DNA of 64,000 nucleotides. Source: Dyella telluris. Lineage in GTDB: Bacteria > Pseudomonadota > Gammaproteobacteria > Xanthomonadales > Rhodanobacteraceae. The notes under the pieces were generated by a model. The model was not told the origin of the DNA. It did not search any database and saw only the letters and a list, made by a program, of their open reading frames with translations. Of the stretch, positions 1 through 64,000 are shown one piece after another (position 1 is the stretch's first letter; the number at the start of each line of letters is the position of its first letter). The stretch is from the NCBI RefSeq assembly GCF_014297575.1, contig NZ_CP060412.1:4836001-4900000 (forward strand), in the 5' to 3' direction. The translations under genes and the position numbers were made by a program.

Positions 1-514
1 CGCCGACCGCTACGGCTATCCGCGTTACGTGGCCAACCAGACCTACTACTCGCTGATCGGTCGCGACTATGAGTGGGAACTGATGCCGCTGGGCATCGAC
101 CAGGGCGTGGGCGCCGTGGTGTGGAGCCCGCTCGGCTGGGGCCGACTCACCGGCAAGATCCGTCGCGGCCAACCCCTGCCCGCCACCAGCCGCCTGCACA
201 AGACCGGCGACATGGGCCCGCAGGTCAACGACGACTATCTCTATCGCGTGGTGGATGCACTGGACGACATCGCCGCGGAGACAGGCAAGACGGTGCCGCA
301 GGTGGCGCTGAACTGGCTGCTGCAGCGTCCGACGGTGTCGACCGTAGTGATCGGCGCACGCAACGAGGAACAGCTGACGCAGAACCTCGGTGCCGTCGGC
401 TGGGATCTCACCAAGGAACAGGTCGCCAGGCTCGATGCGGCCAGCGCGGTCACGCCAGCCTATCCGTACTGGCACCAGCAGGGTTTCCAGGAACGCAACC
501 CGTCGCCGGTGTAA
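1..514 (+). CDS. Aldo/keto reductase, C-terminal part (5' truncated by window)
   Basis: This is the C-terminal part, about 170 residues, of an NADPH-dependent aldo/keto reductase, a soluble (beta/alpha)8-barrel oxidoreductase acting on aldehydes and ketones. The reading frame is already open at base 2, so the true start lies before the window. What can be seen is the late-barrel stretch VVWSPLGWGRLTGK followed by VALNWLLQRP and the cofactor-binding strand VVIGARNEEQL, all typical of the AKR family, and then a normal C-terminus. The catalytic Asp-Tyr-Lys-His part is not in view. It converges on pgm, and a strong hairpin lies between the two genes. The substrate cannot be told from this part. 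Confidence 0.9.
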   Translation, partial: ADRYGYPRYVANQTYYSLIGRDYEWELMPLGIDQGVGAVVWSPLGWGRLTGKIRRGQPLPATSRLHKTGDMGPQVNDDYLYRVVDALDDIAAETGKTVPQVALNWLLQRPTVSTVVIGARNEEQLTQNLGAVGWDLTKEQVARLDAASAVTPAYPYWHQQGFQERNPSPV

Positions 515-520
515 CCGCAC

Positions 521-556
521 AAAAAAAGGGCGCCACCTCGGGCGCCCTTTTTCTTT
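521..556. terminator. Bidirectional rho-independent terminator
   Basis: A GGGCGCC / GGGCGCCC hairpin with loop ACCTC has an A-run on its left and TTTTTCTTTT on its right. It sits between two convergent genes, the aldo/keto reductase and pgm, and can serve both. Confidence 0.85.
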
Positions 557-571
557 TGCAGCTAGCGGCGA

Positions 572-2224
572 TCAGCCAGCGTTGAGCGCCTGATCCACCA
601 TCGCCTGCGCTTCTTCCAGCAATTGCTGAAGATGCGCCTCGTCCTTGAAGCTCTCGGCGTAGATCTTGTAGATGTCCTCGGTGCCCGACGGCCGCGCGGC
701 AAACCAGCCATTGGCCGACGCCACCTTGATGCCTCCGATGGGCGCGCCATTGCCCGGTGCGCGATCCAGCACGGCCTCGATCTTCTCGCCGGCCAGCTGC
801 GTGCTCTTCACCTGGTCCGGCGACAGCTTGGACAGCTTCGCTTTCTGCTCGGTGTTCGCCGGCGCATCGACGCGCTCGGACAGCGGTCGGCCCAGCTCGC
901 TGGTCATCTGGCGATACAGCTCGCCCGGATCCTTGTCCATGCGCGCGGTGATTTCGGCGGACATCAGCGCGGAGGCGATACCGTCCTTGTCGGTGCTCCA
1001 CACGCCACCATCGCGACGCAGGAACGAGGCGCCTGCGCTCTCCTCGCCACCGAAACCCAGCGAGCCGTCGAACAGGCCATCAACAAACCACTTGAAGCCC
1101 ACCGGCACTTCATAGAGCCGACGCCCCAGTCGCTTGGCGACGCGATCGAGCAGCGCCGTGCTCACCAGCGTCTTGCCGACGCCGGCATCGCTGCGCCACT
1201 GCGGGCGATGACGGAACAGGTAATCCACCAGCACCGACAGGTAGTGGTTGGGCAGCAACAGGCCCGTGCTGCGCGTGACGATGCCATGGCGGTCATGGTC
1301 GGTATCGCAGGCGAAGGCAACGTCGTAGCTGTCCTTCAGGCCAATCAGGCGTTGCATGGCGTACGAGGACGAAGGATCCATGCGGATCTTGCCGTCCCAG
1401 TCCACGCTCATGAAACGGAACGTGTGATCCACCTCGTCGCTCACCACGGTGAGGTCAATGCCATAGCGGTCGGCAATCGGCGCCCAGTAGTGCACGCCCG
1501 AGCCACCGAGCGGATCGACACCCAGATGCACGCCACTGGCGCGCACGGCATCGAAGTCGATCACGTTGGCGAGATCGGATACATACGCATCCAGAAAATC
1601 GTGCTCATGCGTGGTCGACGCACGCAGCGCCTCGGCGAGCGGCACGCGGCGCACCTCGCGCAGGCCGCCTTCGATCAGGGCATTCGCGCGCTTCTGCACC
1701 CAGCCGGTGATGTCGGTATCCGCCGGGCCGCCGTTGGGCGGGTTGTACTTGAAGCCACCGCCATCGGGCGGATTGTGCGAGGGCGTCACCACGATGCCGT
1801 CGGCCAGCCCCGTCGCGCGACCACGGTTGTAAGTGAGGATGGCGTGCGAGATGGCGGGCGTGGGCGTGTACTCGCCGCCCTTGGACACCATGGTTTCCAC
1901 GCCGTTGGCGGCGAGCACTTCCAGCGCACTTTCCAGTGCGGGCTGTGACAGCGCATGGGTGTCGATGCCAATGAACAACGGACCGTCAATGCCCTTGCTG
2001 GCGCGGTACTCGCAAATGGCCTGGGTGATGGCCAACACGTGCCACTCGTTGAAGCTGCGCTCCAGCGAACCGCCACGGTGTCCCGACGTGCCGAACGCCA
2101 CGCGCTGCGCGGGTACGCCCACATCCGGGCGCAGGTCGACATACGCGTCGCGCAGCCTCGCCACGTCCACCAGCTGGGCCTCGGGAGCCAGCTTGCCGGC
2201 CAGCGGGCTGAGACGGGCGCTCAT
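572..2224 (-). CDS. pgm: Phosphoglucomutase (alpha-D-glucose phosphate-specific)
   Basis: This enzyme interconverts glucose-1-phosphate and glucose-6-phosphate in the cytoplasm, linking glycolysis to glycogen and envelope sugar synthesis. The frame is 550 residues, close to the usual 546-550 of bacterial Pgm. The sequence shows [10 protein letters not shown] near residue 45, the phosphoserine loop [20 protein letters not shown] near 145-165, the metal-binding DTDHDRHG near 305, the sugar-binding GGEESAG near 400 and the phosphate-binding [13 protein letters not shown] near the C-terminus. The frame is open further upstream, but [12 protein letters not shown] is the likely start: it fits the family N-terminus and GAGGTGGG lies just before it. 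It stands alone and shares a terminator with the gene on its 3' side. Confidence 0.96.
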
Positions 2225-2415
2225 CGACCCACCTCGCGGCAGGTGGGGACAGCGGGCTTGCGCGAGCGGTAGCTGGGGGTCATGCGACGGCACATCCTGA
2301 GTCGACGAAAGACAAATATTGACCCTCGCCGCGCGTGCGCGTGTCAATACCGCCACCGCCACGGCGCGCCGCCATCGTTCATATGAAGCATTGCTACCAG
2401 CGGGCCAGCACGGAC

Positions 2416-2679
2416 TCAGCGCAACTGACTGTCCTTGCTGCCGCGACGGTTGTAGCCACTGAAGGCGGCTTCTTCGTCCAGCGTGGTCTGGCAACTCACG
2501 CAAAGGCGCACGCCGGGCACGGCCTGGCGTCGCGCCTCCGGAATCGGAGCGTCGCACTCCTCACAATGGCTCAGCCCCGGCCCCTTCTGCAGCCGGCTGC
2601 GGGCGCGCTTCACCGCGTCGTCCACGGTCGCGTCGATCTGGTCCTGTACGGCGCCGTCGCCGGCCCAACCCGTTGCCAT
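2416..2679 (-). CDS. DksA/TraR-family C4 zinc-finger protein (YbiI-like)
   Basis: This is an 87-residue protein of the short DksA/TraR group. The C-terminal half carries a C4 zinc finger, CEEC followed about 18 residues later by CVSC, inside the diagnostic context [17 protein letters not shown]. It lacks the long coiled coil of true DksA, so direct action in the RNA polymerase secondary channel is uncertain. The size matches E. coli YbiI. The start is fixed by AGGAGG nine bases before the ATG; the upstream in-frame extension has no family likeness. It follows the GNAT gene by 106 bp on the same strand but is probably a separate unit. Confidence 0.88.
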
Positions 2680-2785
2680 GACTGCCACCTCCTGAAACCC
2701 ATGCGTGGCCCGGATCACCGGACCAAGCCATAAATGTAGGGCCTCAAAGGATTTTTTCCAGCCCGTGGCAGCACGGGTGGCAGTA

Positions 2786-3205
2786 TCAGAAGCGCTTGAG
2801 AAGGAAGTAACGCGCACCACCCACGGGGTGATCCGGGATTTCGCCGAAAGCGGTATAGCCCAGCTTCTCGTAGAAACCCCGGGCCTGGAAGGCAAATGTA
2901 TCGAGCCAGGCACCCACGCAACCCCGCTCCCGGGCCATGGCTTCCGCGCGATGCATGAGCGCGGTACCAACGTCCTGCCCGCGCATGGACTCCGGCACGG
3001 CCAGCAGATCCACATGCAGCCAATCGAGCGCCGTTTCGCCCCACAGGCCGCCGACGACCTGGTCATGCTCGTCGTGCAGCGCAATCACCAGCGGCTGGAC
3101 GTCGAGCGTTGGTACCTTGCTGAGGTTGTAGGCGATCAACGGGGCGGCAATGGCCTTGCGATCGGCGGCACCGGGCTCGTCGACCGGCTGCAACCGGTAA
3201 GTCAT
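2786..3205 (-). CDS. GNAT-family N-acetyltransferase
   Basis: This 139-residue cytoplasmic acetyltransferase of the GCN5-related fold transfers acetyl from acetyl-CoA to an unknown amine. Motif A is visible as LLAVPESMRGQDVGTALMHR (residues about 68-87), where the Q/R-x-x-G-x-A pyrophosphate loop reads RGQDVGTA, followed by the conserved FYEKLGYTAFG. Its ATG overlaps the stop of the upstream efflux gene in an ATGA arrangement, which indicates translational coupling and one transcript. The substrate cannot be inferred, although coupling to an efflux protein makes a small-molecule detoxification role possible. Confidence 0.9.
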   Translation of the reverse strand: MTYRLQPVDEPGAADRKAIAAPLIAYNLSKVPTLDVQPLVIALHDEHDQVVGGLWGETALDWLHVDLLAVPESMRGQDVGTALMHRAEAMARERGCVGAWLDTFAFQARGFYEKLGYTAFGEIPDHPVGGARYFLLKRF

Positions 3206-4704
3206 GGACGCGCGGCGTCCGCATGGCCCGATGCCTGCGGCGCCGCTGCGGCTGCCTCATTCATCTGGGCAACGTCGTTGCTGCCGTCAAAGCCACCGCC
3301 CAGCGCCTCGATCAGGCGGATGGAAATGTCGTTCTGCTGGCTCTCCAGCAATGCCAGGCGCTGCTGCGCCGTGAGAAGCTGCTGGCGGCTGGTGAGCGGC
3401 GTGAGCGGGCCCTTCAGGCCACCCTGATACGCCTTGAGCGCGTCGTCCCAGCTCTTCTGCGCATCGTCCATCGAGCGCTTCTCCAGCACGATCTGCTGGC
3501 GCACCGAGGCCAGCGCAGACACCTGGTCGGAAACCTCGTTCAGCGAGCTGATCAGCAGGCCGTTGTATCGCGCCACCATCGCGTCGTACTCGGCGTCCGC
3601 CACAGCGAGGTGCGCGCGACGACGGCCACCATCGAACAACGGCAGGCTCAGCGCCGGGCCAAACGCGTACTGGCGCGCCTGCATGGACAACACATTGGTG
3701 CTGGCGCCCACCGCGATCAGTCCCGCCATGGCCGACACGCTGATATTGGGCAGGAAATCCTTCTTGGCAGCCTTCACGTCCTTGTTGGCAGCCTCGATCT
3801 CCCAGCGCGCCGCCACCAGGTCGGCACGACGACCCAGCAGATCCACCGGCAGCTTGTCGGGAAGCACCGCCGGGCCCAGGTCGGTCAGGTGCGGACGCTC
3901 GATGGCAAGGCCGCGATCCGGCCCCTGCCCCAGCAGCACCGACAGGCTGCTGCGCGCAGCGTCGATGGCGCGATCGGCGGCCACCTTCTGCTGTTCCGCA
4001 CCGGCCACCTGCGAATCGGCGAAATGTTCCTGCTGCGGCGTGCCAAGGCCGCCCTTGACCAGCTTGCGCGTGACGTCGAGCGTGCGGTTGGCGCGCTCGA
4101 ACTCGGCGTCAGCCACGTCCTTGGCCGCGAAGGCATAGCTGAGCTGCACATAGGCACGTGCCACGTTCACCGACAGCTCGATGCGCGCAGCATGGGCCTC
4201 GATCTCCGCTGCACGGCTGCGACCCAGTGCGCCCTCCCACGCAGCGCGCTTGCCGCCCCACAAATCGAGATCCCACGAGAAATCCGCGGTAAGCGACTTG
4301 CTCCAGGCGAACTTGCCCAGCACGTACTCGGGGTAGATCGGGTTCTTCTTGGAAAGATAGGCGCCGGTCATGGCCGCATCGAAGTTCGCCTGCGGCTTGC
4401 GCGCGGAATTGACGCCGTCCGCAATGGCCTGCGCCTGGCGCGCACGCGCCTGCGCCTGGTCAAGGCTGGGGTTGTTCTTCAGCGCCTCGTCGATCAAAGC
4501 GGTCAGCTGCGGATCGCCGTAGCTCACCCACCAGTCCTGCGCAGGCCACGCCGTGGGGCTGAGCTGCACATCGGCAAGGCTGCGCTCGGACTTCAGGCTG
4601 CCGGGATCGGTCAGGGTGCCGGTGGTGTGCAAGCCACGACTGGTGGCGCAGCCGGCAAGAACAAGACTGAATGCAATGGCGGCGGGAAGAGCAAAGGAAC
4701 GCAT
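3202..4704 (-). CDS. RND efflux outer-membrane lipoprotein, NodT/OprM family
   Basis: This is a TolC-like outer-membrane exit duct of about 500 residues. The N-terminus is a lipoprotein signal, MRSFALPAAIAFSLVLAGCA, with lipobox LAGC, so the mature protein is acylated at Cys18. The QDWWVSYGDPQLTALIDEAL region and the paired helical repeats (NPSLDQAQARARQAQA and the later LLTAQQRLALLESQ) mark the OEP family. The start is taken at the ATG that opens the signal peptide; the frame is open upstream but those residues are not signal-like. No pump or adaptor gene is adjacent, so it must pair with one encoded elsewhere. Its stop overlaps the GNAT start. Confidence 0.92.
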   Translation of the reverse strand: MRSFALPAAIAFSLVLAGCATSRGLHTTGTLTDPGSLKSERSLADVQLSPTAWPAQDWWVSYGDPQLTALIDEALKNNPSLDQAQARARQAQAIADGVNSARKPQANFDAAMTGAYLSKKNPIYPEYVLGKFAWSKSLTADFSWDLDLWGGKRAAWEGALGRSRAAEIEAHAARIELSVNVARAYVQLSYAFAAKDVADAEFERANRTLDVTRKLVKGGLGTPQQEHFADSQVAGAEQQKVAADRAIDAARSSLSVLLGQGPDRGLAIERPHLTDLGPAVLPDKLPVDLLGRRADLVAARWEIEAANKDVKAAKKDFLPNISVSAMAGLIAVGASTNVLSMQARQYAFGPALSLPLFDGGRRRAHLAVADAEYDAMVARYNGLLISSLNEVSDQVSALASVRQQIVLEKRSMDDAQKSWDDALKAYQGGLKGPLTPLTSRQQLLTAQQRLALLESQQNDISIRLIEALGGGFDGSNDVAQMNEAAAAAPQASGHADAARP

Positions 4705-5018
4705 GACGGATATCCGGAGAGAAGACACGAGGCATACACCATCGCTACGCGACCCATCGATCCGACGATGAGCCGGCACGAAAATCATGCGACAAGCGGC
4801 GGCGCGCACCTATATGCCGATTATATCGCCGCGTCTCAAGGGCGCGCAGCGCATGCGGGGCCAAAAAACGTGCCATCCGGCTTCTACTTTTGTCCAATTG
4901 CCAGACCTGCCATCGACGCCGCGCGCACTTGGCACAGGTGCCCGCGGCACTTACCCTCGACGGTTATCCGCGCCATCGCAGCGCGCGTCATCGCCTCACA
5001 CGCAAGGAGCCCGGACAC
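4705..5018. other. Divergent intergenic region (nodT-like / osmC)
   Basis: This 314-bp stretch lies between two divergent genes and must hold both promoters. It contains a modest AT-rich patch (CTATATGCCGATTATATC, about 4811-4828). I see no coding frame with a plausible start and no obvious RNA gene. Confidence 0.5.
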
Positions 5019-5432
5019 ATGTCCAAAGTATCTTCCGCCAGCATCGTCTCGACGGACGGCAACTATCTTCATCACATCGAAGCGGGCCACTACAAGCTCG
5101 ACACCGACGAACCGGTGAAGCTGGGTGGCAAGGGTGCGGGCCCGGCGCCGTTCGACTACTACCTCGCCTCGCTCGCCGCATGTACCGCCATCACCCTGCG
5201 CATGTATGCCGAGCGCAAAGGCTGGGATCTCGGCGAGTTTCGTGCGGAACTGCAGCTTGATCGTGACGATGACGGACGCCTGCATGTGATGCGCACGCTG
5301 CATGCCACGGGCCCGCTCACCGACGAACAATGGAACCGTTTGCTGGAGATCGTAGCCAACACGCCGGTGACCAAGGCCATGCGTGAAGGCGTGGAAATCA
5401 GCAGTCGGCGCGGTGATACAGCGACTACCTGA
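5019..5432 (+). CDS. OsmC-family peroxiredoxin-like protein
   Basis: This 137-residue protein belongs to the OsmC/Ohr fold, whose members reduce organic hydroperoxides as head-to-tail dimers using two cysteines. The family core is visible as GPAPFDYYLASLAACTAITL (residues about 44-63), with a single Cys at the conserved first position. The second catalytic Cys expected about 60 residues later is not present in the C-terminal half, where the strand reads LEIVANTPVTKAMREGV, so this is an OsmC-like protein of the YhfA type rather than a classical peroxidase. The ATG is preceded by AAGGAG at good spacing. Confidence 0.88.
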   Translation: MSKVSSASIVSTDGNYLHHIEAGHYKLDTDEPVKLGGKGAGPAPFDYYLASLAACTAITLRMYAERKGWDLGEFRAELQLDRDDDGRLHVMRTLHATGPLTDEQWNRLLEIVANTPVTKAMREGVEISSRRGDTATT

Positions 5433-5736
5433 AGCGCCAGACTGCCCACCAGCGCACGGCACGCGTCGCAAGTATTTGCTTCAGTACGCAATGCGACGCC
5501 TTTCACCGGAACGTCACCGGTTTTTATGCGAGAGTCGCCGCGGTGTAAGCAAGGCCGCGCCTGTTTTCAGGCTTGACGGGGGCGCAGTCCAATCGTTGGT
5601 CCGAGGTGCAAGAACGCCCGGAGATGCACTGGCAGGTACGCCGATGCCCAATGGAATTCGGGGACGGCGACGCATGACGTCGCCCAGCCGCCCGCACAAC
5701 CTCGGGCCCACGTGAGCCCGGGGAGCCAAGACACAC
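5433..5736. other. Intergenic region upstream of the MASE1 gene
   Basis: These 304 bp hold the osmC 3' flank and the leader of the MASE1 gene. A short AT-rich part (TTTTTATGCGAGAG, near 5520) could belong to a promoter. I see no gene or clear hairpin. Confidence 0.4.
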
Positions 5737-7413
5737 ATGGGGAAGAACACAATGGGGGAAGTTTTCGCGCTGCGCGCCCTGGGCCGCCACGTTGCTGTTT
5801 GCGTGGGGTACGCCCTTTGCTACGCACTGCTGCGCGACATTTCCGTTTCGCACTGGAACCTGCCGGCTGGATTGCGCGTTGCCTGCCTGTTGCTGCTTCC
5901 GTATCGGTACTGGCCGGCGCTGCTCCTGGGTGAACTGATCCCCGTGAGCCATCACGCATGGTCCCATATGGACGATTTCGGCTGGCGCTGGTCCGCGCTG
6001 GCAGCGCTGCCGCCCATGCTGCCGGTCATGGCCGTGGTCGCCTGGGTGCGGCGTCACGCGCGCCTGCTGCAGGATCGACAGCAGGTCAACATGCCGATGT
6101 TGCTCGGCGTGATCTTTGCCGGTGCACTCGTTACCGCCTTCGACGATGTGATGGTGGTGACAGCGGCGACGCTGCCGACGGGCATGGCCGCGCCGCTGCT
6201 CGACGCACAGGTGGCCTTCGGCTACTTCCTGGGCAATTACCTGGGCGCACTGGCGATCGCACCGTCGGCCATCGCCATCTACATGTGGCAGACCGGCCGG
6301 GTGCCTGCCGCCCTGGAAGCCCCCTTGTGGCGCAGCCGGCTTGCCAAGGACATGCTGGTCGGCGTACTGACGCCCCTGCTGGTGTTGATGGTGCTGGTGT
6401 TCAGCAGCCAGGGCGATGGCATGCAGGTGTTTCGCATCGCCATGTTCCTGCCCGTGGTGTGGCTGACCCTGCGTCATGGCTGGCAGGGCGCCGCTTTGGG
6501 CGGCACGCTGGCGAGTATCGCCGTCACGCTGACCTCGTCGATGGTGCGCGATCCGGCGGTGATCCAGGCGCAGGCACTCATCGCCTTTGCCATCACCACA
6601 CTGCTGATGCTCGGCTCGCGCATCGCGCAACAGGCCCAAGTCAACCAGAATAACCATGTCGACGCCCTGCGCGGATTCCAGCTGGCCCAGCAAGGCCTGT
6701 ACCTGGAGGAGCTGCGGCTGCGGCAGGCCGCCGATGCGCTCGAACATCTTGGCCACAACATCCGTGACAACCACAACCGCCTGCTGGACCGTCTTCGACA
6801 TGTGCTGCCTTCGAACGAAGAGCGCTCTTATTCCAAACAGGTAGCACTGGCCCAGCACGAAATGCACCGCCTGGCCAATGCACTCTATCCGCGCGGATGG
6901 CGTGAGCGCGGCGTGCCCGCCACGTTGCGCGAAGGCCCCTTTGCGCAGGCCATCCACATGGCGGGCGCCACCTACGATTGCGAGCTTTCGGGCCGCGGCC
7001 TGAGCCAGCTCGCGCCCGACGTTCACATGGCGCTGTACCGCCTTGCCTGCGAAGTGCTGGTGCACGTACTTTCGCGCGGGCCCATGCAGCACATCCAGCT
7101 GCAGCTGCGCGGCGGCAACACCAAGGGGCGACGCTGGGTAGTGATGCGACTGATGGGCAGCCGCGCCACCACGCACACCCCGATGCACGACATCGGGCGT
7201 GGCGAGCCGGCGGACAGTGAAGCCTGGAAGCAGGCCATGACCCTGCTCGGCGCCAGTGGCCTGGGCATTTCGTCGATTCGCGATCGCACGCACATTTACG
7301 GCGGTGACGTGCATCTGCGCGAAGTCGAACAGACGGTCAGCGTCACCCTGTTGCTGCACGACTCGCTGCGCAGCTCGGTGCCTCACCGGGGCACGCCAGG
7401 CGCACCCCGGTGA
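5737..7413 (+). CDS. MASE1-domain membrane protein with degenerate histidine-kinase C-terminus
   Basis: This is a 558-residue inner-membrane protein. Residues about 15-300 form a MASE1-type sensory domain with roughly eight membrane segments (for example YWPALLLGELIP and FGYFLGNYLGALAIAP). A coiled linker follows, then a UhpB/NarX-like region. In the H-box position it reads LEHLGHNIRDNHNRLLDRL rather than the usual ARELHD context. The ATPase N-box has E but not the following N (LACEVLVHVL), and the G-box reads GLGISSIRDR. It therefore looks like a signalling protein derived from a histidine kinase whose catalytic centre has decayed. Two starts are possible: ATG 5737, and ATG 5752, which has GGGGAAG at better spacing. 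No response regulator is adjacent. Confidence 0.82.
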   Translation: MGKNTMGEVFALRALGRHVAVCVGYALCYALLRDISVSHWNLPAGLRVACLLLLPYRYWPALLLGELIPVSHHAWSHMDDFGWRWSALAALPPMLPVMAVVAWVRRHARLLQDRQQVNMPMLLGVIFAGALVTAFDDVMVVTAATLPTGMAAPLLDAQVAFGYFLGNYLGALAIAPSAIAIYMWQTGRVPAALEAPLWRSRLAKDMLVGVLTPLLVLMVLVFSSQGDGMQVFRIAMFLPVVWLTLRHGWQGAALGGTLASIAVTLTSSMVRDPAVIQAQALIAFAITTLLMLGSRIAQQAQVNQNNHVDALRGFQLAQQGLYLEELRLRQAADALEHLGHNIRDNHNRLLDRLRHVLPSNEERSYSKQVALAQHEMHRLANALYPRGWRERGVPATLREGPFAQAIHMAGATYDCELSGRGLSQLAPDVHMALYRLACEVLVHVLSRGPMQHIQLQLRGGNTKGRRWVVMRLMGSRATTHTPMHDIGRGEPADSEAWKQAMTLLGASGLGISSIRDRTHIYGGDVHLREVEQTVSVTLLLHDSLRSSVPHRGTPGAPR

Positions 7414-7428
7414 AGCCTCAGCGCATCA

Positions 7429-7896
7429 TCAATTGATGCGGGAACTGCATTCGATCGGATCGTGGCAATCGGTTGCCGCCACATAGACCCTCGCCACCCC
7501 CGTGGCCTGCGGTGCCACCAGCACCTTCACCGAGCTGTCCTGATAGACGATCTCGCCGGTGGTGCTGCCCGAGGCCGGCAGCGGTTCGTCCGGTGTCGCC
7601 ACACGCGTGGCGTCCGAACCCAGCGGCAGGGTCAGGAAGTGGCCGTTGGACGCAGCGACAGCACCGCGCACCTTGCCGTTCAGATCATTGACCTGCACGT
7701 AGCGCACGCCGTTGCGCTGGAACACGTAGACGTGCCAGTGCGGACTTGCGCTGACGTCGGTGGTGTTGGGCCATGACTGGCCAAGCCCCGTGGCCGGCAG
7801 TGCGCCATCCGCCATGGCATTCATCGACGTCAACGACGCCGCCAACAACCCTGTCGCCAGCCAGAAACCAAACCGACGGCTCGATGCATGGTGCAT
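7429..7896 (-). CDS. Secreted hypothetical protein
   Basis: This is a 155-residue protein that I do not recognise. The start is set by GGAGGG nine bases before ATG 7896, which opens a signal peptide (FWLATGLLAASLTSMNAMADG, cleavage probably after AMA). The mature part looks like a small beta-rich periplasmic domain with YVFQRNGVRYVQVND and SSVKVLVAPQATG, and it ends with two cysteines (DCHDPIEC) that could form a disulfide. It converges on the MASE1 gene with only 15 bp between the stops. Confidence 0.75.
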   Translation of the reverse strand: MHHASSRRFGFWLATGLLAASLTSMNAMADGALPATGLGQSWPNTTDVSASPHWHVYVFQRNGVRYVQVNDLNGKVRGAVAASNGHFLTLPLGSDATRVATPDEPLPASGSTTGEIVYQDSSVKVLVAPQATGVARVYVAATDCHDPIECSSRIN

Positions 7897-8200
7897 AGGT
7901 GTTCCCTCCATAGTCGATACCCATATCGAGATGCCTGGTGGCATCGCTCTAGTTCCATCAGCACTGGCTTGCGACGTTGCGCCGGAAGCCAGACGCCGGA
8001 CTCTGCCCTAGTCATCCGGTGCCGGTAAGTGCCCGCCATGCGCTCTACGGCACGCTTCAGACGAGATCCGCGACACATTTCACATGGCCATCACAAAACC
8101 GGCCAGGTAAAGGGGGCGAACTAAACCCTTCGGCGCCCTGGCGCATCGGACTCGCTGCATGCCGCGACCGCCCGTCGCGCCCGGATCCGTCGAGGCAAGA
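7897..8200. other. Divergent intergenic region
   Basis: These 304 bp separate the secreted hypothetical (leftward) from the metallo-hydrolase (rightward) and presumably hold both promoters. I see no gene in it. Confidence 0.4.
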
Positions 8201-9199
8201 ATGAAGTACGTCATGATCGTGCTGTGCTGTGCCGCCACCCTGCTGGGCATGCCTGCTTTCGCCCAGCCCTCGCCCGGCGACATGAATGTCCACTGGGATG
8301 CCGGTGCTGCCAATTGCCAGAAGAACCCGCCCCGCCCACTCCAGGTGCATCGCTACGACCAAGGCACCTACATCCTGCGCGAAAGTCTCTGCCAAACCTA
8401 CGAAGGGCCGTTCATCTATCTGCTCATCGGTGCCAACCGCGCCCTGCTTATCGACACCGGTGATGTAGCTGATGCCGACAAGATGCCGCTCGCTTCCACC
8501 GTGCTCGGCTTGTTGCCCGAGGTGAACGGCAAGCGGATTCCGCTGCTCATCGCCCACACGCATGGTCACCTGGATCACCGCGAAGGCGACGCGCAGTTCG
8601 CCAGCGCCCCCGACGTTGCCATCATCGGCACCGACCTGCCCCACGTCATCGACGGCTTCGGCTTTCGCGACTGGCCCAACGACGTGGCCCATGTCGACCT
8701 GGGCGGCCGCACGGTCGACGTCATCGCCACGCCTGGCCACTACCCTTCACACGTCTCGTTCTACGACGGCAACACCGGTCTGCTGTTCACCGGTGATTTT
8801 TTCCTTCCCGGCCGGCTGATCATCGACAACACCGAGGCTGATCGCGCCAGCGCCGCGCGCATCAACGACTACGTGCGCGATCGACCGGTAACCTACGTGC
8901 TGGGCGGCCATGTGGAACTGGACCGGCATGGACAGACCGAACCCACCGGCTCGAACTGGCACCCCGACGAAGCACCACTGCCACTGGGCAAGGCCGACCT
9001 GGCCCAACTCCCCCAGCTGCTCGCGTCGTTCAACGGGTTCTACACACAGACCGGCCGCTTCGTGATGTACAGCCAGACGCGCATGCTGCAGGTGATCGGG
9101 GTGATCGGCATTCTTCTCCTGATCGTCATCGTGCTCTCCCTACGCTGGTGGTTCAGACACCGGCGCCACGCACGGGCCGCCGCCCAGGGACTCCACTGA
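8201..9199 (+). CDS. Membrane-anchored metallo-beta-lactamase-fold hydrolase
   Basis: This 332-residue protein has a signal peptide (MKYVMIVLCCAATLLGMPAF, cut near AFA-QP), a metallo-beta-lactamase-fold domain, and a C-terminal membrane segment (VIGVIGILLLIVIVLSL) followed by a basic tail, so the enzyme should face the periplasm while anchored at its C-terminus. Zinc ligands are visible: AHTHGHLDH (HxHxDH), the later His in TPGHYPSH, Asp in LFTGDFF, and a final His in LGGHVEL. The family covers thiolesterases, lactonases and lactamases, and the substrate here is unknown. The start at 8201 is chosen for the signal peptide and GAGGCAAG. The quinone oxidoreductase follows 12 bp later, probably co-transcribed. 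Confidence 0.88.
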   Translation: MKYVMIVLCCAATLLGMPAFAQPSPGDMNVHWDAGAANCQKNPPRPLQVHRYDQGTYILRESLCQTYEGPFIYLLIGANRALLIDTGDVADADKMPLASTVLGLLPEVNGKRIPLLIAHTHGHLDHREGDAQFASAPDVAIIGTDLPHVIDGFGFRDWPNDVAHVDLGGRTVDVIATPGHYPSHVSFYDGNTGLLFTGDFFLPGRLIIDNTEADRASAARINDYVRDRPVTYVLGGHVELDRHGQTEPTGSNWHPDEAPLPLGKADLAQLPQLLASFNGFYTQTGRFVMYSQTRMLQVIGVIGILLLIVIVLSLRWWFRHRRHARAAAQGLH

Positions 9200-9211
9200 C
9201 CGGAGCGCATC

Positions 9212-10213
9212 ATGCCGCCCTCGCTCCCCGCGACGATGACCGAGATCCACATCAGCAGCCCCGGCAAGGCGGACGTGCTGATACCAAGACAGGCACCCAC
9301 GCCACAGCCCCGGCCCGGTGAAGTGCTGATCCAGGTGCGCGCTGCGGGGGTGAATCGCCCGGACGTGCTGCAGCGCGAGGGCAGCTATCCCATTCCGCCC
9401 GGCGCCAACCCCATCCCGGGACTGGAAGTGGCGGGCACGGTGGCCTCCGTCGGCGACGGCGTCACCGGGCTTTCGGTGGGCGACGAAGTGTGCGCACTGA
9501 CCAATGGCGGCGGTTACGCAGAGTACTGCGTGGTTCCCGCCGGGCAGGTGCTGCCCATACCTGCCGGCGTATCCATGCTGCAGGCGGCCGCCATTCCGGA
9601 AACCTTCTTCACCGTGTGGGCCAACCTGTTCCAGCTGGGGCATGCGCGTCGCGGCGAAGTCGCACTGATCCATGGCGGCACCAGCGGTATCGGCACCACC
9701 GCGCTGATGCTGTGCCAGGAGTTCGGCATCCGCGCCTTCGCCACCGCAGGTGGACGGGAGAAATGCGAAGCCATCCGCGAACTGGGCGGCGAGCCCATCA
9801 ACTATCGCCAGGAATCGTTTGTCGAGGTGGTGCTGGCGAAAACGGAAGGCCGCGGCGCGGACGTGATCCTGGACATCATGGGCGCCGCCTATTTCGCCGA
9901 CAACCTGACCACGCTGGCGCGTGACGGACGCCTGCTGTTGATCGGCTTCCTCGGCGGTGGCACGGCGGAACACGTCAACCTGCACGCCATCATGGCCAAG
10001 CGCGCGGTGATCACGGGCTCGGCCATGCGCCCGCGCTCCTCACAGGAAAAGGCCGCCATTGCCGCCTCGCTCAGGGAACAGGTATGGCCGGCGCTCGCCC
10101 AAGGGCGATGCCTGCCGATGATCCACGCCACTTACCCGCTGACCCGCGCGGCGGATGCCCATCGTGAAATGGAAAGCAGCCAGCACATCGGCAAGATTGT
10201 GCTGGCTGTCTGA
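9212..10213 (+). CDS. NAD(P)H-quinone oxidoreductase (PIG3/QOR-like MDR family)
   Basis: This 333-residue medium-chain dehydrogenase/reductase without structural zinc cysteines belongs to the PIG3-like quinone oxidoreductases. The substrate domain contains VRAAGVNRPDVLQREGSYP, and the Rossmann domain carries the NADPH-binding ALIHGGTSGIGTTAL (about residues 150-164). The IPETFFTVWANLF stretch is typical of the PIG3 group. These enzymes reduce quinones or enones with NADPH in the cytoplasm. It lies 12 bp downstream of the metallo-hydrolase gene, which suggests a two-gene unit, though no pathway is evident. The start could also be the internal ATG giving MTEIHISSPG, which aligns better with family N-termini. 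Confidence 0.92.
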   Translation: MPPSLPATMTEIHISSPGKADVLIPRQAPTPQPRPGEVLIQVRAAGVNRPDVLQREGSYPIPPGANPIPGLEVAGTVASVGDGVTGLSVGDEVCALTNGGGYAEYCVVPAGQVLPIPAGVSMLQAAAIPETFFTVWANLFQLGHARRGEVALIHGGTSGIGTTALMLCQEFGIRAFATAGGREKCEAIRELGGEPINYRQESFVEVVLAKTEGRGADVILDIMGAAYFADNLTTLARDGRLLLIGFLGGGTAEHVNLHAIMAKRAVITGSAMRPRSSQEKAAIAASLREQVWPALAQGRCLPMIHATYPLTRAADAHREMESSQHIGKIVLAV

Positions 10214-10234
10214 CCCGCGAAACCGGGTGATGGC

Positions 10235-10462
10235 TCAGAAGGCCCGCACCGTTTGCCGGGCCGATGGAAACGGCGTGCGCCCGTGCGCGGATTCCTGCCA
10301 CTCCTCCATCTGGCGGCGGGCCTCGCGAATCTGCAGTTCCCCGGCCGGGTGCTGGCGCAACTGGGCCCGCAGCAGTTCGATTTCCTGCTGCAGCAGCGCG
10401 TTCTGCTCGACCAGTTCGTCGCAGGCGCGGGTCAGCAGGTCATTGTCGCGATCCCATTCCAT
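10235..10462 (-). CDS. Small coiled-coil hypothetical protein
   Basis: This 75-residue reading frame has strong heptad character: LTRACDELVEQNALLQQEIE and LLRAQLRQ, rich in Leu, Gln and Glu, followed by a basic tail. I do not recognise a family. It is very likely a dimeric helical protein if expressed. The ribosome site is weak (GGCGGTACC upstream of the ATG). It converges with the quinone oxidoreductase gene. The regular amphipathic pattern is the main reason for calling it real. Confidence 0.6.
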   Translation of the reverse strand: MEWDRDNDLLTRACDELVEQNALLQQEIELLRAQLRQHPAGELQIREARRQMEEWQESAHGRTPFPSARQTVRAF

Positions 10463-10777
10463 AAAGGTACCGCCAAGTCCCGGGTGGGGAGTTCTACGTT
10501 GCCCTTGGCGCCGTTAACGCGTCGTGACACTTTGAGTAAAACTTACGCGCGGACGCGAAACGGGTAGGCAGCCAGTCTGCAAGCCCCTTCCCCGGCACAC
10601 ACCCGGCCTGCCCGGATGCCCAAAGCGCTGGATGACAACCCTCGAAAGCCGGCCCCGGAAACCGCTTCCCGAGCATGTCCCGGGCGACTCAGAGCCCGGC
10701 CGATCCCGGCGCGCACGCCAGGGCCTGCGATCACCCGGCGTCACGAATCAGCCAGACGTGGCGGCGGAGCGCCGACC
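10463..10777. other. Intergenic region, no gene recognised
   Basis: These 315 bp hold the promoter side of the coiled-coil gene and the 3' flank of the stress protein gene. Several short open frames cross it but none has protein-like composition or a good ribosome site. Many short GC-rich inverted repeats are present, none with a T-run. Confidence 0.4.
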
Positions 10778-11212
10778 TCAATGGCACACCATCACCGACG
10801 TATCGCAACTGATCATGACTTTGTGCGTCACGCTGCCCAGCAGCACGCGCTCCAGTCCGCCAAAACCGCGGGAGCCCATCACGATCAGGTCGCAATGATG
10901 TTTGGCTGCTGCCGCCACGATGGCCACGTAGGGCCGCAAGTCGAATACAAACTCGGTTTCGCACGGCACGTTCGCCGCACCGGCGCGACGGGTGACCTCG
11001 GCCAGGTACTCCTGCGCGCGTTCCTTCGCCGCCTCGCTGTAACAGCCGCGATGCTGGAGCAGCTCGGACATAAAGGACACCGTGGAGAGCGGCGGCAGCA
11101 CATGGAAGCCAAACACTTTCGCGTCCAGCCGGGCCGCCAGGGCAATGCCGGTATCCACTGCCCTCAACGTGTATTCGGAGCCATCAACCGGCAGCAGGAT
11201 ATGCTTGAACAT
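10778..11212 (-). CDS. Universal stress protein, UspA family
   Basis: This 144-residue cytoplasmic protein has a single Usp domain. It opens with MFKHILLPVDGSE, the usual first strand and Asp, and near the end carries the ATP-binding loop GSRGFGGLERVLLGSVTHKV, matching the G-2x-G-9x-G(S/T) pattern of ATP-binding UspFG-type members. The start at 11212 is set by the family N-terminus and AAGGGAG upstream. A homologous gene lies divergently 234 bp away, and the shared spacer probably carries the control region for both, consistent with a stress-induced pair. Confidence 0.94.
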   Translation of the reverse strand: MFKHILLPVDGSEYTLRAVDTGIALAARLDAKVFGFHVLPPLSTVSFMSELLQHRGCYSEAAKERAQEYLAEVTRRAGAANVPCETEFVFDLRPYVAIVAAAAKHHCDLIVMGSRGFGGLERVLLGSVTHKVMISCDTSVMVCH

Positions 11213-11446
11213 GACCAGGTCTCCCTTGGCGTTCTGTGCCAAGTTTAGTCCTGCCACGTTGGCATGACGTGCACAACCAACGGCTGTAAGCAGGCTTCCA
11301 TGCGGCGGATTGACGCCACGCGTACCGGGGCAGGTGCGCCTTGCCTAAGCTGGACCGTAAGCACCGTGACGAACGCTGCACGGCCACTGCGCCACGCTGC
11401 CCTTGCCCATTCTTTCGCCGCGCTTGCGGCTCCCTGCGAGGAATCC

Positions 11447-11884
11447 ATGTTCAAGCACATCCTTATCCCCGTCGATGGCTCCGAACTCTCCCTGCGCGCC
11501 GCAAAAACCGGCATCGAACAGGCCACCCTGACCAAGGGCAAGGTCACCGCCATCCATGTCATCTCACCGTTCCAGACCATTGCCTACATGGGCGCCATCC
11601 TGGCTGCCACCGAGTTCGCCTATAACGAAGAAGCCAAGGCCAACGGCCAGCGTTACCTCGACCAGGTGAAGGCACTGGCCGACGCCGCCGGCGTGCCGTA
11701 CGAGGGCTTGATGGAGTTCGGCGACCAGCCGTACGAAACCATCGTGAAGACCTGCCAGAACGCGCACGCCGACCTGATCGTGATGGGCTCCAACGGCTGG
11801 CGCGGCATGACCCGCCTGTTGCTTGGCAGCGAAACCCACAAAGTGTTGCTTCGCGCCGACGTGCCCGTGCTGGTGTGCCACTGA
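11447..11884 (+). CDS. Universal stress protein, UspA family (divergent paralogue)
   Basis: This 145-residue single-domain Usp is a clear paralogue of the divergent neighbour: both begin MFKHIL(L/I)PVDGSE and both end in VCH. The nucleotide-binding loop is GSNGWRGMTRLLLGSETHKV. GCGAGGAATCC precedes the ATG. The reading frame is open upstream, but those residues have no family likeness. A hairpin follows the stop. The pair probably arose by inverted duplication and may form heterodimers, which is inference from sequence alone. Confidence 0.94.
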   Translation: MFKHILIPVDGSELSLRAAKTGIEQATLTKGKVTAIHVISPFQTIAYMGAILAATEFAYNEEAKANGQRYLDQVKALADAAGVPYEGLMEFGDQPYETIVKTCQNAHADLIVMGSNGWRGMTRLLLGSETHKVLLRADVPVLVCH

Positions 11885-11891
11885 ACCAGCT

Positions 11892-11925
11892 GCGCTCCCG
11901 CCCATCACACGCATGGTGGGAGCGC
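11892..11925. terminator. Hairpin between convergent genes
   Basis: An 11-bp stem with one G-T pair, GCGCTCCCGCC against GGTGGGAGCGC, lies just after the stress protein stop and before the receptor stop. It lacks a T-run, so it may stabilise mRNA ends rather than terminate. Confidence 0.5.
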
Positions 11926-11973
11926 CCCGTGCGCGACAGCCGTTGCAGCCGTCGCGCACCCAGTCGCCCTTCG

Positions 11974-14268
11974 TTACAGGCTCAACTTGAGATCCGCCAC
12001 ATACGTCCGCTGCGGAAACGGGTGATACAGGTAGTACTTCTGGTTGGTGAAGTTGTCGACGCCGAACGAAGCCGCCAGATGCTCGTTGATCTGGTAATGC
12101 GCACGCAGATCGAACACCGTGAACGAGTCGAAGGCACCGAACACGTGCGGCGTGTTGTCGGTGTTGTCCAGGGTCGAATACTGCTTGCCGCTGTAACGCC
12201 CCGCCAGGGTGAACGCCCACGCCGCGTCGGGGCGATACGTCGCCACCGCTGTAGCGCGCCAGCGCGGCACATAGGGCGCATGCTTGCCTTCCGACGTGGT
12301 GCCGGTCGCACTGGCGAAACTGTCATTGGACAGGATGGTGGAATCGACGAAAGTCACGCTGCCTGACAGGTCCAGCCCATTGATCAGCACATTGGTCTTC
12401 TGCGCCGCCAGCTCGATGCCGCGGTTGCGCAACTTGCCCACGTTCGTCACAAAGGTCACCGGTACCGCCACGTTGGGCAGCGTCGAGGTCTGCGAGATCA
12501 GCGCGTCTTTCGTGTTCTCCTGAAACAACGACAGGCGAACCATGCCCTGCTCGATCGCATGCTCCACGGCCAGCTCGCCGCTACGCACGGTTTCCGGTTT
12601 CAGGTCCGGATTGGGCACGCTGTACGTGGAACCCGTCTGCACGAGCTGGTAGAGCTCGCCCACCGTCGGAAACCGGATGGCCTTGGCCAGCGAGCCTGTG
12701 ATGCGCCAGTCATCCGCCACGCTCCATTGCAGGGTCGCCTTGGGCGAGAAGCCGTCCGCCTTCTCCACCGGCTGCTGCACGGCCGTCTTTCCGCTGAAAT
12801 TGTAGCCGTCGCTGGCCTTCCACCATTCGTAGCGCCCGCCCAGCGTGAACAGCCAGCCCGGGGCCAGCGTCCAGGCGTCCTGCAGCCACAAAGCCTGCGT
12901 CCGCGTCTTGCCGCGACCGGCCGAATACAGCGTGGTGAGGCTGTCCGGATCCTCCCAGTCGCTCAGGTTGGTGGTGGGGTTGTCGAGCGTGTACTCATCG
13001 GCATGCGCGCCCACGGACACCTCGTGCGCACCGCCATAACCCTGCGGACGCCAGATGCCAGTAGCATCGGCCGTGGACCATCCGGTGCCGCCATAGCTGG
13101 CAAGACGCCCGTTGGTGGTAACGCCGGTACCGGTGGTCACGCCCGCCGGCTGCCACTGGTTGTCCTTGAGGAAGCCGTAGTGCGTGACCACGAACGAGGC
13201 GTCGTAGTCGCCCTTGGTATCCGACTTCACCGACAGCCCTTGCATCAGGTGATGCGCACTGAGCTGATAGGTGTTGCTGGCAAAACCCGCCACCTTGCCG
13301 TAGGTGGGGTCGCCCGATGCGTCCGTCAGGTAAGTATCGGTGCGCGACTGGCCGTGATTGCTCCAGTAGCCCACCAGGTAGGTGGCCTTCCACTCCGGCG
13401 TGATGTCGTAGGTCAGTTCACCGTTGAGATCCAGCATGCGCGTGTGCAGCAGGCCGCCCGCGCCGTAAACGTTCGCTACCTGCCCCGTCTTGTTCAGCGC
13501 GGGGACGGTGCCGCTGGTACCGGCCGGCGTGATCGCGCCGGTGATGAAGGACAGCGGCTGACTGAAGCTGTTCATGGCGTTGGCACCGAAGAACCAGCCC
13601 AGCTTGCCGCTGCGCCCCCCCGCCGTGAGGCTGGTCTGGCTGGTGCTGTAGTTGCCATGCGTGCCGTACAGGTCAAACGACTGCACCGCCTCGGTCTGCT
13701 TGACGGTCACCTCGGTCTTGTCGGGCATGCGCGTCACGATGTGCATGACACCGCCCATCGAGTTCCCCGCGTAAGCCGCGGAGAACGGGCCATACAACAT
13801 GTCAATGTGATCGATCGCCTCAGGCGACGTCATGCCCCAGCGTGGCGCGCCGATGGTGTTGTTGTTGGCGATCAGCGCCGAGATCGGGATGTCGTCGATA
13901 TACACCAGCGTGCGCGCGCTGGAGTTGACGCCCCAGGTACGCGTGGCCAGCACCGGCTGCGTGTCGCCGTAGTTGCGCTTGCGGACGAACAGGCTCGGCA
14001 GGTATTTCACCGCGTCCTCGACATCCACGGCATTGATGGTGGCCTCCACCTGTTCCGCGGGCACCGAGGCGAGCGTCGCGGGAAAGCCCGGCGCGGCGAG
14101 TTTCTGCGTGGCCGCGGAAACCTTGACCTCGCCCAGGCTGGTCACCTTCTGGTCGGGGGCGGACGCGTCGGGCGTGTCGTCAGTGCCGCCCTGGGCCATG
14201 GCGATGGAGGAAGCAAGCAGCGTGAGCGGCAGTCCAAGGACCGCTCCGCGCAGGAAGGAAGAACGCAT
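11974..14268 (-). CDS. TonB-dependent outer-membrane receptor
   Basis: This 764-residue TonB-dependent receptor has a signal peptide (LTLLASSIAMAQG), a plug domain (LGEVKVSAATQKLA, then VDVEDAVKYLPSLFVRKRN and YIDDIPISAL) and a 22-strand-type barrel ending in the aromatic C-terminus TYVADLKLSL. It imports a metal or metal chelate across the outer membrane using proton-motive force through TonB. The FRAPPTVGELY-like segment here reads RFPTVGELYQL. The gene just upstream on the same strand encodes a Met/His-rich DUF2946-like protein, a pairing seen with OprC/NosA-type copper receptors, so copper is the best guess for the substrate. No Fur-box-like sequence was evident. Confidence 0.93.
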   Translation of the reverse strand: MRSSFLRGAVLGLPLTLLASSIAMAQGGTDDTPDASAPDQKVTSLGEVKVSAATQKLAAPGFPATLASVPAEQVEATINAVDVEDAVKYLPSLFVRKRNYGDTQPVLATRTWGVNSSARTLVYIDDIPISALIANNNTIGAPRWGMTSPEAIDHIDMLYGPFSAAYAGNSMGGVMHIVTRMPDKTEVTVKQTEAVQSFDLYGTHGNYSTSQTSLTAGGRSGKLGWFFGANAMNSFSQPLSFITGAITPAGTSGTVPALNKTGQVANVYGAGGLLHTRMLDLNGELTYDITPEWKATYLVGYWSNHGQSRTDTYLTDASGDPTYGKVAGFASNTYQLSAHHLMQGLSVKSDTKGDYDASFVVTHYGFLKDNQWQPAGVTTGTGVTTNGRLASYGGTGWSTADATGIWRPQGYGGAHEVSVGAHADEYTLDNPTTNLSDWEDPDSLTTLYSAGRGKTRTQALWLQDAWTLAPGWLFTLGGRYEWWKASDGYNFSGKTAVQQPVEKADGFSPKATLQWSVADDWRITGSLAKAIRFPTVGELYQLVQTGSTYSVPNPDLKPETVRSGELAVEHAIEQGMVRLSLFQENTKDALISQTSTLPNVAVPVTFVTNVGKLRNRGIELAAQKTNVLINGLDLSGSVTFVDSTILSNDSFASATGTTSEGKHAPYVPRWRATAVATYRPDAAWAFTLAGRYSGKQYSTLDNTDNTPHVFGAFDSFTVFDLRAHYQINEHLAASFGVDNFTNQKYYLYHPFPQRTYVADLKLSL

Positions 14269-14437
14269 GACTCAAATTCCATGAGGGCCCGCGCCGCTGG
14301 GCGACGCATGGCTGGGGCACGGGCAATCACGGGAAACCGGACGCGTCAGCGCAATCCCCGCGCGTCGTCGCCCTTCCCCTGTGTTGCCGTCGATGGCAGC
14401 CACCGGCGCGCGATACGCGCACCAGGCCGCCGAACCG

Positions 14438-14917
14438 TCATCCCATCAGGACAGACGGTGGCCCTCGCGGACGTGCGCTGAGCAGTGGTTGCGCGTGCCA
14501 CGACGCGCTGGCGGGTGCTGCCGGCGAAACCACCGGCAGCGGCGTGGCCAGCAACAGCGCGACCACGCCACCCGAAAGCAGCGGCGTATGCGACAGCAAG
14601 GCGCAGTAGCCGCAGTGATCCATGTGCTGGGCCGGGTCGCCCGGCTGCTCCGGCATGCCGGGCATATGCACCATGCCCGGCATATCGGCCATGCCTGGCA
14701 TATCGGACATCAATGCCAGATCGGCACCCGCCGCATGCCCTGCGCACCAGGCTCCCGACTCGCCGGAAGCCAGCATGGGAAGCACACGGGAAACCGTTGG
14801 CGCACCCACGAGCAGCCACATGGCGGCAATAGCCAGCCATGCAACGAAGCGTCGTGATGTCCTGCGTCGGATCAAGCCGTTCCCCAACCCTTGAGTGGGC
14901 TCCAGACATGATCGCAC
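14438..14917 (-). CDS. DUF2946-like protein with Met-rich MPGM repeats
   Basis: This membrane or secreted protein of up to 159 residues resembles DUF2946. It has one N-terminal hydrophobic segment (RRFVAWLAIAAMWLLVG), then a Met/Pro/Gly/His-rich stretch with repeated M-P-G-M units (DMPGMADMPGMVHMPGMP), then QHMDHCGYCALLSH and a second hydrophobic segment (LLSGGVVALLLATPLPV). The methionine clusters and the HMDHCGYC motif are credible Cu(I) ligands. The start is uncertain: GTG 14917, or TTG 14875, which has GGGG at good spacing and gives the usual basic-then-hydrophobic N-terminus. It lies 169 bp upstream of the TonB receptor on the same strand and is probably co-regulated with it. Confidence 0.72.
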   Translation of the reverse strand: MRSCLEPTQGLGNGLIRRRTSRRFVAWLAIAAMWLLVGAPTVSRVLPMLASGESGAWCAGHAAGADLALMSDMPGMADMPGMVHMPGMPEQPGDPAQHMDHCGYCALLSHTPLLSGGVVALLLATPLPVVSPAAPASASWHAQPLLSARPRGPPSVLMG

Positions 14918-15021
14918 GACTGGCGGTTTCCGACATGAACTACAGGTGCGGCGTGGCGTCGCCCTTCCATCGCGCTGATACGCACCGGCCCGGCTTTCTG
15001 GGAGCCATTCCGGCCCCGGGA

Positions 15022-15441
15022 TCAGCTCTTTTCGGCCTTGCCGGTCTTTGCCCGGGCCCGGGCGGGCGCGTTCTTCTTCAGCTTCTCGCGATTGTGGGCG
15101 ATGGCTTTGCGCACCAGCTGCTTCAGCGCGCGCTTGTCGATCTTGTCACCCTCGTGCAGATCAATCGCCCGCCACTTGCCGCCATCCAGCCCGGCGTTGA
15201 ACAACCCACTGGGATCATCCAGCTGTGCGCCATGCATGAAGGTGATTTTCACCTTGTCCTTGTGTGCATTGGCCACCGCGATCATGCCGTCGCACGACCA
15301 CACCGGGCTGCCCATCCACTTCCATTCCTCGATGATGGCCTCGTCGGCAGAAAGAATGGTTTCGCGAAGGCTGGCCAGCGTCTTGCCGCGCCAGTCCGCG
15401 ATGCCGGCGATCAGCTGATCGATGCGCTCGGATGGATTCAT
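15022..15441 (-). CDS. DUF1801 (YdhG-like) domain protein
   Basis: This 139-residue cytoplasmic protein of the DUF1801 group has no established function. The family pattern is visible: an N-terminal helix pair (RIDQLIAGIADWRGKTLASL), the EEWKWMGSPVWS segment with conserved Trp/Gly/Pro, and KITFMHGAQLDDP. The tail is strongly basic (KKNAPARARAKTGKAEKS). The start at 15441 has GGGAG ten bases upstream and matches the family N-terminus. It is divergent from the histidine phosphatase gene. Confidence 0.85.
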   Translation of the reverse strand: MNPSERIDQLIAGIADWRGKTLASLRETILSADEAIIEEWKWMGSPVWSCDGMIAVANAHKDKVKITFMHGAQLDDPSGLFNAGLDGGKWRAIDLHEGDKIDKRALKQLVRKAIAHNREKLKKNAPARARAKTGKAEKS

Positions 15442-15631
15442 CAGATGGACACTCCCTGCTCGATGCAACCTTGTGCGGAACTCGCTGCAGGCGTCGGTGG
15501 ATGGCCATCGACAGAACGCCCTCGTGCGAGAATCCCCACCCCTGGCGACACCATAAACGCAGCCACCGGCCATGGCACGTGCCATCCGACCTGCCCGTCA
15601 CGAGATGTCGCCGCCCCTTGGAGAGGCACGC

Positions 15632-16243
15632 ATGACCACGTTGTTGCTGATCCGGCACGGAGAAGTGATAGGCATCCAGCCACCCACCTTCCGCGGCCGG
15701 CTGGACCTTGCCCTGACCGACAACGGCAAGCGCCAGATCGCCCTTACGCGCGACCACCTGAGCCGTCACGAAAAGCTCGATGCGATCTACTGCAGCCCGT
15801 TGTCACGCTGCGTCATCACAGCCAACACCATCGGCTCGGCCTTCGGCCTGCAGGGCACCGCGCATGCCGGCCTTATCGACATCGACTACGGCAGCTGGAG
15901 CAGCCTGCCGGTGAGCGAGGTGGAGCAGCGCTGGCCGCACGAAGCCAGCCTCTGGCAAACCGCGCCGCACCGCTTCCGCATCCCTGGTGGCGAATCCCTG
16001 CAGGAAGTGGCCGCCCGGGCCACGGACGCGCTTGCCGACATCCAGCAGGCCCATCCGCAGCAGCGCGTCGCGGTCGTCACGCACGACAGCGTCATCCGCG
16101 TGCTGCTCTGCCATTTCGCCGGATTGCCGCTGTCGAGCTACTGGCTCTTCCAGCCATCGCCGTGCGGCATCACCACCATCAAGGCGGGCGACACGGTGGC
16201 CATTCCTTCCATCAACAGCGCCCAGCACCTGCTGCTTGCCTGA
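15632..16243 (+). CDS. Histidine phosphatase family protein (phosphoglycerate mutase-like)
   Basis: This 203-residue branch-1 histidine phosphatase carries the phosphorylated-His motif LLLIRHGE at residues 4-11, the GRLDLALTDNGKRQ segment, the phosphate-pocket YCSPLSRCVITA and the second catalytic His in VAVVTHDSVIRVL. Size and motifs fit the cobC/phosphatase-like subfamily rather than glycolytic mutases. No cobalamin genes are nearby, so the substrate is open. GGAGAGGCACGC precedes the ATG, which fixes the start even though the frame is open upstream. Confidence 0.92.
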   Translation: MTTLLLIRHGEVIGIQPPTFRGRLDLALTDNGKRQIALTRDHLSRHEKLDAIYCSPLSRCVITANTIGSAFGLQGTAHAGLIDIDYGSWSSLPVSEVEQRWPHEASLWQTAPHRFRIPGGESLQEVAARATDALADIQQAHPQQRVAVVTHDSVIRVLLCHFAGLPLSSYWLFQPSPCGITTIKAGDTVAIPSINSAQHLLLA

Positions 16244-16255
16244 GGGCGACCAGGG

Positions 16256-16696
16256 TCACTCCTCGCCCAACATGCCCTGCACGCCGAGCAGGCCCTTGAC
16301 GGCCTTCTCGGCGGTATCGCGCATGGCGTTCGCCAGATGAAGCGTGTTGCGTGGCGTCATGTCGTGGTGCTGCAGCAGTTCGCTCAACTCGTGCAGCGTG
16401 TCGAGATCCACCATGCAATGCCGCAAAACGGACATCGCCAGTGGCGACCGTGCCACCGACTCACCGGCAAGCGCGCGCTGTAGCGCCACCACGGCCTGCC
16501 TCGCGCCGTCGGCCATCGACGCGGCCAGAGCAAGTGGCAAGGCACCATCCTCCGCGGCCCGGCGGGCGAACGCGAGAAAAGCCCTTGCTGCGCGCAACGC
16601 CTGTGCAACGGCCGCTTCCAGATCAACCTGCATGTACCGCTCCACCACCTCATGTCGTGGAGCCAATCTAGGAAAGCGATACGAATAAAGGCTCAC
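16256..16696 (-). CDS. Hypothetical helical protein
   Basis: This protein of up to 146 residues is not recognised. It is almost entirely alpha-helical and alanine-rich (AAVAQALRAARAFLAFARRA, then MLSVLRHCMVDLDTLHELSE-type segments) with a short histidine pair (LLQHHDMTPRN). Two starts are possible: GTG 16696 with GAGGAAGC close by, or ATG 16633 with GGAG at better spacing, giving 125 residues. It converges with the histidine phosphatase gene, with 12 bp between stops. Confidence 0.6.
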   Translation of the reverse strand: MSLYSYRFPRLAPRHEVVERYMQVDLEAAVAQALRAARAFLAFARRAAEDGALPLALAASMADGARQAVVALQRALAGESVARSPLAMSVLRHCMVDLDTLHELSELLQHHDMTPRNTLHLANAMRDTAEKAVKGLLGVQGMLGEE

Positions 16697-16898
16697 GCTT
16701 CCTCACCCGATGGTGAGGTTCGTTAGGTACGTGTCGGCCTTGTGAATCAGGAAGGCCCCGCATCGCTGCAGGGCCTTCGTACGTGCCACGATCACCCGAT
16801 GCCTTCACCACACAGGTGGTAGCAACACCGCGTTGCTTGCCTTGGCATCACCACTACGCACTCATCGTCGTGGGCAATCCATGAGTGCGCAAAGCGAC

Positions 16899-17156
16899 TC
16901 AGTGGCCCTTGCCGTTGGTCTTGGCCAGGCCCTTGCCCTTGGACTTGTCGCGCGACACATCGCGCACGGCCGGGCCAACCTTTTCATCGGCCGCCTTGGC
17001 GCTTTTTGCTTCCGCTGACACGGCATCGCCGTGTGCATCGTGATTCATCGACATGCTGGCAGGCGCGCCACCGCCACCATGACCGTGCTGCGCGGCCGCC
17101 GCCATCGGCATGGCAAAAAGCGAAGCAATCAGCGCGAGGGGAATAAGGTTACGCAT
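16899..17156 (-). CDS. Small secreted His/Lys-rich hypothetical protein
   Basis: This 85-residue protein has a clear signal peptide (MRNLIPLALIASLFAMPMAA, cut near AAA-QH), then a His/Gly/Met-rich segment (QHGHGGGGAPASMSMNHDAH) and a charged, lysine-rich tail ending KGKGLAKTNGKGH. The composition suggests a disordered, possibly metal-binding periplasmic protein, but I know no family. AGGAG precedes the ATG at good spacing. Confidence 0.72.
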   Translation of the reverse strand: MRNLIPLALIASLFAMPMAAAAQHGHGGGGAPASMSMNHDAHGDAVSAEAKSAKAADEKVGPAVRDVSRDKSKGKGLAKTNGKGH

Positions 17157-17765
17157 GACAAGGCTCCTGAACGCATGAAGAGAACCGTCGCGCCGGTGGC
17201 GAGGGCGGTGCAGGAAACATGGCACAGCGCCCCATACCTCCGATGAATATGGCAGGCCGCCGGCGTGGGTAACGCATCGTCATTCAGCGCGTTGTTCTGT
17301 TGCGTCAGCCCACTGAAAGATCGCAACGCATAGGGAGACAAGCTGGTGTCAGGTTCGCCGTAGCAAGGGCGCCTTTAACCACGTCAGCGTGATGAAAGAG
17401 CAGCAACGACGTCATGCATGCGCGGCACGGAGCGCCGCCCATGCATTGATGGGCTGGGCTCCCTGTTCGCCTTTGCCAGCGCCGCGTCGAAGGGCCTGCT
17501 ATAGAACCCCGTAGCCCGGATGAAGCCATCGGCGGAATCCGGGAGCGCCTCACGCTCCACGCTGCGCGAGGCACGAACCGCACCATCGTCCGGCCGGAGT
17601 TGCATGGCGCTTTCGCTTCGTTGCCCCGGATTCTCGCTACGCTTCATCCGGGCTACGTGCTGACCGGACCATCACGCATCACTGAAACGAGTGTGGTCAT
17701 GCTCGGGCGATCGCACGAACATCCCGTCAGAACACGTTGTTCAATCCCCGCGAGAACCCATCACC
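17157..17765. other. 609-bp region without a confident gene
   Basis: No reading frame here has a good ribosome site and protein-like composition on either strand. The main content is the inverted-repeat element at 17510-17657. The left part (17157-17500) is the promoter side of the small secreted protein, and the right part is the leader of the next gene. Confidence 0.6.
17510..17657. repeat. REP/MITE-like inverted-repeat element
   Basis: A 148-bp element has near-perfect terminal inverted repeats: CGTAGCCCGGATGAAGC at 17510-17526 and GCTTCATCCGGGCTACG at 17641-17657. Inside are further complementary parts (GGCGGAATCCGGG at about 17531-17543 against CCCGGATTCTCGC at about 17625-17637). Such CGTAGCCCGGATGAAG palindromes are familiar as dispersed repeats in gammaproteobacterial genomes. 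It lies wholly intergenic. Confidence 0.8.
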
Positions 17766-18377
17766 ATGACGACCATGCGCACCATTGGAAGCAGCCACGG
17801 CGTAACCATCCAGGTCGCCGCCTGGGACGGGGTTGCCGCGCAGGCCGAGCTCTCCTGCGCCTGCATGTTCACGCATGAGGTATCGAGCGACGGCCCGCAG
17901 GGCGGCCTGAAGCATCTGGACGATGCACTGGGTTCCCGCCTGGTGACCATGCGTCGCGAAGGTAGCTTTACCGCAACGCGAGGCTCGTCGCTGTTGATCG
18001 ACCATCCGCCCGCGAACATCAGCGCATCGGCCGTGCTGGTGCTGGGTCTGGGCTCGCCGGACGACTGGACGCCCGCCGTGATGGGTGACGCCGTGGCACA
18101 GGCCTACCTCATCGCCTCGCAACGCGGCTTTGCCAGCGTGGCGTTCGCACCCAGCATGCTGGATGCAGGACTGGACCCCGGCCGCACTGGCGACGTGCCT
18201 GACCGCATGATGGAAGCGCTGGTGAACGCGATTGATGCGGGCGCCCGGACGGACCACCACGCACAGGCCACCAAGGCCAGCGTGCGCACCTGGGTCTTTG
18301 ACGTGGGCGCAGCGCGTTTCGATGCGGTGTACCAGCGATTCCTCGACGCACTGACCCGCGCCACCGGCAACGCATAA
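17766..18377 (+). CDS. Peptidase M17 N-terminal (macro-like) domain protein
   Basis: This 203-residue protein resembles the N-terminal, non-catalytic domain of leucyl aminopeptidases (peptidase M17 N domain, a macro-like alpha/beta fold). Visible cues are GSSLLIDHPPANISASAVLV, then LVLGLGSPDDWTPAVMGDAV and AYLIASQRGFASVAFAPSML. The metallopeptidase domain with its Lys/Asp/Glu metal ligands is missing, and the frame ends normally, so it is a stand-alone domain. Start ATG 17766 is chosen; a second ATG nine bases on is also possible, and both ribosome sites are weak. Function unknown. Confidence 0.7.
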   Translation: MTTMRTIGSSHGVTIQVAAWDGVAAQAELSCACMFTHEVSSDGPQGGLKHLDDALGSRLVTMRREGSFTATRGSSLLIDHPPANISASAVLVLGLGSPDDWTPAVMGDAVAQAYLIASQRGFASVAFAPSMLDAGLDPGRTGDVPDRMMEALVNAIDAGARTDHHAQATKASVRTWVFDVGAARFDAVYQRFLDALTRATGNA

Positions 18378-18566
18378 ACAGCGTCACACGCCCTGTCCGG
18401 CGCGGCACCCCAGTCCCGCGCCCACTGCCTATCGAAGTGATGCCCGACGAGGTATCACCGATAAAACCCTACAGCTCGCCACAACGGGCTTTGCTAGCTT
18501 GACCGGACCGCTCGCGGGCGTCTTCGGACGAGGTTGCGGGCGGTCACGGCAGCAATGTCGTGAGTC

Positions 18567-18601
18567 GCGGGCCGCCGGTGCTACCAACACCGACGACCCG
18601 C
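18567..18601 (+). promoter_or_regulatory. Structured 5' leader hairpin
   Basis: The stem GCGGG-C-CG-C-CGGTG pairs with CACCG-A-CG-A-CCCGC around loop CTACCAA, with two C-A mismatches. It lies about 30 bases before the ATG of the next gene, after a GC-rich segment, and has no T-run. It may act as an mRNA leader structure. Confidence 0.45.
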
Positions 18602-18630
18602 TAACCATCACCAACTAATTGGAGTTGATC

Positions 18631-18957
18631 ATGGCTAACGTCGATCATACGGCACGCCTGTGCCCAGCCCTTCCAGTGGGCCACGCCTCACGCGCTTCGC
18701 CCGCCGCCGACCCTCCGGCGGCCTACCACACGTCGCCATCGCTTCGGTTGTCCACGTTGGATGACGTGGCGTTTGCGCTGCGCGCGCTCACGCTGCTTTG
18801 CCAGGAAGACGAGCGGTTACGCCACACGGTACGGCACCCTGATGTGCCGCCGCTGCGGCCGTTGGCCACTTACTACCGGCAGGGCATCACCGTGGCCATG
18901 CAGTGTCTGGCGCAGTACGCCCGGCAGCTCGGTAGCGGGCAGGTGACGAGCGCGTAA
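18631..18957 (+). CDS. Hypothetical protein
   Basis: This 108-residue protein is not recognised with confidence. The first 40 residues are Pro/Ala-rich and probably disordered. The rest is helical (SLRLSTLDDVAFALRALTLL, then AMQCLAQYARQLGSG). The layout, with a structured leader and a short helical protein, resembles small orphan proteins common in Xanthomonadales. GGAG lies six bases before the ATG, which fixes the start; the frame opens four codons earlier with TTG. The HTH protein gene follows 148 bp downstream on the same strand. Confidence 0.6.
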   Translation: MANVDHTARLCPALPVGHASRASPAADPPAAYHTSPSLRLSTLDDVAFALRALTLLCQEDERLRHTVRHPDVPPLRPLATYYRQGITVAMQCLAQYARQLGSGQVTSA

Positions 18958-19105
18958 GCGAACCGGAATGATCGAGCCTTGTGGCGTGCTGCCTCCTTGA
19001 CGGCACGCCACACCCGGCCATCCCGGACGCTCCAACCAGGCTTTTGCCTACACGGATTCCCTCAACGGCATCCGCTGGTTTCGTGCACCCGAAGAAAGGC
19101 AGCTT

Positions 19106-19441
19106 ATGCGCCCCCAGTCGCCACACACCCTGGTTCCGATTCGCCCTGGCTTGCCCATCGACACCATGACCTGCGTGCGCCCACCCCGCCCGGTGCCACT
19201 CGATGAGCACACGCTGCCCGATGGCGTGAGCGCCGATGAGCAGGCACGCCGCTGCGGCATTGCTACGCGCGACCTGCGCCGCATCCTGAGTGGCGCGCCG
19301 ATGTCGGTCGAAGAAGCCACTCGCCTGGCGGGCGCGATACAACGCGGCGCGTTGTACTGGCTGGCGCTGCAGGTTTGCCACGACCTTGAACGGCTGATGC
19401 GCGAGACCGCCACGGGAACCCACCCCGGGCAGCAGGAATGA
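19106..19441 (+). CDS. Helix-turn-helix protein, XRE/HigA-like
   Basis: This 111-residue protein has a disordered Pro-rich N-terminus and a C-terminal helix-turn-helix of the HigA type: GVSADEQARRCGIATRDLRR, then ILSGAPMSVEEATRLAGAIQ, in which the turn and recognition helix fit the XRE fold. No HigB-like toxin frame is adjacent on either side, so it is an orphan regulator rather than an antitoxin in a visible pair. AAGAAAGG precedes the ATG. Confidence 0.65.
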   Translation: MRPQSPHTLVPIRPGLPIDTMTCVRPPRPVPLDEHTLPDGVSADEQARRCGIATRDLRRILSGAPMSVEEATRLAGAIQRGALYWLALQVCHDLERLMRETATGTHPGQQE

Positions 19442-19481
19442 AGCCGATGGCGTGGTCCGGGGACGCAACGCCCGCGCCGCC

Positions 19482-20459
19482 CTACTTATCCGGCACTGCG
19501 TGCTCGTAAAAGGCATCAATCGGGTCATCCAGAATGGCGAACATCGCCGACAGGTGACCCGGATCGGGCGCCAGCCACGCATCCACATGTTCGGGCTTGA
19601 GCGCGATGATGCAGCGATCGTGCCCTGCATCCTGCACTTCCGGTGGCGGATCCCGCGTAATCACGGCAAACGAATAGAAACCCTCCTCGCCCTCCGCCGG
19701 CTCCACATGGCGCCACAGGCAGGCCAGCAACATCTCCTGCTTCGGCTCCGGCTCGAAGCGCACCTCCACGGCAATATCGCGCTCGCCCGGCACCAGCTCG
19801 CGATGCTGCAGCCGATGCAACGACACGCTCTCGTAGAACCGCCGCGCCACGATTACGCCGTGGTTGTAGCCAAACAGCTTCTTCCACACGCTGTGCAGCT
19901 TGTCCTTGCGCGCGTTGTACGTTCCCGGCTTCTCCAGCTCGTCAGCCTTCGTCCAGCCCGGCAGGCGACAGCGGTAACGTGCCGGCACGATCATGCGCGC
20001 ACCGGTAGCGGGGTCGCGTATCAGCAACGGCGCAAACTGGCCGGGCCAAAGGCGGCCATAGCCATCACTTTTCGCCTGCGACTGAACTTCTTCCAGCCGC
20101 TCGCGCGCCGCGGCAATTTTGTTGGTGGCCACGCGCTTGTCGGTCTCGGCCTTCTTCGTGGGCTTGGGCGACGCCAGCACCGCCTCCGCCTTCACCAGGC
20201 GCTCCGTCTGCGCGGCCAGCTCCTCTTCGATCACCAGCGTGGCGGAGCGGTAGGCTTCCAGCATCGCCTGCCTCACCGCCTCCTCACCTTCGTTGCGAGG
20301 ATGCTCGAACGGCTCGCGCATGGCCTTGGGCACGACCTTGAACAGGTCGCCGGTAAAACGGCGCGCCTCCAGCATCTTGGCAAACGCATGGATATCCAGC
20401 GTGCCACCCATGCGCTCGTAAAGACGAAAATCTTCCCAAACCTCGGCGGAGTAGCACAC
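19482..20459 (-). CDS. SOS response-associated peptidase (SRAP, YedK/HMCES family)
   Basis: This 325-residue SRAP domain protein forms a covalent thiazolidine crosslink through Cys2 to abasic sites in single-stranded DNA, shielding them. MCYSAE at the N-terminus gives the catalytic Cys after Met removal. The conserved arginine/asparagine pocket (VPARYRCRLPGW, TYNARKDKL) and FYSFAVITRDPP with the later GHDRCI (catalytic His) are present. At 325 residues it is longer than E. coli YedK (about 222). The extra length is mainly a helical insert near residues 75-130 (VIEEELAAQTERLVKAEAVL and following). A small hypothetical gene lies 8 bp upstream on the same strand. Confidence 0.93.
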   Translation of the reverse strand: MCYSAEVWEDFRLYERMGGTLDIHAFAKMLEARRFTGDLFKVVPKAMREPFEHPRNEGEEAVRQAMLEAYRSATLVIEEELAAQTERLVKAEAVLASPKPTKKAETDKRVATNKIAAARERLEEVQSQAKSDGYGRLWPGQFAPLLIRDPATGARMIVPARYRCRLPGWTKADELEKPGTYNARKDKLHSVWKKLFGYNHGVIVARRFYESVSLHRLQHRELVPGERDIAVEVRFEPEPKQEMLLACLWRHVEPAEGEEGFYSFAVITRDPPPEVQDAGHDRCIIALKPEHVDAWLAPDPGHLSAMFAILDDPIDAFYEHAVPDK

Positions 20460-20467
20460 AGCCCCTC

Positions 20468-20677
20468 CTAAGGAGACGGCGCCCCGTGAAAAGCCAGCAT
20501 ACTCTCCAGCTTGTCGGCCACCCAGTCATGCTCCTGGCCGGCACTTTCCAGCAGCGTATCCGCCTCCCCGGCAAACGCCGGCCAGAAATCGCCAGGCTCG
20601 GGAAACTGCTCCAGCAGGTCAGGAAGATGGCCCTCGATGCGGTTCAGGGCCTTTTGGAGAGCGGCGCGCGTGGTCAT
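20468..20677 (-). CDS. Small acidic hypothetical protein upstream of SRAP gene
   Basis: This 69-residue acidic protein is unknown to me. It is helical (ALQKALNRIEGHLPDLLEQF, then EADTLLESAGQEHDWVADKL) with no membrane segment. It ends 8 bp before the SRAP start, so the two genes are almost surely co-transcribed, and a link to DNA damage handling is possible but only by context. Confidence 0.65.
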   Translation of the reverse strand: MTTRAALQKALNRIEGHLPDLLEQFPEPGDFWPAFAGEADTLLESAGQEHDWVADKLESMLAFHGAPSP

Positions 20678-20852
20678 GTGCGCACCTTAGGGAGAGGGGG
20701 TCTCAGCGGCTGAGATTGTCGTGGAGCGCCACGCCGTGCGCGGCTGGCCCTGCATGTGATCAGGGGGCGGGCACGCAAACGGGGTCGGATTCACACCCGG
20801 GCAGGCATGTGAACCCAGCCCCGTCAGGCCGGTGTCGACCTTGGCTCCAGCG

Positions 20853-21293
20853 TTACTTGTCTTCCGAAATCGTCAGGCCACCGACGCTCACGCCCAGATC
20901 GATGCCCTGCCCCGCACCGGACAGCGCCAGGGAGACCTCGCCCTTGGTGAGCACTTGTGCGGTGCCGGACTTCACGGCACCCGCACTGGCATCCGCCTGC
21001 GCGTAGGTGCCCAGCACATCGCTGATCTTGTGCAGGTCACTGAAATTGCCGATGCCATCGTCGATGCGGGACTTGCCGGCCGTCAGTCCACCACCATGAC
21101 TTTCAAGCTTGACCTTCATGGTTTGACCGTCTTTGCAGGTAACCACGCCCTTGCCGCTGGTGTGCTTGTAGATCACCGACCAGCCGGACAGGCTGAATCT
21201 CATGGTGCACTCCAGGTTCGCGGCACTGGCCATCTGGGAGACGGCTAGTGCACACAGCACGATGGACGTCTGAACGAACAGTCGACCTTTCAT
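20853..21293 (-). CDS. Secreted hypothetical protein (YSIRK-like SP absent; Sec signal)
   Basis: This 146-residue periplasmic protein of unknown function starts at ATG 21293, preceded by CGGAGTCATCCC. It opens with a Sec signal (LFVQTSIVLCALAVSQMASA, cut at ASA-AN). The mature part has two cysteines (LECTMRF and VVTCKDG) likely to form a disulfide, and beta-strand patterning ending VSLALSGAGQGIDLGVSVGG. Its overall look is that of an all-beta lipid- or ligand-binding secreted domain, but I cannot name a family. Confidence 0.72.
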   Translation of the reverse strand: MKGRLFVQTSIVLCALAVSQMASAANLECTMRFSLSGWSVIYKHTSGKGVVTCKDGQTMKVKLESHGGGLTAGKSRIDDGIGNFSDLHKISDVLGTYAQADASAGAVKSGTAQVLTKGEVSLALSGAGQGIDLGVSVGGLTISEDK

Positions 21294-21682
21294 GGGATGA
21301 CTCCGTGACTGAGGGTGAAAGTTCTGGCTATCAAGCGGATGCTGCCTGATCTGATACCTACCCTGACGACGATGACCGGTAGCAGGACCATCGGTTTTCC
21401 ACGCGACCATGCGAACGCGGTGAATTATCGTCCCGCAAAGGCGCGCCCCGGCAAACCGTAGTTCTACGGAGAGCAGCGCTCACCCCATCCCTGGGTGCGG
21501 CACCTGGCCGAAGAGTTCGCGTCGGGTTGCGGGCTCAAACGGCCAGCGCGACGGCGACGCGCGGCCTCCCGGGCTCCACCCGAGGGGCCCGATCTGCCTG
21601 GGCCGCCCATCAGGGAGGCCTGTTTGACCTTTCGCCTGGAGGACCCCCTCCGGCGTCGACCACCACGCCCACCCTCAGAACG
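21294..21682. other. Intergenic stretch with possible structured RNA
   Basis: There is no convincing gene in 389 bp. From about 21530 to 21630 there are nested complementary segments: CTCAAACGGCC (about 21533-21543) against GGCCTGTTTGA (about 21616-21626), and GGCCTCCC (about 21562-21569) against GGGAGGCC (about 21612-21619), which share bases and are mutually exclusive. A perfect terminator follows. Arg/Pro/Ala-rich frames cross the region but look like GC-rich shadow translation. Confidence 0.35.
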
Positions 21683-21714
21683 AAAAGGCCCGGCGAGCCA
21701 TCGCCGGGCCTTTT
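21683..21714. terminator. Strong bidirectional terminator
   Basis: A perfect 14-bp stem AAAAGGCCCGGCGA / TCGCCGGGCCTTTT around loop GCCA has T-runs in both directions. It lies 69 bp downstream of the lipoprotein stop and most likely ends that transcript. Confidence 0.9.
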
Positions 21715-21782
21715 GTTGGGGGCTGCCGAGATGTCCGCGACCGGAAGGTGGACCTTGCCCCCATTCCGTCAGCCCTCCGGGA

Positions 21783-22346
21783 TCAACACGCCACGCCACC
21801 ATCCACCGGCAGCGTTTGCGTCGAACCCTTATAGGTAATCGTCAAGGTGCCATGCAGCTCGGTACTGTCGGCGTTCTCGTTGGTTTCGCCCGCCTCGACC
21901 GTCTCAACGATACGCAGCGTATGCGCGGCGTCTTCATACAAGGTGATACTGCTCGTGTCATCGGTGTTGGTCTGCACCATGACCACGCGAATCAGTTTGC
22001 CATCGATGCGCATGAAGCCCACGCCATCCTTGTCGGCGTCGGCTTCACGGAAGACATCCCCGGGCTGCGACGCTGAATCCTTTCGCCTCAGGCTGGTGCT
22101 GCAACCCTGCAGTTCGGCATCACCATCATTCAACCCCAGCACACCGACCACGAACGAGGCACCGGGCGCCGGGCTGGATGCGGCACTTGACGCCGCCACG
22201 GGTGCCTTTTGTGCGGCAGCCGATGCGGCAGACGCCGGTGGCGTAGACGTCTTTGCCTGCTCGCTGGTTGCCGGCTGCTCATGACAGGCCACGAGGAAGC
22301 CCGCAGCAGCGCACAGCAGCAAGGCCAGCTTATTCTTCTTATCCAT
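21783..22346 (-). CDS. Hypothetical lipoprotein
   Basis: This 187-residue lipoprotein begins MDKKNKLALLLCAAAGFLVA with lipobox LVAC, so it is acylated at Cys21. An Ala/Ser/Pro/Thr-rich low-complexity linker (about residues 24-62) precedes a beta-rich domain with GCSTSLRRKD and a C-terminal Cys, which may pair. The segment KLIRVVMVQTNTDDTSSITL and later LTITYKGSTQTLPVDGG suggest a small beta sandwich. I do not recognise a family. The frame opens further upstream but the signal peptide fixes the start. Confidence 0.8.
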   Translation of the reverse strand: MDKKNKLALLLCAAAGFLVACHEQPATSEQAKTSTPPASAASAAAQKAPVAASSAASSPAPGASFVVGVLGLNDGDAELQGCSTSLRRKDSASQPGDVFREADADKDGVGFMRIDGKLIRVVMVQTNTDDTSSITLYEDAAHTLRIVETVEAGETNENADSTELHGTLTITYKGSTQTLPVDGGVAC

Positions 22347-22446
22347 GAAGTAACTCAGTCGTGTTGGAGGGATGGAACCATGGTGAAGGCATGGATCGTC
22401 GGAGCGCTTTTGGACAAAAGCCCCCATGCCGGGATGTGGATTCTAC

Positions 22447-22725
22447 TCAGACAGCATTCGATCTATCGCCAGGGCGCAGCCAGAGGCTGATAGCCGCCAC
22501 GGCGAGCAAAAGAACAAAGATCCCCAGGAAGATCTTGCCAAGCAAGCTCGTAAGAGCGGCGGATTGCTGCCCATGATCGAGACGAAAAACCTCATCATTG
22601 AAGTTCAGTGCCGAGACTTCGGGATGACCCACTTCGTAAGCAATGGGAACCTGCTTGTTGGTGCGCGCGCAGGCGACCCTGGGGTCACTGGAGCGACCAC
22701 CTGGATCTGCGAGGAATCCATCTCA
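22447..22725 (-). pseudogene. Fragment encoding the C-terminus of a membrane-anchored protein
   Basis: An open frame of about 92 codons without a usable ATG runs from 22725 to a stop at 22447. It reads protein-like (VACARTNKQVPIAYEVGHPE, then SALNFNDEVFRLD) and ends with a clear membrane segment (IFLGIFVLLLAVAAISLWL) and RPGD. The only start-like codon is GTG 22632, without a ribosome site. The frame begins exactly where a copy of the GGTCGAAAGCGG repeat begins, so it looks like a 5'-truncated gene. It could instead be a short gene of 61 codons from that GTG. Confidence 0.45.
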
Positions 22726-22750
22726 TCGCTTCGGGTCGAAAGCGGTCCTT
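22726..22750. repeat. GGTCGAAAGCGG palindromic repeat, copy A
   Basis: ATCGCTTCGGGTCGAAAGCGGTCC-like sequence: a degenerate copy with CGCTTCGGGTCGAAAGCG at its core. It lies between the SLAC1-type gene and the downstream gene fragment. Confidence 0.7.
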
Positions 22751-22788
22751 CGAGTACACCCCCGGAAATAAGTGATGGCCAACAAAAC

Positions 22789-23784
22789 CTAACCGCTAAG
22801 TGTGCGCAACTCACCCGACAGGAGTCCCTTCAAGGTTCGAACAAAAAGCCCAACGATGGAAAGGCTGGCAACCGCAAGAAGAAAAATGGCGACACCATGG
22901 GTGAATGGACTCGGATTCACTCCAGCAAATTTGATGGCGCAAATGGCCGACGCAGCAAGCGGGAAGCTGACAGCCCACCAGGAAACGCGGAAGGGACAAC
23001 ACCGGGCGAGATAACGCATCTGCCCGATGAGAACGGCCAGAAGAAATAGCGATATCAGGTAGAGCGCCTCGGCAAATACATCCTGACTACGCGTTACCGT
23101 AAGGTACGTGGAATACCCAACAGAAAATGGCGCGACCAGGATCATCAGGGATGGCCGAAGGCCCTCGGGAATGGGGTCCTGAAACAGAAGTCGCGAAAAT
23201 ATGAGCGTAAAGAGGGGCACGGCAAAGAACAGACCCACCGCCATTGCAAACACCCCTAAGCGGGTATCTGCGTTCAGACCAAGCGCAGGCATGGCTAACG
23301 GGATATCCAGCAGCCCCACCACCGGCACAATCCAGGCGGGCGTGGCGTGAGCCATTTGCTGTCGCTCACTCATCCATCGACTAACGATAAGCCACGCAAA
23401 AAGTGTCATCCCGCAGGCCCCGATCACCCAAAGGCCAAGCGCAAGTTGCGGGCTGAACTGGACCGACACCAGCGGGAGTAAAAGCAGGCTGATCCACACT
23501 GCCCCGAAGAGACTTCCAGCGATCGGGTGCTGGAATTCACTCTTTACTGCCTGCCAGGCCGTCATGCATTTCCAGGCGTAGGCGAGCGCCAAGGCCGCGA
23601 ACACCACCATCGCGCACACGCCGATGACATCGGCAACTTCTGCCGGCATGCCATACAAGCGCGCGGCCAGGCGCCATGCCACGGAAAGCCCGATCAAACC
23701 CATTACTGACCCAAAGAGCCCCACGGGCAAGTAGTCAAGCAGCGGTCGCCTGAGCGTGGCCTCTTCCTGCAGCATCGCGTTCAT
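22789..23784 (-). CDS. SLAC1/TehA-type anion channel or transporter
   Basis: This 331-residue integral membrane protein has about ten hydrophobic segments, as in the TehA/SLAC1 (TDT) family of anion channels and dicarboxylate/tellurite-related transporters. The first segment LPVGLFGSVMGLIGLSVAW is the family hallmark (P-V-G-x-F-G-x-V-M-G). Other segments include VIGVCAMVVFAALALAYAW and WWAVSFPLAASAICAIKFAG. ATG 23784 is chosen because GGAGGGTGATC precedes it; two codons upstream is another ATG. The substrate is unknown. It is flanked on both sides by the same palindromic repeat. Confidence 0.9.
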   Translation of the reverse strand: MNAMLQEEATLRRPLLDYLPVGLFGSVMGLIGLSVAWRLAARLYGMPAEVADVIGVCAMVVFAALALAYAWKCMTAWQAVKSEFQHPIAGSLFGAVWISLLLLPLVSVQFSPQLALGLWVIGACGMTLFAWLIVSRWMSERQQMAHATPAWIVPVVGLLDIPLAMPALGLNADTRLGVFAMAVGLFFAVPLFTLIFSRLLFQDPIPEGLRPSLMILVAPFSVGYSTYLTVTRSQDVFAEALYLISLFLLAVLIGQMRYLARCCPFRVSWWAVSFPLAASAICAIKFAGVNPSPFTHGVAIFLLAVASLSIVGLFVRTLKGLLSGELRTLSG

Positions 23785-23897
23785 GATCACCCTCCATTGT
23801 CGGGATACACCGAAATCCGGTTAGCAGATTGACGGGCGTTGACTGCAGTTCCATTTCGTTCACTGCGCGCCTTGCAGCGGGCGCGGCCTCGATTACT

Positions 23898-23927
23898 AAT
23901 GTCGGCTACGGGTCGAAAGCGGACCTT
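23898..23927. repeat. GGTCGAAAGCGG palindromic repeat, copy B
   Basis: AATGTCGGCTACGGGTCGAA followed by AGCGGACCTT, with arms GTCGGCT/AGCGGAC (one mismatch). It lies between the SLAC1-type gene and the next gene, eight bases after the latter's stop. Confidence 0.8.
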
Positions 23928-23934
23928 CCTCTTG

Positions 23935-24276
23935 TCATGCCGAATCCACCTTTTGACCCAAGAAGAGTTCGGGTTGCAGCCTTAAGAAGATGCCCTGGTC
24001 CCTTCCGACCTCGATCTCCAGAGTCGGGTGAGATGGACCTTCGTGGATCTTGAGGTCAGCAATTCTCTGCGCGTCGAGCTCGTAAACAACTCTCCCGCGT
24101 GTCCCAAGCACCAACTTCACGGATCGATAGGAAGGCGACACAACGAACTCCACGCTCCAGTCGCCGCTCTTCACCCTATAAATCAAGCCGCTGTATGGCC
24201 AAGGTACGTCCGCGTCCATTCGTTCAGACTCGGAACCAAAGAACAAATCAAGATCCGTTTCGGCAACGGTAAGCAA
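23935..24276 (-). CDS. Hypothetical protein
   Basis: This 113-residue soluble protein is unknown. The start is TTG 24276 with GGGAGGGAGCC just upstream; no ATG gives a better alternative. The sequence is beta-rich (SGLIYRVKSGDWSVEFVVS, then SVKLVLGTRGRVVYELD) and ends with FLRLQPELFLG. Size and pattern recall small immunity or single-domain cytoplasmic proteins, but no family is recognised. It sits between two copies of the palindromic repeat. Confidence 0.6.
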   Translation of the reverse strand: MLTVAETDLDLFFGSESERMDADVPWPYSGLIYRVKSGDWSVEFVVSPSYRSVKLVLGTRGRVVYELDAQRIADLKIHEGPSHPTLEIEVGRDQGIFLRLQPELFLGQKVDSA

Positions 24277-24294
24277 ATTGGCTCCCTCCCTAAG

Positions 24295-24318
24295 GTCCGC
24301 TATGGGTCGAAAGCGGAC
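24295..24318. repeat. GGTCGAAAGCGG palindromic repeat, copy C
   Basis: A perfect 7-bp stem GTCCGCT (24295-24301) / AGCGGAC (24312-24318) around loop ATGGGTCGAA. It lies between two hypothetical genes. Confidence 0.85.
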
Positions 24319-24346
24319 ATTCTTCTATTGCGCGATCGACCCTATG

Positions 24347-24670
24347 CTACTTCCGGAAAATTAGCTCCGGGTGGGTAAAAGTCACCCAGAGGAAGATCAG
24401 TCCTGCAGCCATCGCGCACGCGCTTAGCACCCTGATGACAATGATGCGCCGACGCATGTCCGGCCCGTGCTCGGGTGCGGGCAAATGCGAGTCCACGAGC
24501 ATACCAATCACACCAAACCACGAACCTATATCCCACCAGTGCAGCGAGCCATCACGTGTCTTGAAGTAACCCGGGTCAACATTTTTGAGCTGTTGAGCGA
24601 CACGCCATGTCATGAAATTGATGCTTATGACGGCCAGTCCCAGGGCATCCACTACAGGCCCATACCGCAT
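24347..24670 (-). CDS. Small membrane hypothetical protein
   Basis: This 107-residue protein is predicted to have about three hydrophobic segments (VVDALGLAVISINFMTW, DIGSWFGVIGMLVDS and VLSACAMAAGLIFLWVTF). I know no family. Start ATG 24670 is preceded by GAGGGGAAG; a frame extension of eight codons exists upstream. It lies between repeat copies C and D. Confidence 0.65.
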   Translation of the reverse strand: MRYGPVVDALGLAVISINFMTWRVAQQLKNVDPGYFKTRDGSLHWWDIGSWFGVIGMLVDSHLPAPEHGPDMRRRIIVIRVLSACAMAAGLIFLWVTFTHPELIFRK

Positions 24671-24714
24671 CTTCCCCTCCCGCTCCAGCATCACGACCGC
24701 TACCGAGAAAAACA

Positions 24715-24738
24715 GTCCGCTACGGGTCGAAAGCGGAT
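24715..24738. repeat. GGTCGAAAGCGG palindromic repeat, copy D
   Basis: Arms GTCCGCT (24715-24721) and AGCGGAT (24732-24738) around loop ACGGGTCGAA. It lies between the membrane hypothetical gene and the alpha/beta hydrolase stop. Confidence 0.85.
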
Positions 24739-24760
24739 GCTCACGCTTTGGCTTCCCGTA

Positions 24761-25690
24761 CTACTTGATCGTTTCAAGCCACTGCAGCACGGCGCGCGAG
24801 AGCTCCGTTCGCTGATCCGAGTAAGCGTGGTCTGTCGCCAGATGCAGTGTGGTGACGCGGGTGTCTCCCGCTTGGCGAAGTGCACTCGCAAAAGCATCGT
24901 CCACGGCTGCCAGTCCGTCGTCCGAAGTCACCACGAACACGGGCCTGTCCTTGATCTCCCCCACCTTCGCGCCAAATCGCCACGCAGATACGTGATCGGA
25001 AAGCTCTTTTGCCAAACCATCAGGAGTGCACCCGCTCAGCGGCGCCATGCCGTCCTCGGCCAGAGACGCGCCCATGGCCTTGATCGCGCCAGCCTTGGAA
25101 TCGTGGGACTGCAACTGCTCCAGTTCGCCGGCCAAATCGGCACCTGAAATCATGGCAATGCCCCGGATGGCGGGGTCGGCGGCAGCGCCATGGACCGCCA
25201 TGAAGCCTCCCATACTGTGGCCCACGAGTACGATCCTGGATGGATCGGTCCGCAGGCGGCTGGCGTTTGCGGGCTGGCGCAGATATGCGACGGCCGCTGC
25301 GACATCGTCGAGGCCATGCGAGAAGGAGAAGCTTCCCGGTGAACCCCACGACCCGCGATAGTTGAAGTAGAGAACGTTCCACCCGGCGCGCCGCATGTCT
25401 TGCGCGAGGTCCAGGTTTCGCTCGTTTCCGGGAAAGCCGTGCAACAGGATCACGGTCGGGTGCGGTCCAGCGCCCGCAGCCACGTAGACCAGCGCATTCA
25501 TTAGCGATCCGTGGCTGGCGATCTGCATGGTCTCCATGGACGCCTTCGGCTCGCCTTCTGATTTGGAGGTACCGTCGACGCCGGCTTTTGCATCGTCTGC
25601 CGACCCCACACCAAAGGCCTGCGCCGGCGCAAGCGACTGGCACAGCAAAAGGCAAACCGCAAACCCTGCGGATGTCAAAGACGCTTTCAT
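24761..25690 (-). CDS. Secreted alpha/beta hydrolase
   Basis: This 309-residue alpha/beta-hydrolase has a Sec signal (FAVCLLLCQSLAPAQAFG). The oxyanion-hole strand reads VILLHGFPGNERN (about residues 80-92) and the nucleophile elbow GHSMGG places Ser near residue 165. Asp in FVVTSDDGLAAVDD and His in LATDHAYSDQR complete a plausible Ser-Asp-His triad. This is the dienelactone-hydrolase/Abhydrolase_5-like group, acting on an unknown ester or peptide in the periplasm. GGGGGAAGC precedes the ATG. It ends the repeat-punctuated gene row. Confidence 0.9.
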   Translation of the reverse strand: MKASLTSAGFAVCLLLCQSLAPAQAFGVGSADDAKAGVDGTSKSEGEPKASMETMQIASHGSLMNALVYVAAGAGPHPTVILLHGFPGNERNLDLAQDMRRAGWNVLYFNYRGSWGSPGSFSFSHGLDDVAAAVAYLRQPANASRLRTDPSRIVLVGHSMGGFMAVHGAAADPAIRGIAMISGADLAGELEQLQSHDSKAGAIKAMGASLAEDGMAPLSGCTPDGLAKELSDHVSAWRFGAKVGEIKDRPVFVVTSDDGLAAVDDAFASALRQAGDTRVTTLHLATDHAYSDQRTELSRAVLQWLETIK

Positions 25691-25947
25691 GCTTCCCCCT
25701 GGATGAGATGGCTGGAGTCCGCTGACTGCCGCCGTAGCCTGACTTTAAGGGGGAAGCGAGGTACCGGGAAAGCCTCTCCCTGTCGGCAAGACGGCTTATG
25801 ACTGGGCTGTTCAAGGCCCGCTGCGGGTTGCGAATTCAACCGGAAGCGGACGCTGAAACCCGCCCTACGGCAACCAGTGTTTGCGATAGGCCCAGAGTAG
25901 GGAGCTGCCCACCTAGCCATCCCTGACTCAGGCTACCATTGCCCGCC

Positions 25948-26844
25948 ATGACCAACCTCGCAACGAAGCTTCGGGAACGCCTGTCGCTTGCGGACCCCGT
26001 TCCGATGGCATTTGAACGACACGACGTCGTGGAGGCTGACGGTTACCTAAGGGAGCGAATTGAGTACCAGGGACTCGAAGGCGACCCTATTCCCGCTTTC
26101 CTGTTCACGCCGAGGGGACGCGATGCGCTCGGCGGGGTGGTTGTCTTTCACCAACACAACGGGGAATTCCACTTCGGCAAGAGCGAAGTTGCCGGCGATG
26201 TGGGCAACGCCTTTCAAGCCTTCGGGCCAGCACTCGCCCGAAAGGGCATCGCCGTCCTGGCTCCGGACTCCATCACTTTCGAGGATCGACGCGCGGCAGT
26301 TCGCGGCGTGGAGCCGGATTATTACGATTGGCTCCAGCACTACAACGCCATGAGCTATCGATTGCTGGACGGCGACCTGTTGATGAGGAAGGTGCTGGAT
26401 GACGCCCAACGCGCGCTGAGCGTATTACTCCAGGCCACGGGGCTAGACGAGCGACTCGTGGGCGTGGCGGGTCACTCCTACGGCGGTTATACAGCCCTCT
26501 ACCACGCGGCCGTCGATGCCCGATGCCAATGGGCATGCATTAGTGGGTCGGTGTGCAGCTTCGAGACGCGCCGCCGGGAAGGCACTGGGTTTACCCTCTT
26601 CGAGGCCGTACCTGGGCTCGCTCACCTGATCGACACGCACGATCTTCTTTCAGCCATCGGACCTCGACCGACGATGGTTGTGTCGGGCACGAAAGACAAG
26701 TATTCGCGTGACGCCGATCAGGTCGTCGCCAAGGTTGCCGGCAACTTTATTACCGAGCTGCGCGTCGACCGCGAACATGCACTCGATCAGGAGAGATTCG
26801 ACGCGATCGTTGAATGGATCGTAGCCCGCGCATCCGAAAGCTGA
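25948..26844 (+). CDS. Alpha/beta hydrolase (dienelactone hydrolase-like)
   Basis: This 298-residue cytoplasmic alpha/beta-hydrolase has no signal peptide. Motifs: VVVFHQHNGEFHFGKSEVAG after the second strand, the nucleophile elbow GHSYGGY (Ser near residue 180), Asp near VVSGTKDKYSRDADQ and His in VDREHALDQ. The long cap-like part around residues 80-150 (FGPALARKGIAVLAPDSI) fits acetyl-xylan esterase/dienelactone-type enzymes. Start ATG 25948 gives MTNLATKLRERL. It is the last backbone gene before the tandem repeats and the island. Confidence 0.88.
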   Translation: MTNLATKLRERLSLADPVPMAFERHDVVEADGYLRERIEYQGLEGDPIPAFLFTPRGRDALGGVVVFHQHNGEFHFGKSEVAGDVGNAFQAFGPALARKGIAVLAPDSITFEDRRAAVRGVEPDYYDWLQHYNAMSYRLLDGDLLMRKVLDDAQRALSVLLQATGLDERLVGVAGHSYGGYTALYHAAVDARCQWACISGSVCSFETRRREGTGFTLFEAVPGLAHLIDTHDLLSAIGPRPTMVVSGTKDKYSRDADQVVAKVAGNFITELRVDREHALDQERFDAIVEWIVARASES

Positions 26845-26852
26845 GGTGGAAT

Positions 26853-27437
26853 CCGGGTGGGTTCTCACCCTGTCTCTCCGCCAGATACGCAAACGCCCCC
26901 AAGCGGCAGGAATGTCGCCTCTCATGGGAAGAGTGGGATTGCCGGGTGCATCCATGCACCCAACCCCTACGCGCTGCGCGCTACGGGGCCAGCCTGCGGC
27001 TGTCCAAATGTGTTCCTGACATATTTGTCAAACCCGGGTGGGGTCTCACCCTGTCTCTCCGCCAGATACGCAAACGCCCCCAAGCGGCAGGAATGTCGCC
27101 TCTCATGGGAAGAGTGGGATTGCTGGGTGCATCCATGCACCCAACCCCTACGCGCTGCGCGCTACGGGGCCAGCCTGCGGCTGTCCAAATGTGTTGCTGA
27201 CAAATTTGTCGAACCCGGGTGGGGTCTCACCCTGTCTCTCCGCCAGATACGCAAACGCCCCCAAGCGGCAGGAATGTCGCCTCTCATGGGAAGAGTGGGA
27301 TTGCTGGGTGCATCCATGCACCCAACCCCTACGCGCTACGGGGCCAGCCTGCGGCTGTCCAAATTTGTTCCTGACAAATTTGTGGAACCCGGGTGGGGTC
27401 TCACCCTGTCTCTCCGCCAGATACGCAAACGCCCCCA
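26853..27437. repeat. 181-bp tandem repeat, three units plus a partial fourth
   Basis: Units begin with CCGGGTGGG at 26853, 27034, 27215 and 27389, giving periods of 181, 181 and 174 bp. The third unit lacks 7 bp of CGCTGCGCG. Units differ at few positions. Each contains GTCTCTCCGCCAGATACGCA, which copies the tRNA-Ser 3' end and the bases that follow it, plus smaller palindromes (GGGTGCATCCATGCACCC and GACAAATTTGTC). The open frame running through the repeats is a by-product of the repeat length pattern, not a gene. Confidence 0.93.
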
Positions 27438-27464
27438 GTTGGGGGCGTTTGCGTATCTGGCGGA
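27415..27464. repeat. Perfect 23-bp inverted repeat (ancestral tRNA-Ser terminator)
   Basis: CCGCCAGATACGCAAACGCC (27415-27434, then CCC) pairs with its exact complement ending at 27464 around loop AGTT. It reaches into the CCA of the tRNA-derived att copy, so before island insertion it would have been the hairpin right after the tRNA-Ser gene. Confidence 0.85.
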
Positions 27465-27471
27465 GAGAGTG
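27457..27471. other. Left attachment site of the island
   Basis: CTGGCGGAGAGAGTG is identical to 46410-46424, where it forms the 3' end of tRNA-Ser on the minus strand. The integrase gene begins 178 bp inside this site. It marks the left island boundary. Confidence 0.85.
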
Positions 27472-27602
27472 ACCGCCTGCAACTTCCGCAACGAGGACCA
27501 AGACACTGCAATGAGTTGCAAGAATAATACGTAATTTAAGCTGTATTTGCGAATAAAAGGCCCAGCGAACCGCAACAAGCCTCAACCACAATCAAGTCAG
27601 AA

Positions 27603-27622
27603 TGGCATACTGCCTGGCATAC
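27603..27622 (+). promoter_or_regulatory. Paired TGGCATAC motifs, left end (candidate integrase arm sites)
   Basis: TGGCATAC occurs at 27603-27610 and again at 27615-27622, 12 bp apart, between the left att site and the integrase start. The same pair with the same spacing occurs inside the right end. They are good candidates for integrase or excisionase arm-type binding sites. Confidence 0.6.
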
Positions 27623-27648
27623 CAAAACTCGATTCGGAGTCCCTCCCC

Positions 27649-28914
27649 ATGGCATTACTGACTGACACCAAGGCGCGCAGCGTCAAACCCGGAGGTACGC
27701 CTGTCGCGCATGGCGGAGTCATCGGACTGGCACTTCACCCCTCCCCCAGCCAGAAAGGGCTAGGCAAGTGGGTTCTCCGCTATGTCAGCCCAGTCACCAA
27801 GAAACGCCGTAACGCAGGGCTTGGCAGCTATCCGGCAGTCGGCATCGCCGAGGCAGCGCGACAGGCGCGGTTGATGCGCGAGCAGATCGCCCGCGGAGAA
27901 GATCCGCTAGAAATTAAAGCCAACGAAGCGACCAAGCCGCACACGCCTCTCCTGCGCGAGGCGGCGGAAAAACTGCACAAGGAACTGACTCCGGGCTGGA
28001 AGAATCCCAAGCATGCTCAGCAATGGATCAATACCCTAGTCGAGTACGCCTTCCCCATCATCGGCTCAATGCCCTTGGACCAAATCCAGCCGGGCCACAT
28101 TGCTGACGTACTGCGGCCAATCTGGCTGACGAAAGCAGAGACCGCCGGACGGGTGAAGCAGAGGCTACACGCCGTGATGGCCTGGGGGTGGGCACACGGC
28201 TTCTGTTTGTCCAACCCAGTGGACGTCGTGGCGCACCTCCTCCCCCTTCAACCAGGCAAGACCATCCGCACGCAGCATCAGCCAGCCATGCCCTGGCGCG
28301 CCATCCCCGCGTTTGTTGCCGGCCACCTGGAAATGCCAAGTAGCCTCGATGTCTCTCGTCAGGTGTTGGCATTCCTAATTCTGACCGCTGCCCGATCGGG
28401 CGAAGTTCGTCAGATGACGTGGAGCGAAATTGACCTAAAGGCCAGGGTGTGGACGCTACCTGCAGAAAGGATGAAGGCTAAGCAAATCCATCGCGTACCT
28501 CTGTCCTGGCAAGCGATTGCGATTCTCAAGCACCAGCAAAGCCAACACGAAAGCCTAGTGTTTCCTTCTGTGCGAGATCGAGCCCCGCTATCGGACATGG
28601 CCTTAACGACGTTTCTGCGACGCATAGATGCTGCAAGTGATGTTGCCGAACGTACCGCTACGGCACACGGATTCCGTTCCAGCTTCCGCGATTGGTGTAG
28701 TGAAAAAGGACATCCGCGCGACTTGGCAGAGCGCGCGTTGGCTCACGCAGTCCAGAACAAAGTAGAGGCGGCTTACCATCGGACGGACTTGTTGGAGCAA
28801 CGACGCCCCTTGATGCAGGCTTGGGCTGACCACGTCACTAGTCTGCTCGGAAAGGAAAAGCTAGCCAACACAGATGCCGAACGCCACGCCGAGAAGAGAC
28901 GGGCTTGGCGATGA
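27649..28914 (+). CDS. P4-type tyrosine integrase
   Basis: This 421-residue site-specific recombinase catalyses insertion and excision at the tRNA-Ser 3' end. The N-terminal DUF4102 arm-binding domain starts MALLTDTKARSVKPGG and contains KWVLRYVSP and AGLGSYPAVGIAEAARQA. The catalytic domain shows the first Arg in TAARSGEVRQMTW, the H-x-x-R box in THGFR-like AHGFRSSFRDW, and the nucleophile Tyr in VEAAYHRTDL, so it appears intact. ATG 27649 is chosen by family N-terminus; the frame is open upstream without similarity. Two TGGCATAC motifs lie just upstream and could allow autoregulation. Confidence 0.96.
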   Translation: MALLTDTKARSVKPGGTPVAHGGVIGLALHPSPSQKGLGKWVLRYVSPVTKKRRNAGLGSYPAVGIAEAARQARLMREQIARGEDPLEIKANEATKPHTPLLREAAEKLHKELTPGWKNPKHAQQWINTLVEYAFPIIGSMPLDQIQPGHIADVLRPIWLTKAETAGRVKQRLHAVMAWGWAHGFCLSNPVDVVAHLLPLQPGKTIRTQHQPAMPWRAIPAFVAGHLEMPSSLDVSRQVLAFLILTAARSGEVRQMTWSEIDLKARVWTLPAERMKAKQIHRVPLSWQAIAILKHQQSQHESLVFPSVRDRAPLSDMALTTFLRRIDAASDVAERTATAHGFRSSFRDWCSEKGHPRDLAERALAHAVQNKVEAAYHRTDLLEQRRPLMQAWADHVTSLLGKEKLANTDAERHAEKRRAWR

Positions 28915-29047
28915 GTCAACCCGACCGGACAACTTTAATCCGGGTATTTTCGAAGTACTCATCCTGCGAGCGATGATGCTTGTGAGTCACGTCTTCCGTA
29001 ATCCCATCGCATGGAATGGGTGCGGGCTTCCAGGCTCTTAGGAACAA

Positions 29048-29078
29048 AGGAGGCTTGATCCGTGGAGTCAAGCCTCCT
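29048..29078. terminator. Hairpin between integrase and HUH genes
   Basis: An 11-bp perfect stem AGGAGGCTTGA / TCAAGCCTCCT has loop TCCGTGGAG, with TTTGTT following on the minus strand. It separates two convergent genes and probably ends the HUH transcript. Confidence 0.7.
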
Positions 29079-29120
29079 CGCCATCCGGCGCCGCGCCGTA
29101 TCGCCCTCGACCACAGTGCG

Positions 29121-30317
29121 TCAGATGAACTCGTGGATCGGCCACCTGCCCCCACTCGCATCAAGCTTGCGCGGGCTCTTGCGGCGATACGAGAACGTGC
29201 TCTTGAACGCTCCATTGATGTCCGGGAGCGGTTTACGAGGCGCACCACGACGAGGAGCGGATTCGTCCCACTTCGGCATAATCCCTTTCCGCAGATTGCG
29301 ATCCTTCCCACCGCCCGTCTTGAGCTGATGGTTGCCTTTGGTCATGTAGCGAATTGCGCGACGCAACCCTTCGCGCTTGTCTTGGTCATGGACGTGCACC
29401 AAGCCCATGCCATTGTATTCAAGCCTATCCTGCCGGGCATTGTTGTTGTTGTAGCTAGAGCCGTTGCAGTGCTCGATCCAATACTCCCCGAGCTTCTGTG
29501 CGTAGGCGATGTCTTTGCAATGCTTATGGCCATCCAGCGCGACTAGCACGTGGTAGTGCATACCCCGCCGAAAGCCGTTCTCCCGCTTGCAGATCCACCC
29601 GGCCATATCAGGCACAAGATGCCTCTCTCGGAGGTCTCGAAGGAACTTCTCCAGGCTCTTGTCAGCAGCCTCTACATATTCCAGGCGCTCACCCTCAGAG
29701 CCATAGTGCGAATAGGGGTGATAGTACAAATCTATCCTTAGTATCAGGATCTTGGAATGCCTCTTGAACAAAGCATCCATATACCGCATGCAACTCATAA
29801 ACGCTGCGGCGGCATTGCGCTCACTGTTGTTCGAGAGGTACTTGAATCGCTTTGAACGGCATACACGACGGATAAAACGAACCATCCGATCGAGTGCGGA
29901 GCGCGCCTCGCCTAAGCGAAGATCAAGATCATCCCCCATGCGAGCACAGTTAAGAATTCGGACCCACTTGTCACACGCGCGAAGCGCAACCGTGATGTGC
30001 GGATTGAAGATCTGCGATCCGCAACGCTCCCTAATGAAAGGATGGTAGCTCTTGCACATGTTCCACACGTCCCTACCAAGTGGGGTCAAGCGATAGCGTT
30101 CCCCATAGCGAGTCCGTTCAAGCTTGATCGGTCCGTCGTCTACTTCCGCGATACGCTTTGCGATGCGCTCTAAAGACCCGATGAATCGATGCCAATCGAA
30201 CTCATCCGTAATGTAGACGCTTCCATCTTCGAGATAGATGCAGCCACGCGAAAAGGCGCTCAGGTGCGCATCATTCGCAATGCGACGTTTCTCATACCCC
30301 TTATTCATCAGACCCAT
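29121..30317 (-). CDS. HUH-motif protein, inovirus Gp2 / YagK-YfjJ family
   Basis: This protein of about 398 residues resembles the YagK/YfjJ C-terminal domain and inovirus-type Gp2 replication proteins. The central hallmark is RGMHYHVLVALDGH, giving H-Y-H as an HUH metal motif, preceded by ILILRIDLYYHPYSHYGSE and followed by a stretch (AQKLGEYWIEHCNG) typical of the family. Candidate catalytic Tyr residues lie downstream (YAQKLGEYW). HUH proteins nick origins for rolling-circle replication or mobilisation. ATG 30317 with GGGGGCAATT upstream is preferred. The frame stays open to 30587, and that extension would run through paired palindromes likely to be control or origin DNA. Confidence 0.78.
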   Translation of the reverse strand: MGLMNKGYEKRRIANDAHLSAFSRGCIYLEDGSVYITDEFDWHRFIGSLERIAKRIAEVDDGPIKLERTRYGERYRLTPLGRDVWNMCKSYHPFIRERCGSQIFNPHITVALRACDKWVRILNCARMGDDLDLRLGEARSALDRMVRFIRRVCRSKRFKYLSNNSERNAAAAFMSCMRYMDALFKRHSKILILRIDLYYHPYSHYGSEGERLEYVEAADKSLEKFLRDLRERHLVPDMAGWICKRENGFRRGMHYHVLVALDGHKHCKDIAYAQKLGEYWIEHCNGSSYNNNNARQDRLEYNGMGLVHVHDQDKREGLRRAIRYMTKGNHQLKTGGGKDRNLRKGIMPKWDESAPRRGAPRKPLPDINGAFKSTFSYRRKSPRKLDASGGRWPIHEFI

Positions 30318-30355
30318 AATTGCCCCCAACACCAGCTCCCATCGGCTTAGTGCCG

Positions 30356-30392
30356 ACCTGTAGGAATAGGTATTACCTGTAGGAATAGGTAA
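30356..30392. promoter_or_regulatory. Two tandem palindromes upstream of the HUH gene
   Basis: ACCTGTAGGAATAGGT (30356-30371) and TTACCTGTAGGAATAGGTAA (30373-30392) are near-identical dyads with arms ACCT/AGGT and TTACCT/AGGTAA, repeated 19 bp apart. They lie just upstream of the preferred HUH start and could be an operator or origin iteron pair. Confidence 0.6.
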
Positions 30393-30479
30393 TAGCATAG
30401 GAACCGGAAATCCCAGGACACCAATGCCCCGAGATTTCCGGCCCTTAGCTATTCGATGCCCCATCAATTGCCCAATAAG

Positions 30480-30710
30480 GCCGCCGGGGTAGGCGCGGTG
30501 AGTTACTGTTTTTTTTAGGCTATATCCGCGCTGGAGAGCAGGCTCTTGGCCGCTGTCGGCGGGCTTGCAGGTGTCTGAGATCATCAAGAAAGCAGTGCTT
30601 CCGTGACCTCCGATCCTCGGTGTGTTTCGGTCCCCTCTTCACACTGTCGACAAAATGACAGTCGCTGTACACAGTTGCTGTATCCAGCCGCCGGGGTGGG
30701 CGCGGTAAGT
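30480..30710. repeat. Pair of 24-bp direct repeats flanking a non-coding stretch
   Basis: GCCGCCGGGGTAGGCGCGGT at 30480 (24 bp to 30503) recurs with two changes at 30687-30710, both on the same strand and 207 bp apart. The second copy ends 20 bp from the alpA stop. The interval also holds a T8 run (about 30509-30516). Role unknown; an origin or regulatory function is possible. Confidence 0.65.
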
Positions 30711-30730
30711 GCTTGTTGTGTCTTACTTGA

Positions 30731-30952
30731 TCAAGCCTGCTCGCGGCAGGCATCGATGTACTTTTGTAGCTGTTGAAGCTCGAAACCTATAGCCCCTCGA
30801 CGTTCGCCACCGCCGAGGCGGATTGGCCTTGGCATTCGAGGGTCGTACCAACGACTTTCTTTGTTGATGCGGTTTCTTATTGTGGACTCACTCAGACCAA
30901 CGAACGCACATGCTTCAGGCATTCGCAGGACTCGGTTGGTTCCGACAGTCAC
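30731..30952 (-). CDS. AlpA-family transcriptional regulator
   Basis: This 73-residue DNA-binding protein of the AlpA/phage-excisionase-like group has a winged helix-turn-helix. The family core is visible: VLRMPEACAFVGLSESTIRN, then SRWYDPRMPRPIRLGGGERR, then GAIGFELQQLQKYID. The start is GTG 30952 with GAGGTG upstream. In P4-like islands AlpA controls integrase expression and excision, and its place between the integrase/HUH part and the cargo agrees with that. Confidence 0.92.
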   Translation of the reverse strand: MTVGTNRVLRMPEACAFVGLSESTIRNRINKESRWYDPRMPRPIRLGGGERRGAIGFELQQLQKYIDACREQA

Positions 30953-31292
30953 GCTCTACACCTCACTCCTTGCTTGAGGTTCGTGGATTCTGCGGCCAAG
31001 GCATGGCAGTTGTCCAGTCCCGGCCTTGAACCGCCAATGACGATATGGACGTCCGTCGGCGTTGGGTCTTATTGGTCTTCTTTGGGCTTAGGAGCCCAAC
31101 TCACTTGCCAATGAACTAAGTCGACGCGAGGAATACGTCGCTTCGCCGCCCTGTCGATTTGCTGCCGCCTCCTCAATCCTGCCTTTCGAATGAAAGAAAT
31201 TTCAAACTCACATCACCGTGCAGAGTGACCATTCGGTTGCTCCATCCGTGCTGCCTATCGGCGGATGTCCTTGTTCATCAGGAGCATTGAAG
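30953..31292. other. Divergent intergenic region
   Basis: These 340 bp lie between alpA (leftward) and the small membrane gene (rightward) and presumably hold their promoters. No protein-like frame or clear RNA structure was seen. Confidence 0.45.
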
Positions 31293-31442
31293 ATGTTGCA
31301 GCGATTCGTAGTGGGCTATCCCTATCCGTCAATGGCGGAACACCTGTTCGTATTCGTCCTGATCTTTCTGGCCGGCAGCGTGTGGGCGGCCTGTGTTCGT
31401 CGCTATGTACAGCACCGCCTGAGGGCCCAGACTCATGCGTGA
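31293..31442 (+). CDS. Small single-pass membrane protein
   Basis: This 49-residue protein has AGGAG eight bases before ATG 31293. It has one membrane helix (HLFVFVLIFLAGSVWAACV) and a basic tail (RRYVQHRLRAQ), giving a likely N-out/C-in topology. Its last codons overlap the start of the next gene by eight bases, so the two are translationally linked. No family known. Confidence 0.65.
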   Translation: MLQRFVVGYPYPSMAEHLFVFVLIFLAGSVWAACVRRYVQHRLRAQTHA

Positions 31443-31803
31443 GTTGTCGATAGAACAGGACTGGCAGGGTGACTCCGTCGATATGACATCGCGCTGCCCC
31501 AAGTGCAGGTCCATTTACGTCGAGGCCCGAAACCTAGCCCAGCGGCTTGGCGGTGCCATCGGAGCCATCGCAGGCACCACCAGCGGCGTCGCCGTGGCAC
31601 TGTCGGGCGCGGAGCTGGGGCTTATCGCGGGTCCTTTCGGCGCCCTGCTGGGGGCGGTAGCAGGCGTGGTCATCGAGGGCATAGTTGGCGGGGCTGCCGG
31701 TTGCTTGGCCGGCGCCAAGCTGGGGAGCGCCATCGACCGGAACGTCCTGCATAACCACCTGTGCCGCGCCTGTGGCCACACCTTCACCGACAAGTCGTCC
31801 TAG
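31435..31803 (+). CDS. Zinc-ribbon protein with glycine-zipper membrane segment
   Basis: This 122-residue protein brackets a hydrophobic Gly/Ala-rich core with two CxxC knuckles: CPKC near residue 21 and CRAC near residue 111. The core (GGAIGAIAGTTSGVAVALSG, then GPFGALLGAVAGVVIEGIVG) has GxxxG spacing typical of glycine-zipper membrane insertion. A split four-cysteine zinc ribbon brought together across a membrane hairpin is an attractive reading, but it is inference. It overlaps the upstream membrane gene and is followed by a strong terminator. No family recognised. Confidence 0.7.
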   Translation: MRELSIEQDWQGDSVDMTSRCPKCRSIYVEARNLAQRLGGAIGAIAGTTSGVAVALSGAELGLIAGPFGALLGAVAGVVIEGIVGGAAGCLAGAKLGSAIDRNVLHNHLCRACGHTFTDKSS

Positions 31804-31850
31804 ACCATCGACGCTGTAATAGCCGTTTCATTCCACCCTTACGCACGCAT

Positions 31851-31882
31851 AGAGCCCGGCAAAGCCGGGCTCTATGCGTTTT
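31851..31882 (+). terminator. Rho-independent terminator
   Basis: A 10-bp perfect stem AGAGCCCGGC / GCCGGGCTCT with loop AAA is followed by ATGCGTTTTT. It ends the two-gene membrane operon and lies just before the DUF932 gene. Confidence 0.85.
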
Positions 31883-31905
31883 TGCACCTATACAAGGAGT
31901 CTGTC

Positions 31906-32868
31906 ATGCATCTGGTTCAATCCATGGCCTACGTCGGGGAACAACCCTGGCATGGCCTCGGCCATCACCTTGCCCCTCACCAACCGCTGGACGTTTGGGC
32001 GCGGCAGGCCGGCATGGACTGGCGAATCGAAGCCGCTGACGTGCAGTACGACGTCACCGACTCAACTCCCGAGGCGCTTCACGCGTTTCCGGAACAGAGG
32101 GTCCTTTACCGATCGGACACCAAAACTCCCCTGTCGGTAGTCTCTCGCCGTTACAAGGTCGTCCAACCAGCTGAGATCCTGGAGTTCTATCGCGACCTCA
32201 GTGAGGTCGGCGGCTACGAACTGGAGACGGCTGGCGTACTCAAGGAGGGCAAAAAGTTCTGGGCGTTGGCCCGCACCGGCCAGAGCGTCACCCTGAAAGG
32301 TCGTGACACCGTGAACGGCTACCTGCTATTGGCAACCGCCTGCGATGGCACCCTGGCCACGACGGCACAATTCACGTCAGTACGCGTGGTGTGCAACAAC
32401 ACCTTGGCCATTGCGCTGAGCGACAACGCCGGGACCGTCAAAGTACCGCATCGAAGTGAATTCGATGCACAGGCCGTCAAGCGCCAACTTGGCATCGCGA
32501 TCACCCCGTGGTTGGCGTTCGAGGACTACATCAAGGAGCTCGCCCGCTGTCGGGTCGCCGATCGAACCGTGGAGGCCTTTCTGCAAAAGGTGTTCGCCCA
32601 TCCGGCGTCCGGGCAGGCGCCAGGGTCCTCCGCCGTCAACGAACAAGCTGTCCAGAAAGTGTTGTCGCTATATCTAGGCCAGGGCCGAGGGGCTGAGCAG
32701 CCTTCGGCGAGGGGAACAGCTTGGGGCTTGCTCAACGGCGTGACCGAATATGTAGACCATCACCGGCGCGCACGCTCCCATGACTATAGAAGGGATGGTG
32801 CCTGGTTCGGATCGGGGGCGGCGATTAAGCAACGGGCATGGCTAGAGGCGCTGAAATTGGTGGCGTAA
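31906..32868 (+). CDS. DUF932 (phage/plasmid-like) protein
   Basis: This 320-residue protein of the DUF932/TIGR03299 group is common on plasmids, phages and islands, with no assigned activity. The family N-terminus is clear: MAYVGEQPWHGLGHHL. It continues with TPLSVVSRRYKVVQPAEILE and the conserved VRVVCNNTLAIAL, ending WFGSGAAIKQRAWLEAL. AAGGAG precedes ATG 31906; the frame is open eight codons earlier. It is preceded by a terminator, so it has its own promoter or depends on readthrough. Confidence 0.93.
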   Translation: MHLVQSMAYVGEQPWHGLGHHLAPHQPLDVWARQAGMDWRIEAADVQYDVTDSTPEALHAFPEQRVLYRSDTKTPLSVVSRRYKVVQPAEILEFYRDLSEVGGYELETAGVLKEGKKFWALARTGQSVTLKGRDTVNGYLLLATACDGTLATTAQFTSVRVVCNNTLAIALSDNAGTVKVPHRSEFDAQAVKRQLGIAITPWLAFEDYIKELARCRVADRTVEAFLQKVFAHPASGQAPGSSAVNEQAVQKVLSLYLGQGRGAEQPSARGTAWGLLNGVTEYVDHHRRARSHDYRRDGAWFGSGAAIKQRAWLEALKLVA

Positions 32869-33018
32869 AGGCTGCACCCCAACCAACTATGCATGTTCCG
32901 ATGCTAGCGTAGGAGTCATCAAAACTTGGAGCACGCGCCTTTATCAGAGGTGCGTGCTCGATTCAAACTCAGTGGCCTTTGACCGCGTGCCGCGCCCGTG
33001 TCGCCTGCTCCGACCCGT

Positions 33019-33324
33019 TCACTTAGGCCCTTTTCGCCGGCCTTTTTCCTGCCCACCCAAAACCCGTTCAATCTCGGTGGCCCACTGCACGAGATCCGCC
33101 CCGCAAGCATTGCACCAATCGCGGATTTGAAGCCCATCCAAACGGATTACTCCTCGTTCGGCCGAGGTGACGTAGTTCTGAGAGCGCCCTAGTCGTTCGG
33201 CCAACGCGACCTGAGTAAATCCATGGCGTTGGCGCAGCTCTCGAAGCATGCTCAAAAAAACCTGATTTTCCGGCCGGTAGAGGGACTTTGGAGCCCGCTC
33301 GGCCAGTTCGTGAGCCCGTCCCAT
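33019..33324 (-). CDS. XRE-family helix-turn-helix regulator
   Basis: This 101-residue DNA-binding protein has a lambda-repressor-like domain in its centre: FLSMLRELRQRHGFTQVALA, then ERLGRSQNYVTSAERGVIRL, the standard XRE helix-turn-helix. The C-terminus is basic (GGQEKGRRKGPK). It lacks a peptidase or toxin partner. It is divergent from the lipoprotein gene. A palindrome, GCCAATTTTTAGTTGGC at about 33409-33425, in the spacer could be its operator. Confidence 0.88.
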   Translation of the reverse strand: MGRAHELAERAPKSLYRPENQVFLSMLRELRQRHGFTQVALAERLGRSQNYVTSAERGVIRLDGLQIRDWCNACGADLVQWATEIERVLGGQEKGRRKGPK

Positions 33325-33565
33325 CGGCCCGCTCCAAAACCAGTCGGACCCCTACCCTATAACCCGACCTTCAATACACCGTCTTTGTGTTTTAGGGTAC
33401 CTTGGAAGCAGCCAATTTTTAGTTGGCACCAATGGGCTGGAACAGGCTTGTCGTGACTGGCTCAGGCCTGGTCTGGCCTGCCCTCCCAATGCTCGACCCC
33501 GCGTCGCACACAGCGACATCACGAGAACAGGGCTTTGCCCAAGAGACAAGGAATAGGTACCAGCG

Positions 33566-34345
33566 ATGGAACTACGTCATATCGCGACCCTGACAGTCGC
33601 ATGCATAGGTCTTGCTGCCTGCGGAAGCAGTTCAATCAACAAGGTGAAAAGCAGCCCGATCAGCAATGGGCAGGCCTTTACCGTGGGCCAAGCACTGGAC
33701 AACCGAAAGGTGTGTGCGGCCACCTCGTGGGACACACATAAGGACGAGCGAAACCGCGAGATTGTTGAGTATCGCTGCGAGTTGAAGGACGCAACGACTT
33801 ACTTCAAGACTCAGACGACAGAGTGGTTAGCCAGTAACGAACAGCACGTTAAGGATGTCGCGGACGTCTACGACGGGAAGTTGCAACAGATGAAGGCCGA
33901 AGTCGATGAGGCAAAGGCACGGCTGGCTCAGGCCCAGGCGAATAAATCTTCAACAGCTGATGCGCAGACCGACTTCGATAGCCTGATTCGCGGCATTCAA
34001 AACCAGATTGACTCCGGGCAGACCCAGCTCGATGAGTACACCAAAACCTACGATCAGTTCAAAAGGGAGGCGGCTGTCGAGCGAGATCAGTCAAATTCGT
34101 TCATCAGTGGCTTCGCCGCAGTTGCGAAATCGGAGGAGGTGTACCAATGGACTATAGGCCCGAGCGGCGACCCGGTGCTGATCTACGGCAGTTACGTTCT
34201 GGAGGACAGGAGTGGCAATGTGATCAAGGAGGTGCGGTACTTCCGGCCGGACATTCGCATGGACAGCGTCGTTGCCAACAAAGCCAACAACTATGGTGAA
34301 TACAACGGCGGCGACACCACGGCATTGTTCAAGGGGATGCTGTAA
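33566..34345 (+). CDS. Coiled-coil lipoprotein
   Basis: This 259-residue lipoprotein has the signal MELRHIATLTVACIGLAAC with lipobox LAAC and acylated Cys19. The middle (about residues 85-170) is a coiled coil (KLQQMKAEVDEAKARLAQAQ, later NQIDSGQTQLDEYTKTYDQF). The C-terminal part is a compact beta domain (WTIGPSGDPVLIYGSYVLED). An outer-membrane or inner-membrane anchored periplasmic protein is expected. No family recognised; a surface exclusion or envelope defence role is conceivable on an island but unsupported. Confidence 0.75.
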   Translation: MELRHIATLTVACIGLAACGSSSINKVKSSPISNGQAFTVGQALDNRKVCAATSWDTHKDERNREIVEYRCELKDATTYFKTQTTEWLASNEQHVKDVADVYDGKLQQMKAEVDEAKARLAQAQANKSSTADAQTDFDSLIRGIQNQIDSGQTQLDEYTKTYDQFKREAAVERDQSNSFISGFAAVAKSEEVYQWTIGPSGDPVLIYGSYVLEDRSGNVIKEVRYFRPDIRMDSVVANKANNYGEYNGGDTTALFKGML

Positions 34346-34402
34346 CTATTCCTGTACGAGGCCGAGGGGTGGTCGCTAAGCCACCCCGCGTCTCGGTTCG
34401 CA

Positions 34403-34432
34403 GAGGGCGCACAGGACAACCTGTGCGCCCTC
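34403..34432. terminator. 13-bp hairpin between convergent genes
   Basis: A perfect stem GAGGGCGCACAGG / CCTGTGCGCCCTC around ACAA. There is no T-run on either side. It lies between the lipoprotein and DUF2971 stops and probably blocks convergent readthrough. Confidence 0.6.
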
Positions 34433-34484
34433 GCCTACCCTCGCGATCCGGCGCCACCTCCTGAACCAGAGCATCCAACCTGGT

Positions 34485-35381
34485 TCATGTGCCGTCGGGC
34501 GCATCCTCCAACACATAGTCGTGGATGGCCCGCACGACCTGCTTTTGACGCACCGGCGGCAAGCCGAGCTTGGCGCGCTCCTCAAGCAGTCCATTGACCA
34601 CTTCGCGCGCTTGATCGCCCGCGGCGCAACCGAAGACGACTGCCGTGACCGCTTCCGCGGGGAAGTCGAGATGGCGATGCGACGACGAGGGAATGGCGAC
34701 ACGCCACTCTTCTTCGTATTCCCAGTGTTTCGATTTGCGAAAGATGGGTGCAATCACGTCGTGCGGATCAACGCTCGGATAGTCCAACTTGGGCAGTGGG
34801 CCGCCGTATTCCACCTTTTTGCACAGCCCAAACAGGTTAATGCCGTGAGCCACATCGAACTCGATACAAACGCCCTTGTGGCTCTGGCCGTAGTGTGACC
34901 ACATCAAGGTATTTTTGTAGGATTCGGCGAAACAGCAGATCCCAACCGCTTGCAGCCGCTGATGGCTGTCGTCGTTCGCGACCTGCTGAATGCCTGCCGC
35001 ACCCAACCGGGCCATGCCGTCCGCAAGACGTGCCAAATCGGCACGAGTCGCACCTTGGGCAACCGCAGTGCGAACGAGATAGGCATGTACTTCGTCCATA
35101 GCACCCAGCGTGCCGAACTGAAAGCGACACTCAAACGGATCGTTGAAGTCACTGGGGGCGCGAAGAAAAACTTGCGAATTGACCAGCATGTCCCGCAAAT
35201 TGCGCTCGTCATTTGGGCCGTCAAAGCCCCGGTAATGGTAGAGGTGGCTTGGCAGGCGGGAATGCAGCTCAGCCAGCCGTTGCCTACGTTCCTCATGGGA
35301 CAGCGCCTCGAACTCTCGCAAGTTCTCTCGCATCCTCTCGACATACGTTGCGGCACTACCTGTCATCAATTCACGCTCCAT
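34485..35381 (-). CDS. DUF2971 domain protein
   Basis: This 298-residue protein has a DUF2971 domain, a family often found in defence islands and thought to be nucleotide- or stress-related, with no defined activity. Family marks are LYHYRGFDG near residue 50, FLRAPSDFNDPFECRF, then CCFAESYKNTLMWSHYGQSH with conserved Trp-Ser-His-Tyr, and EYEEEWRVAI. ATG 35381 with AGAGG is used; other in-frame starts lie up- and downstream. It is divergent from the SMC-like ATPase across 392 bp, which could make a co-regulated pair. Confidence 0.88.
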   Translation of the reverse strand: MERELMTGSAATYVERMRENLREFEALSHEERRQRLAELHSRLPSHLYHYRGFDGPNDERNLRDMLVNSQVFLRAPSDFNDPFECRFQFGTLGAMDEVHAYLVRTAVAQGATRADLARLADGMARLGAAGIQQVANDDSHQRLQAVGICCFAESYKNTLMWSHYGQSHKGVCIEFDVAHGINLFGLCKKVEYGGPLPKLDYPSVDPHDVIAPIFRKSKHWEYEEEWRVAIPSSSHRHLDFPAEAVTAVVFGCAAGDQAREVVNGLLEERAKLGLPPVRQKQVVRAIHDYVLEDAPDGT

Positions 35382-35773
35382 AGGGGCCTCTGGCCGAGCG
35401 CGAATTATCCGTTGCGATATCGCCTTGTCCATACCCGCGCGTGCACGTCCGCGGAGTCGGCCAGGTGAGGCCAAGTGCGCCACCAACTGGGTGCGTGGCT
35501 GGCCGTCTGGCCCTTTCAGGCCGCAGCGGATGCTCGAGTCGATGCAGCCACGCTTCCTGCTCGAAATACTGCGAGCTGGGCGTTCCCGCCCCCCCCCTGG
35601 GGGGCTGATTCAGCCCCTTTCGATGACCCATCCGCCCTTGTTCGGCGGGCAATCGGGCTGTGCTGTTAGCACAACGACCAAAGCCGACCGACCCGTCGCA
35701 GTCCCGCCAGGCACGACTCGCCACATGAGAGTGATAGTCGGCAAAATAGCCCCACAGGAACAGGGGGGCCAAG
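35382..35773. other. Divergent intergenic region (DUF2971 / SMC-like ATPase)
   Basis: These 392 bp hold the promoters of both flanking genes. A C-run with G-run (CCCCCCCCCTGGGGGG, about 35590-35605) forms a short palindrome-like slippage-prone tract. No gene seen. Confidence 0.5.
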
Positions 35774-38335
35774 ATGGCACTGACAGAGGAATTTCATCGT
35801 TTCCAGACTTGGCTTGACGGCAAACAGCCGTCAGACGACGTGCGTAGGGTTAGCTCCATCATTGAGCATAACCTGACCGCTGTTGCCGAGACACGCCATG
35901 CCGGCGGTCAACGCTCTCGTCTCTTGGCCCCCCTCTTACGCCAGGACTGGGCCGCTGATCACACTCCAGTACCAACGGCTACAGGCACAACGACGGCTAT
36001 CAACTGGAACCGCATAACGGAATTGAAGGTGGGCCCATTTCGCGGCTTCCGACGCCCGGAAGTTTTCGATATTGACCATCCGGTCGTTCTCATCCTCGGT
36101 GCCAATGGCACGGGCAAAAGCAGTCTCTGCGAAGCTATTGAGCTTGCCCTACTTGGCCGGGTCGAGGAAGAGCGAGAACGTTCAGTCAAGCGCTATCTCG
36201 ATAACATCCATGAAGGGCGGCATGTGCCGCCGCAATTGCAGGTGAATGCCAACGGCAAGAACGTAACAATCCGGCCGGATGAAGAGCTCTACCGCTTCAT
36301 CATCATCGAACGCAACCGCATTGAGGGATTTGCCCGCATTGGTGCCCGGGGAACGGCGAAGGCGACACCGTTGGTCGCCGCTCTCTTCGGCCTCAGCGAG
36401 TTCGACGAATTTGTCACGCGCTTTGGAAACACGCTGGACTCGCATCTCACACTGACAAGACCCAAAGCCGATCAGCTCGCACTGCTGAAGGCTGGCATTA
36501 CCGAAGACCAACGCAAGATCGACTCTGTCCAAGCGACGCACCAGGCCTTCAACCAAGAACGCATGGCCATTGCCGAGAGTTTTGAATCGGGCCTGACCTA
36601 CGAAGCACTGCGAGCACGGATCGGAACGTCGGAGCAACCCGGCAGGCTCAGCGAGATCAAGACAGCGCTGGCGAAGCCACTGCCCTCGCCGACGGGAGTA
36701 GCGGTCCAAACCCTGATCAAGTTGAGGCGTGAAGGCAGGGATCTCAAACAACAAGTCGCAGTCGCGCACGAGGGACTGGCGGCACGCAGCCGAGAGATTT
36801 CATTTCGAGATCTCTATCAGGCGGTCGTCAACATGGAGGGTACGTCCCCCGACCTTTGCCCAGCCTGCGAGACGCCACTAGATTCAGTTACCACCAATCC
36901 GTTTCATCGCGCGACGCAGGGCCTTGCTGCCCTACAGGAGTTGGCAGCGCTGGAAGCGCGCGCTACTGCAGCTCGATCACGGGCAGAGGGTGTTTGGGGA
37001 AAATTGATCCAAGCCATTGAGACCACCATCAGCAAGGCTGCCTCTCTGGCGCCTGCCATTGAGTTGCCAGCCTTTGATCCGGCGAAGGACACATATGGTG
37101 CAGCGGACTGGCACAAGCTGTTGGCGGCCGCCAGAGCCCTCCAACGCCAGGATCAGGCGCTTGCGCTCGAACAGACACGTCGCCAGGAACTAGAGTCGGA
37201 GAGAGACCGTCTTCAAGCCGCCAGGACGGAACTGGCGCAGGTGCATGGCCGCCAGGTTCAGTTTGATGCAGACGTTACAGAGGCCCGCACTCGACTAGCA
37301 GTATTTGAGCAGGACAATGCCAAGCTTCAAGAAGAAGTGAACACTGAGGCTACCGAACACCAGATACAAGTGCGGATCGGCGAAGCCTACAAGGGATTTC
37401 TTGAGGCATTAAAGGCCTATCGTGAAGGACTGCCGGAACAGCTGATGGCAGATCTCAATGAGGTCACCATTGACATCTACAATCGCTTCAACCACCTGGA
37501 TGCACCCTCGGATCTCATCCATGCATTACGCCTTCCACTTCGCGGCGGTGATGCCATTGAGGTTGCCTTCAATGGCGACCCGAGTCGTTGGCACAATGCA
37601 CTTGCTATTCTGAGCGAAGGGCACCTGCGTTGCTTGGGAATGGCCATTCTTCTGGCGAAGAACGTCAAGCTCAAGCTACCCGTCGTCTTGCTCGATGATG
37701 CCGTTAATGCCATTGACCACGATCATCGGGAGGGGATCCGCAACACGCTTTTTGGGCATCCCGACCTAATCAAGAAGCAATGGATCATCACCTGCCATAG
37801 CAATGAATTCATTAAGGACATTCACAACAACCACGCCAAGGGCGCATCGCTGTATGTCCTTCGCCATCACGCTGGCGATCATCATCCGATTGTGACCGGA
37901 GGAAGTACGCGCAACTACCTGCAGCTGGCAACGCAGCAGGTGGATGACGGAAACGCGCGATTCGCGCTCGCGCATTGTCGGCGTGCACTCGAGAATCTCG
38001 TGACACGATCTTGGAAGAAGCTAGCAGAACAGATACCGGCTGCCTCGACTCTCGCACTAACACTAAGTCGTCCAGGAGCATCACCTGAACTTAGTAATGT
38101 CACCCAAGGTTTGGTCAAAGCCTTGAATCAAGGCATTGCAAGCGGCGGCCTGGTCGAGCCATGGGTGACCAGAAGGGACCGCCTGGAATCCATCCTTAAG
38201 GCCAAGCCAAATTCATTGGCCTGGATGTCGCTCAACAAGGGCACGCATGAGGAAGCGGACCGAGAGGACTTCGAGGAACCCACAGTCCGCCGCATCCTTG
38301 GCGCTCTAAACGACCTGGACGCCACATTTCCGTAA
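35774..38335 (+). CDS. SMC/Rad50-like AAA ATPase with zinc hook
   Basis: This 853-residue ABC-type ATPase follows the Rad50/SbcC plan. After an N-terminal helical domain (1-80), Walker A is GANGTGKSS (about residues 109-117). Coiled-coil arms surround a hook CPAC near 363-366. The second arm has heptads (QTRRQELESERDRLQAARTE). The C-terminal lobe has the signature LSEGHLRCLGMA near 612, Walker B LPVVLLDDAV near 638 and the switch His in TCHSNEF near 675. A C-terminal helical extension (about 690-853) is not part of Rad50. No SbcD-like nuclease is adjacent. GGGGGGCCAAG precedes the ATG. It converges with the Type ISP gene. Confidence 0.9.
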   Translation: MALTEEFHRFQTWLDGKQPSDDVRRVSSIIEHNLTAVAETRHAGGQRSRLLAPLLRQDWAADHTPVPTATGTTTAINWNRITELKVGPFRGFRRPEVFDIDHPVVLILGANGTGKSSLCEAIELALLGRVEEERERSVKRYLDNIHEGRHVPPQLQVNANGKNVTIRPDEELYRFIIIERNRIEGFARIGARGTAKATPLVAALFGLSEFDEFVTRFGNTLDSHLTLTRPKADQLALLKAGITEDQRKIDSVQATHQAFNQERMAIAESFESGLTYEALRARIGTSEQPGRLSEIKTALAKPLPSPTGVAVQTLIKLRREGRDLKQQVAVAHEGLAARSREISFRDLYQAVVNMEGTSPDLCPACETPLDSVTTNPFHRATQGLAALQELAALEARATAARSRAEGVWGKLIQAIETTISKAASLAPAIELPAFDPAKDTYGAADWHKLLAAARALQRQDQALALEQTRRQELESERDRLQAARTELAQVHGRQVQFDADVTEARTRLAVFEQDNAKLQEEVNTEATEHQIQVRIGEAYKGFLEALKAYREGLPEQLMADLNEVTIDIYNRFNHLDAPSDLIHALRLPLRGGDAIEVAFNGDPSRWHNALAILSEGHLRCLGMAILLAKNVKLKLPVVLLDDAVNAIDHDHREGIRNTLFGHPDLIKKQWIITCHSNEFIKDIHNNHAKGASLYVLRHHAGDHHPIVTGGSTRNYLQLATQQVDDGNARFALAHCRRALENLVTRSWKKLAEQIPAASTLALTLSRPGASPELSNVTQGLVKALNQGIASGGLVEPWVTRRDRLESILKAKPNSLAWMSLNKGTHEEADREDFEEPTVRRILGALNDLDATFP

Positions 38336-38354
38336 TAGGGTAATTCTGGAATAT

Positions 38355-38380
38355 CGGGTCAGACCAAGGGGTCTGACCCG
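38355..38380. terminator. Hairpin between convergent defence genes
   Basis: An 11-bp perfect stem CGGGTCAGACC / GGTCTGACCCG around AAGG. It lies between the SMC-like and Type ISP stops, which are 52 bp apart. Confidence 0.7.
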
Positions 38381-38387
38381 TTGCACC

Positions 38388-41300
38388 TCAGACGTGCAAC
38401 TTCGGAAGCCCGCGCACGATCTTGATCGTCTCTAGGCTCACGGTGATCACGCGAAGAAAGAGGTCCAATGGATAACGTGGGTTCTTCATCGTCTCAATGG
38501 CCCAATCATTGGCATCGTCAACGATCCCACTAGCCTTATCTAGTTCCTTGCACTGGCGCTCGGTCACCCAGACCAAAGCAGGCTTGCCGTTGACCACATA
38601 GTCGTAGGCTTCCGCCGGGATGCCCCTGACGGTGATGAAGTTGTTGTAAATCAAGGTACTCAAGTCCTTCTCTTTCCCCTTCTTCGGCACCTTCATCTTT
38701 ACGACCCGATAGTCCTCATCGGACAGGACTCTGCCGCCCGTATCGATCTGAGCGGCATACGGGGACGCACGATCATAATTGATGTGCAAATCGGCGAGAT
38801 CGCGTCCAGCCCTGGATAGCAGCCAAAAATCACTAGCTTGCTTGACACAAGGAATTCGAGCCAATTCCTTGGAGAGATTATCGGCATAGCGCTCCCGATA
38901 ATCCGGCACATGGAATAGACCATAGACGTAGTAAAAAATGTCTTCCTTACTGATTTCCTCACCCGGATATGCGCTTTGGAAGTGCGCCAGCCCGTCATCC
39001 GTGATTGCATCTCGTCGACCCGCCGGCTTCTTATCCTCTCCTGAGAAGAGGCCTTCCGGGCTCTCTGCCTCGCCGTCCACGCCATCGTAAAGATAGAGCG
39101 GAAAGCACTGTCCGCCGTGCAGGTAGTGTAGGTTTGGGACCACATCAACCATCGATACCGTAAATGGCAATGTTTCACCCGGACCGTGAATCACAATCAA
39201 TCGATTGCTGGCAGACGCATCCGGAAGCAACCGTGGCATCTGCAAGACCATCTCATTGAAGCGGCGATTGAAGTAGAACCACTGTTTGTTGAAGGGTCGA
39301 TAGATACCCTGGATCACATCGTCAGCTTGGAACTGATAAGTCTTGCCCTTCAACAATTCTTGCTTCAGGCCACGAGACCAACTGATCTTGGTTGCATCAG
39401 CGCCGACAAATCCATCCACATTCGCTGCACGCGTTTTCCGATCCGCGTTGCCATAGGCCTCTGAAAAACGGCCAACTTCTTCGTTGTAGAAAGCGATCAT
39501 GGATCGCATGTTGGCCTCAAGAGTGCCCCTTGAAGCGTTGTAGCACCAGCTATCGCGCGACGTAAACACGCCTAGAGAGTAGTTCTCGAAAAGACGAGGA
39601 CCATCCCCCTTCTTATCGCCTATGGCGATGAATTGGGCGAAGCGATCGTCTCGCTGCCTGAGCCAATCTCCATGTTGATTTGGAGTGATGTGAACCCATC
39701 CCCCCGCCTTATCGATCCCGACGATACTTTTGAAGTCATCAATCTTTTGCAACTTCTCTTCGCGGGAGAGGTAGTCCCCAATATCGTGAAACCGGATCAA
39801 GCCATGCTCCTTGGCTGCCGGATTTTTCACCAAAAGCGTTATCGCGATGGGAGCTCGACTTCCACCCGCAAAGATCTTTCCGCCTTCTCTTCGCGAAAGC
39901 TCACCCAGCGTGCGTTGATTTCCACGCAAATGAAACACATGGATGCTGGAAAACTCCTCGGCCAAGGTCTTCCTTAATCCGTCGGTTCCATTGGCATCCA
40001 GGAAGCCACCGTTCGTGACAAAGCCGATCACTCCACTGTCGCCAAGCCGATCCGTGGCCCAGCGAATCGCGCGGATGTAACTATCGTAGAGATTGCGAGA
40101 CAGCGTCGCATTTGAGCGCGCCGCATATGTCTCCGCAATTCGCTGATCAAGATGCTTGTATTCAAGATTCTTGTTGTTCTCGTTCGCATCATCCTGCCCC
40201 ACCGCATAGGGTGGATTACCCAGAATGACTCGAATATCCAGACTTCTCTGACGTTTGCGACGGCTGCTATTGTCCACGAGGATTTGGTCAACCAGATCCT
40301 CCTTCTCATACATTTGAAACGTATCAGTTAGGCAGATACCCTCGAAAGGCTCGTATTCACCTCCGACCAAGTCGTGATACGCCTCTTCGATGTTGATCGC
40401 CGCGATGTAGTAAGCCAGCAGCACAATCTCGTTGGCGTGGATCTCGCTTTTGTACTTGTAAGGCAGTTGCTCCCGTGAAATCAGCCCGCTCTGCAAGAGA
40501 CGAGTGATGAAGGTTCCCGTCCCTGTGAACGGATCGAGGATATGGACGTTCTTGTCACCAAGCGACTGACCAAATTCAGCCTGAAGCAGGTGTGCAACGC
40601 TGTGAATAATGAAGTCAACAACCTCTACCGGGGTGTAGACGATGCCCAGCTTGTCCCTCAATTTCGGAAAAGCGTTCGCAAAAAACTTGTCATACAGCTC
40701 CACGACGATCTTTTGCTTGCCCTCAGCAGTTTTCAGACCCGAAGCTCGTTCGCGAACACTCTCGTAGAACTCCTCAAGCGTGTCGGCCTCCTTGTCCAGC
40801 CGATGCTCGTTTAAAGCGTTCAACACACCCTGCATTGCTTGGCTCATTGGGTTGTGCTGGGCAAAGCTATATCCAGCAAACAGCGCATCGAAGACCGGCT
40901 TCGTAATGAGGTGTTGCGCCAGCATTTCGATGACTTCCTCATCGGTAATGCTGTCATTCAAGTCGTCGCGCAGCTCCGCAGCGAATGCATCGAACGCTGC
41001 ACGCTCAGACGTGTTGTTGGGATTTGCGACAATTTCCCGGATGCGACTGATGTGGGTACGGGCAATCTTGTCGATATCCTTGACCCACTTCTCCCAGTAG
41101 TGGCGATCACCACACTTCTGAACAATCTTGGCGTAGATTGCCTTCTCAATGATGCCGATCTCGAAGGCCAGCTGGCCCTGGTCGGGCTTCTCGCCATACT
41201 TGGGCTCGGGCGACCCAATGCCGAACTGACCTCTTCCTGCCGCTCGGTTCGACTTTCCAACCGAGGCATTAGCCACTTTGCGCTGCACCTTGTCGGTGAC

Positions 41301-43292
41301 AGCGATGACTTCCATCTTCTTCGTGTCATGCCCGACAAGATCGAGCTTATTAATCATCGTGTCGAAACGATCGTCGTGGGAACGAAGCGCCTGCAAGACC
41401 TGCCACACCACGGCATATGTCTTGTTGTCATTCAAGGCTTGATCCGGCTCTACGTCAGCTGGAATCACCACGGGGAGAATCACATAGCCCCTCTTCTTTC
41501 CGGGCGCATTGCGCATCACGCGCCCAACGGACTGCACCACATCGACCTGCGAGTTGCGTGGGGTCAGAAACAACACTGCATCCAACGCTGGTACGTCCAC
41601 GCCCTCGGAGAGACAGCGCACGTTGGATAGAACGCGGCAGGTGCCGTCCTCTACCGGGGCCTTCAGCCACTGTAGCTTTTCTTCCTTGATGCTGGCATTC
41701 ATCCCACCATCCACGTGCTGAGCGTCGCAAGTGAGCCAAGAATCGGAGTCGATGTCCTCTGCCTCCTGGTAAGCGTCCACGACAGCCTTGAACATTCCCG
41801 CGATGTTCTTGGAGCTGACCTTGTGCGTCTTTGCACCCTTGGCAATGTCAATCACCTGGCAGAACGCCACAGCCCGCTTCATGGGCTCATGGTCGTCCAA
41901 CAGGTCATCGGTTAGCCCCTGCTTCGCCAGGGCTTTCCAACAGCCAATGATCTTCGCCGCGTCATCCACCTTGATTTGGTTGTCATCGCCTGCCAGGAGG
42001 GCTTGCAGCTTTCTATTGACGTAACTCTCCTCTACAGCCAACACAAGCACCTTGTAGTCCACAAGGAGGCCACGCTTCACCGCATCAGAAAAGGTGATGA
42101 GGAAGAGCTGCTTGCCGAACCACTCCTCCTTGTTCATTCCGTAGATTTCCACGCCGTCCCGCTCGGCTTCCGCCTCCGCTTGCGGGCTATAAATCTTCGG
42201 AGTAGCCGTCATGTAAAGGCGCTTGGCGCCTCGGATGTAGTCGGCGTCATGGACCTTGACGAAGTGGCTTTCATCCTCGTCGGCGTAGGTGTAGCCCGTG
42301 GTACGGTGGGCTTCGTCACAAACGATCAGATCGAATGCTTCCAGATCGTGGTTGTGCTGGGCATCATGGATCACATCAATGGATTGATAAGTGCTGAACA
42401 CCACGCTCATGTGTTCGTCGTCGTGGCGCACTTTCATGACCTGGGCAAGCCGGCGTGCATCCGTCGTGGCCGGGAAACGCAATTCATGGACGAAGGTTTG
42501 CACCTCGTCATCTTCCTTACGGCGCTTCTTTTTACCAACGTCGCTGTCGGAGCACACGGCGAAACTGTGAAGCGGCGTTTCGCTCTCCTGCGTCCACTCA
42601 GTGAGGGTCTGCGACAAAAGCGCGAGGCTCGGAACCAGGAAGAGCACTCGCTTACCCTTGCCCGCCTCCTGCTCTGCAATCTTCAAACTGGTGAAAGTCT
42701 TACCAGTTCCGCAAGCCATGATCATCTTGCCGCGATCGGCTTTGGACAAGCCATCCAGAACGGCCCGCACAGCACTGTCCTGGTGATCCAACAACTTCTT
42801 CTTGGCCCGCAGCTCGACCTTCTGGAGCGCTTTGAATTTGGCCCAGTCAATCTGACTGGATTCCAGTGCAAACAGATCAATCTTGCTTACCGGCGGCCGC
42901 TGATCGACAAGGGCCTCTTCGGCATGATCCGACCAGAGATTGGTCGTGCAGACGATGATGCGATGAACGAAGGGCTTCTTACCCGAAGCGGTGAAGAAAC
43001 TGTCGATATCCGCCTTCTGGAGTTTGTAGTCCTCTGCGTATAGCTTGCACTGGATTGCGTGGAACTCGCTGGTGCCACGCGTGCGAGCCACCAAGTCAAT
43101 GCCGGTGTCCCGCGCATCCATGCCCTGCTCTCGCGCCCACTCCGCATAGGTCCAGACCTTCTCGTAGTCGTCCTTGTACTTCGCTTCGTTGCGAAAGTAA
43201 GCGCAGATCAGCTCTTCAAAGTAGGTGCCCTTTTCGCGCTCGGTGACGGCGGCGTTGCGGTAGGTGTCGAGCAGATCATGCAGGGCGCTCAT
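38388..43292 (-). CDS. Type ISP restriction-modification enzyme (LlaGI-like)
   Basis: This 1634-residue single-chain enzyme combines nuclease, motor, methyltransferase and target recognition. An Mrr-like nuclease motif is visible as GIDLVARTR with AIQCK (about residues 65-83). The SF2 helicase has ACGTGKT near 193-199, CDEAHRTTG near 325 and QSVGRVMR near 610. A coupler follows, then a gamma-type N6-adenine methyltransferase with DPFTGTGTF and NPPYAVG. The C-terminal 450 residues form the recognition domain. Length and order match LlaGI/LlaBIII, which translocate and cut when two enzymes meet head-to-head. ATG 43292 is preferred over an upstream TTG. All catalytic motifs appear intact. Confidence 0.95.
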   Translation of the reverse strand: MSALHDLLDTYRNAAVTEREKGTYFEELICAYFRNEAKYKDDYEKVWTYAEWAREQGMDARDTGIDLVARTRGTSEFHAIQCKLYAEDYKLQKADIDSFFTASGKKPFVHRIIVCTTNLWSDHAEEALVDQRPPVSKIDLFALESSQIDWAKFKALQKVELRAKKKLLDHQDSAVRAVLDGLSKADRGKMIMACGTGKTFTSLKIAEQEAGKGKRVLFLVPSLALLSQTLTEWTQESETPLHSFAVCSDSDVGKKKRRKEDDEVQTFVHELRFPATTDARRLAQVMKVRHDDEHMSVVFSTYQSIDVIHDAQHNHDLEAFDLIVCDEAHRTTGYTYADEDESHFVKVHDADYIRGAKRLYMTATPKIYSPQAEAEAERDGVEIYGMNKEEWFGKQLFLITFSDAVKRGLLVDYKVLVLAVEESYVNRKLQALLAGDDNQIKVDDAAKIIGCWKALAKQGLTDDLLDDHEPMKRAVAFCQVIDIAKGAKTHKVSSKNIAGMFKAVVDAYQEAEDIDSDSWLTCDAQHVDGGMNASIKEEKLQWLKAPVEDGTCRVLSNVRCLSEGVDVPALDAVLFLTPRNSQVDVVQSVGRVMRNAPGKKRGYVILPVVIPADVEPDQALNDNKTYAVVWQVLQALRSHDDRFDTMINKLDLVGHDTKKMEVIAVTDKVQRKVANASVGKSNRAAGRGQFGIGSPEPKYGEKPDQGQLAFEIGIIEKAIYAKIVQKCGDRHYWEKWVKDIDKIARTHISRIREIVANPNNTSERAAFDAFAAELRDDLNDSITDEEVIEMLAQHLITKPVFDALFAGYSFAQHNPMSQAMQGVLNALNEHRLDKEADTLEEFYESVRERASGLKTAEGKQKIVVELYDKFFANAFPKLRDKLGIVYTPVEVVDFIIHSVAHLLQAEFGQSLGDKNVHILDPFTGTGTFITRLLQSGLISREQLPYKYKSEIHANEIVLLAYYIAAINIEEAYHDLVGGEYEPFEGICLTDTFQMYEKEDLVDQILVDNSSRRKRQRSLDIRVILGNPPYAVGQDDANENNKNLEYKHLDQRIAETYAARSNATLSRNLYDSYIRAIRWATDRLGDSGVIGFVTNGGFLDANGTDGLRKTLAEEFSSIHVFHLRGNQRTLGELSRREGGKIFAGGSRAPIAITLLVKNPAAKEHGLIRFHDIGDYLSREEKLQKIDDFKSIVGIDKAGGWVHITPNQHGDWLRQRDDRFAQFIAIGDKKGDGPRLFENYSLGVFTSRDSWCYNASRGTLEANMRSMIAFYNEEVGRFSEAYGNADRKTRAANVDGFVGADATKISWSRGLKQELLKGKTYQFQADDVIQGIYRPFNKQWFYFNRRFNEMVLQMPRLLPDASASNRLIVIHGPGETLPFTVSMVDVVPNLHYLHGGQCFPLYLYDGVDGEAESPEGLFSGEDKKPAGRRDAITDDGLAHFQSAYPGEEISKEDIFYYVYGLFHVPDYRERYADNLSKELARIPCVKQASDFWLLSRAGRDLADLHINYDRASPYAAQIDTGGRVLSDEDYRVVKMKVPKKGKEKDLSTLIYNNFITVRGIPAEAYDYVVNGKPALVWVTERQCKELDKASGIVDDANDWAIETMKNPRYPLDLFLRVITVSLETIKIVRGLPKLHV

Positions 43293-43584
43293 TGGAACAT
43301 CTTTCTCCGTCAATAGCTTAGGACGCCCTCATGGCGACCCATCCACTTCATTTTGACATGCCCTGCGTGACCAGGGACCCTGCGCGGCGACTTTTCAAGC
43401 CCCGGGGGTGCCTCTAGATTTTTGGGGAGGGCTTGTTATATTTGCGCCATGGGCGCGGTCGGCGCCTGCTGCTCACCTTGGCAAACCCTTGCGGGACGAC
43501 ATCCACTCTGACTTCGTCTGATTCCCTTCCTGTGGCGAATCTGGGCAGTGAGCACCTGGCGTTTGCCCGCAGAAGGAGTCAGTC

Positions 43585-44313
43585 ATGCATTTCATTCCGA
43601 CCTATCCCTCTAAGGTCAAGAACCTCAAGAAGCAAGCTAAGCGTCTCCAGCGGGAAGGCGCCGGTTCTCACGTGTCTCTGCTTGACCAGGTTGCCCAGAG
43701 CGCGGGTTACGATCACTGGAACCATGTGATCAAGTGCCTGGAGGAGACAGAGCGAACCCAAGCTGCTCGAGGCCTTCTCGCTGAAATTGAGGCTGTCATC
43801 TTGGCCGAGCAAGCCGGCGAAATCCGGATAGTCCGAACCGGCCCCGAGGCAACCCGGAGTCAGCCGTTTGTTCTCTTCTCCACAGGAACAGGCGACGCGT
43901 GGCTGCTCGAGCCGACGCACGATCGCGCGATTTGCCTGGTCTGGCGAGGTGAGCGTCAGCAAGCACACATCAGGGATCTACCGACCAAGCTTGAAATTCT
44001 CTGGGACGGCACCTTCGAACTACGCGGCGAATTCTTCATCGTCGAAACCGAGCATCCTGAGATCGGGGCGCGTGCCATCGCGGGCTTCCCCTTGGATCGG
44101 CTCCGCCCTTATTTGGAAGCCTCCAGATCGGTCGAACGGAAGTTTGATGAGATCATTGGTCAAGAGGACACAGTACCGCTCACCCCAGATGTCGTTGCAC
44201 ACCTGACCAAGACCGGCTGGGACGCAAAGCAGCTCGCCGCCGCCGCAAGGCAAGGGGCTCGCTACTCACCAGCACGAGATTCCGTCTTATTCCCTCCCGT
44301 TGTGGAGGCGTGA
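43585..44313 (+). CDS. Hypothetical protein within the defence cluster
   Basis: This 242-residue protein has a helical N-terminal segment (KVKNLKKQAKRLQREGAG, then LLDQVAQSAGYDHWNHVIK) resembling the short helical motif placed before several plasmid- or toxin-linked domains (often annotated near glyoxalase-superfamily proteins). The rest (about residues 80-200) is beta-rich, with LRGEFFIVETEHPEIGARAI and LDRLRPYLEAS, and no recognised catalytic motif. It lies between the Type ISP gene (divergent) and the GHKL ATPase gene (convergent), with a 12-bp hairpin on its 3' side. It may be cargo-specific, such as a regulator or accessory factor. Confidence 0.7.
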   Translation: MHFIPTYPSKVKNLKKQAKRLQREGAGSHVSLLDQVAQSAGYDHWNHVIKCLEETERTQAARGLLAEIEAVILAEQAGEIRIVRTGPEATRSQPFVLFSTGTGDAWLLEPTHDRAICLVWRGERQQAHIRDLPTKLEILWDGTFELRGEFFIVETEHPEIGARAIAGFPLDRLRPYLEASRSVERKFDEIIGQEDTVPLTPDVVAHLTKTGWDAKQLAAAARQGARYSPARDSVLFPPVVEA

Positions 44314-44341
44314 CCCGCAACCATCTGGTGAACCGCCACTA

Positions 44342-44371
44342 AGAGGATCCCGGTCTTCGCCGGGATCCTCT
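44342..44371. terminator. 12-bp hairpin between convergent genes
   Basis: A perfect stem AGAGGATCCCGG / CCGGGATCCTCT around loop TCTTCG, between the unknown protein and GHKL ATPase stops. UUCG-type loops are very stable in RNA. Confidence 0.75.
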
Positions 44372-44374
44372 CCA

Positions 44375-46123
44375 TCAGGGCAATCTACGCAAGAGCCATT
44401 CGACCTGTCGTCTTGCCGATGAAATGACATCGCCGAACAGCATGATTTCTGTATTTGGTTCCACATAAGCGCCGAGAGGCAAATCGCTCCCCCGCTTCCC
44501 ACCGAGCAGCAACACCCGAATGGACTTGCCAGTGTTAGAGGCAAGCTGGCTTCGGTAAGACGTAACCTGCTGGTAGTCCTCGTGCCGCAAAGCGTGTCCC
44601 GGGCGCTTGAACTCGATGAGCAAGTACTCGCCGTGTAGATTTTCGTTCAATAGCAGATCGGGCCGTTTGGATGCATTAGAACCTTTGAACGCCTTACCGA
44701 GGTAGTCCTCGATCTGCCTCTTCAATGTTTGGTTCGAACTGAAAAGTGAAAACTGAGAACCAAAAATCCATAGATTGGACGCAATCGCTCGGTGCATCTG
44801 GCTTTCGAGCGTATTGGTTTCGTTCGCCAGGCGTTCGAGTTGATCCAGGTAGAGTGACCGCCCTTCCGCTTGCTGGACCAGATACGACATGTCCGCAAGG
44901 CCGAACTGGTCCAACGCATCCGCAATGGCGCCGATGTCACCCCGTGTAGCCGCGGCGATATGTTCCATGAGCGCTCTGTAGTCGGAGCGTTCGAGTGCCT
45001 CGAGCAAGACAAACACCATTGGCTCGACTTTTGACTCGGGCTCTCCGTAATACCGGTCCAGCACGCGCTTGATAGCCCGCTCTGCAAATTCACGCTTGTA
45101 CTCAGGAAGTTTTGCCAGCCGTTCCTGAACAGCTTTTTGCATACGAGCCTGAGCGAGCTGTATGTCTCGACCGTATTGTTCCTCAAAGCCTGCTCGCAGC
45201 TTCGCCTGAGCGAAGGCCTCAACCGCCTGGGCAAGCTCACTATTCTCGACGATACCGTCCCAACCAGCCGTCACATGCGGCCCAAGACCATCGGCATCGA
45301 TCTCTCCGAAAACTTTATTGAGCAACTTGCGGGGGAAGTCCTCGCTCCGATCTAAGCCAAAGAAGCTTGGCTTCCCGATTGCCTTACCATCGACACGAAG
45401 AGTTATGCCAGGTTGGCGCAGCCCTGTCTTTCCATCGCTGATGGCAAAACGCAAACGGACCTCGCCCACGCTCGGAAGCGTCTCTACCTCCTCGTTGTAC
45501 GACCCTCTTATGTCATCGATGTCGAGCCGTTTTCCATTGACAAAGATGGTGAAGTCGTCCTGCCGTCCATACTCCTGCAGAAGCACCTGACGCAGTTTGT
45601 CTGGATCGGGATAGGCAAGACCCTGGTGCAACTGTGTCAGGACAATCGTTGTGCCATGCCGGTCTTCTGAACAGGCTTCAACCTGATGGCTGATCGGCAA
45701 CTGCTCGATATCTTGGACCTGCGCCAAATCCTCCATGGTCAGCCGAAGCCGACTGCATCGACCTCTTGCTCGGGTTTCAAGAGCCATGACAGACGCGGCC
45801 ATGAGCCCGGCGAACTTGCCGATGCCTTTGCGCCCCTTGATCAGCCGCTTCTTGGCCGCTGTTCGCTCGCCTCTTCTAGAACGTCGGTCCCTCGCAATGA
45901 AGAGGTAGTGACGGGAGATCTCTTCCTCAGTCATCCCGCTGCCATCGTCCGTAATCGTCAGCGGCTCGTCTGTCATCGGGGCCGGCAAGTCAATGCGAAC
46001 CACGTCAGCATCCGCATCCCAGGCGTTGTCAACGAGCTCCTTGATGGCCTTTTCGGTTGACGCGTACTCCTGACTCAGCAAAGTCGCTAGACGCGAGTCG
46101 ACCTGAAAACGAAGCTTGTCCAT
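44375..46123 (-). CDS. GHKL ATPase with C-terminal PD-(D/E)XK-like nuclease motif
   Basis: This 582-residue protein has an N-terminal Hsp90/MutL/MORC-type ATPase: E29 and N33 in KELVDNAWDADA, ITDDGSGM near 57-64 and GRKGIGKFAG near 98-107. A transducer-like part follows (LRFAISDGKTGL), then helices (RAGFEEQYGRDIQLAQARMQ and following). The last 96 residues contain RPDLLLNENLHGEYLLIEFK, with D489, E504 and K506 spaced as in PD-(D/E)XK nucleases. This resembles bacterial paraMORC-type proteins associated with restriction systems. ATG 46123 has GGGGATCA before it. It is the last island gene before tRNA-Ser. Confidence 0.85.
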   Translation of the reverse strand: MDKLRFQVDSRLATLLSQEYASTEKAIKELVDNAWDADADVVRIDLPAPMTDEPLTITDDGSGMTEEEISRHYLFIARDRRSRRGERTAAKKRLIKGRKGIGKFAGLMAASVMALETRARGRCSRLRLTMEDLAQVQDIEQLPISHQVEACSEDRHGTTIVLTQLHQGLAYPDPDKLRQVLLQEYGRQDDFTIFVNGKRLDIDDIRGSYNEEVETLPSVGEVRLRFAISDGKTGLRQPGITLRVDGKAIGKPSFFGLDRSEDFPRKLLNKVFGEIDADGLGPHVTAGWDGIVENSELAQAVEAFAQAKLRAGFEEQYGRDIQLAQARMQKAVQERLAKLPEYKREFAERAIKRVLDRYYGEPESKVEPMVFVLLEALERSDYRALMEHIAAATRGDIGAIADALDQFGLADMSYLVQQAEGRSLYLDQLERLANETNTLESQMHRAIASNLWIFGSQFSLFSSNQTLKRQIEDYLGKAFKGSNASKRPDLLLNENLHGEYLLIEFKRPGHALRHEDYQQVTSYRSQLASNTGKSIRVLLLGGKRGSDLPLGAYVEPNTEIMLFGDVISSARRQVEWLLRRLP

Positions 46124-46335
46124 TGATCCCCGTCCCTGTTCTGGCATGTTGTCTGACGGGAGTTTACGGGAGTCATGCGAGATAACTAGGACGCCAGCCT
46201 AAGGCTCTCCCGCCCAATACCTGCGCTCAACGCCGAAGACAATGCGGAGCTGTATTGGAGTTTGCACAACGAGCGTATCGATGCCGAAGCGATGATCCAG
46301 ACACGCAACGGGGCACAACTAGCATCAAACGCCAA

Positions 46336-46355
46336 TGGCATACCCTGTGGCATAC
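46336..46355 (+). promoter_or_regulatory. Paired TGGCATAC motifs, right end (candidate integrase arm sites)
   Basis: TGGCATAC at 46336-46343 and 46348-46355, again 12 bp apart and in the same orientation as the left pair. It lies 55 bp inside the right att site. Confidence 0.6.
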
Positions 46356-46376
46356 TGAAATACAAGGCAAATAAAA

Positions 46377-46397
46377 AGCCCTTGATTTACAAGGGCT
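46377..46397. terminator. Island-supplied terminator for tRNA-Ser
   Basis: Stem AGCCCTTG / CAAGGGCT around ATTTA, with TTTTTATT after it on the minus strand and ATTTTT on the plus strand. It sits 13 bp beyond the tRNA-Ser 3' end, inside the island. Confidence 0.85.
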
Positions 46398-46409
46398 ATT
46401 TTTCTATTA

Positions 46410-46424
46410 CTGGCGGAGAGAGTG
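46410..46424. other. Right attachment site of the island (tRNA-Ser 3' end)
   Basis: CTGGCGGAGAGAGTG, the same 15 bases as at 27457-27471. Here it forms the acceptor-stem 3' strand and CCA end of tRNA-Ser. Confidence 0.85.
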
Positions 46425-46500
46425 GGATTCGAACCCACGGTAGGCTTACACCTACGGCAGTTTTCAAGACTGCTGCCTTAAACCACTCGGCCATCTCTCC
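46411..46500 (-). tRNA. tRNA-Ser (anticodon UGA)
   Basis: This is a 90-nt class II tRNA with encoded CCA. Acceptor GGAGAGA pairs with TCTCTCC. The anticodon loop CTTGAAA gives UGA within CAGTCTTGAAAACTG. The long variable arm (CCGTAGGTGTAAGCCTACC) and T-loop TTCGAAT complete a serine tRNA. Its 3' end is the island attachment site, and the gene remains intact. Confidence 0.97.
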
Positions 46501-46608
46501 GGGTTTGGTTTTCCATGACTAGGGCGAGGCCGCAAAAGTCACTGGATTCCTGCTTTCGCAGGAATGACGAGCTGAAAGGTTACGCGTCGTCGCAGGGAGG
46601 CCATCCTA

Positions 46609-46971
46609 TCAGGAATGGCTCGTCCTTCCCTGCCCTTTTTTCGATAAGGCAATCATCGCCCACAGCATGATGGCCACCGGGACGGCTGCACCGACCAGCG
46701 GAAGCAGCAGTATGGGCTGGCGGATCACCATGGGCACCAGTTGCGTGGCGGCGGCGAAGGCGATGATGCCAAAGCGCAGCGGGCGGCTGGTGCGGGCGAA
46801 CCAGAAGGCGCCAATGACCAGCACGGTGGCGATGATGCTCAGCACCAGGTCCACGGTGGGGATGGGAAACATGGTCCACAGCCCCAGGCGGGTGAGCAGT
46901 TCGGTGGCAAGGATGGTGAGCAGCGTGTAGCTGGCGGTGAGTTCAACTTTGTCCCAGCGCGTGCTGCTCAT
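46609..46971 (-). CDS. Hypothetical multi-pass membrane protein
   Basis: This 120-residue protein has four predicted membrane helices (LLTILATELLTRLGLW, VDLVLSIIATVLVIGAFWFA, FGIIAFAAATQLVPMVI and ILLLPLVGAAVPVAIMLWAM). No family named. It starts 10 bp after the serS stop on the same strand and is therefore likely the second gene of the serS transcript, reading toward tRNA-Ser. Confidence 0.78.
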   Translation of the reverse strand: MSSTRWDKVELTASYTLLTILATELLTRLGLWTMFPIPTVDLVLSIIATVLVIGAFWFARTSRPLRFGIIAFAAATQLVPMVIRQPILLLPLVGAAVPVAIMLWAMIALSKKGQGRTSHS

Positions 46972-46981
46972 GCCATGGGCC

Positions 46982-48295
<1,314 letters not shown>

Positions 48296-48424
48296 TTATC
48301 GCTGCCGGGGTGGCCGGGGGGCAATGCGGAGCGCGCGGGCGGGACATTGACTCGGTTTTCAGGCTCGTCCTCCCGCCACGGGCCGGGAGGACAAGCCATT
48401 GCCCGGAGCCGTGTGCCGACTCCA

Positions 48425-49000
48425 TCAACCCCTGCGCCGCCCGTCCCTGCCCAGCCACCACGCCATCACCGCGCCGGCCAGCAGCCAGCCGATGACCTGC
48501 TCCACCAGCGCCGCGAGGGTGAAGTTGGTGGGGAAGCGATACCAGTTCCAGTACGGCACCAGGGTGCTGAGCCAGGCGAACACGCTGGCAGCCAGCGCAA
48601 TGCCCAGTCGCGTCATGAAGCTGAAAGTGGCCAACCCCATCACGAAGGCCAGCATCAGCGCGGACAAGGTATCGGACGCCCACTGCCGGGGCAGCTGACC
48701 ACTCATGTCGGAGAGGTCGTCACCCTGCGGCATGTACACCATGAAGGCATAGGGCGAGGCTTTTGCCTTGGCCGAATAGGCGGCCATGACGGTCTTGTCG
48801 CCCATCTTCGCCGGGTCCACCGAAGGAAGAATGAACACCCCCGGCTGCTCACCCAGCCCCGGATGCAGGGCGGCCAGCACGGTGTCCTCGGCCACGGGCT
48901 GTCGCATGCCGACATTGCCCAGACCCAGTGCCATGTGTGCCACGGCACCCCAGATGAACATCACGATGCCACCCATCAACGCTGCAACGAGTACCCGCAT
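48425..49000 (-). CDS. Hypothetical membrane protein
   Basis: This 191-residue protein has an N-terminal membrane helix (VLVAALMGGIVMFIWGAVAH), a central soluble loop of about 75 residues (GEQPGVFILPSVDPAKMG) and three C-terminal helices (LMLAFVMGLATFSFM and beyond). Start ATG 49000 has GGAGG at seven bases; a second ATG lies two codons upstream. Proteins with this pattern are widespread but uncharacterised. The terminal tail is basic (GRDGRRRG). Confidence 0.8.
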   Translation of the reverse strand: MRVLVAALMGGIVMFIWGAVAHMALGLGNVGMRQPVAEDTVLAALHPGLGEQPGVFILPSVDPAKMGDKTVMAAYSAKAKASPYAFMVYMPQGDDLSDMSGQLPRQWASDTLSALMLAFVMGLATFSFMTRLGIALAASVFAWLSTLVPYWNWYRFPTNFTLAALVEQVIGWLLAGAVMAWWLGRDGRRRG

Positions 49001-49078
49001 GACCATGCCTCCTCGTGACGGAGTGTCTGGCGAGACTCTAGGCCCGCTTCAAACCGAACGGCAAGCCGGACATAAGAA

Positions 49079-49285
49079 CTAGCGACGACGATGCCCCCAC
49101 CAGATGGCGGGCTGCTGTATCAGCATGACCGACAGGCCAAAGAGCAGCCCTTTCACCCATCCATACCCCCACCAGAACAACAGCAGGCCAAACAAGCCAA
49201 GAATGGCAGCCGCCTGCTGGTCCCGCCAGAACTGCCGATTCAGATCCACTAGCGCCATCGGTCGAGCCCCCTCGCCTCTCTTCAT
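49079..49285 (-). CDS. Small membrane hypothetical protein
   Basis: This protein of up to 68 residues has two close hydrophobic segments (AAAILGLFGLLLFWWGYG and GLLFGLSVMLIQQPAIWW) and a basic end (GHRRR). Start may be ATG 49285 or ATG 49258; the latter has GAGGGGG eight bases upstream and gives MALVDLNRQFW. It lies 23 bp downstream of the rarA stop on the same strand. Confidence 0.65.
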   Translation of the reverse strand: MKRGEGARPMALVDLNRQFWRDQQAAAILGLFGLLLFWWGYGWVKGLLFGLSVMLIQQPAIWWGHRRR

Positions 49286-49308
49286 GGCATCCCCTGCTGG
49301 TTCAGGCG

Positions 49309-50661
49309 TTATCGCTTGCGCTCCTTCGCCTCCCGGCGAGCTTCGCGCAGGCTCAGCAGTTTTTCACGCAGCTTCAACTCCAGCCCGCGCTCCACCGGCT
49401 CGTAGAACACGGTGCCCTCCAGCGCATCGGGCAGCAGTTGCTGATCCAGCGCCACGCCGCCTTCGCTGTCGTGGTCGTACTGGTAGCCCTGCCCGTAGCC
49501 CAGGCCTTTCATCAATTTGGTCGGCGCGTTGCGCAGGTGCATGGGCACGTCCAGCGTGCCGGACTGCTGCACCACGGCGCGGGCCTTGTTATAGGCCATG
49601 TAGGCAGCGTTGCTCTTGGGCGCAATGGCCAGCCAGATGGCGAGCTGGGCCAGTCCGAGTTCGCCTTCGGGGCTGCCCAGGCGCTCGTACGTATCCCACG
49701 CATCCAGCGCCATGCGCCAGGCCCGCGGCTCGGCCAGACCCACGTCCTCCACGGCCATGCGGGTCATGCGGCGCGCCAGGTAGAGCGGGTCCACGCCGCC
49801 ATCGAGCATGCGGGTAAGCCAGTACACGGCGGCATCCGGGTCGGACGAGCGCACGGATTTATGCAGCGCGGAGATCTGGTCGTAGAACTGCTCGCCACCT
49901 TTATCGAAGCGGCGTGTGCGGTCGGCCAGCACCTGGGTGAGCGTGGTTTCGTCGATGCGGTGGTCTTCGGCCAGCTCGGAGGCGATTTCCAGCAGGGTCA
50001 GCGCGCGGCGCACATCGCCATCCGCCGCCTGCGCGATGAGCCTCAGCGACTCGTCGGAGACATCGAGCTGCATGCTGCCGAGGCCGCGCTCGTTGTCTTC
50101 CAGCGCGCGCTTCAGCGCCACGGCGATGTCGTCCGTGGTCACCGCCTCCAGCACGTGCACGCGGCAACGCGAGAGCAAGGCGGAGTTGAGTTCGAATGAA
50201 GGGTTTTCCGTGGTGGCGCCGACGAAGATGATCACGCCGCGCTCGATATGCGGCAGGAAGGCATCCTGCTGCGCCTTGTTGAAGCGGTGCACCTCGTCCA
50301 CGAACAGCACGGTGCGGCGACCCTGCGCGAAGTTGCCCTCGGCTTCGGCCAGCGCCTTGCGTACATCAGGCAGGCCCGAAAGCACGGCGGAGATGGCGCG
50401 GAAGTCCGCATCCGCGTAGCGCGCCACCAGCAGCGCCAGCGTGGTCTTGCCGCAACCAGGCGGGCCCCACAGGATCATGGAATGCACCCGACCGGCTTCC
50501 AGCGCGCGGCGCAAGGCCTTGCCCGGGGCCAGCACGCGTTGCTGGCCCACGATTTCATCCAGGGTGCGCGGCCGCATGCGCTCGGCCAGGGGCTTGAGGT
50601 CGTCGGGCTCACCAAACAGGCCCGGCGCGTCGAACATATCGCTGCGTGACATGCCCTTCAT
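49309..50661 (-). CDS. rarA: Replication-associated recombination protein A (MgsA/RarA)
   Basis: This AAA+ ATPase of 450 residues (or slightly fewer) is the bacterial WRNIP1/Mgs1 homologue, acting at stalled replication forks. Motifs: PLAERMRPRTLDEIVGQ, Walker A GPPGCGKTTLALL near residue 66, Walker B LFVDEVHRFNKAQQDAFLPH, sensor 1 GATTENPSFE and the arginine-finger region ALLSRCRVHVLE. The C-terminal tetramerisation domain is present (AYMAYNKARAVVQQSG). Several in-frame starts exist within the first nine codons; ATG 50652 or 50637 are alternatives. Confidence 0.96.
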   Translation of the reverse strand: MKGMSRSDMFDAPGLFGEPDDLKPLAERMRPRTLDEIVGQQRVLAPGKALRRALEAGRVHSMILWGPPGCGKTTLALLVARYADADFRAISAVLSGLPDVRKALAEAEGNFAQGRRTVLFVDEVHRFNKAQQDAFLPHIERGVIIFVGATTENPSFELNSALLSRCRVHVLEAVTTDDIAVALKRALEDNERGLGSMQLDVSDESLRLIAQAADGDVRRALTLLEIASELAEDHRIDETTLTQVLADRTRRFDKGGEQFYDQISALHKSVRSSDPDAAVYWLTRMLDGGVDPLYLARRMTRMAVEDVGLAEPRAWRMALDAWDTYERLGSPEGELGLAQLAIWLAIAPKSNAAYMAYNKARAVVQQSGTLDVPMHLRNAPTKLMKGLGYGQGYQYDHDSEGGVALDQQLLPDALEGTVFYEPVERGLELKLREKLLSLREARREAKERKR

Positions 50662-50712
50662 GATAGGGCATCGGGGAAGCAGGGTCGCGCCCCTGCCCCA
50701 TCCGGCCCTGGC

Positions 50713-52068
50713 TTACTGCTCGTCCCTGCGTCCCTGCCGCAGCAGGCTGAAGGCCATCCACGCCACGCCCAGCGCGCCCACCACCAGTACCACCCACAAC
50801 AGGGGCCTGGTCCAGTCATAGGGCACCTTGGGCGCCTCCAGCGCGACGGCGCCGGCCTCGTCCTTGCGCGCACCGAGTGCCGCGACCGGTGGCTGCCAGT
50901 CCTCGCCATGACTGCCGCGCAGGCGGCCGATGGCCTCGTCGACCGGATACTCGCCACGACGCGCCGAGTAGCTGCCCACCAGCAGGCGGTATGGCGCACT
51001 GCCCTCGGGCAGGAACACGTACTGCGGCGGCAACCAGCCCACGCGCAGCGACGGTGCGCCGGACAGCGGCGTGTCGCTGTGCACGCGCAGGTGACTGACG
51101 CTGCGCATGTTGATGGTGGCCGTAGCATCGCCCTTCCTGCCGGCCGCGCGCACCAGGTCTAGCGCACTGACTTCAGTCCACGACGCGGCGTCACGCCCTT
51201 GCACCAGCACATGCACACGGGCAGCGCTGTTGGTGGCAGGCAAAGCCAGCGCGACAGCCTCCACCGGCAGCGTCGCCGGCAATTCGAAATCGTAGTCGCT
51301 CGCTGCCTGCCCGCTGACCCGGGCGTCCAGCCACTGCAGTTGCGAAGCGCGATCGGCGCCGGCATCGGTGTAACTGCCGGTCAGCGTCACCGTGGGGGCA
51401 TGGCCCGTGCTCCAGTCCACCTCGCCATCGGTCAGGCGCAGCCGGTAATAACGCGCCGGGGCATTGCCGCCCAACTCGACACTGAGCTGCTCCACCTGAT
51501 CCTGGTCGTTGTGCACGCGGGTCAGGCTGGCGTCGTCGGACAGCAGTTGCCAATCGCGCAGGTTGTTGCTGCCCTCCACCGACACGTGCAGCTGGAAATC
51601 CTGCTGGATCGACGCCGGCACCAGCGCGATGCCGTCGATGTTCACTTCGCGCCCCGCATCGATCAGCCAGCTCTTCGGGCGCTGGGCCGTGGCGCCACGA
51701 CCATCCTGGCTGATCACGATGCCGCCGCTGGCGTTGCGCTCCACCTTCACGCTGTCGCTGTTGGCTGCCGCCACCGGCAAGGCAAGCAGGCGCACTTCCG
51801 TTTCGAAATCGTGCTTCAACGGCGGCGCCACCGGCATCAGGGCGAACGGCACCGGCTTGCCCAGCGCATTGACCACGATCATGTCGCCCAGGTCGGCCGA
51901 CGGATTGGCAGAGGCATACACCTCCGGCGTCAGCACCACCCGATAGGCCTCGGCGGTGGCGTGGGTATCCAGCGCAAAGGCATAAGCGTAGTCAACGTTG
52001 CTGTCCGCCCGCGCCGCAGCCACGGGCAACATCAAGGCGAGCGCGATCCAACGAACATCAAGGCGCAT
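50713..52068 (-). CDS. DUF3999 family protein
   Basis: This 451-residue periplasmic protein is anchored by a C-terminal membrane helix (LLWVVLVVGALGVAWMAFSL). Sec signal LALMLPVAAARA opens at ATG 52068, preceded by GGAGGAGACCGGGC. The body is beta-rich with carbohydrate-binding-like strands (NNLRDWQLLSDDASLTRVHN). DUF3999 proteins are normally encoded next to DUF2339 proteins, as here, and its start overlaps the DUF2339 stop by 11 bases, so the pair is translationally linked. Function unknown; an envelope role is inferred. Confidence 0.9.
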   Translation of the reverse strand: MRLDVRWIALALMLPVAAARADSNVDYAYAFALDTHATAEAYRVVLTPEVYASANPSADLGDMIVVNALGKPVPFALMPVAPPLKHDFETEVRLLALPVAAANSDSVKVERNASGGIVISQDGRGATAQRPKSWLIDAGREVNIDGIALVPASIQQDFQLHVSVEGSNNLRDWQLLSDDASLTRVHNDQDQVEQLSVELGGNAPARYYRLRLTDGEVDWSTGHAPTVTLTGSYTDAGADRASQLQWLDARVSGQAASDYDFELPATLPVEAVALALPATNSAARVHVLVQGRDAASWTEVSALDLVRAAGRKGDATATINMRSVSHLRVHSDTPLSGAPSLRVGWLPPQYVFLPEGSAPYRLLVGSYSARRGEYPVDEAIGRLRGSHGEDWQPPVAALGARKDEAGAVALEAPKVPYDWTRPLLWVVLVVGALGVAWMAFSLLRQGRRDEQ

Positions 52069-54784
52069 GCCCGGTCTCCTCCATAGACGATGAACGGCGC
52101 GGCGGAGCCGGCGCCAGGTATCCAATGACACTGCACAGCAAGCCAAAGGCAATGAACGAACCGATGCCGAACAAGTTGCCCAGCTGACGACGGTCAACCA
52201 GGATCAGCTTCGCCAGCACCACGCCCATGATGATCGCGCCGGCCAACCAGAACAGGCGATGGCCATGCCGGGAACCCCACACCCAGGCGAACAAGCCAAG
52301 GATGCTCCACACCAGCGTCAGCGACATCTGCGCCAGGCTGGAGTCGAACAGCGCACCATTCCAGGGCACGCCACCCAGCTGGTGCACGCCGCGCAAGGTG
52401 AAACTGGTGGCCAACGCCAGCACGATGCCACCCAGCACCGGGCCACGCACGCGTGCCAGTATCGACGGCAACGCCGGATCGTTCAGCCACGCGCCGAAAG
52501 CCACGGCGATCAGCAACAGGAGCAATTCTGCCGGATTCAGCAGCGGCACATAGGGCAGCGGCGCCGCATTGCCACCGGCGAACAAGGCTGCCAGACCCAG
52601 CACACCGAGCACTGCCAGCAAGGAGTATTTCAGCAACGGCAACCAGCGCGACTGATGCTGCGCCATGGGCGGCGCAAGCAGCGACGGACGCCATTGCGCG
52701 AGGAAGAACGCCAGCAGCAGCGGCACCATGGCCAGCGCCACGCTCCAGCTATCCGCCAGCCAACGCAGGCGATCCAGCGCCACGCCGATACCGCATGCCG
52801 CCAGCAACACCCAGCGCCACAGCCACATCCACTGCGCCACCGCACCTGCCCACACCGACTCGCGCAGGCACAGCAGCGTGCGCCAACCCAGTGCGCCAGT
52901 GGCCAGCACCGCCAACAGATTCCAGCCACGCAGCGGCTGTGTGTGGAAGAAGCCGCCCACCATGATCCAGACCAGCATCACCGCATTGAAAGCCACAGGG
53001 CTCCAGTCGAGCGCGAAGCCGAGTTCTCCCGACGCACGCAGACGCGCGGCCTCCGCTGCGCCCCACGCCGTCACGCCCAGCCACGCCAGCCAGGCCGCGA
53101 ACAGGTAGGGATCGGGAATGCAGCGACTGATTTCCACGCCACTGGTCACTACCCACCAGAGCATGCCCCAGCCGTACAGCACCACGGCCAGCACACGGTG
53201 CAGCGCGCGGCCGTCACCCAGTCTGGCGAGCAGGCCGCTGCTGGCGAAGCCAGCCACCACCAGCATCAGGCCACCGATGCATTCGCGGTTGAGCACCGGC
53301 AAAGCCATGCTGCTGGCGCCATGCATGTCGCGATCGATCAGCAAGGCGCAGGCCGCGAACAGCTGCAATGCGATGCCACTCCACAGGGCGAACCGCCGTT
53401 GCTGGCGCAGGCCAAGCCAGATCAGCCCAGCACCTTCCAGCGCAAAAATGCAGCCGGTCACGTCGGCACGCAAGGCCAACGGCACGGTGAGCGTGGCCAT
53501 GGCCACGGCAAGGATGGCCCAGGTTTCGCGCAACAGGCGCATGGCCGGCTGGCGACGGGAAACGTAGGCCACGGTGACGTAGATGGCCGCGGCAACCAGG
53601 GTGGAGATGCCCAACGCCTTGCCGTCCCAGCGCAGCAGCGCACCCTGCAACAGCAGGCTGATCAGCGGATTGCCGAACATCAGGCAGCCGTCGATCACCA
53701 GTCGACGATCCACCGGCGCCCGCGTCACGTGCAACCACGGGATGAACAGGTAGAACAGGAAGTTCAGCACCAGGAACGGTTCGGTACTGGCGAACAACGA
53801 CGAGTCGTAACGCAGCACACCCCATGCCGTACCCACCGCAAAGGTGGCGATGAAACCCAGCAGGTTCAGCACGCGCCACGAACGCTTCCAGGCAATGCCG
53901 AGAATGGCGAGGTTGAGCACGGCGTAATAACTGAACAACGCCACATGGCTGCCGTTGCCGGTGGACACCAGAACGGGCGCGGCAAAACCGGCCAACAGGC
54001 CCAGCACGGCCAGTGCGAGTGCATCCTGCATCACCGCCAGTACGCCGATGCCCGCCACCAGCACCACCAGCAAGGCGAACGCCGCGCCGGCCGGCAACAG
54101 GTTGTACAGGCGGAATGCCGCGAATACGGTGATCACCAGCACGCCGATGGCGCCACCCTGCAGCGACAAGGCAAACACGCGCTGCGATTCGCGCTTGCGC
54201 CAGCCGAATGCCAGGCCCGCCATGGCAGCCAACGCCACCAGCGACACGCGCACGGCCGGCGGCGCATGCAGCACGCCCGCATCGGATGCGTACTTGAGCA
54301 AGGCCGCCACGCCGGCGAACAGCACCAGCATGCCGATCTTCACCGGCACATTGCCCTCGGTGAACCAATGCCACACGCGCTGCAGGAGACGATCGAAGCC
54401 GGATGGTTGACGCGGCATGGGCGGCACCGGCGGGATGGATTCCTCCTCCGGCCACGGCGCGGACTTCGGCGAAGGCGGCGGGCTTTCAGGTGCACGGAAT
54501 TCCGCCACAACCGTCGGCGGAACCGGCTCTGCGGCAGGCTGCCACGCGGCACGTGCTTCGTCGGCCGCCGTCCGGGGCTGCTCGTCAGTGGCCGCCCGCG
54601 CCGGGCGCGTTGCAGGCACCGACTTCCATGCAGCCAGCTGCGTCCGCAGGCTCGCAAGCTCGCGTGACAGCGCCGCCTGTCGCGCCCAGATCAAACCCAC
54701 CACGGCGCCGCCGACGGCGCCCGTCCAGCCGGACGACAGCAGGCCGCCGAGCACCGCACCGATCACCATCCATAGAACCGCCAT
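52058..54784 (-). CDS. DUF2339 family multi-pass membrane protein
   Basis: This integral membrane protein of about 908 residues with more than twenty hydrophobic segments matches the DUF2339 family. An N-terminal helix (MAVLWMVIGAVLGGLL) is followed by a Pro/Ala-rich cytoplasmic stretch (about residues 50-125), and then continuous helices (VKIGMLVLFAGVAALLKYAS onward). ATG 54784 (MAVLWMV) is chosen from two close ATGs, with GGAG upstream. Function is unknown. It overlaps the DUF3999 gene and follows the metal efflux operon by 116 bp on the same strand. Confidence 0.9.
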   Translation of the reverse strand: MAVLWMVIGAVLGGLLSSGWTGAVGGAVVGLIWARQAALSRELASLRTQLAAWKSVPATRPARAATDEQPRTAADEARAAWQPAAEPVPPTVVAEFRAPESPPPSPKSAPWPEEESIPPVPPMPRQPSGFDRLLQRVWHWFTEGNVPVKIGMLVLFAGVAALLKYASDAGVLHAPPAVRVSLVALAAMAGLAFGWRKRESQRVFALSLQGGAIGVLVITVFAAFRLYNLLPAGAAFALLVVLVAGIGVLAVMQDALALAVLGLLAGFAAPVLVSTGNGSHVALFSYYAVLNLAILGIAWKRSWRVLNLLGFIATFAVGTAWGVLRYDSSLFASTEPFLVLNFLFYLFIPWLHVTRAPVDRRLVIDGCLMFGNPLISLLLQGALLRWDGKALGISTLVAAAIYVTVAYVSRRQPAMRLLRETWAILAVAMATLTVPLALRADVTGCIFALEGAGLIWLGLRQQRRFALWSGIALQLFAACALLIDRDMHGASSMALPVLNRECIGGLMLVVAGFASSGLLARLGDGRALHRVLAVVLYGWGMLWWVVTSGVEISRCIPDPYLFAAWLAWLGVTAWGAAEAARLRASGELGFALDWSPVAFNAVMLVWIMVGGFFHTQPLRGWNLLAVLATGALGWRTLLCLRESVWAGAVAQWMWLWRWVLLAACGIGVALDRLRWLADSWSVALAMVPLLLAFFLAQWRPSLLAPPMAQHQSRWLPLLKYSLLAVLGVLGLAALFAGGNAAPLPYVPLLNPAELLLLLIAVAFGAWLNDPALPSILARVRGPVLGGIVLALATSFTLRGVHQLGGVPWNGALFDSSLAQMSLTLVWSILGLFAWVWGSRHGHRLFWLAGAIIMGVVLAKLILVDRRQLGNLFGIGSFIAFGLLCSVIGYLAPAPPRRSSSMEETGHAP

Positions 54785-54900
54785 GACCATCCTTCTCCAC
54801 CTGTCCCGGGGCGTCACGGCGCAAGTGTGCCACGGACGGCCCGGCCGGGCCGCCGTGACCACAGTGCCCCGTGATGCAAGGCACGGATTGAGGACGATCC

Positions 54901-57900
54901 TTAATGGGATTCACCGCCCTGCGTCGGGCGACGCAACTCCGCGCGTCGCTCCATCCAGTCGTAGAGCACCGGCAGCAACACCAGCGTCAGCAAGGTGGAG
55001 GTGATCAGGCCGCCCACGACCACCGTGGCCAGCGGGCGCTGGGTTTCCGCGCCCACACCACTGGACAGCAGCATCGGCACCAGCCCCAGAATCGCCACGC
55101 TGGCCGTCATCAGCACCGGCCGCAGGCGCAATGCAGTGCCTCGGATCACCGCATCCCGCACGCTCACCCCCTGGCCGCGCTGCTCATTAAGAAAGCTCAC
55201 CAGCACGATGCCATTGAGCATGGCCACGCCGAATACCGCGATGAATCCGATCGCCGAAGGTACGGACAGGTACTGCCCCGTGACCGCCAGCGCCACGATG
55301 CCGCCAATGGTCGCAAACGGCACGTTGGCCAGGATCAGCGCGGCGTACTTCATCGAGTTGAACGCCGTGTAGAGCAGGATGAAGATGAAGAAGATGGTGG
55401 CCGGCACAATCAGCGAAAGCCGCTTCAGTGCACGCTGCTGATTCTCGAACGCCCCGCCCCACTCCATGTAATAGCCTGCCGGCAGCTTCACCTGCTGCGC
55501 GATGGCCGCGTTCGCCTGCTGCACGAAACCATCGATGTCGCGACCACGCACATCCATCTGGATCACCGCATAGCGCTGCAGCTGTTCGCGACGGATGAAG
55601 GAATAGCCTTCGGCCTCGCTCACCTCGGCCACCTGCGACAATTGCACGATGGCGCCACCCCGCGACTGGATCGGGATGCGCTGGATGGCCTGCGTGGAAC
55701 GCTTGTCGGCATCATCCAGCCGCACGGCGATGTCGAAACGCTTCACGCCATCGATCAGCGTGGTGACCGGGTCGCCGCCGATGCCGTTGCGCACCACGGT
55801 GAGCACGTCGTCGGCATTGAGGCCGTAGCGTGCCAGTGCGTCACGATCCACGCGGATGCGTATCTGCGGCTTGCCCAGATTGGCCTCCAGCGCCAGGTCG
55901 GCCACGCCAGGCACGCCACTCAGCACGTCTTTGATGCGTGCACTCAGACGATCCAGCTCGCCCAGGTCATCGCCATAGAGCTTGAGCGCCAGCGTGGCAC
56001 GCACGCCGGAAATCAGCTCCTCGATGCGCATCTGGATCGGCTGGGTATAGCCCACCACGGCCGTGGGCAACGCCTCGGAAAGCTCGCGCTGCATGTCCGT
56101 CTCGATACGCTCCAGCGTCTGGCCCTTGCGCCACTTCTCCCGCGGCTTGAGCGGCGTGTAGACCTCCATGTAGTTCACATCGGCGGTCTCGCCCTTCTCT
56201 GCGCGGCCGATCATGGCCAGCGTGGTTTCCACTTCGGGGAACGAAGACTTGATGCGCGCCGCGACCTGCCGCGAGACCTCGATGGATTCATCCAGCGACG
56301 CCGATGGAATGGAGGTGATGCGCCACATGATGGCGCCCTCTTTCAGGTTCGGCATGAACTCCTTGCCCAGCAACGGAAACAGCGCAAGGCTGCCCAGCAA
56401 GGCACCGCACGCCATGCCGAGCACCAGCCCACGCCGACGCAGCGACCACGCAAGCACAACGGCATAACGCCGCTTGAGGAAGGCCACCAGCCGAGTGTCC
56501 CTCTCCTCCTTGGGCTTGAGCACCAGCGCGGCAAGGACGGGAATCAGGGTCAGCGCGAGCAACAGGGAACCGGCCATGGCGAAGCTGATGTTGAACGCCA
56601 TGGGCTTGAACATCTTGCCCTCCAACCCCTGCAGGCTGAACAGCGGCAGGAACACCACGATGATGATGACGATGGCGAACGCGATGGGGGTGGCCACCTC
56701 ACGCGCCGCCGCCAGCACGGCAGCCGTGCGGTCCACCGGCCCGCCGTGCGCCTTGCGCTCCGCCATGATGCGGAAGGCGTTTTCCACCATCACCACGGCA
56801 CCGTCCACCATCATGCCGATGCCGATGGCCAGACCGGCCAGCGACATCAGGTTGGCGGACAGCCCCGCTTGCTCCATGCAGATGAATGCGATCAGCATGG
56901 CCAGCGGCAAGGCGACCACCACCACGAGCGCACTGCGCAATTCCCCAAGGAACAGGAACAGCACGATAGCGACCAGGATGGAGCCCTCCACCAAGGCCCG
57001 TACGGCCGTGCCTACCGCCTGATTCACCAGATCGGTGCGCTCGTAGACGGGCTTCACCACCACACCTGCCGGCAGTGCCTGCCGCACCACCTCGAGCTTG
57101 CCCTTCACGGCATCCACCACGCTCTTGGCGTTCTCGCCGATGCGCGCAAGCGCCTGCCCCATCACCACTTCCTTGCCATCGCGCGTGACCGCTCCGGTGC
57201 GCGGTGCGCCGGCTTCCGTCACGGTGGCCACGTCGCGCACATAGACCGGCGTACCGTCCTCCGTCTTGAGCACGATCTGCCCGATATCGCGCGTGCCCTG
57301 CACCAGCCCCAGCCCGCGCACCAGATACTGCTCGCGACCAACATCGACGAAGTTTCCGCCGACCTGCGCGTTATTGGCCTGCAGTGCCTCGATGACGTCC
57401 TTGAAACCAAGCCCGTGTGCGATGAGTTTCATCGGGTCAATGCGCACCTGATACTGCTTTTCCTGGCCGCCCCACGAGGTGACGTCGTCCACGCCGGGCG
57501 CCGTGCGGAGCATCAGGCGAATGGTCCAGTCCTGCAGGGTACGCAGCTCGCGGTCATCCGGCGCACTCTTCAGCGCATCGTCCGCACGCTCCACGGTGTA
57601 CCACAGCACCTGCCCGAGACCCGAGGTGTTGGGCCCCATTTCCGGCTTGCCATAGCCCGCCGGCAAACGCTCGCCAATCTGTTGCAGGCGCTCGTTGACG
57701 AGCTGGCGCGCAAAGTAGATGTCCATGTCGTCGCTGAAGTACACCGAGACATAGGAAAGGCCGAACAGGCTGACCGAGCGCACCTCCTCCACCTTCGGCA
57801 GGCCGGCCAGCGATGACTCGACCGGCGTGGTCAGCAGCTGCTCCACATCCTCGGCCGCAAGCCCTGACGCCTCGGTGTACACATTGACCTGCACCGGCGT

Positions 57901-58029
57901 GACATCGGGAAACGCGTCAATGGGAAGCTTGCGCACAGCCTGGTAACCGAGCACGCCGATGACCACGAAGGCGATGATCACCAGCAGCTTGTATCGCAAC
58001 GAGAGTTCGACAAGACGGGCCAGCATCAC
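54901..58029 (-). CDS. Heavy-metal RND efflux pump, CzcA/CusA family
   Basis: This 1042-residue inner-membrane proton/metal antiporter is the pump subunit of an HME-RND tripartite system. Seen: the opening RYKLLVIIAFVVIGVLGYQA, KLPIDAFPDVTPVQV, LPAGYGKPEMGPNTSGLGQV in the porter domain, and the fourth-helix proton-relay motif GIGMMVDGAVVMVENAFR. In this last motif the DFG-type first Asp of classical CzcA is Gly, so the metal range cannot be assigned as Co/Zn/Cd. Twelve membrane helices fit. Its ATG overlaps the adaptor stop (ATGA), and it is the third gene of the operon. Confidence 0.95.
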   Translation of the reverse strand: MMLARLVELSLRYKLLVIIAFVVIGVLGYQAVRKLPIDAFPDVTPVQVNVYTEASGLAAEDVEQLLTTPVESSLAGLPKVEEVRSVSLFGLSYVSVYFSDDMDIYFARQLVNERLQQIGERLPAGYGKPEMGPNTSGLGQVLWYTVERADDALKSAPDDRELRTLQDWTIRLMLRTAPGVDDVTSWGGQEKQYQVRIDPMKLIAHGLGFKDVIEALQANNAQVGGNFVDVGREQYLVRGLGLVQGTRDIGQIVLKTEDGTPVYVRDVATVTEAGAPRTGAVTRDGKEVVMGQALARIGENAKSVVDAVKGKLEVVRQALPAGVVVKPVYERTDLVNQAVGTAVRALVEGSILVAIVLFLFLGELRSALVVVVALPLAMLIAFICMEQAGLSANLMSLAGLAIGIGMMVDGAVVMVENAFRIMAERKAHGGPVDRTAAVLAAAREVATPIAFAIVIIIVVFLPLFSLQGLEGKMFKPMAFNISFAMAGSLLLALTLIPVLAALVLKPKEERDTRLVAFLKRRYAVVLAWSLRRRGLVLGMACGALLGSLALFPLLGKEFMPNLKEGAIMWRITSIPSASLDESIEVSRQVAARIKSSFPEVETTLAMIGRAEKGETADVNYMEVYTPLKPREKWRKGQTLERIETDMQRELSEALPTAVVGYTQPIQMRIEELISGVRATLALKLYGDDLGELDRLSARIKDVLSGVPGVADLALEANLGKPQIRIRVDRDALARYGLNADDVLTVVRNGIGGDPVTTLIDGVKRFDIAVRLDDADKRSTQAIQRIPIQSRGGAIVQLSQVAEVSEAEGYSFIRREQLQRYAVIQMDVRGRDIDGFVQQANAAIAQQVKLPAGYYMEWGGAFENQQRALKRLSLIVPATIFFIFILLYTAFNSMKYAALILANVPFATIGGIVALAVTGQYLSVPSAIGFIAVFGVAMLNGIVLVSFLNEQRGQGVSVRDAVIRGTALRLRPVLMTASVAILGLVPMLLSSGVGAETQRPLATVVVGGLITSTLLTLVLLPVLYDWMERRAELRRPTQGGESH

Positions 58030-59102
58030 TCTTCTCCCAGCTGCGAGCGCAACAGGCGCGCTTTCAGTGCGAACGCGCCCTTGCTCACGTACCGGGCGCC
58101 GGGCTTCAGGCCCTGTTGAATCTCGACCCAGCCATCGCGGGTCTCCCCCACCTGCACGGCCACCGGCTCGAACGCGTCCTTGCCACTGGCGACGAACACG
58201 CTGGACTGGTTCTGCAGCAACACCACGGCATCCACCGGCACGGCGAGCGCGGATCGCCCGCCGATGGCGATGCGCGCATCCACCAGCTCACCCGGATGCA
58301 GCAGGTCACGCTGGTTGTCCACGGCAATCCGCACGGGCACGGTGCGGGTTTTTTCATCGGTCTGGTGGGAGCGCTGCACGACCTTGCCGGGCACACTCTG
58401 GCTGTGGATCAGGATGCGTGCGGCCGCACCCTGGGAAACACGCTCGGCATCCGCGGGCGGCATGCGCGCCTCCACCCATACGGCATCTTCTTTCACCAGG
58501 GTGAACAAGGTGCGTCCCGCATCCACGCGATCGCCCACCAGGAACTGATCGGTGGTGATGCGGCCGTTGGCAGGTGCCAGCAGCTCATAACTGCCATCCG
58601 CCTTCGCCGAACCGGCCCGCAGGACGCCCTGGATCTGTCCATCCGACAGGCCATACGCACGCAGGCGCGCACGCGCCTGGTCGCGCTGCACCTGCACCTC
58701 GGTATAGCGACGGCCGGACACCGCCTGCGGGCCCAGTGAAGACACGCGCCGCCACTCCTGCTCGGCGACGATGAGCGCACCCTGCGTTTCCGCCACCTGC
58801 ACGCTCGACAACATCACCAGTGGTTGACCAACCTTCACGACGTCGCCCAGGCGCGCCTTGCGGGCCAGCACCATGGATTCGATGCGCGGCGACACCAGCG
58901 TGGTCGAGTAGGCATCGATGGTCACTTCGCCAGGCGCCTTGATTTCGTCAGCGAGCTCACGCGTTGCGAGGGTCGCGATTTCGATCCCCGCCTCCTTCAC
59001 GGCGCGGGCATCCAGCGCCAACGGGTTGGCCGCCTGCTCCGCGGAAACGTTCATGGCGGCGAGCGCCAGCGTGCAAGCAGCGAGTCGAAACATACGATTC
59101 AT
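58026..59102 (-). CDS. RND periplasmic adaptor (membrane-fusion) protein, CzcB family
   Basis: This 358-residue periplasmic adaptor connects the CzcA-type pump to its outer-membrane duct. Signal LALAAMNVSAEQ is followed by lipoyl halves (RIESMVLARKARLGDVVKVG and LLAPANGRITTDQFLVGDRV), a helical hairpin (QEWRRVSSLGPQAVSGRRY) and beta-barrel and membrane-proximal domains (VPVRIAVDNQRDLLHPGELV). No extra His-rich metal-binding N-terminus is present. It overlaps both neighbours by four bases, giving strict co-translation. Confidence 0.94.
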   Translation of the reverse strand: MNRMFRLAACTLALAAMNVSAEQAANPLALDARAVKEAGIEIATLATRELADEIKAPGEVTIDAYSTTLVSPRIESMVLARKARLGDVVKVGQPLVMLSSVQVAETQGALIVAEQEWRRVSSLGPQAVSGRRYTEVQVQRDQARARLRAYGLSDGQIQGVLRAGSAKADGSYELLAPANGRITTDQFLVGDRVDAGRTLFTLVKEDAVWVEARMPPADAERVSQGAAARILIHSQSVPGKVVQRSHQTDEKTRTVPVRIAVDNQRDLLHPGELVDARIAIGGRSALAVPVDAVVLLQNQSSVFVASGKDAFEPVAVQVGETRDGWVEIQQGLKPGARYVSKGAFALKARLLRSQLGEE

Positions 59103-60370
59103 GGGGAAACATCCTGTGTGCGTCCATCCAGCCAGTCGGTCAGGCGACCAGCGGCGGCGAGGTAGTCGAACCAGGCCTGCCAGGCCTGGCTTTCAAGGGC
59201 GAGCGCGGAAAGCGCGGTATCCAGGCTCTGCTTGAGCTGGACGAGGTAGTCGGAGGTGCTGATTTCGCCAGCGCGCCAGAGCTTCTCGAGCAACGCCGTG
59301 CGATCGTCGAACGCAGCGGCGCGACCTTCGCGGAAGGCCAGTCCGGCCGTGCGCAGCGCGTCGTAACGGGCCTGCGCCTCGCGCAACGAGGCGCGCGTCC
59401 ATTGTTGACGGGAGCGCACGACCGCGGCTGCGGCGCCGGCATCAGCCAGCGCCGCGTCGATCTCCGCACGACCACTGTTGAGCACGGGCAACGGAATCGA
59501 CACGCTCAGGCCAATCACCTGATCCGTCGCCGTGCCCGTACGCACGCGCCCGCCCGTGAGGCTGATCGTGGGATCAGGCAACCGGGCCTTGCGGGCCACC
59601 TCGATGCCGGCCTGCGCGGCCGCTTCGTCGGCGCGCGCCTTGATCAGCTCCGGGCGATCATCGACGGGCAATGGCTCAACGCCCTGGGATGCGGGCGGCA
59701 GTGCTGCGGGGAGCGCCGGCGCTACGCTCACCGCGTCACCCGCGACAGCATCCAGTTCGGCGCGGGCGGCGGCCTCGCCAGCCGCCAGCGATGCCTGCTG
59801 TATCTGCGCCTCACCCAGCGCCAATGCCGCCAGATCACGCTCGGGGCTGCTGATATCACCCACCGCGAGGCGTTCGGCTGCAAGCGCGTCGAAGCGGCGC
59901 ATCAGAGCGACACGACGCTCACCCAGTTCACGTTGGCGGGCAGCCAACGATGCGGCCGACCACGCCTTGAGCCAGCGCGATGCCACCTCCCGACGCAACA
60001 GCTCATAGGACGCCTCACGGCCGCGCCACTGGGCATCGGCCTGCGCGGTACGGGCGCGACGCTTGCCTGACAGATCCAGCGGCAACGACAAGCCCACGGT
60101 GCGCCGATCCACATCGGCATTCTCGGCATCCAGTGACAACGAGGGGTTGTAGACCGGCTGGGCCGCCGCACGCACACGCGCCTGCGCGGCTTCGGATTCG
60201 GCACGTGCCGCCTGGATATCGGGGCTGGCGGCCCAGACGGACCGCAGCGCTTCCTGCAGCGACGGAGTCATGGAAGGCGCCGAGGCGTCACCGGCAACCT
60301 CGGATGCCGTGGCAACGGCCACGCACATCAAACAAGCAGCCCCCGCAAGGGCTGCACGCAGAACAGACAT
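59099..60370 (-). CDS. TolC-family outer-membrane efflux protein, CzcC-like
   Basis: This 423-residue outer-membrane duct has a Sec signal (LAGAACLMCVAVATASE) and no lipobox. Two OEP repeats are seen: SLQEALRSVWAASPDIQAAR with ARVRAAAQPVYNPSLSLDAE, and the second with GIEVARKARLPDPTISLTGG. Size matches CzcC (about 420). It is the first structural gene of the pump operon; a small Cys/His-bearing protein gene lies 62 bp upstream. The stop overlaps the adaptor start. Confidence 0.93.
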   Translation of the reverse strand: MSVLRAALAGAACLMCVAVATASEVAGDASAPSMTPSLQEALRSVWAASPDIQAARAESEAAQARVRAAAQPVYNPSLSLDAENADVDRRTVGLSLPLDLSGKRRARTAQADAQWRGREASYELLRREVASRWLKAWSAASLAARQRELGERRVALMRRFDALAAERLAVGDISSPERDLAALALGEAQIQQASLAAGEAAARAELDAVAGDAVSVAPALPAALPPASQGVEPLPVDDRPELIKARADEAAAQAGIEVARKARLPDPTISLTGGRVRTGTATDQVIGLSVSIPLPVLNSGRAEIDAALADAGAAAAVVRSRQQWTRASLREAQARYDALRTAGLAFREGRAAAFDDRTALLEKLWRAGEISTSDYLVQLKQSLDTALSALALESQAWQAWFDYLAAAGRLTDWLDGRTQDVSP

Positions 60371-60432
60371 GGAAAGATCTCCTGAAAACGAACACGAATG
60401 CGCCCGTCAGGGCGCACGACATGCGGTCGTTG

Positions 60433-60816
60433 TCAGGCGATGGGTGGACGCAGGAGCGAGCCCGTCATGCTGGGCACACGGCCCAGGGGAACGGAGGCGG
60501 AAACGAAAGGCGCAACGTGCATGCCGATGGCCAGCATGGCGGAAGCAGGCAAGGTGGCGGCATGCGCGCAGGCGCAGTGACAGGCCGTCCCTTCGCCCAG
60601 CAGGCAATCGCCGTCTCCCGCTGGCTGCGTCGCCGGTGCATCGAATGCTGCCGTTGCAACGACGTGGCCCTGCGAGACGGACATGTCCCGCTCACCGCCA
60701 TCGGCAAGGCATAACGAGCCACTGACCAGTTTGATCAGCAGAACCGCCACCACCAATGCCCACAGGCCGCGGTGGCGGCGCAGGCGATGGAACAGCGGCG
60801 GAGAGCGAAGAGACAT
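60433..60816 (-). CDS. Small Cys/His-bearing protein upstream of the czc operon (CzcI-like)
   Basis: This 127-residue protein has one N-terminal membrane helix or uncleaved signal (LWALVVAVLLIKLVSGSLCL) and a periplasmic part with a metal-binding-like cluster GEGTACHCACAHA. The C-terminal region is hydrophobic and Pro-rich. Small secreted proteins in this position ahead of czcCBA operons are often annotated CzcI and proposed to tune metal response. I base the link on position and the C/H cluster only. It is 62 bp ahead of the CzcC-like gene. Confidence 0.68.
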   Translation of the reverse strand: MSLRSPPLFHRLRRHRGLWALVVAVLLIKLVSGSLCLADGGERDMSVSQGHVVATAAFDAPATQPAGDGDCLLGEGTACHCACAHAATLPASAMLAIGMHVAPFVSASVPLGRVPSMTGSLLRPPIA

Positions 60817-60981
60817 TCGTGAATGCTAGAAGGCGACCGGCCTGTTAGACAATTTCATTTGGCGCCTTACCGCCCCACACAAGCGATGACACGCCGACGT
60901 CACCGGAAACACACATGGTTGTGCATGATGGACACCTTTCCCGTGGCTATCATGGCGGGCGTGATCAGGCGGAGTCGGCAA

Positions 60982-63900
60982 GTGGCGCAAAGGCCGGGGC
61001 GTACAACCAAACGGAATGGCTGGGCGCACGTGGCGCCGACGCCCGACCATCGCCCGCAGCGTGGTCTGCTGCCGTGGCTCACCGTTCTGCTGTGCGCACT
61101 GATGCTGCCTGCGCTGGCCATGGGGCGCACGGACGATCCATGGGCCCCGTTCGACATGCCCTGGTTTGACCGCGTCAGCGTCAGCGATGGCCTGCCCCAT
61201 TCGATCACCACGGCCCTGGAGCAGGACAAGCGCGGCCTGATCTGGATCGGCACGCTTTCTGGGCTGGTGCGCTACGACGGTTATCGCATGCAGGTCTTCA
61301 CCGGCAACAGCGGCCGCAAGACCGATGTACCGGACGCCTATATCCGCTGCCTGCTCACGCTGCCGGACGGAAGCCTGCTGGTGGGCACCAATGCGGGCGG
61401 TCTCAGCCGCTTCAATCCGCTCGACAACACCTTCCACAACTACCCCGTGGGCGATGGCGGCACCAGCGACCGCAAGATCTACGCGATGTCGATGGATGGC
61501 ACGCGCGGCGTCTGGATCGCCTCGGAACACGGCCTGGGCTACCTGGACCTCCGCAGCAACATTATCCGTGCAGTGCCTCTGGGCGCCGGCATGTCACCCC
61601 GCAGCTTCGGCATCCTGCAGGACCGCGAGGGCAATGTCTGGGTGGGCAACAGCAACGGGCTGTTCGTCCGCCATGCCGGCAAGACCGCCTTCAAGCGTCC
61701 GGAGCACACCCCGGAAAACAGCAATGTCGAGGACGTGCTGAACGACGGCATCTGGGCATTGCTGGAAGATCACGCCGGACGCCTCTGGGTCGGCAGCACG
61801 CAATCGGGTGCAGCCTATCGGGACGAATCGGGGCACTGGCACGGGGTCACGGGCTTCAGCGGACGCAAGCAGGATCATTCGCGACGGGCCACCGTGCGCG
61901 CCTTCAGTGACATGGCTGGCGATACCGTGTGGATGGCCACGGATGGCGACGGCGTACTCACCTACGACACCGCCACCAGCTCGCTGAGCGCCATTGCGCA
62001 CGACACGGGGATGCCCTCATCCCTGCCCGGCGACTCGGTGCGCGACCTGCTGCGGGACAGCGCAGGCAATGTCTGGGTAGCCACCGACCTGGGCGTCGCA
62101 CGCTACAACCCCGGCGCCCGCAAGGCCTTCGCACTGCGCCCCTCGTCCAACGACGGTCGCTCACTGGCGAATACCAATGTCCGGGGCATCTTCGTCGATC
62201 ATCGCCAACGCATCTGGCTGGGCATGAGTGCGGGACGCGTCGACATGATCGACCTGTCTGCCGGCGCCATCCGCCACCTGGAACTTGGCGGCTCGCAGAC
62301 GCGCCGCGATGTGCAGGCCTTTGCCGAAACGCCGGATGGCACGATCTGGGTGGGCACGCAGGGCGTGGCCAAGGTCGACCCGGAAACGCTCGCCATCCAC
62401 GACTCCGCCATTCCGGAGCTGGATGACAAGCCCGTGCTGCACCTGCTGGCCGACAGCGGTTACCTGCTGATCGCCACTTATGACGGCGTGTACCGCTACG
62501 ACACGCGCACCCACGCCCTCAGTCACTTCAACCACGACGCCGGCGACCAGAGCAGCCTCCCCAGCGACAACGTGCGGCGCATTGCGCGCGTCGGCGACGA
62601 CCTCTGGTACGTCACCGGGCTCGGCATCGGCATCGCCACCAGCCCCACGCAGAACAAGGGCTTCGTGAACCTGTCCAACCGCCCCGGCGACAACACCAGC
62701 CTGCCGAACAACCTGGCCAGCTCCATCGCGATGGATCCGCAGGGCAACCTGCTGGTGGGCACCTATGGCGGCCTGGCCATCCTGCAGCCACACAGCAAGG
62801 GCGAGCCTTATCGCTTCACCACCATCGGCATCGCCAATGGATTGCCGAGCGAGAACATCAACGCGGTGCAGCCAGACGACATGAGCAATCCATGGGTGAG
62901 TCTGCCCAACGGACTGTCCATGATCGACGCCAACACGCATGTCGCGCACAACCTGGGCGTGCGCGACGGCCTGCGCATCTCCAGCTACATCTATGCGGCA
63001 GCGGCGCGTGCGCCCGGCGGCGAGCTGCTGTTCGGTGGTCTCGGCGGCCTCACCGTGGTGCGCCCCTCCTGGCAGCCGCCGCACGAACCTGACACGCCCC
63101 TCGCCATCACCTACGCGGCACTCAATGGCACGCCACTGGCGTACGGCAAACTGCCGCGCGCCGGCGAATCACTGAAGATCAGCGCGCGTAACCGCAACCT
63201 GCGCGTGGACTTCGCCCTGCTGGACTACGAGGCCCCTGCCGAAACCAGTTACAGCTATCGCCTGGAAGGCCTGGACGAAGAGTGGATCGACATTCCGCGC
63301 GGCGGCATGCCCACGGCGATCTACACCAACCTGCCCCATGGCGACTACAAGCTGAGGCTGCGCGCGCAGACCCGCGGCATGCAGCCACGGGTGATCGAAT
63401 CAACCGTCGATGTGAGCGCCGCACCGCGCTGGTATGAAACCATCCAGGCGCTGATCGCCGCCGGCATGCTTGCGCTGGTCGCCATCGTCGGCGTGATCCA
63501 GCTGCGCACGCTGTATCTTCGCCGGCAGGCCCGCCAGCTGCAGCAGCAGATCGACGTGCGCACGCGCGACCTGCTGGTCGCCAACCGGCGACTTGACGAA
63601 CTGGCCAATACCGACGCACTCACCGGTGCATGCAACCGCCGACGCGTGCTTGAACTGGCCGAGGAAGTGCGCGCACGAAGCGCGGATGGCCAGGCCTGCA
63701 TCGCCCTGCTCGATCTGGACCGGTTCAAACGCATCAACGACAACTACGGCCATCTCGCCGGCGACGCGGTGATACGCCATGCCTGTCGGATCATGCAGGA
63801 GCAGAGCCGCGACGACGACGCCACCGGACGCTATGGCGGCGAGGAGCTGCTCACCTGTCTGCCCGACAGCACGCTTGAGCAAGGCATGGCCGCGGCCGAG

Positions 63901-64000
63901 CGCATCCGGCAGGCACTGGAAGCACAGCCACTTTCGTATGACGGCCACACCATCCCTGTCACCGTGAGCATCGGCGTGGCCGCTTACCGTGCGGGCGAAA
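60982..64000 (+). CDS. Propeller-sensor diguanylate cyclase (3' end beyond window)
   Basis: The open frame runs off the window after more than 1000 codons. Signal or anchor helix: LLPWLTVLLCALMLPALAMG. A periplasmic two-component-regulator propeller of about 700 residues has repeated blades (GLIWIGTLSGLVRYD, GNVWVGNSNGLFV, GNVWVATDLGVARYN, GTIWVGTQGVAKVD). Then come a Y_Y_Y domain (SYSYRLEGLDEEWIDIPRGG, about 755), a membrane helix (about 820-840), a coiled linker and a GGDEF domain with TDALTGACNRR, LLDLDRFKRINDNYGH and active-site GGEEL near 951. RDDD five residues earlier fits the inhibitory RxxD I-site. It should make c-di-GMP. Start uncertain: GTG 60982 has GGAG at seven bases; ATG 60952 and 60925 are alternatives. 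Confidence 0.92.
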   Translation, partial: MAQRPGRTTKRNGWAHVAPTPDHRPQRGLLPWLTVLLCALMLPALAMGRTDDPWAPFDMPWFDRVSVSDGLPHSITTALEQDKRGLIWIGTLSGLVRYDGYRMQVFTGNSGRKTDVPDAYIRCLLTLPDGSLLVGTNAGGLSRFNPLDNTFHNYPVGDGGTSDRKIYAMSMDGTRGVWIASEHGLGYLDLRSNIIRAVPLGAGMSPRSFGILQDREGNVWVGNSNGLFVRHAGKTAFKRPEHTPENSNVEDVLNDGIWALLEDHAGRLWVGSTQSGAAYRDESGHWHGVTGFSGRKQDHSRRATVRAFSDMAGDTVWMATDGDGVLTYDTATSSLSAIAHDTGMPSSLPGDSVRDLLRDSAGNVWVATDLGVARYNPGARKAFALRPSSNDGRSLANTNVRGIFVDHRQRIWLGMSAGRVDMIDLSAGAIRHLELGGSQTRRDVQAFAETPDGTIWVGTQGVAKVDPETLAIHDSAIPELDDKPVLHLLADSGYLLIATYDGVYRYDTRTHALSHFNHDAGDQSSLPSDNVRRIARVGDDLWYVTGLGIGIATSPTQNKGFVNLSNRPGDNTSLPNNLASSIAMDPQGNLLVGTYGGLAILQPHSKGEPYRFTTIGIANGLPSENINAVQPDDMSNPWVSLPNGLSMIDANTHVAHNLGVRDGLRISSYIYAAAARAPGGELLFGGLGGLTVVRPSWQPPHEPDTPLAITYAALNGTPLAYGKLPRAGESLKISARNRNLRVDFALLDYEAPAETSYSYRLEGLDEEWIDIPRGGMPTAIYTNLPHGDYKLRLRAQTRGMQPRVIESTVDVSAAPRWYETIQALIAAGMLALVAIVGVIQLRTLYLRRQARQLQQQIDVRTRDLLVANRRLDELANTDALTGACNRRRVLELAEEVRARSADGQACIALLDLDRFKRINDNYGHLAGDAVIRHACRIMQEQSRDDDATGRYGGEELLTCLPDSTLEQGMAAAERIRQALEAQPLSYDGHTIPVTVSIGVAAYRAGE

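Follow-up and report, generated by a model that had tools for sequence, protein, structure and literature searches.

The stretch of 64,000 nucleotides analysed here (the window) contains, according to ARAGORN, a single tRNA gene, an intact tRNA-Ser(UGA) on the minus strand at 46411-46500, which also gave the only match in the Rfam search. A previous sequence-only reading had noted that 15 bases, CTGGCGGAGAGAGTG, occur at 27457-27471 and again, as the 3′ end of this tRNA gene, at 46410-46424, and both copies (plus strand) were found to be exact. Given the span of the tRNA, 14 of the 15 bases make up its 3′ end, and base 46410 falls directly beyond it. This 14-mer occurs 28 times in 19 of 20 same-genus genomes (reversed control pattern, no occurrence). 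The left copy, a displaced tRNA-Ser 3′ end, is referred to below as the attL core and the right copy, the restored 3′ end, as the attR core; the displaced fragment and the intact tRNA lie at opposite ends of the island in the same orientation. Together with positions 27472-27476, the attL core forms GGCGG-N9-CCGCC, probably core-type sites of the integrase. Just 3′ of the tRNA, a hairpin detected by script, AGCCCTTG, marks a Rho-independent-type terminator supplied by the island (46376-46404, minus strand). The GC content ranges from 0.52 to 0.61 within the island; most of the flanking DNA is near 0.65, but the left side at 22-27 kb is also low in GC (0.57 to 0.63).

The tyrosine integrase gene beside the attL core (27649-28914, plus strand) is one intact frame of 421 amino acids that starts with ATG at 27649 and encodes the R, H-x-x-R and Y motifs. 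The domains Arm-DNA-bind_3 (48 bits, cut-off of 27), Phage_int_M and Phage_integrase all exceeded their Pfam cut-offs, in agreement with the earlier description of a complete P4-type integrase just inside the left end; the P4-like integrase model of NCBIfam scored only 153.9 bits against a cut-off of 434.

Besides the integrase, the genes of the left part encode a Rep-like, an AlpA-like, and a DUF932 protein. The Rep-like protein (29121-30587, minus strand) is of the inovirus Gp2 or YagK-YfjJ type; its Pfam match to YagK/YfjJ-like proteins was weak and below the cut-off, several of its plasmid relatives are annotated as inovirus-type Gp2, a homolog occupies the same place in an island of genome G134, and a search of viral contigs with it yielded no relative. 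The AlpA-like protein of 73 amino acids (30731-30952, minus strand; PF05930, 20.4 bits, cut-off of 21, E value of 0.0025) is a probable excisionase or regulator. Of the 13 sister islands with related integrases that were searched, six contain an AlpA match over the cut-off (G134 a and b, G289, G271, G278, and G303), and the other seven gave no match. A small zinc-ribbon protein with a glycine-rich middle (31435-31803, plus strand; weak Pfam matches below cut-off) and a DUF932/TIGR03299 phage-plasmid-like protein (31882-32868, plus strand; profile matches) complete the backbone. Their homologs in the G134 island show 57% identity, at the same place, and 66% identity, respectively, and this island of another genus has the same backbone order int-rep-alpA-Zn-DUF932. 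Two further genes encode an HTH regulator (33019-33324, minus strand; HTH_31 and HTH_3 over cut-off) and a coiled-coil protein (33566-34345, plus strand; coiled-coil type matches below cut-offs) with a 37% homolog in the G289 island and a start that we take, from its motif, to be lipoprotein-like.

As far as can be judged from the genes, the island resembles CP4-57/P4-type elements in its integrase, AlpA-like protein, Rep, and DUF932 protein. With CP4-57 and CP4So, P4-like islands with int, AlpA, and YfjJ, it has in common a PF13356-type integrase and a location where a small-RNA gene ends (3′ side), and, as probable counterparts with matches below cut-off, an AlpA-like regulator and a YagK/YfjJ-like Rep. 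Unlike these islands, it targets tRNA-Ser, has int at the non-tRNA end, includes the DUF932 and zinc-ribbon genes in its backbone, and carries a restriction-modification (R-M) enzyme and a GHKL-nuclease as cargo.

Defence-gene islands at the ends of tRNA genes are common, and the description of this region as a defence island was borne out by homology, which was strong for a type ISP enzyme and good for a paraMORC3-type protein and which yielded an SMC-like ATPase and a DUF2971 protein as candidates only. The type ISP single-polypeptide R-M enzyme of 1641 amino acids (38388-43313, minus strand) matched Type_ISP_C, ISP_coupler, and Mrr_cat_2 over the cut-offs and reached 2335.8 bits in PADLOC. 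Its chain joins an Mrr nuclease, a helicase, a coupler, a methyltransferase, and an ISP specificity domain; the type ISP domains are the same as in LlaBIII and LlaGI of the PDB over almost the full length, with LlaBIII (match 4xqk) aligning to residues 23-1640.

The paraMORC3-type protein (44375-46147, minus strand; HATPase_c_3, 94.3 bits, over cut-off) consists of an N-terminal GHKL ATPase and a C-terminal PD-(D/E)XK nuclease, as in paraMORC3 and GHKL-Shedu (VcSduA) proteins, an architecture described before (PMC2292703, PMC12137116). In 49 aligned sequences N33, D59, G61, G63, G100, G102, D489, E504, and K506 were invariant. As the match to SduA_C, the Shedu C-terminal model, was below the cut-off (16.7 of 27 bits), we call the protein VcSduA-like in architecture only. 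Upstream of its relatives, further R-M genes are frequent (ResIII, 11 of 75; Methylase_S, 4 of 75), and such neighbours have been described for MORC/paraMORC families (PMC2292703). A fixed partnership of the GHKL-nuclease with the type ISP enzyme was considered and rejected: when the other proteins of the window were used to search 83 loci of GHKL relatives, a single type ISP match, of 68 amino acids (L117), was obtained, and pieces of G134 contained a type ISP match and no GHKL match.

The SMC/RecF-like AAA ATPase (35774-38335, plus strand; SMC_N over cut-off), a candidate defence or DNA-processing protein, has matches on 27 plasmid records and is present in 8 of 299 genomes of the order, the window's own included; a scan of genome contigs with this protein found no relative. 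The DUF2971 protein (34485-35486, minus strand; Pfam) corresponds to the PADLOC candidate PDC-S31. The idea that these two form one two-gene system was not supported: for four plasmid relatives of the ATPase, in gene tables with gaps, no DUF2971 neighbour is listed, and in the G005 island an SMC match was obtained without a DUF2971 match. For a protein of 242 amino acids (43585-44313, plus strand) only weak matches below the cut-offs were obtained.

Empty sites and other islands at the same tRNA gene

We are highly confident that the region is an integrated mobile element of the CP4-57/P4 type, 18,953 bp from core to core, which targets tRNA-Ser(UGA). As the sequence-only reading had anticipated, 10 of 19 same-genus relatives have an empty site, in which the DNA to the left of 27457 runs straight into the tRNA-Ser (loci L002, L003, L005, L007, L009, L010, L011, L014, L015, and L017). 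The query consisted of the left flank, the core, and the tRNA joined, and had to align across the junction; the count covers the 19 same-genus loci of the locus set, the more distant ones being excluded. Two arrangements that the same reading had named as speaking against an island were not seen in relatives, namely, both 15-bp copies kept around unrelated DNA without the cargo, and synteny of the whole 27-46 kb stretch across the genus. Where a second core occurred, it belonged to another island (G005, G004), was a repeat-unit copy near the tRNA (G008, G009, G011), or lay on a separate 3.6-kb contig (G001). The genus as a whole does not share this stretch: the window integrase was found in 1 of 20 same-genus genomes at an E value of ≤1e-60, and among the sampled genus members distant matches (33 to 36% identity, E value of ≤1e-40) were present in G006 and G013 only. 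In the left flank at 17.6-26.8 kb, no synteny within the genus was detected except for one piece in G007.

Could the 15-bp match have arisen by chance or from a repeat, the region being an ordinary variable stretch of chromosome beside a tRNA? With up to two mismatches, CTGGCGGAGAGAGTG has six matches in the window (shuffle mean of 0.29), four of which lie on the minus strand within a 181-bp tandem repeat (26849-27437) a short distance to the left of 27457, and the G004 island occupies such a repeat copy of the core. We nevertheless reject this possibility as extremely improbable, because in the empty sites the flank joins at the core and because in the table of relatives described below the core variants match in all 18 cases.

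The G005 island at the same tRNA contains homologs of the HTH regulator (78%) and of the SMC-like ATPase (53 to 60%). This sharing, and the GC content that varies along the island, could mean that at least two elements are stacked in one tRNA, for example, an older G005-type island that lost its integrase and left SMC and HTH genes behind. Only two exact cores are present, however, the arm sites described below pair the outer ends, and the frames scanned contained neither an internal core nor a second integrase, so that stacking appears quite unlikely compared with a single integrated element.

In the G001 and G005 islands, which use the same attB as the window island and also show a terminator beside the tRNA, a different and longer integrase-like protein adjoins the tRNA, whereas the window integrase sits at the far end; these proteins gave no BLAST match to the window integrase. 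The location of int at the end away from the tRNA is as previously stated, and the remark that this geometry is less usual fits the other islands at this site, although on thinner evidence: the open reading frame (ORF) beside the core has a Phage_integrase match over the cut-off in G001 and G004 (in G004 the core is repeat-borne and 178 bp from the tRNA), a match below the cut-off in G005 (21.5 of 27.1 bits), and only a crude motif and no Pfam match in G017. In the accessible parts of the Islander paper (PMC4383910) no statement on int-distal islands was found, and in those of a study of Stenotrophomonas maltophilia defence islands (PMC11680222) no tRNA-Ser site was seen.

Relatives of the integrase across the order

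The position away from the tRNA recurs among relatives of the integrase. The core scan comprised the best 30 of all matched integrase places, the window included, plus one viral contig. In 25 of the 30 loci a core was present 181 to 335 bp upstream of the matched int start, whereas none of 116 control stretches from within the int genes had one. Among the 23 genomes of the order drawn from these best 30 places, 18 have a tRNA-Ser downstream of int on the same strand, and in all 18 the variant of the tRNA 3′ end equals the integrase-side core (6.4 expected). For the other five, the contig carries no tRNA-Ser within 60 kb; among them G246, with a contig of 1.7 Mb, is a genuine exception. According to ARAGORN, applied to the 13 sister loci with a tRNA end (L304, L305, and L308 stop short of it), the sister islands target four tRNA-Ser isoacceptors, UGA, CGA, GCU, and GGA. 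Rows without a core are scattered in the integrase tree. The tree was built from relatives found by similarity and two other integrase-like proteins (L278 was dropped because of a stop) and, given this sampling, is no test of a single clade.

In a scan of 98 of 104 non-integrase ORFs of at least 150 amino acids from 13 of 15 regions (six overlapping or short ORFs were excluded by eye), some sister islands were found to contain defence genes and others phage capsid genes; Prim-Pol, VapE, and tape-measure genes also occur within this integrase group. L295 and L298, about 10 kb from core to core, combine the same integrase group and target type with a capsid gene, as in capsid-bearing phage satellites (cfPICI-like). 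Unlike these, the window island has no recognised capsid, packaging, or primase gene, and a Pfam scan of its 14 proteins revealed no transfer gene (relaxase, T4SS, capsid). It might therefore be a decayed satellite or prophage remnant, the module of which once came from a capsid-bearing satellite, accreted defence genes later, and is no longer mobile. Against this, no damage is visible in the integrase frame, in either core, or in any of the four arm sites, the island contains an AlpA-like gene, and its capsid-free backbone recurs in the island of another genus, which makes the window island look like a lineage of its own. We regard a remnant as a minority possibility that deserves mention, and a mobile element with its own backbone as the preferred reading.

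TGGCATAC has four copies in the window, which form two equally spaced pairs, one per island end: two copies 12 bp apart at 27603-27622 on the int side and two copies 12 bp apart at 46336-46355 on the tRNA side (both plus strand). As 2 of 100 shuffles also had four copies, the number is not rare, and it is the placement that identifies these copies as candidate arm sites. Their distances are similar in most sister islands. In windows chosen after the arms had already been viewed, the longest word common to both arm regions of 13 islands had a mean length of 10.2 in cognate pairs versus 6.1 in 156 non-cognate pairs, and a shared word of at least 8 was present in 10 of 13 versus 17 of 156 pairs. 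Three of the 13 islands (G303, G278, and G134b) showed no shared arm word above background, and the terminator script found none in 7 of 12 sister islands.

On balance, we favour the view that one group of tyrosine integrases, occurring in at least four families of the order, is specialised on tRNA-Ser 3′ ends and switches isoacceptors via a few core bases. Its attP layout would be fixed, with int at the non-tRNA end and the int promoter overlain by the integrase's own arm sites, and the same module would carry both capsid-bearing satellites and non-capsid int-rep-alpA-DUF932 defence elements, including the window island.

Proposed course of integration

The site, the empty site, the anatomy, the gene order, and the recurring geometry were read directly from the DNA, and they suggest the following course of events. 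Recombination by the integrase would have taken place between attP and attB, the latter being the tRNA-Ser(UGA) 3′ end. The copy supplied by the island would thereby have restored the tRNA 3′ end at attR, along with a new terminator, and the tRNA's own 3′ end would have been displaced, together with the hairpin flanking it, to 27457 (attL). The integrase probably binds two core half-sites and four arm sites, the pairs of which lie about 63 to 77 bp from the tRNA-side core and about 143 to 165 bp from the int-side core. The int-side arm sites are located 27 to 46 bp ahead of the start codon of int, a position from which we predict autorepression of int; for KplE1, an int promoter over attL leading to autoregulation is described (PMC2951348). 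The AlpA-like protein is predicted to trigger excision, AlpA acting as an excisionase in CP4So (PMC5148205). The cargo would cut incoming DNA by means of the type ISP enzyme and the GHKL-gated nuclease, with the SMC-like ATPase and the DUF2971 protein as further candidates. Besides binding, autoregulation, and excision, we infer replication, transfer, and phage defence for the element in this host.

The island adds one more member to a known class of elements, and its geometry is clean and recurs. The borders of the elements that spread defence genes are frequently a matter of guesswork; as borders, attP layout, and target rule were here read to the base and recur across the order, sister islands can be found by core and integrase and their cargo can be mined. 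The match between core and isoacceptor variants provides a rule, open to testing, for the way in which an integrase shifts from one tRNA to another, and a position of int away from the tRNA would separate integrase expression from the tRNA promoter. The arm pattern was also present in at least 119 stretches of viral contigs.

Island borders and empty site

Three features described in the sequence-only reading were present as stated: a repeat of 15 bp, an intact tRNA-Ser(UGA) gene (46411-46500, minus strand) and an integrase gene (27649-28914). From core to core, the island comprises 18,953 bp, and its GC content is 0.52-0.61 compared to ~0.65 for most of the flanking DNA, the 5 kb on the left also being low. 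An empty site, which that reading had proposed to search for, was found when tRNA loci taken from 19 genomes of the genus were compared with a query consisting of left flank, core, and tRNA: the alignment spanned the junction in 10 of the 19 loci (L002, L003, L005, L007, L009, L010, L011, L014, L015, and L017), and no junction-spanning alignment of this query was obtained for the remaining 9. L010 (genome G007) and the window are identical over the 39 bases immediately to the left of the 15-mer. The island is well supported as an ordinary kind of element, for which we infer transfer, excision, and phage protection. One point is of wider interest: the geometry of its integrase group recurs, and the target rule of the group can be read.

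In the left flank (17600-26840), the GC content is low toward the island and genus synteny is absent except for a piece in G007; this region may be another acquired stretch.

Geometry and target rule of the integrase group

The window integrase was matched in 69 of 299 order-level genomes (E ≤ 1e-40), and the core geometry was read at the best 30 of the matched places, the window among them. At 25 of these 30 places, a tRNA-Ser 3′-end core (≤2 mismatches) was located 181-335 bp upstream of the matched integrase start, oriented like the integrase gene and with no tRNA sequence behind it; no such upstream core was present at L275, L285, L291, L292, and L293. As a control, 116 stretches taken from integrase genes gave no core match. 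In 18 of the 23 genomes searched, representing four families, the strand of the integrase gene also carried a tRNA-Ser gene 4.4-52 kb downstream, and in none of the 23 was a tRNA-Ser gene located solely upstream, which shows that the integrase-distal geometry recurs among the relatives checked. The remaining five (G167, G270, G234, G054, and G246) had no tRNA-Ser within 60 kb of the integrase gene on the contig. The location of the integrase at the end away from the tRNA had been recognized correctly; this position, which had been called less usual, recurs throughout the checkable relatives. In 18 of 18 cases the variable bases of the integrase-side core were those of the downstream tRNA-Ser itself (6.37 expected for a randomly drawn gene). 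The targets of 13 sister loci, assigned with ARAGORN, were UGA (6), GGA (3), CGA (2), and GCU (2).

A second island of this group was observed in tRNA-Ser(UGA) of G134, a genome of another genus (L307; G134:C1:1892400-1905000). G134 thus carries two such islands, L307 neighboring the one in tRNA-Ser(GCU).

Arm sites, core sites, and terminator

The window contains four copies of the candidate arm site TGGCATAC, both strands counted (27603, 27615, 46336, and 46348), with one pair at each island end and a spacing of 12 bp in both pairs. Because four copies (1.24 expected) were also reached in 2 of 100 shuffles, it is the placement of the copies rather than their number that constitutes the evidence. 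In the attP layout, one arm pair lies about 63-77 bp from the core and the second, across the core from it, about 143-165 bp. For the window and 12 sister islands, with comparison windows that were set after the arms had already been seen, the longest word common to both arm regions averaged 10.2 bases in the 13 cognate pairs versus 6.1 in 156 non-cognate pairs, and a common word of ≥8 bases was present in 10/13 versus 17/156. Shifted windows of the same 13 islands gave a mean of 5.8, and in three of the 13 (G303, G278, and G134b) no common arm word above background was found. The core and the bases behind it read GGCGG-N9-CCGCC, likely a pair of integrase core sites. A terminator hairpin between arm pair and tRNA was detected by script in the window and 5 of the 12 sister islands, and not in the other 7; the window element supplies a new terminator in place of the displaced one.

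TGGCATAC-N4-TGGCATAC was also seen in at least 119 viral-contig stretches (L146-L264), some as longer series, which could possibly be arm sites of related integrases.

Backbone genes and predicted control

In G134, the genes for integrase (80% identity), Rep (36%), a Zn-ribbon protein (57%), and a DUF932 protein (66%) have the same order and relative orientation as in the window; the type ISP gene (61%) lies deeper inside, on the opposite strand relative to the integrase gene compared to the window. The gap upstream of rep contains an AlpA-like ORF of 73 aa (30731-30952; 20.4 bits, cutoff 21). AlpA scored over the cutoff in 6 of 13 sister islands searched, the G134 copy at the place matching the window ORF and five more inside islands. 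A report on CP4So describes an excisionase role of AlpA (PMC5148205). In KplE1, attL is described as overlapped by the integrase promoter, which the integrase represses (PMC2951348). The integrase-side arm sites of the window stop 27 bp short of the integrase start, and by analogy the window integrase is predicted to repress its own promoter.

Cargo of the window island and sister islands

The type ISP enzyme aligned to LlaBIII across residues 23-1640. The protein encoded at 44375-46147 combines a GHKL ATPase with a nuclease at the C terminus, in which D489, E504, and K506 were invariant across 49 aligned sequences; the best 80 of its 149 relatives in genome contigs were kept. Its architecture is that described for paraMORC3 (Iyer et al. 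2008, PMC2292703), and phage protection is described for VcSduA, which shares this architecture (PMC12137116). As the Shedu domain of the window protein is below the Pfam cutoff, we do not claim Shedu membership. The SMC-like ATPase, matched on 27 plasmid records, and the DUF2971 protein, a PDC-S31 match, are candidates only as defense genes.

In diverse bacteria, genes for GHKL-nuclease proteins were seen to follow restriction-modification genes of type III (mod-res) or type I, either immediately or at a short distance (L048, L049, L051, L056, L057, L060, and L062; L047, L052, and L106). In G005 (L127, 10312-12880), the homolog of the window SMC-like gene appears as two overlapping ORFs and is probably broken or frameshifted; the other end of that island carries ORFs resembling arsenic resistance genes.

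Among 98 non-integrase proteins of 13 sister regions, 4 matched Phage_capsid, two of which were placed (L295 and L298). Further phage-type matches were Prim-Pol (L295), VapE (L301), and tape measure (L307). On the defense side, matches included an AriAB-like protein in L299, both PDC-S06 and a type II methyltransferase in L294, a GajB-like helicase in L308, and, within the set of 98, an XhoI-type endonuclease. With both kinds of matches across the sister islands, satellites and defense elements appear to share one kind of integration module.

Other insertions and repeats at this tRNA-Ser

The tRNA of G001 is adjoined by an ORF whose Phage_integrase domain scored over the cutoff. The corresponding ORF in G005 scored below the cutoff (21.5 versus 27.1 bits), and that in G017 was flagged by a crude motif alone, without a Pfam match, an over-cutoff domain being present ~10 kb away. 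In G004, an over-cutoff integrase adjoins a core that is carried by a repeat and separated from the tRNA by 178 bp. This tRNA end is therefore a repeated insertion site. The G004 island (L134, oriented coordinates 1778-14379) is a different one, located in the repeat-borne copy of the tRNA 3′ end and not in the tRNA itself; this copy is a natural secondary attachment site.

The window contains a tandem repeat at 26849-27437 (181-bp unit, 3.3 copies), in whose units the 3′ end of tRNA-Ser is present as an inverted near-copy. Left of the window core, the tRNA end is paired in a hairpin with an inverted near-copy of this kind. All 20 genomes of the genus contained related units, of which several lie beside tRNA-Ser genes. 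The tRNA-Ser flanks of G008, G013, G017, G018, and G038 contain 1-3 extra upstream copies of the 38-bp 5′ part of tRNA-Ser, which in G038 are arranged in tandem with steps of ~200 bp.
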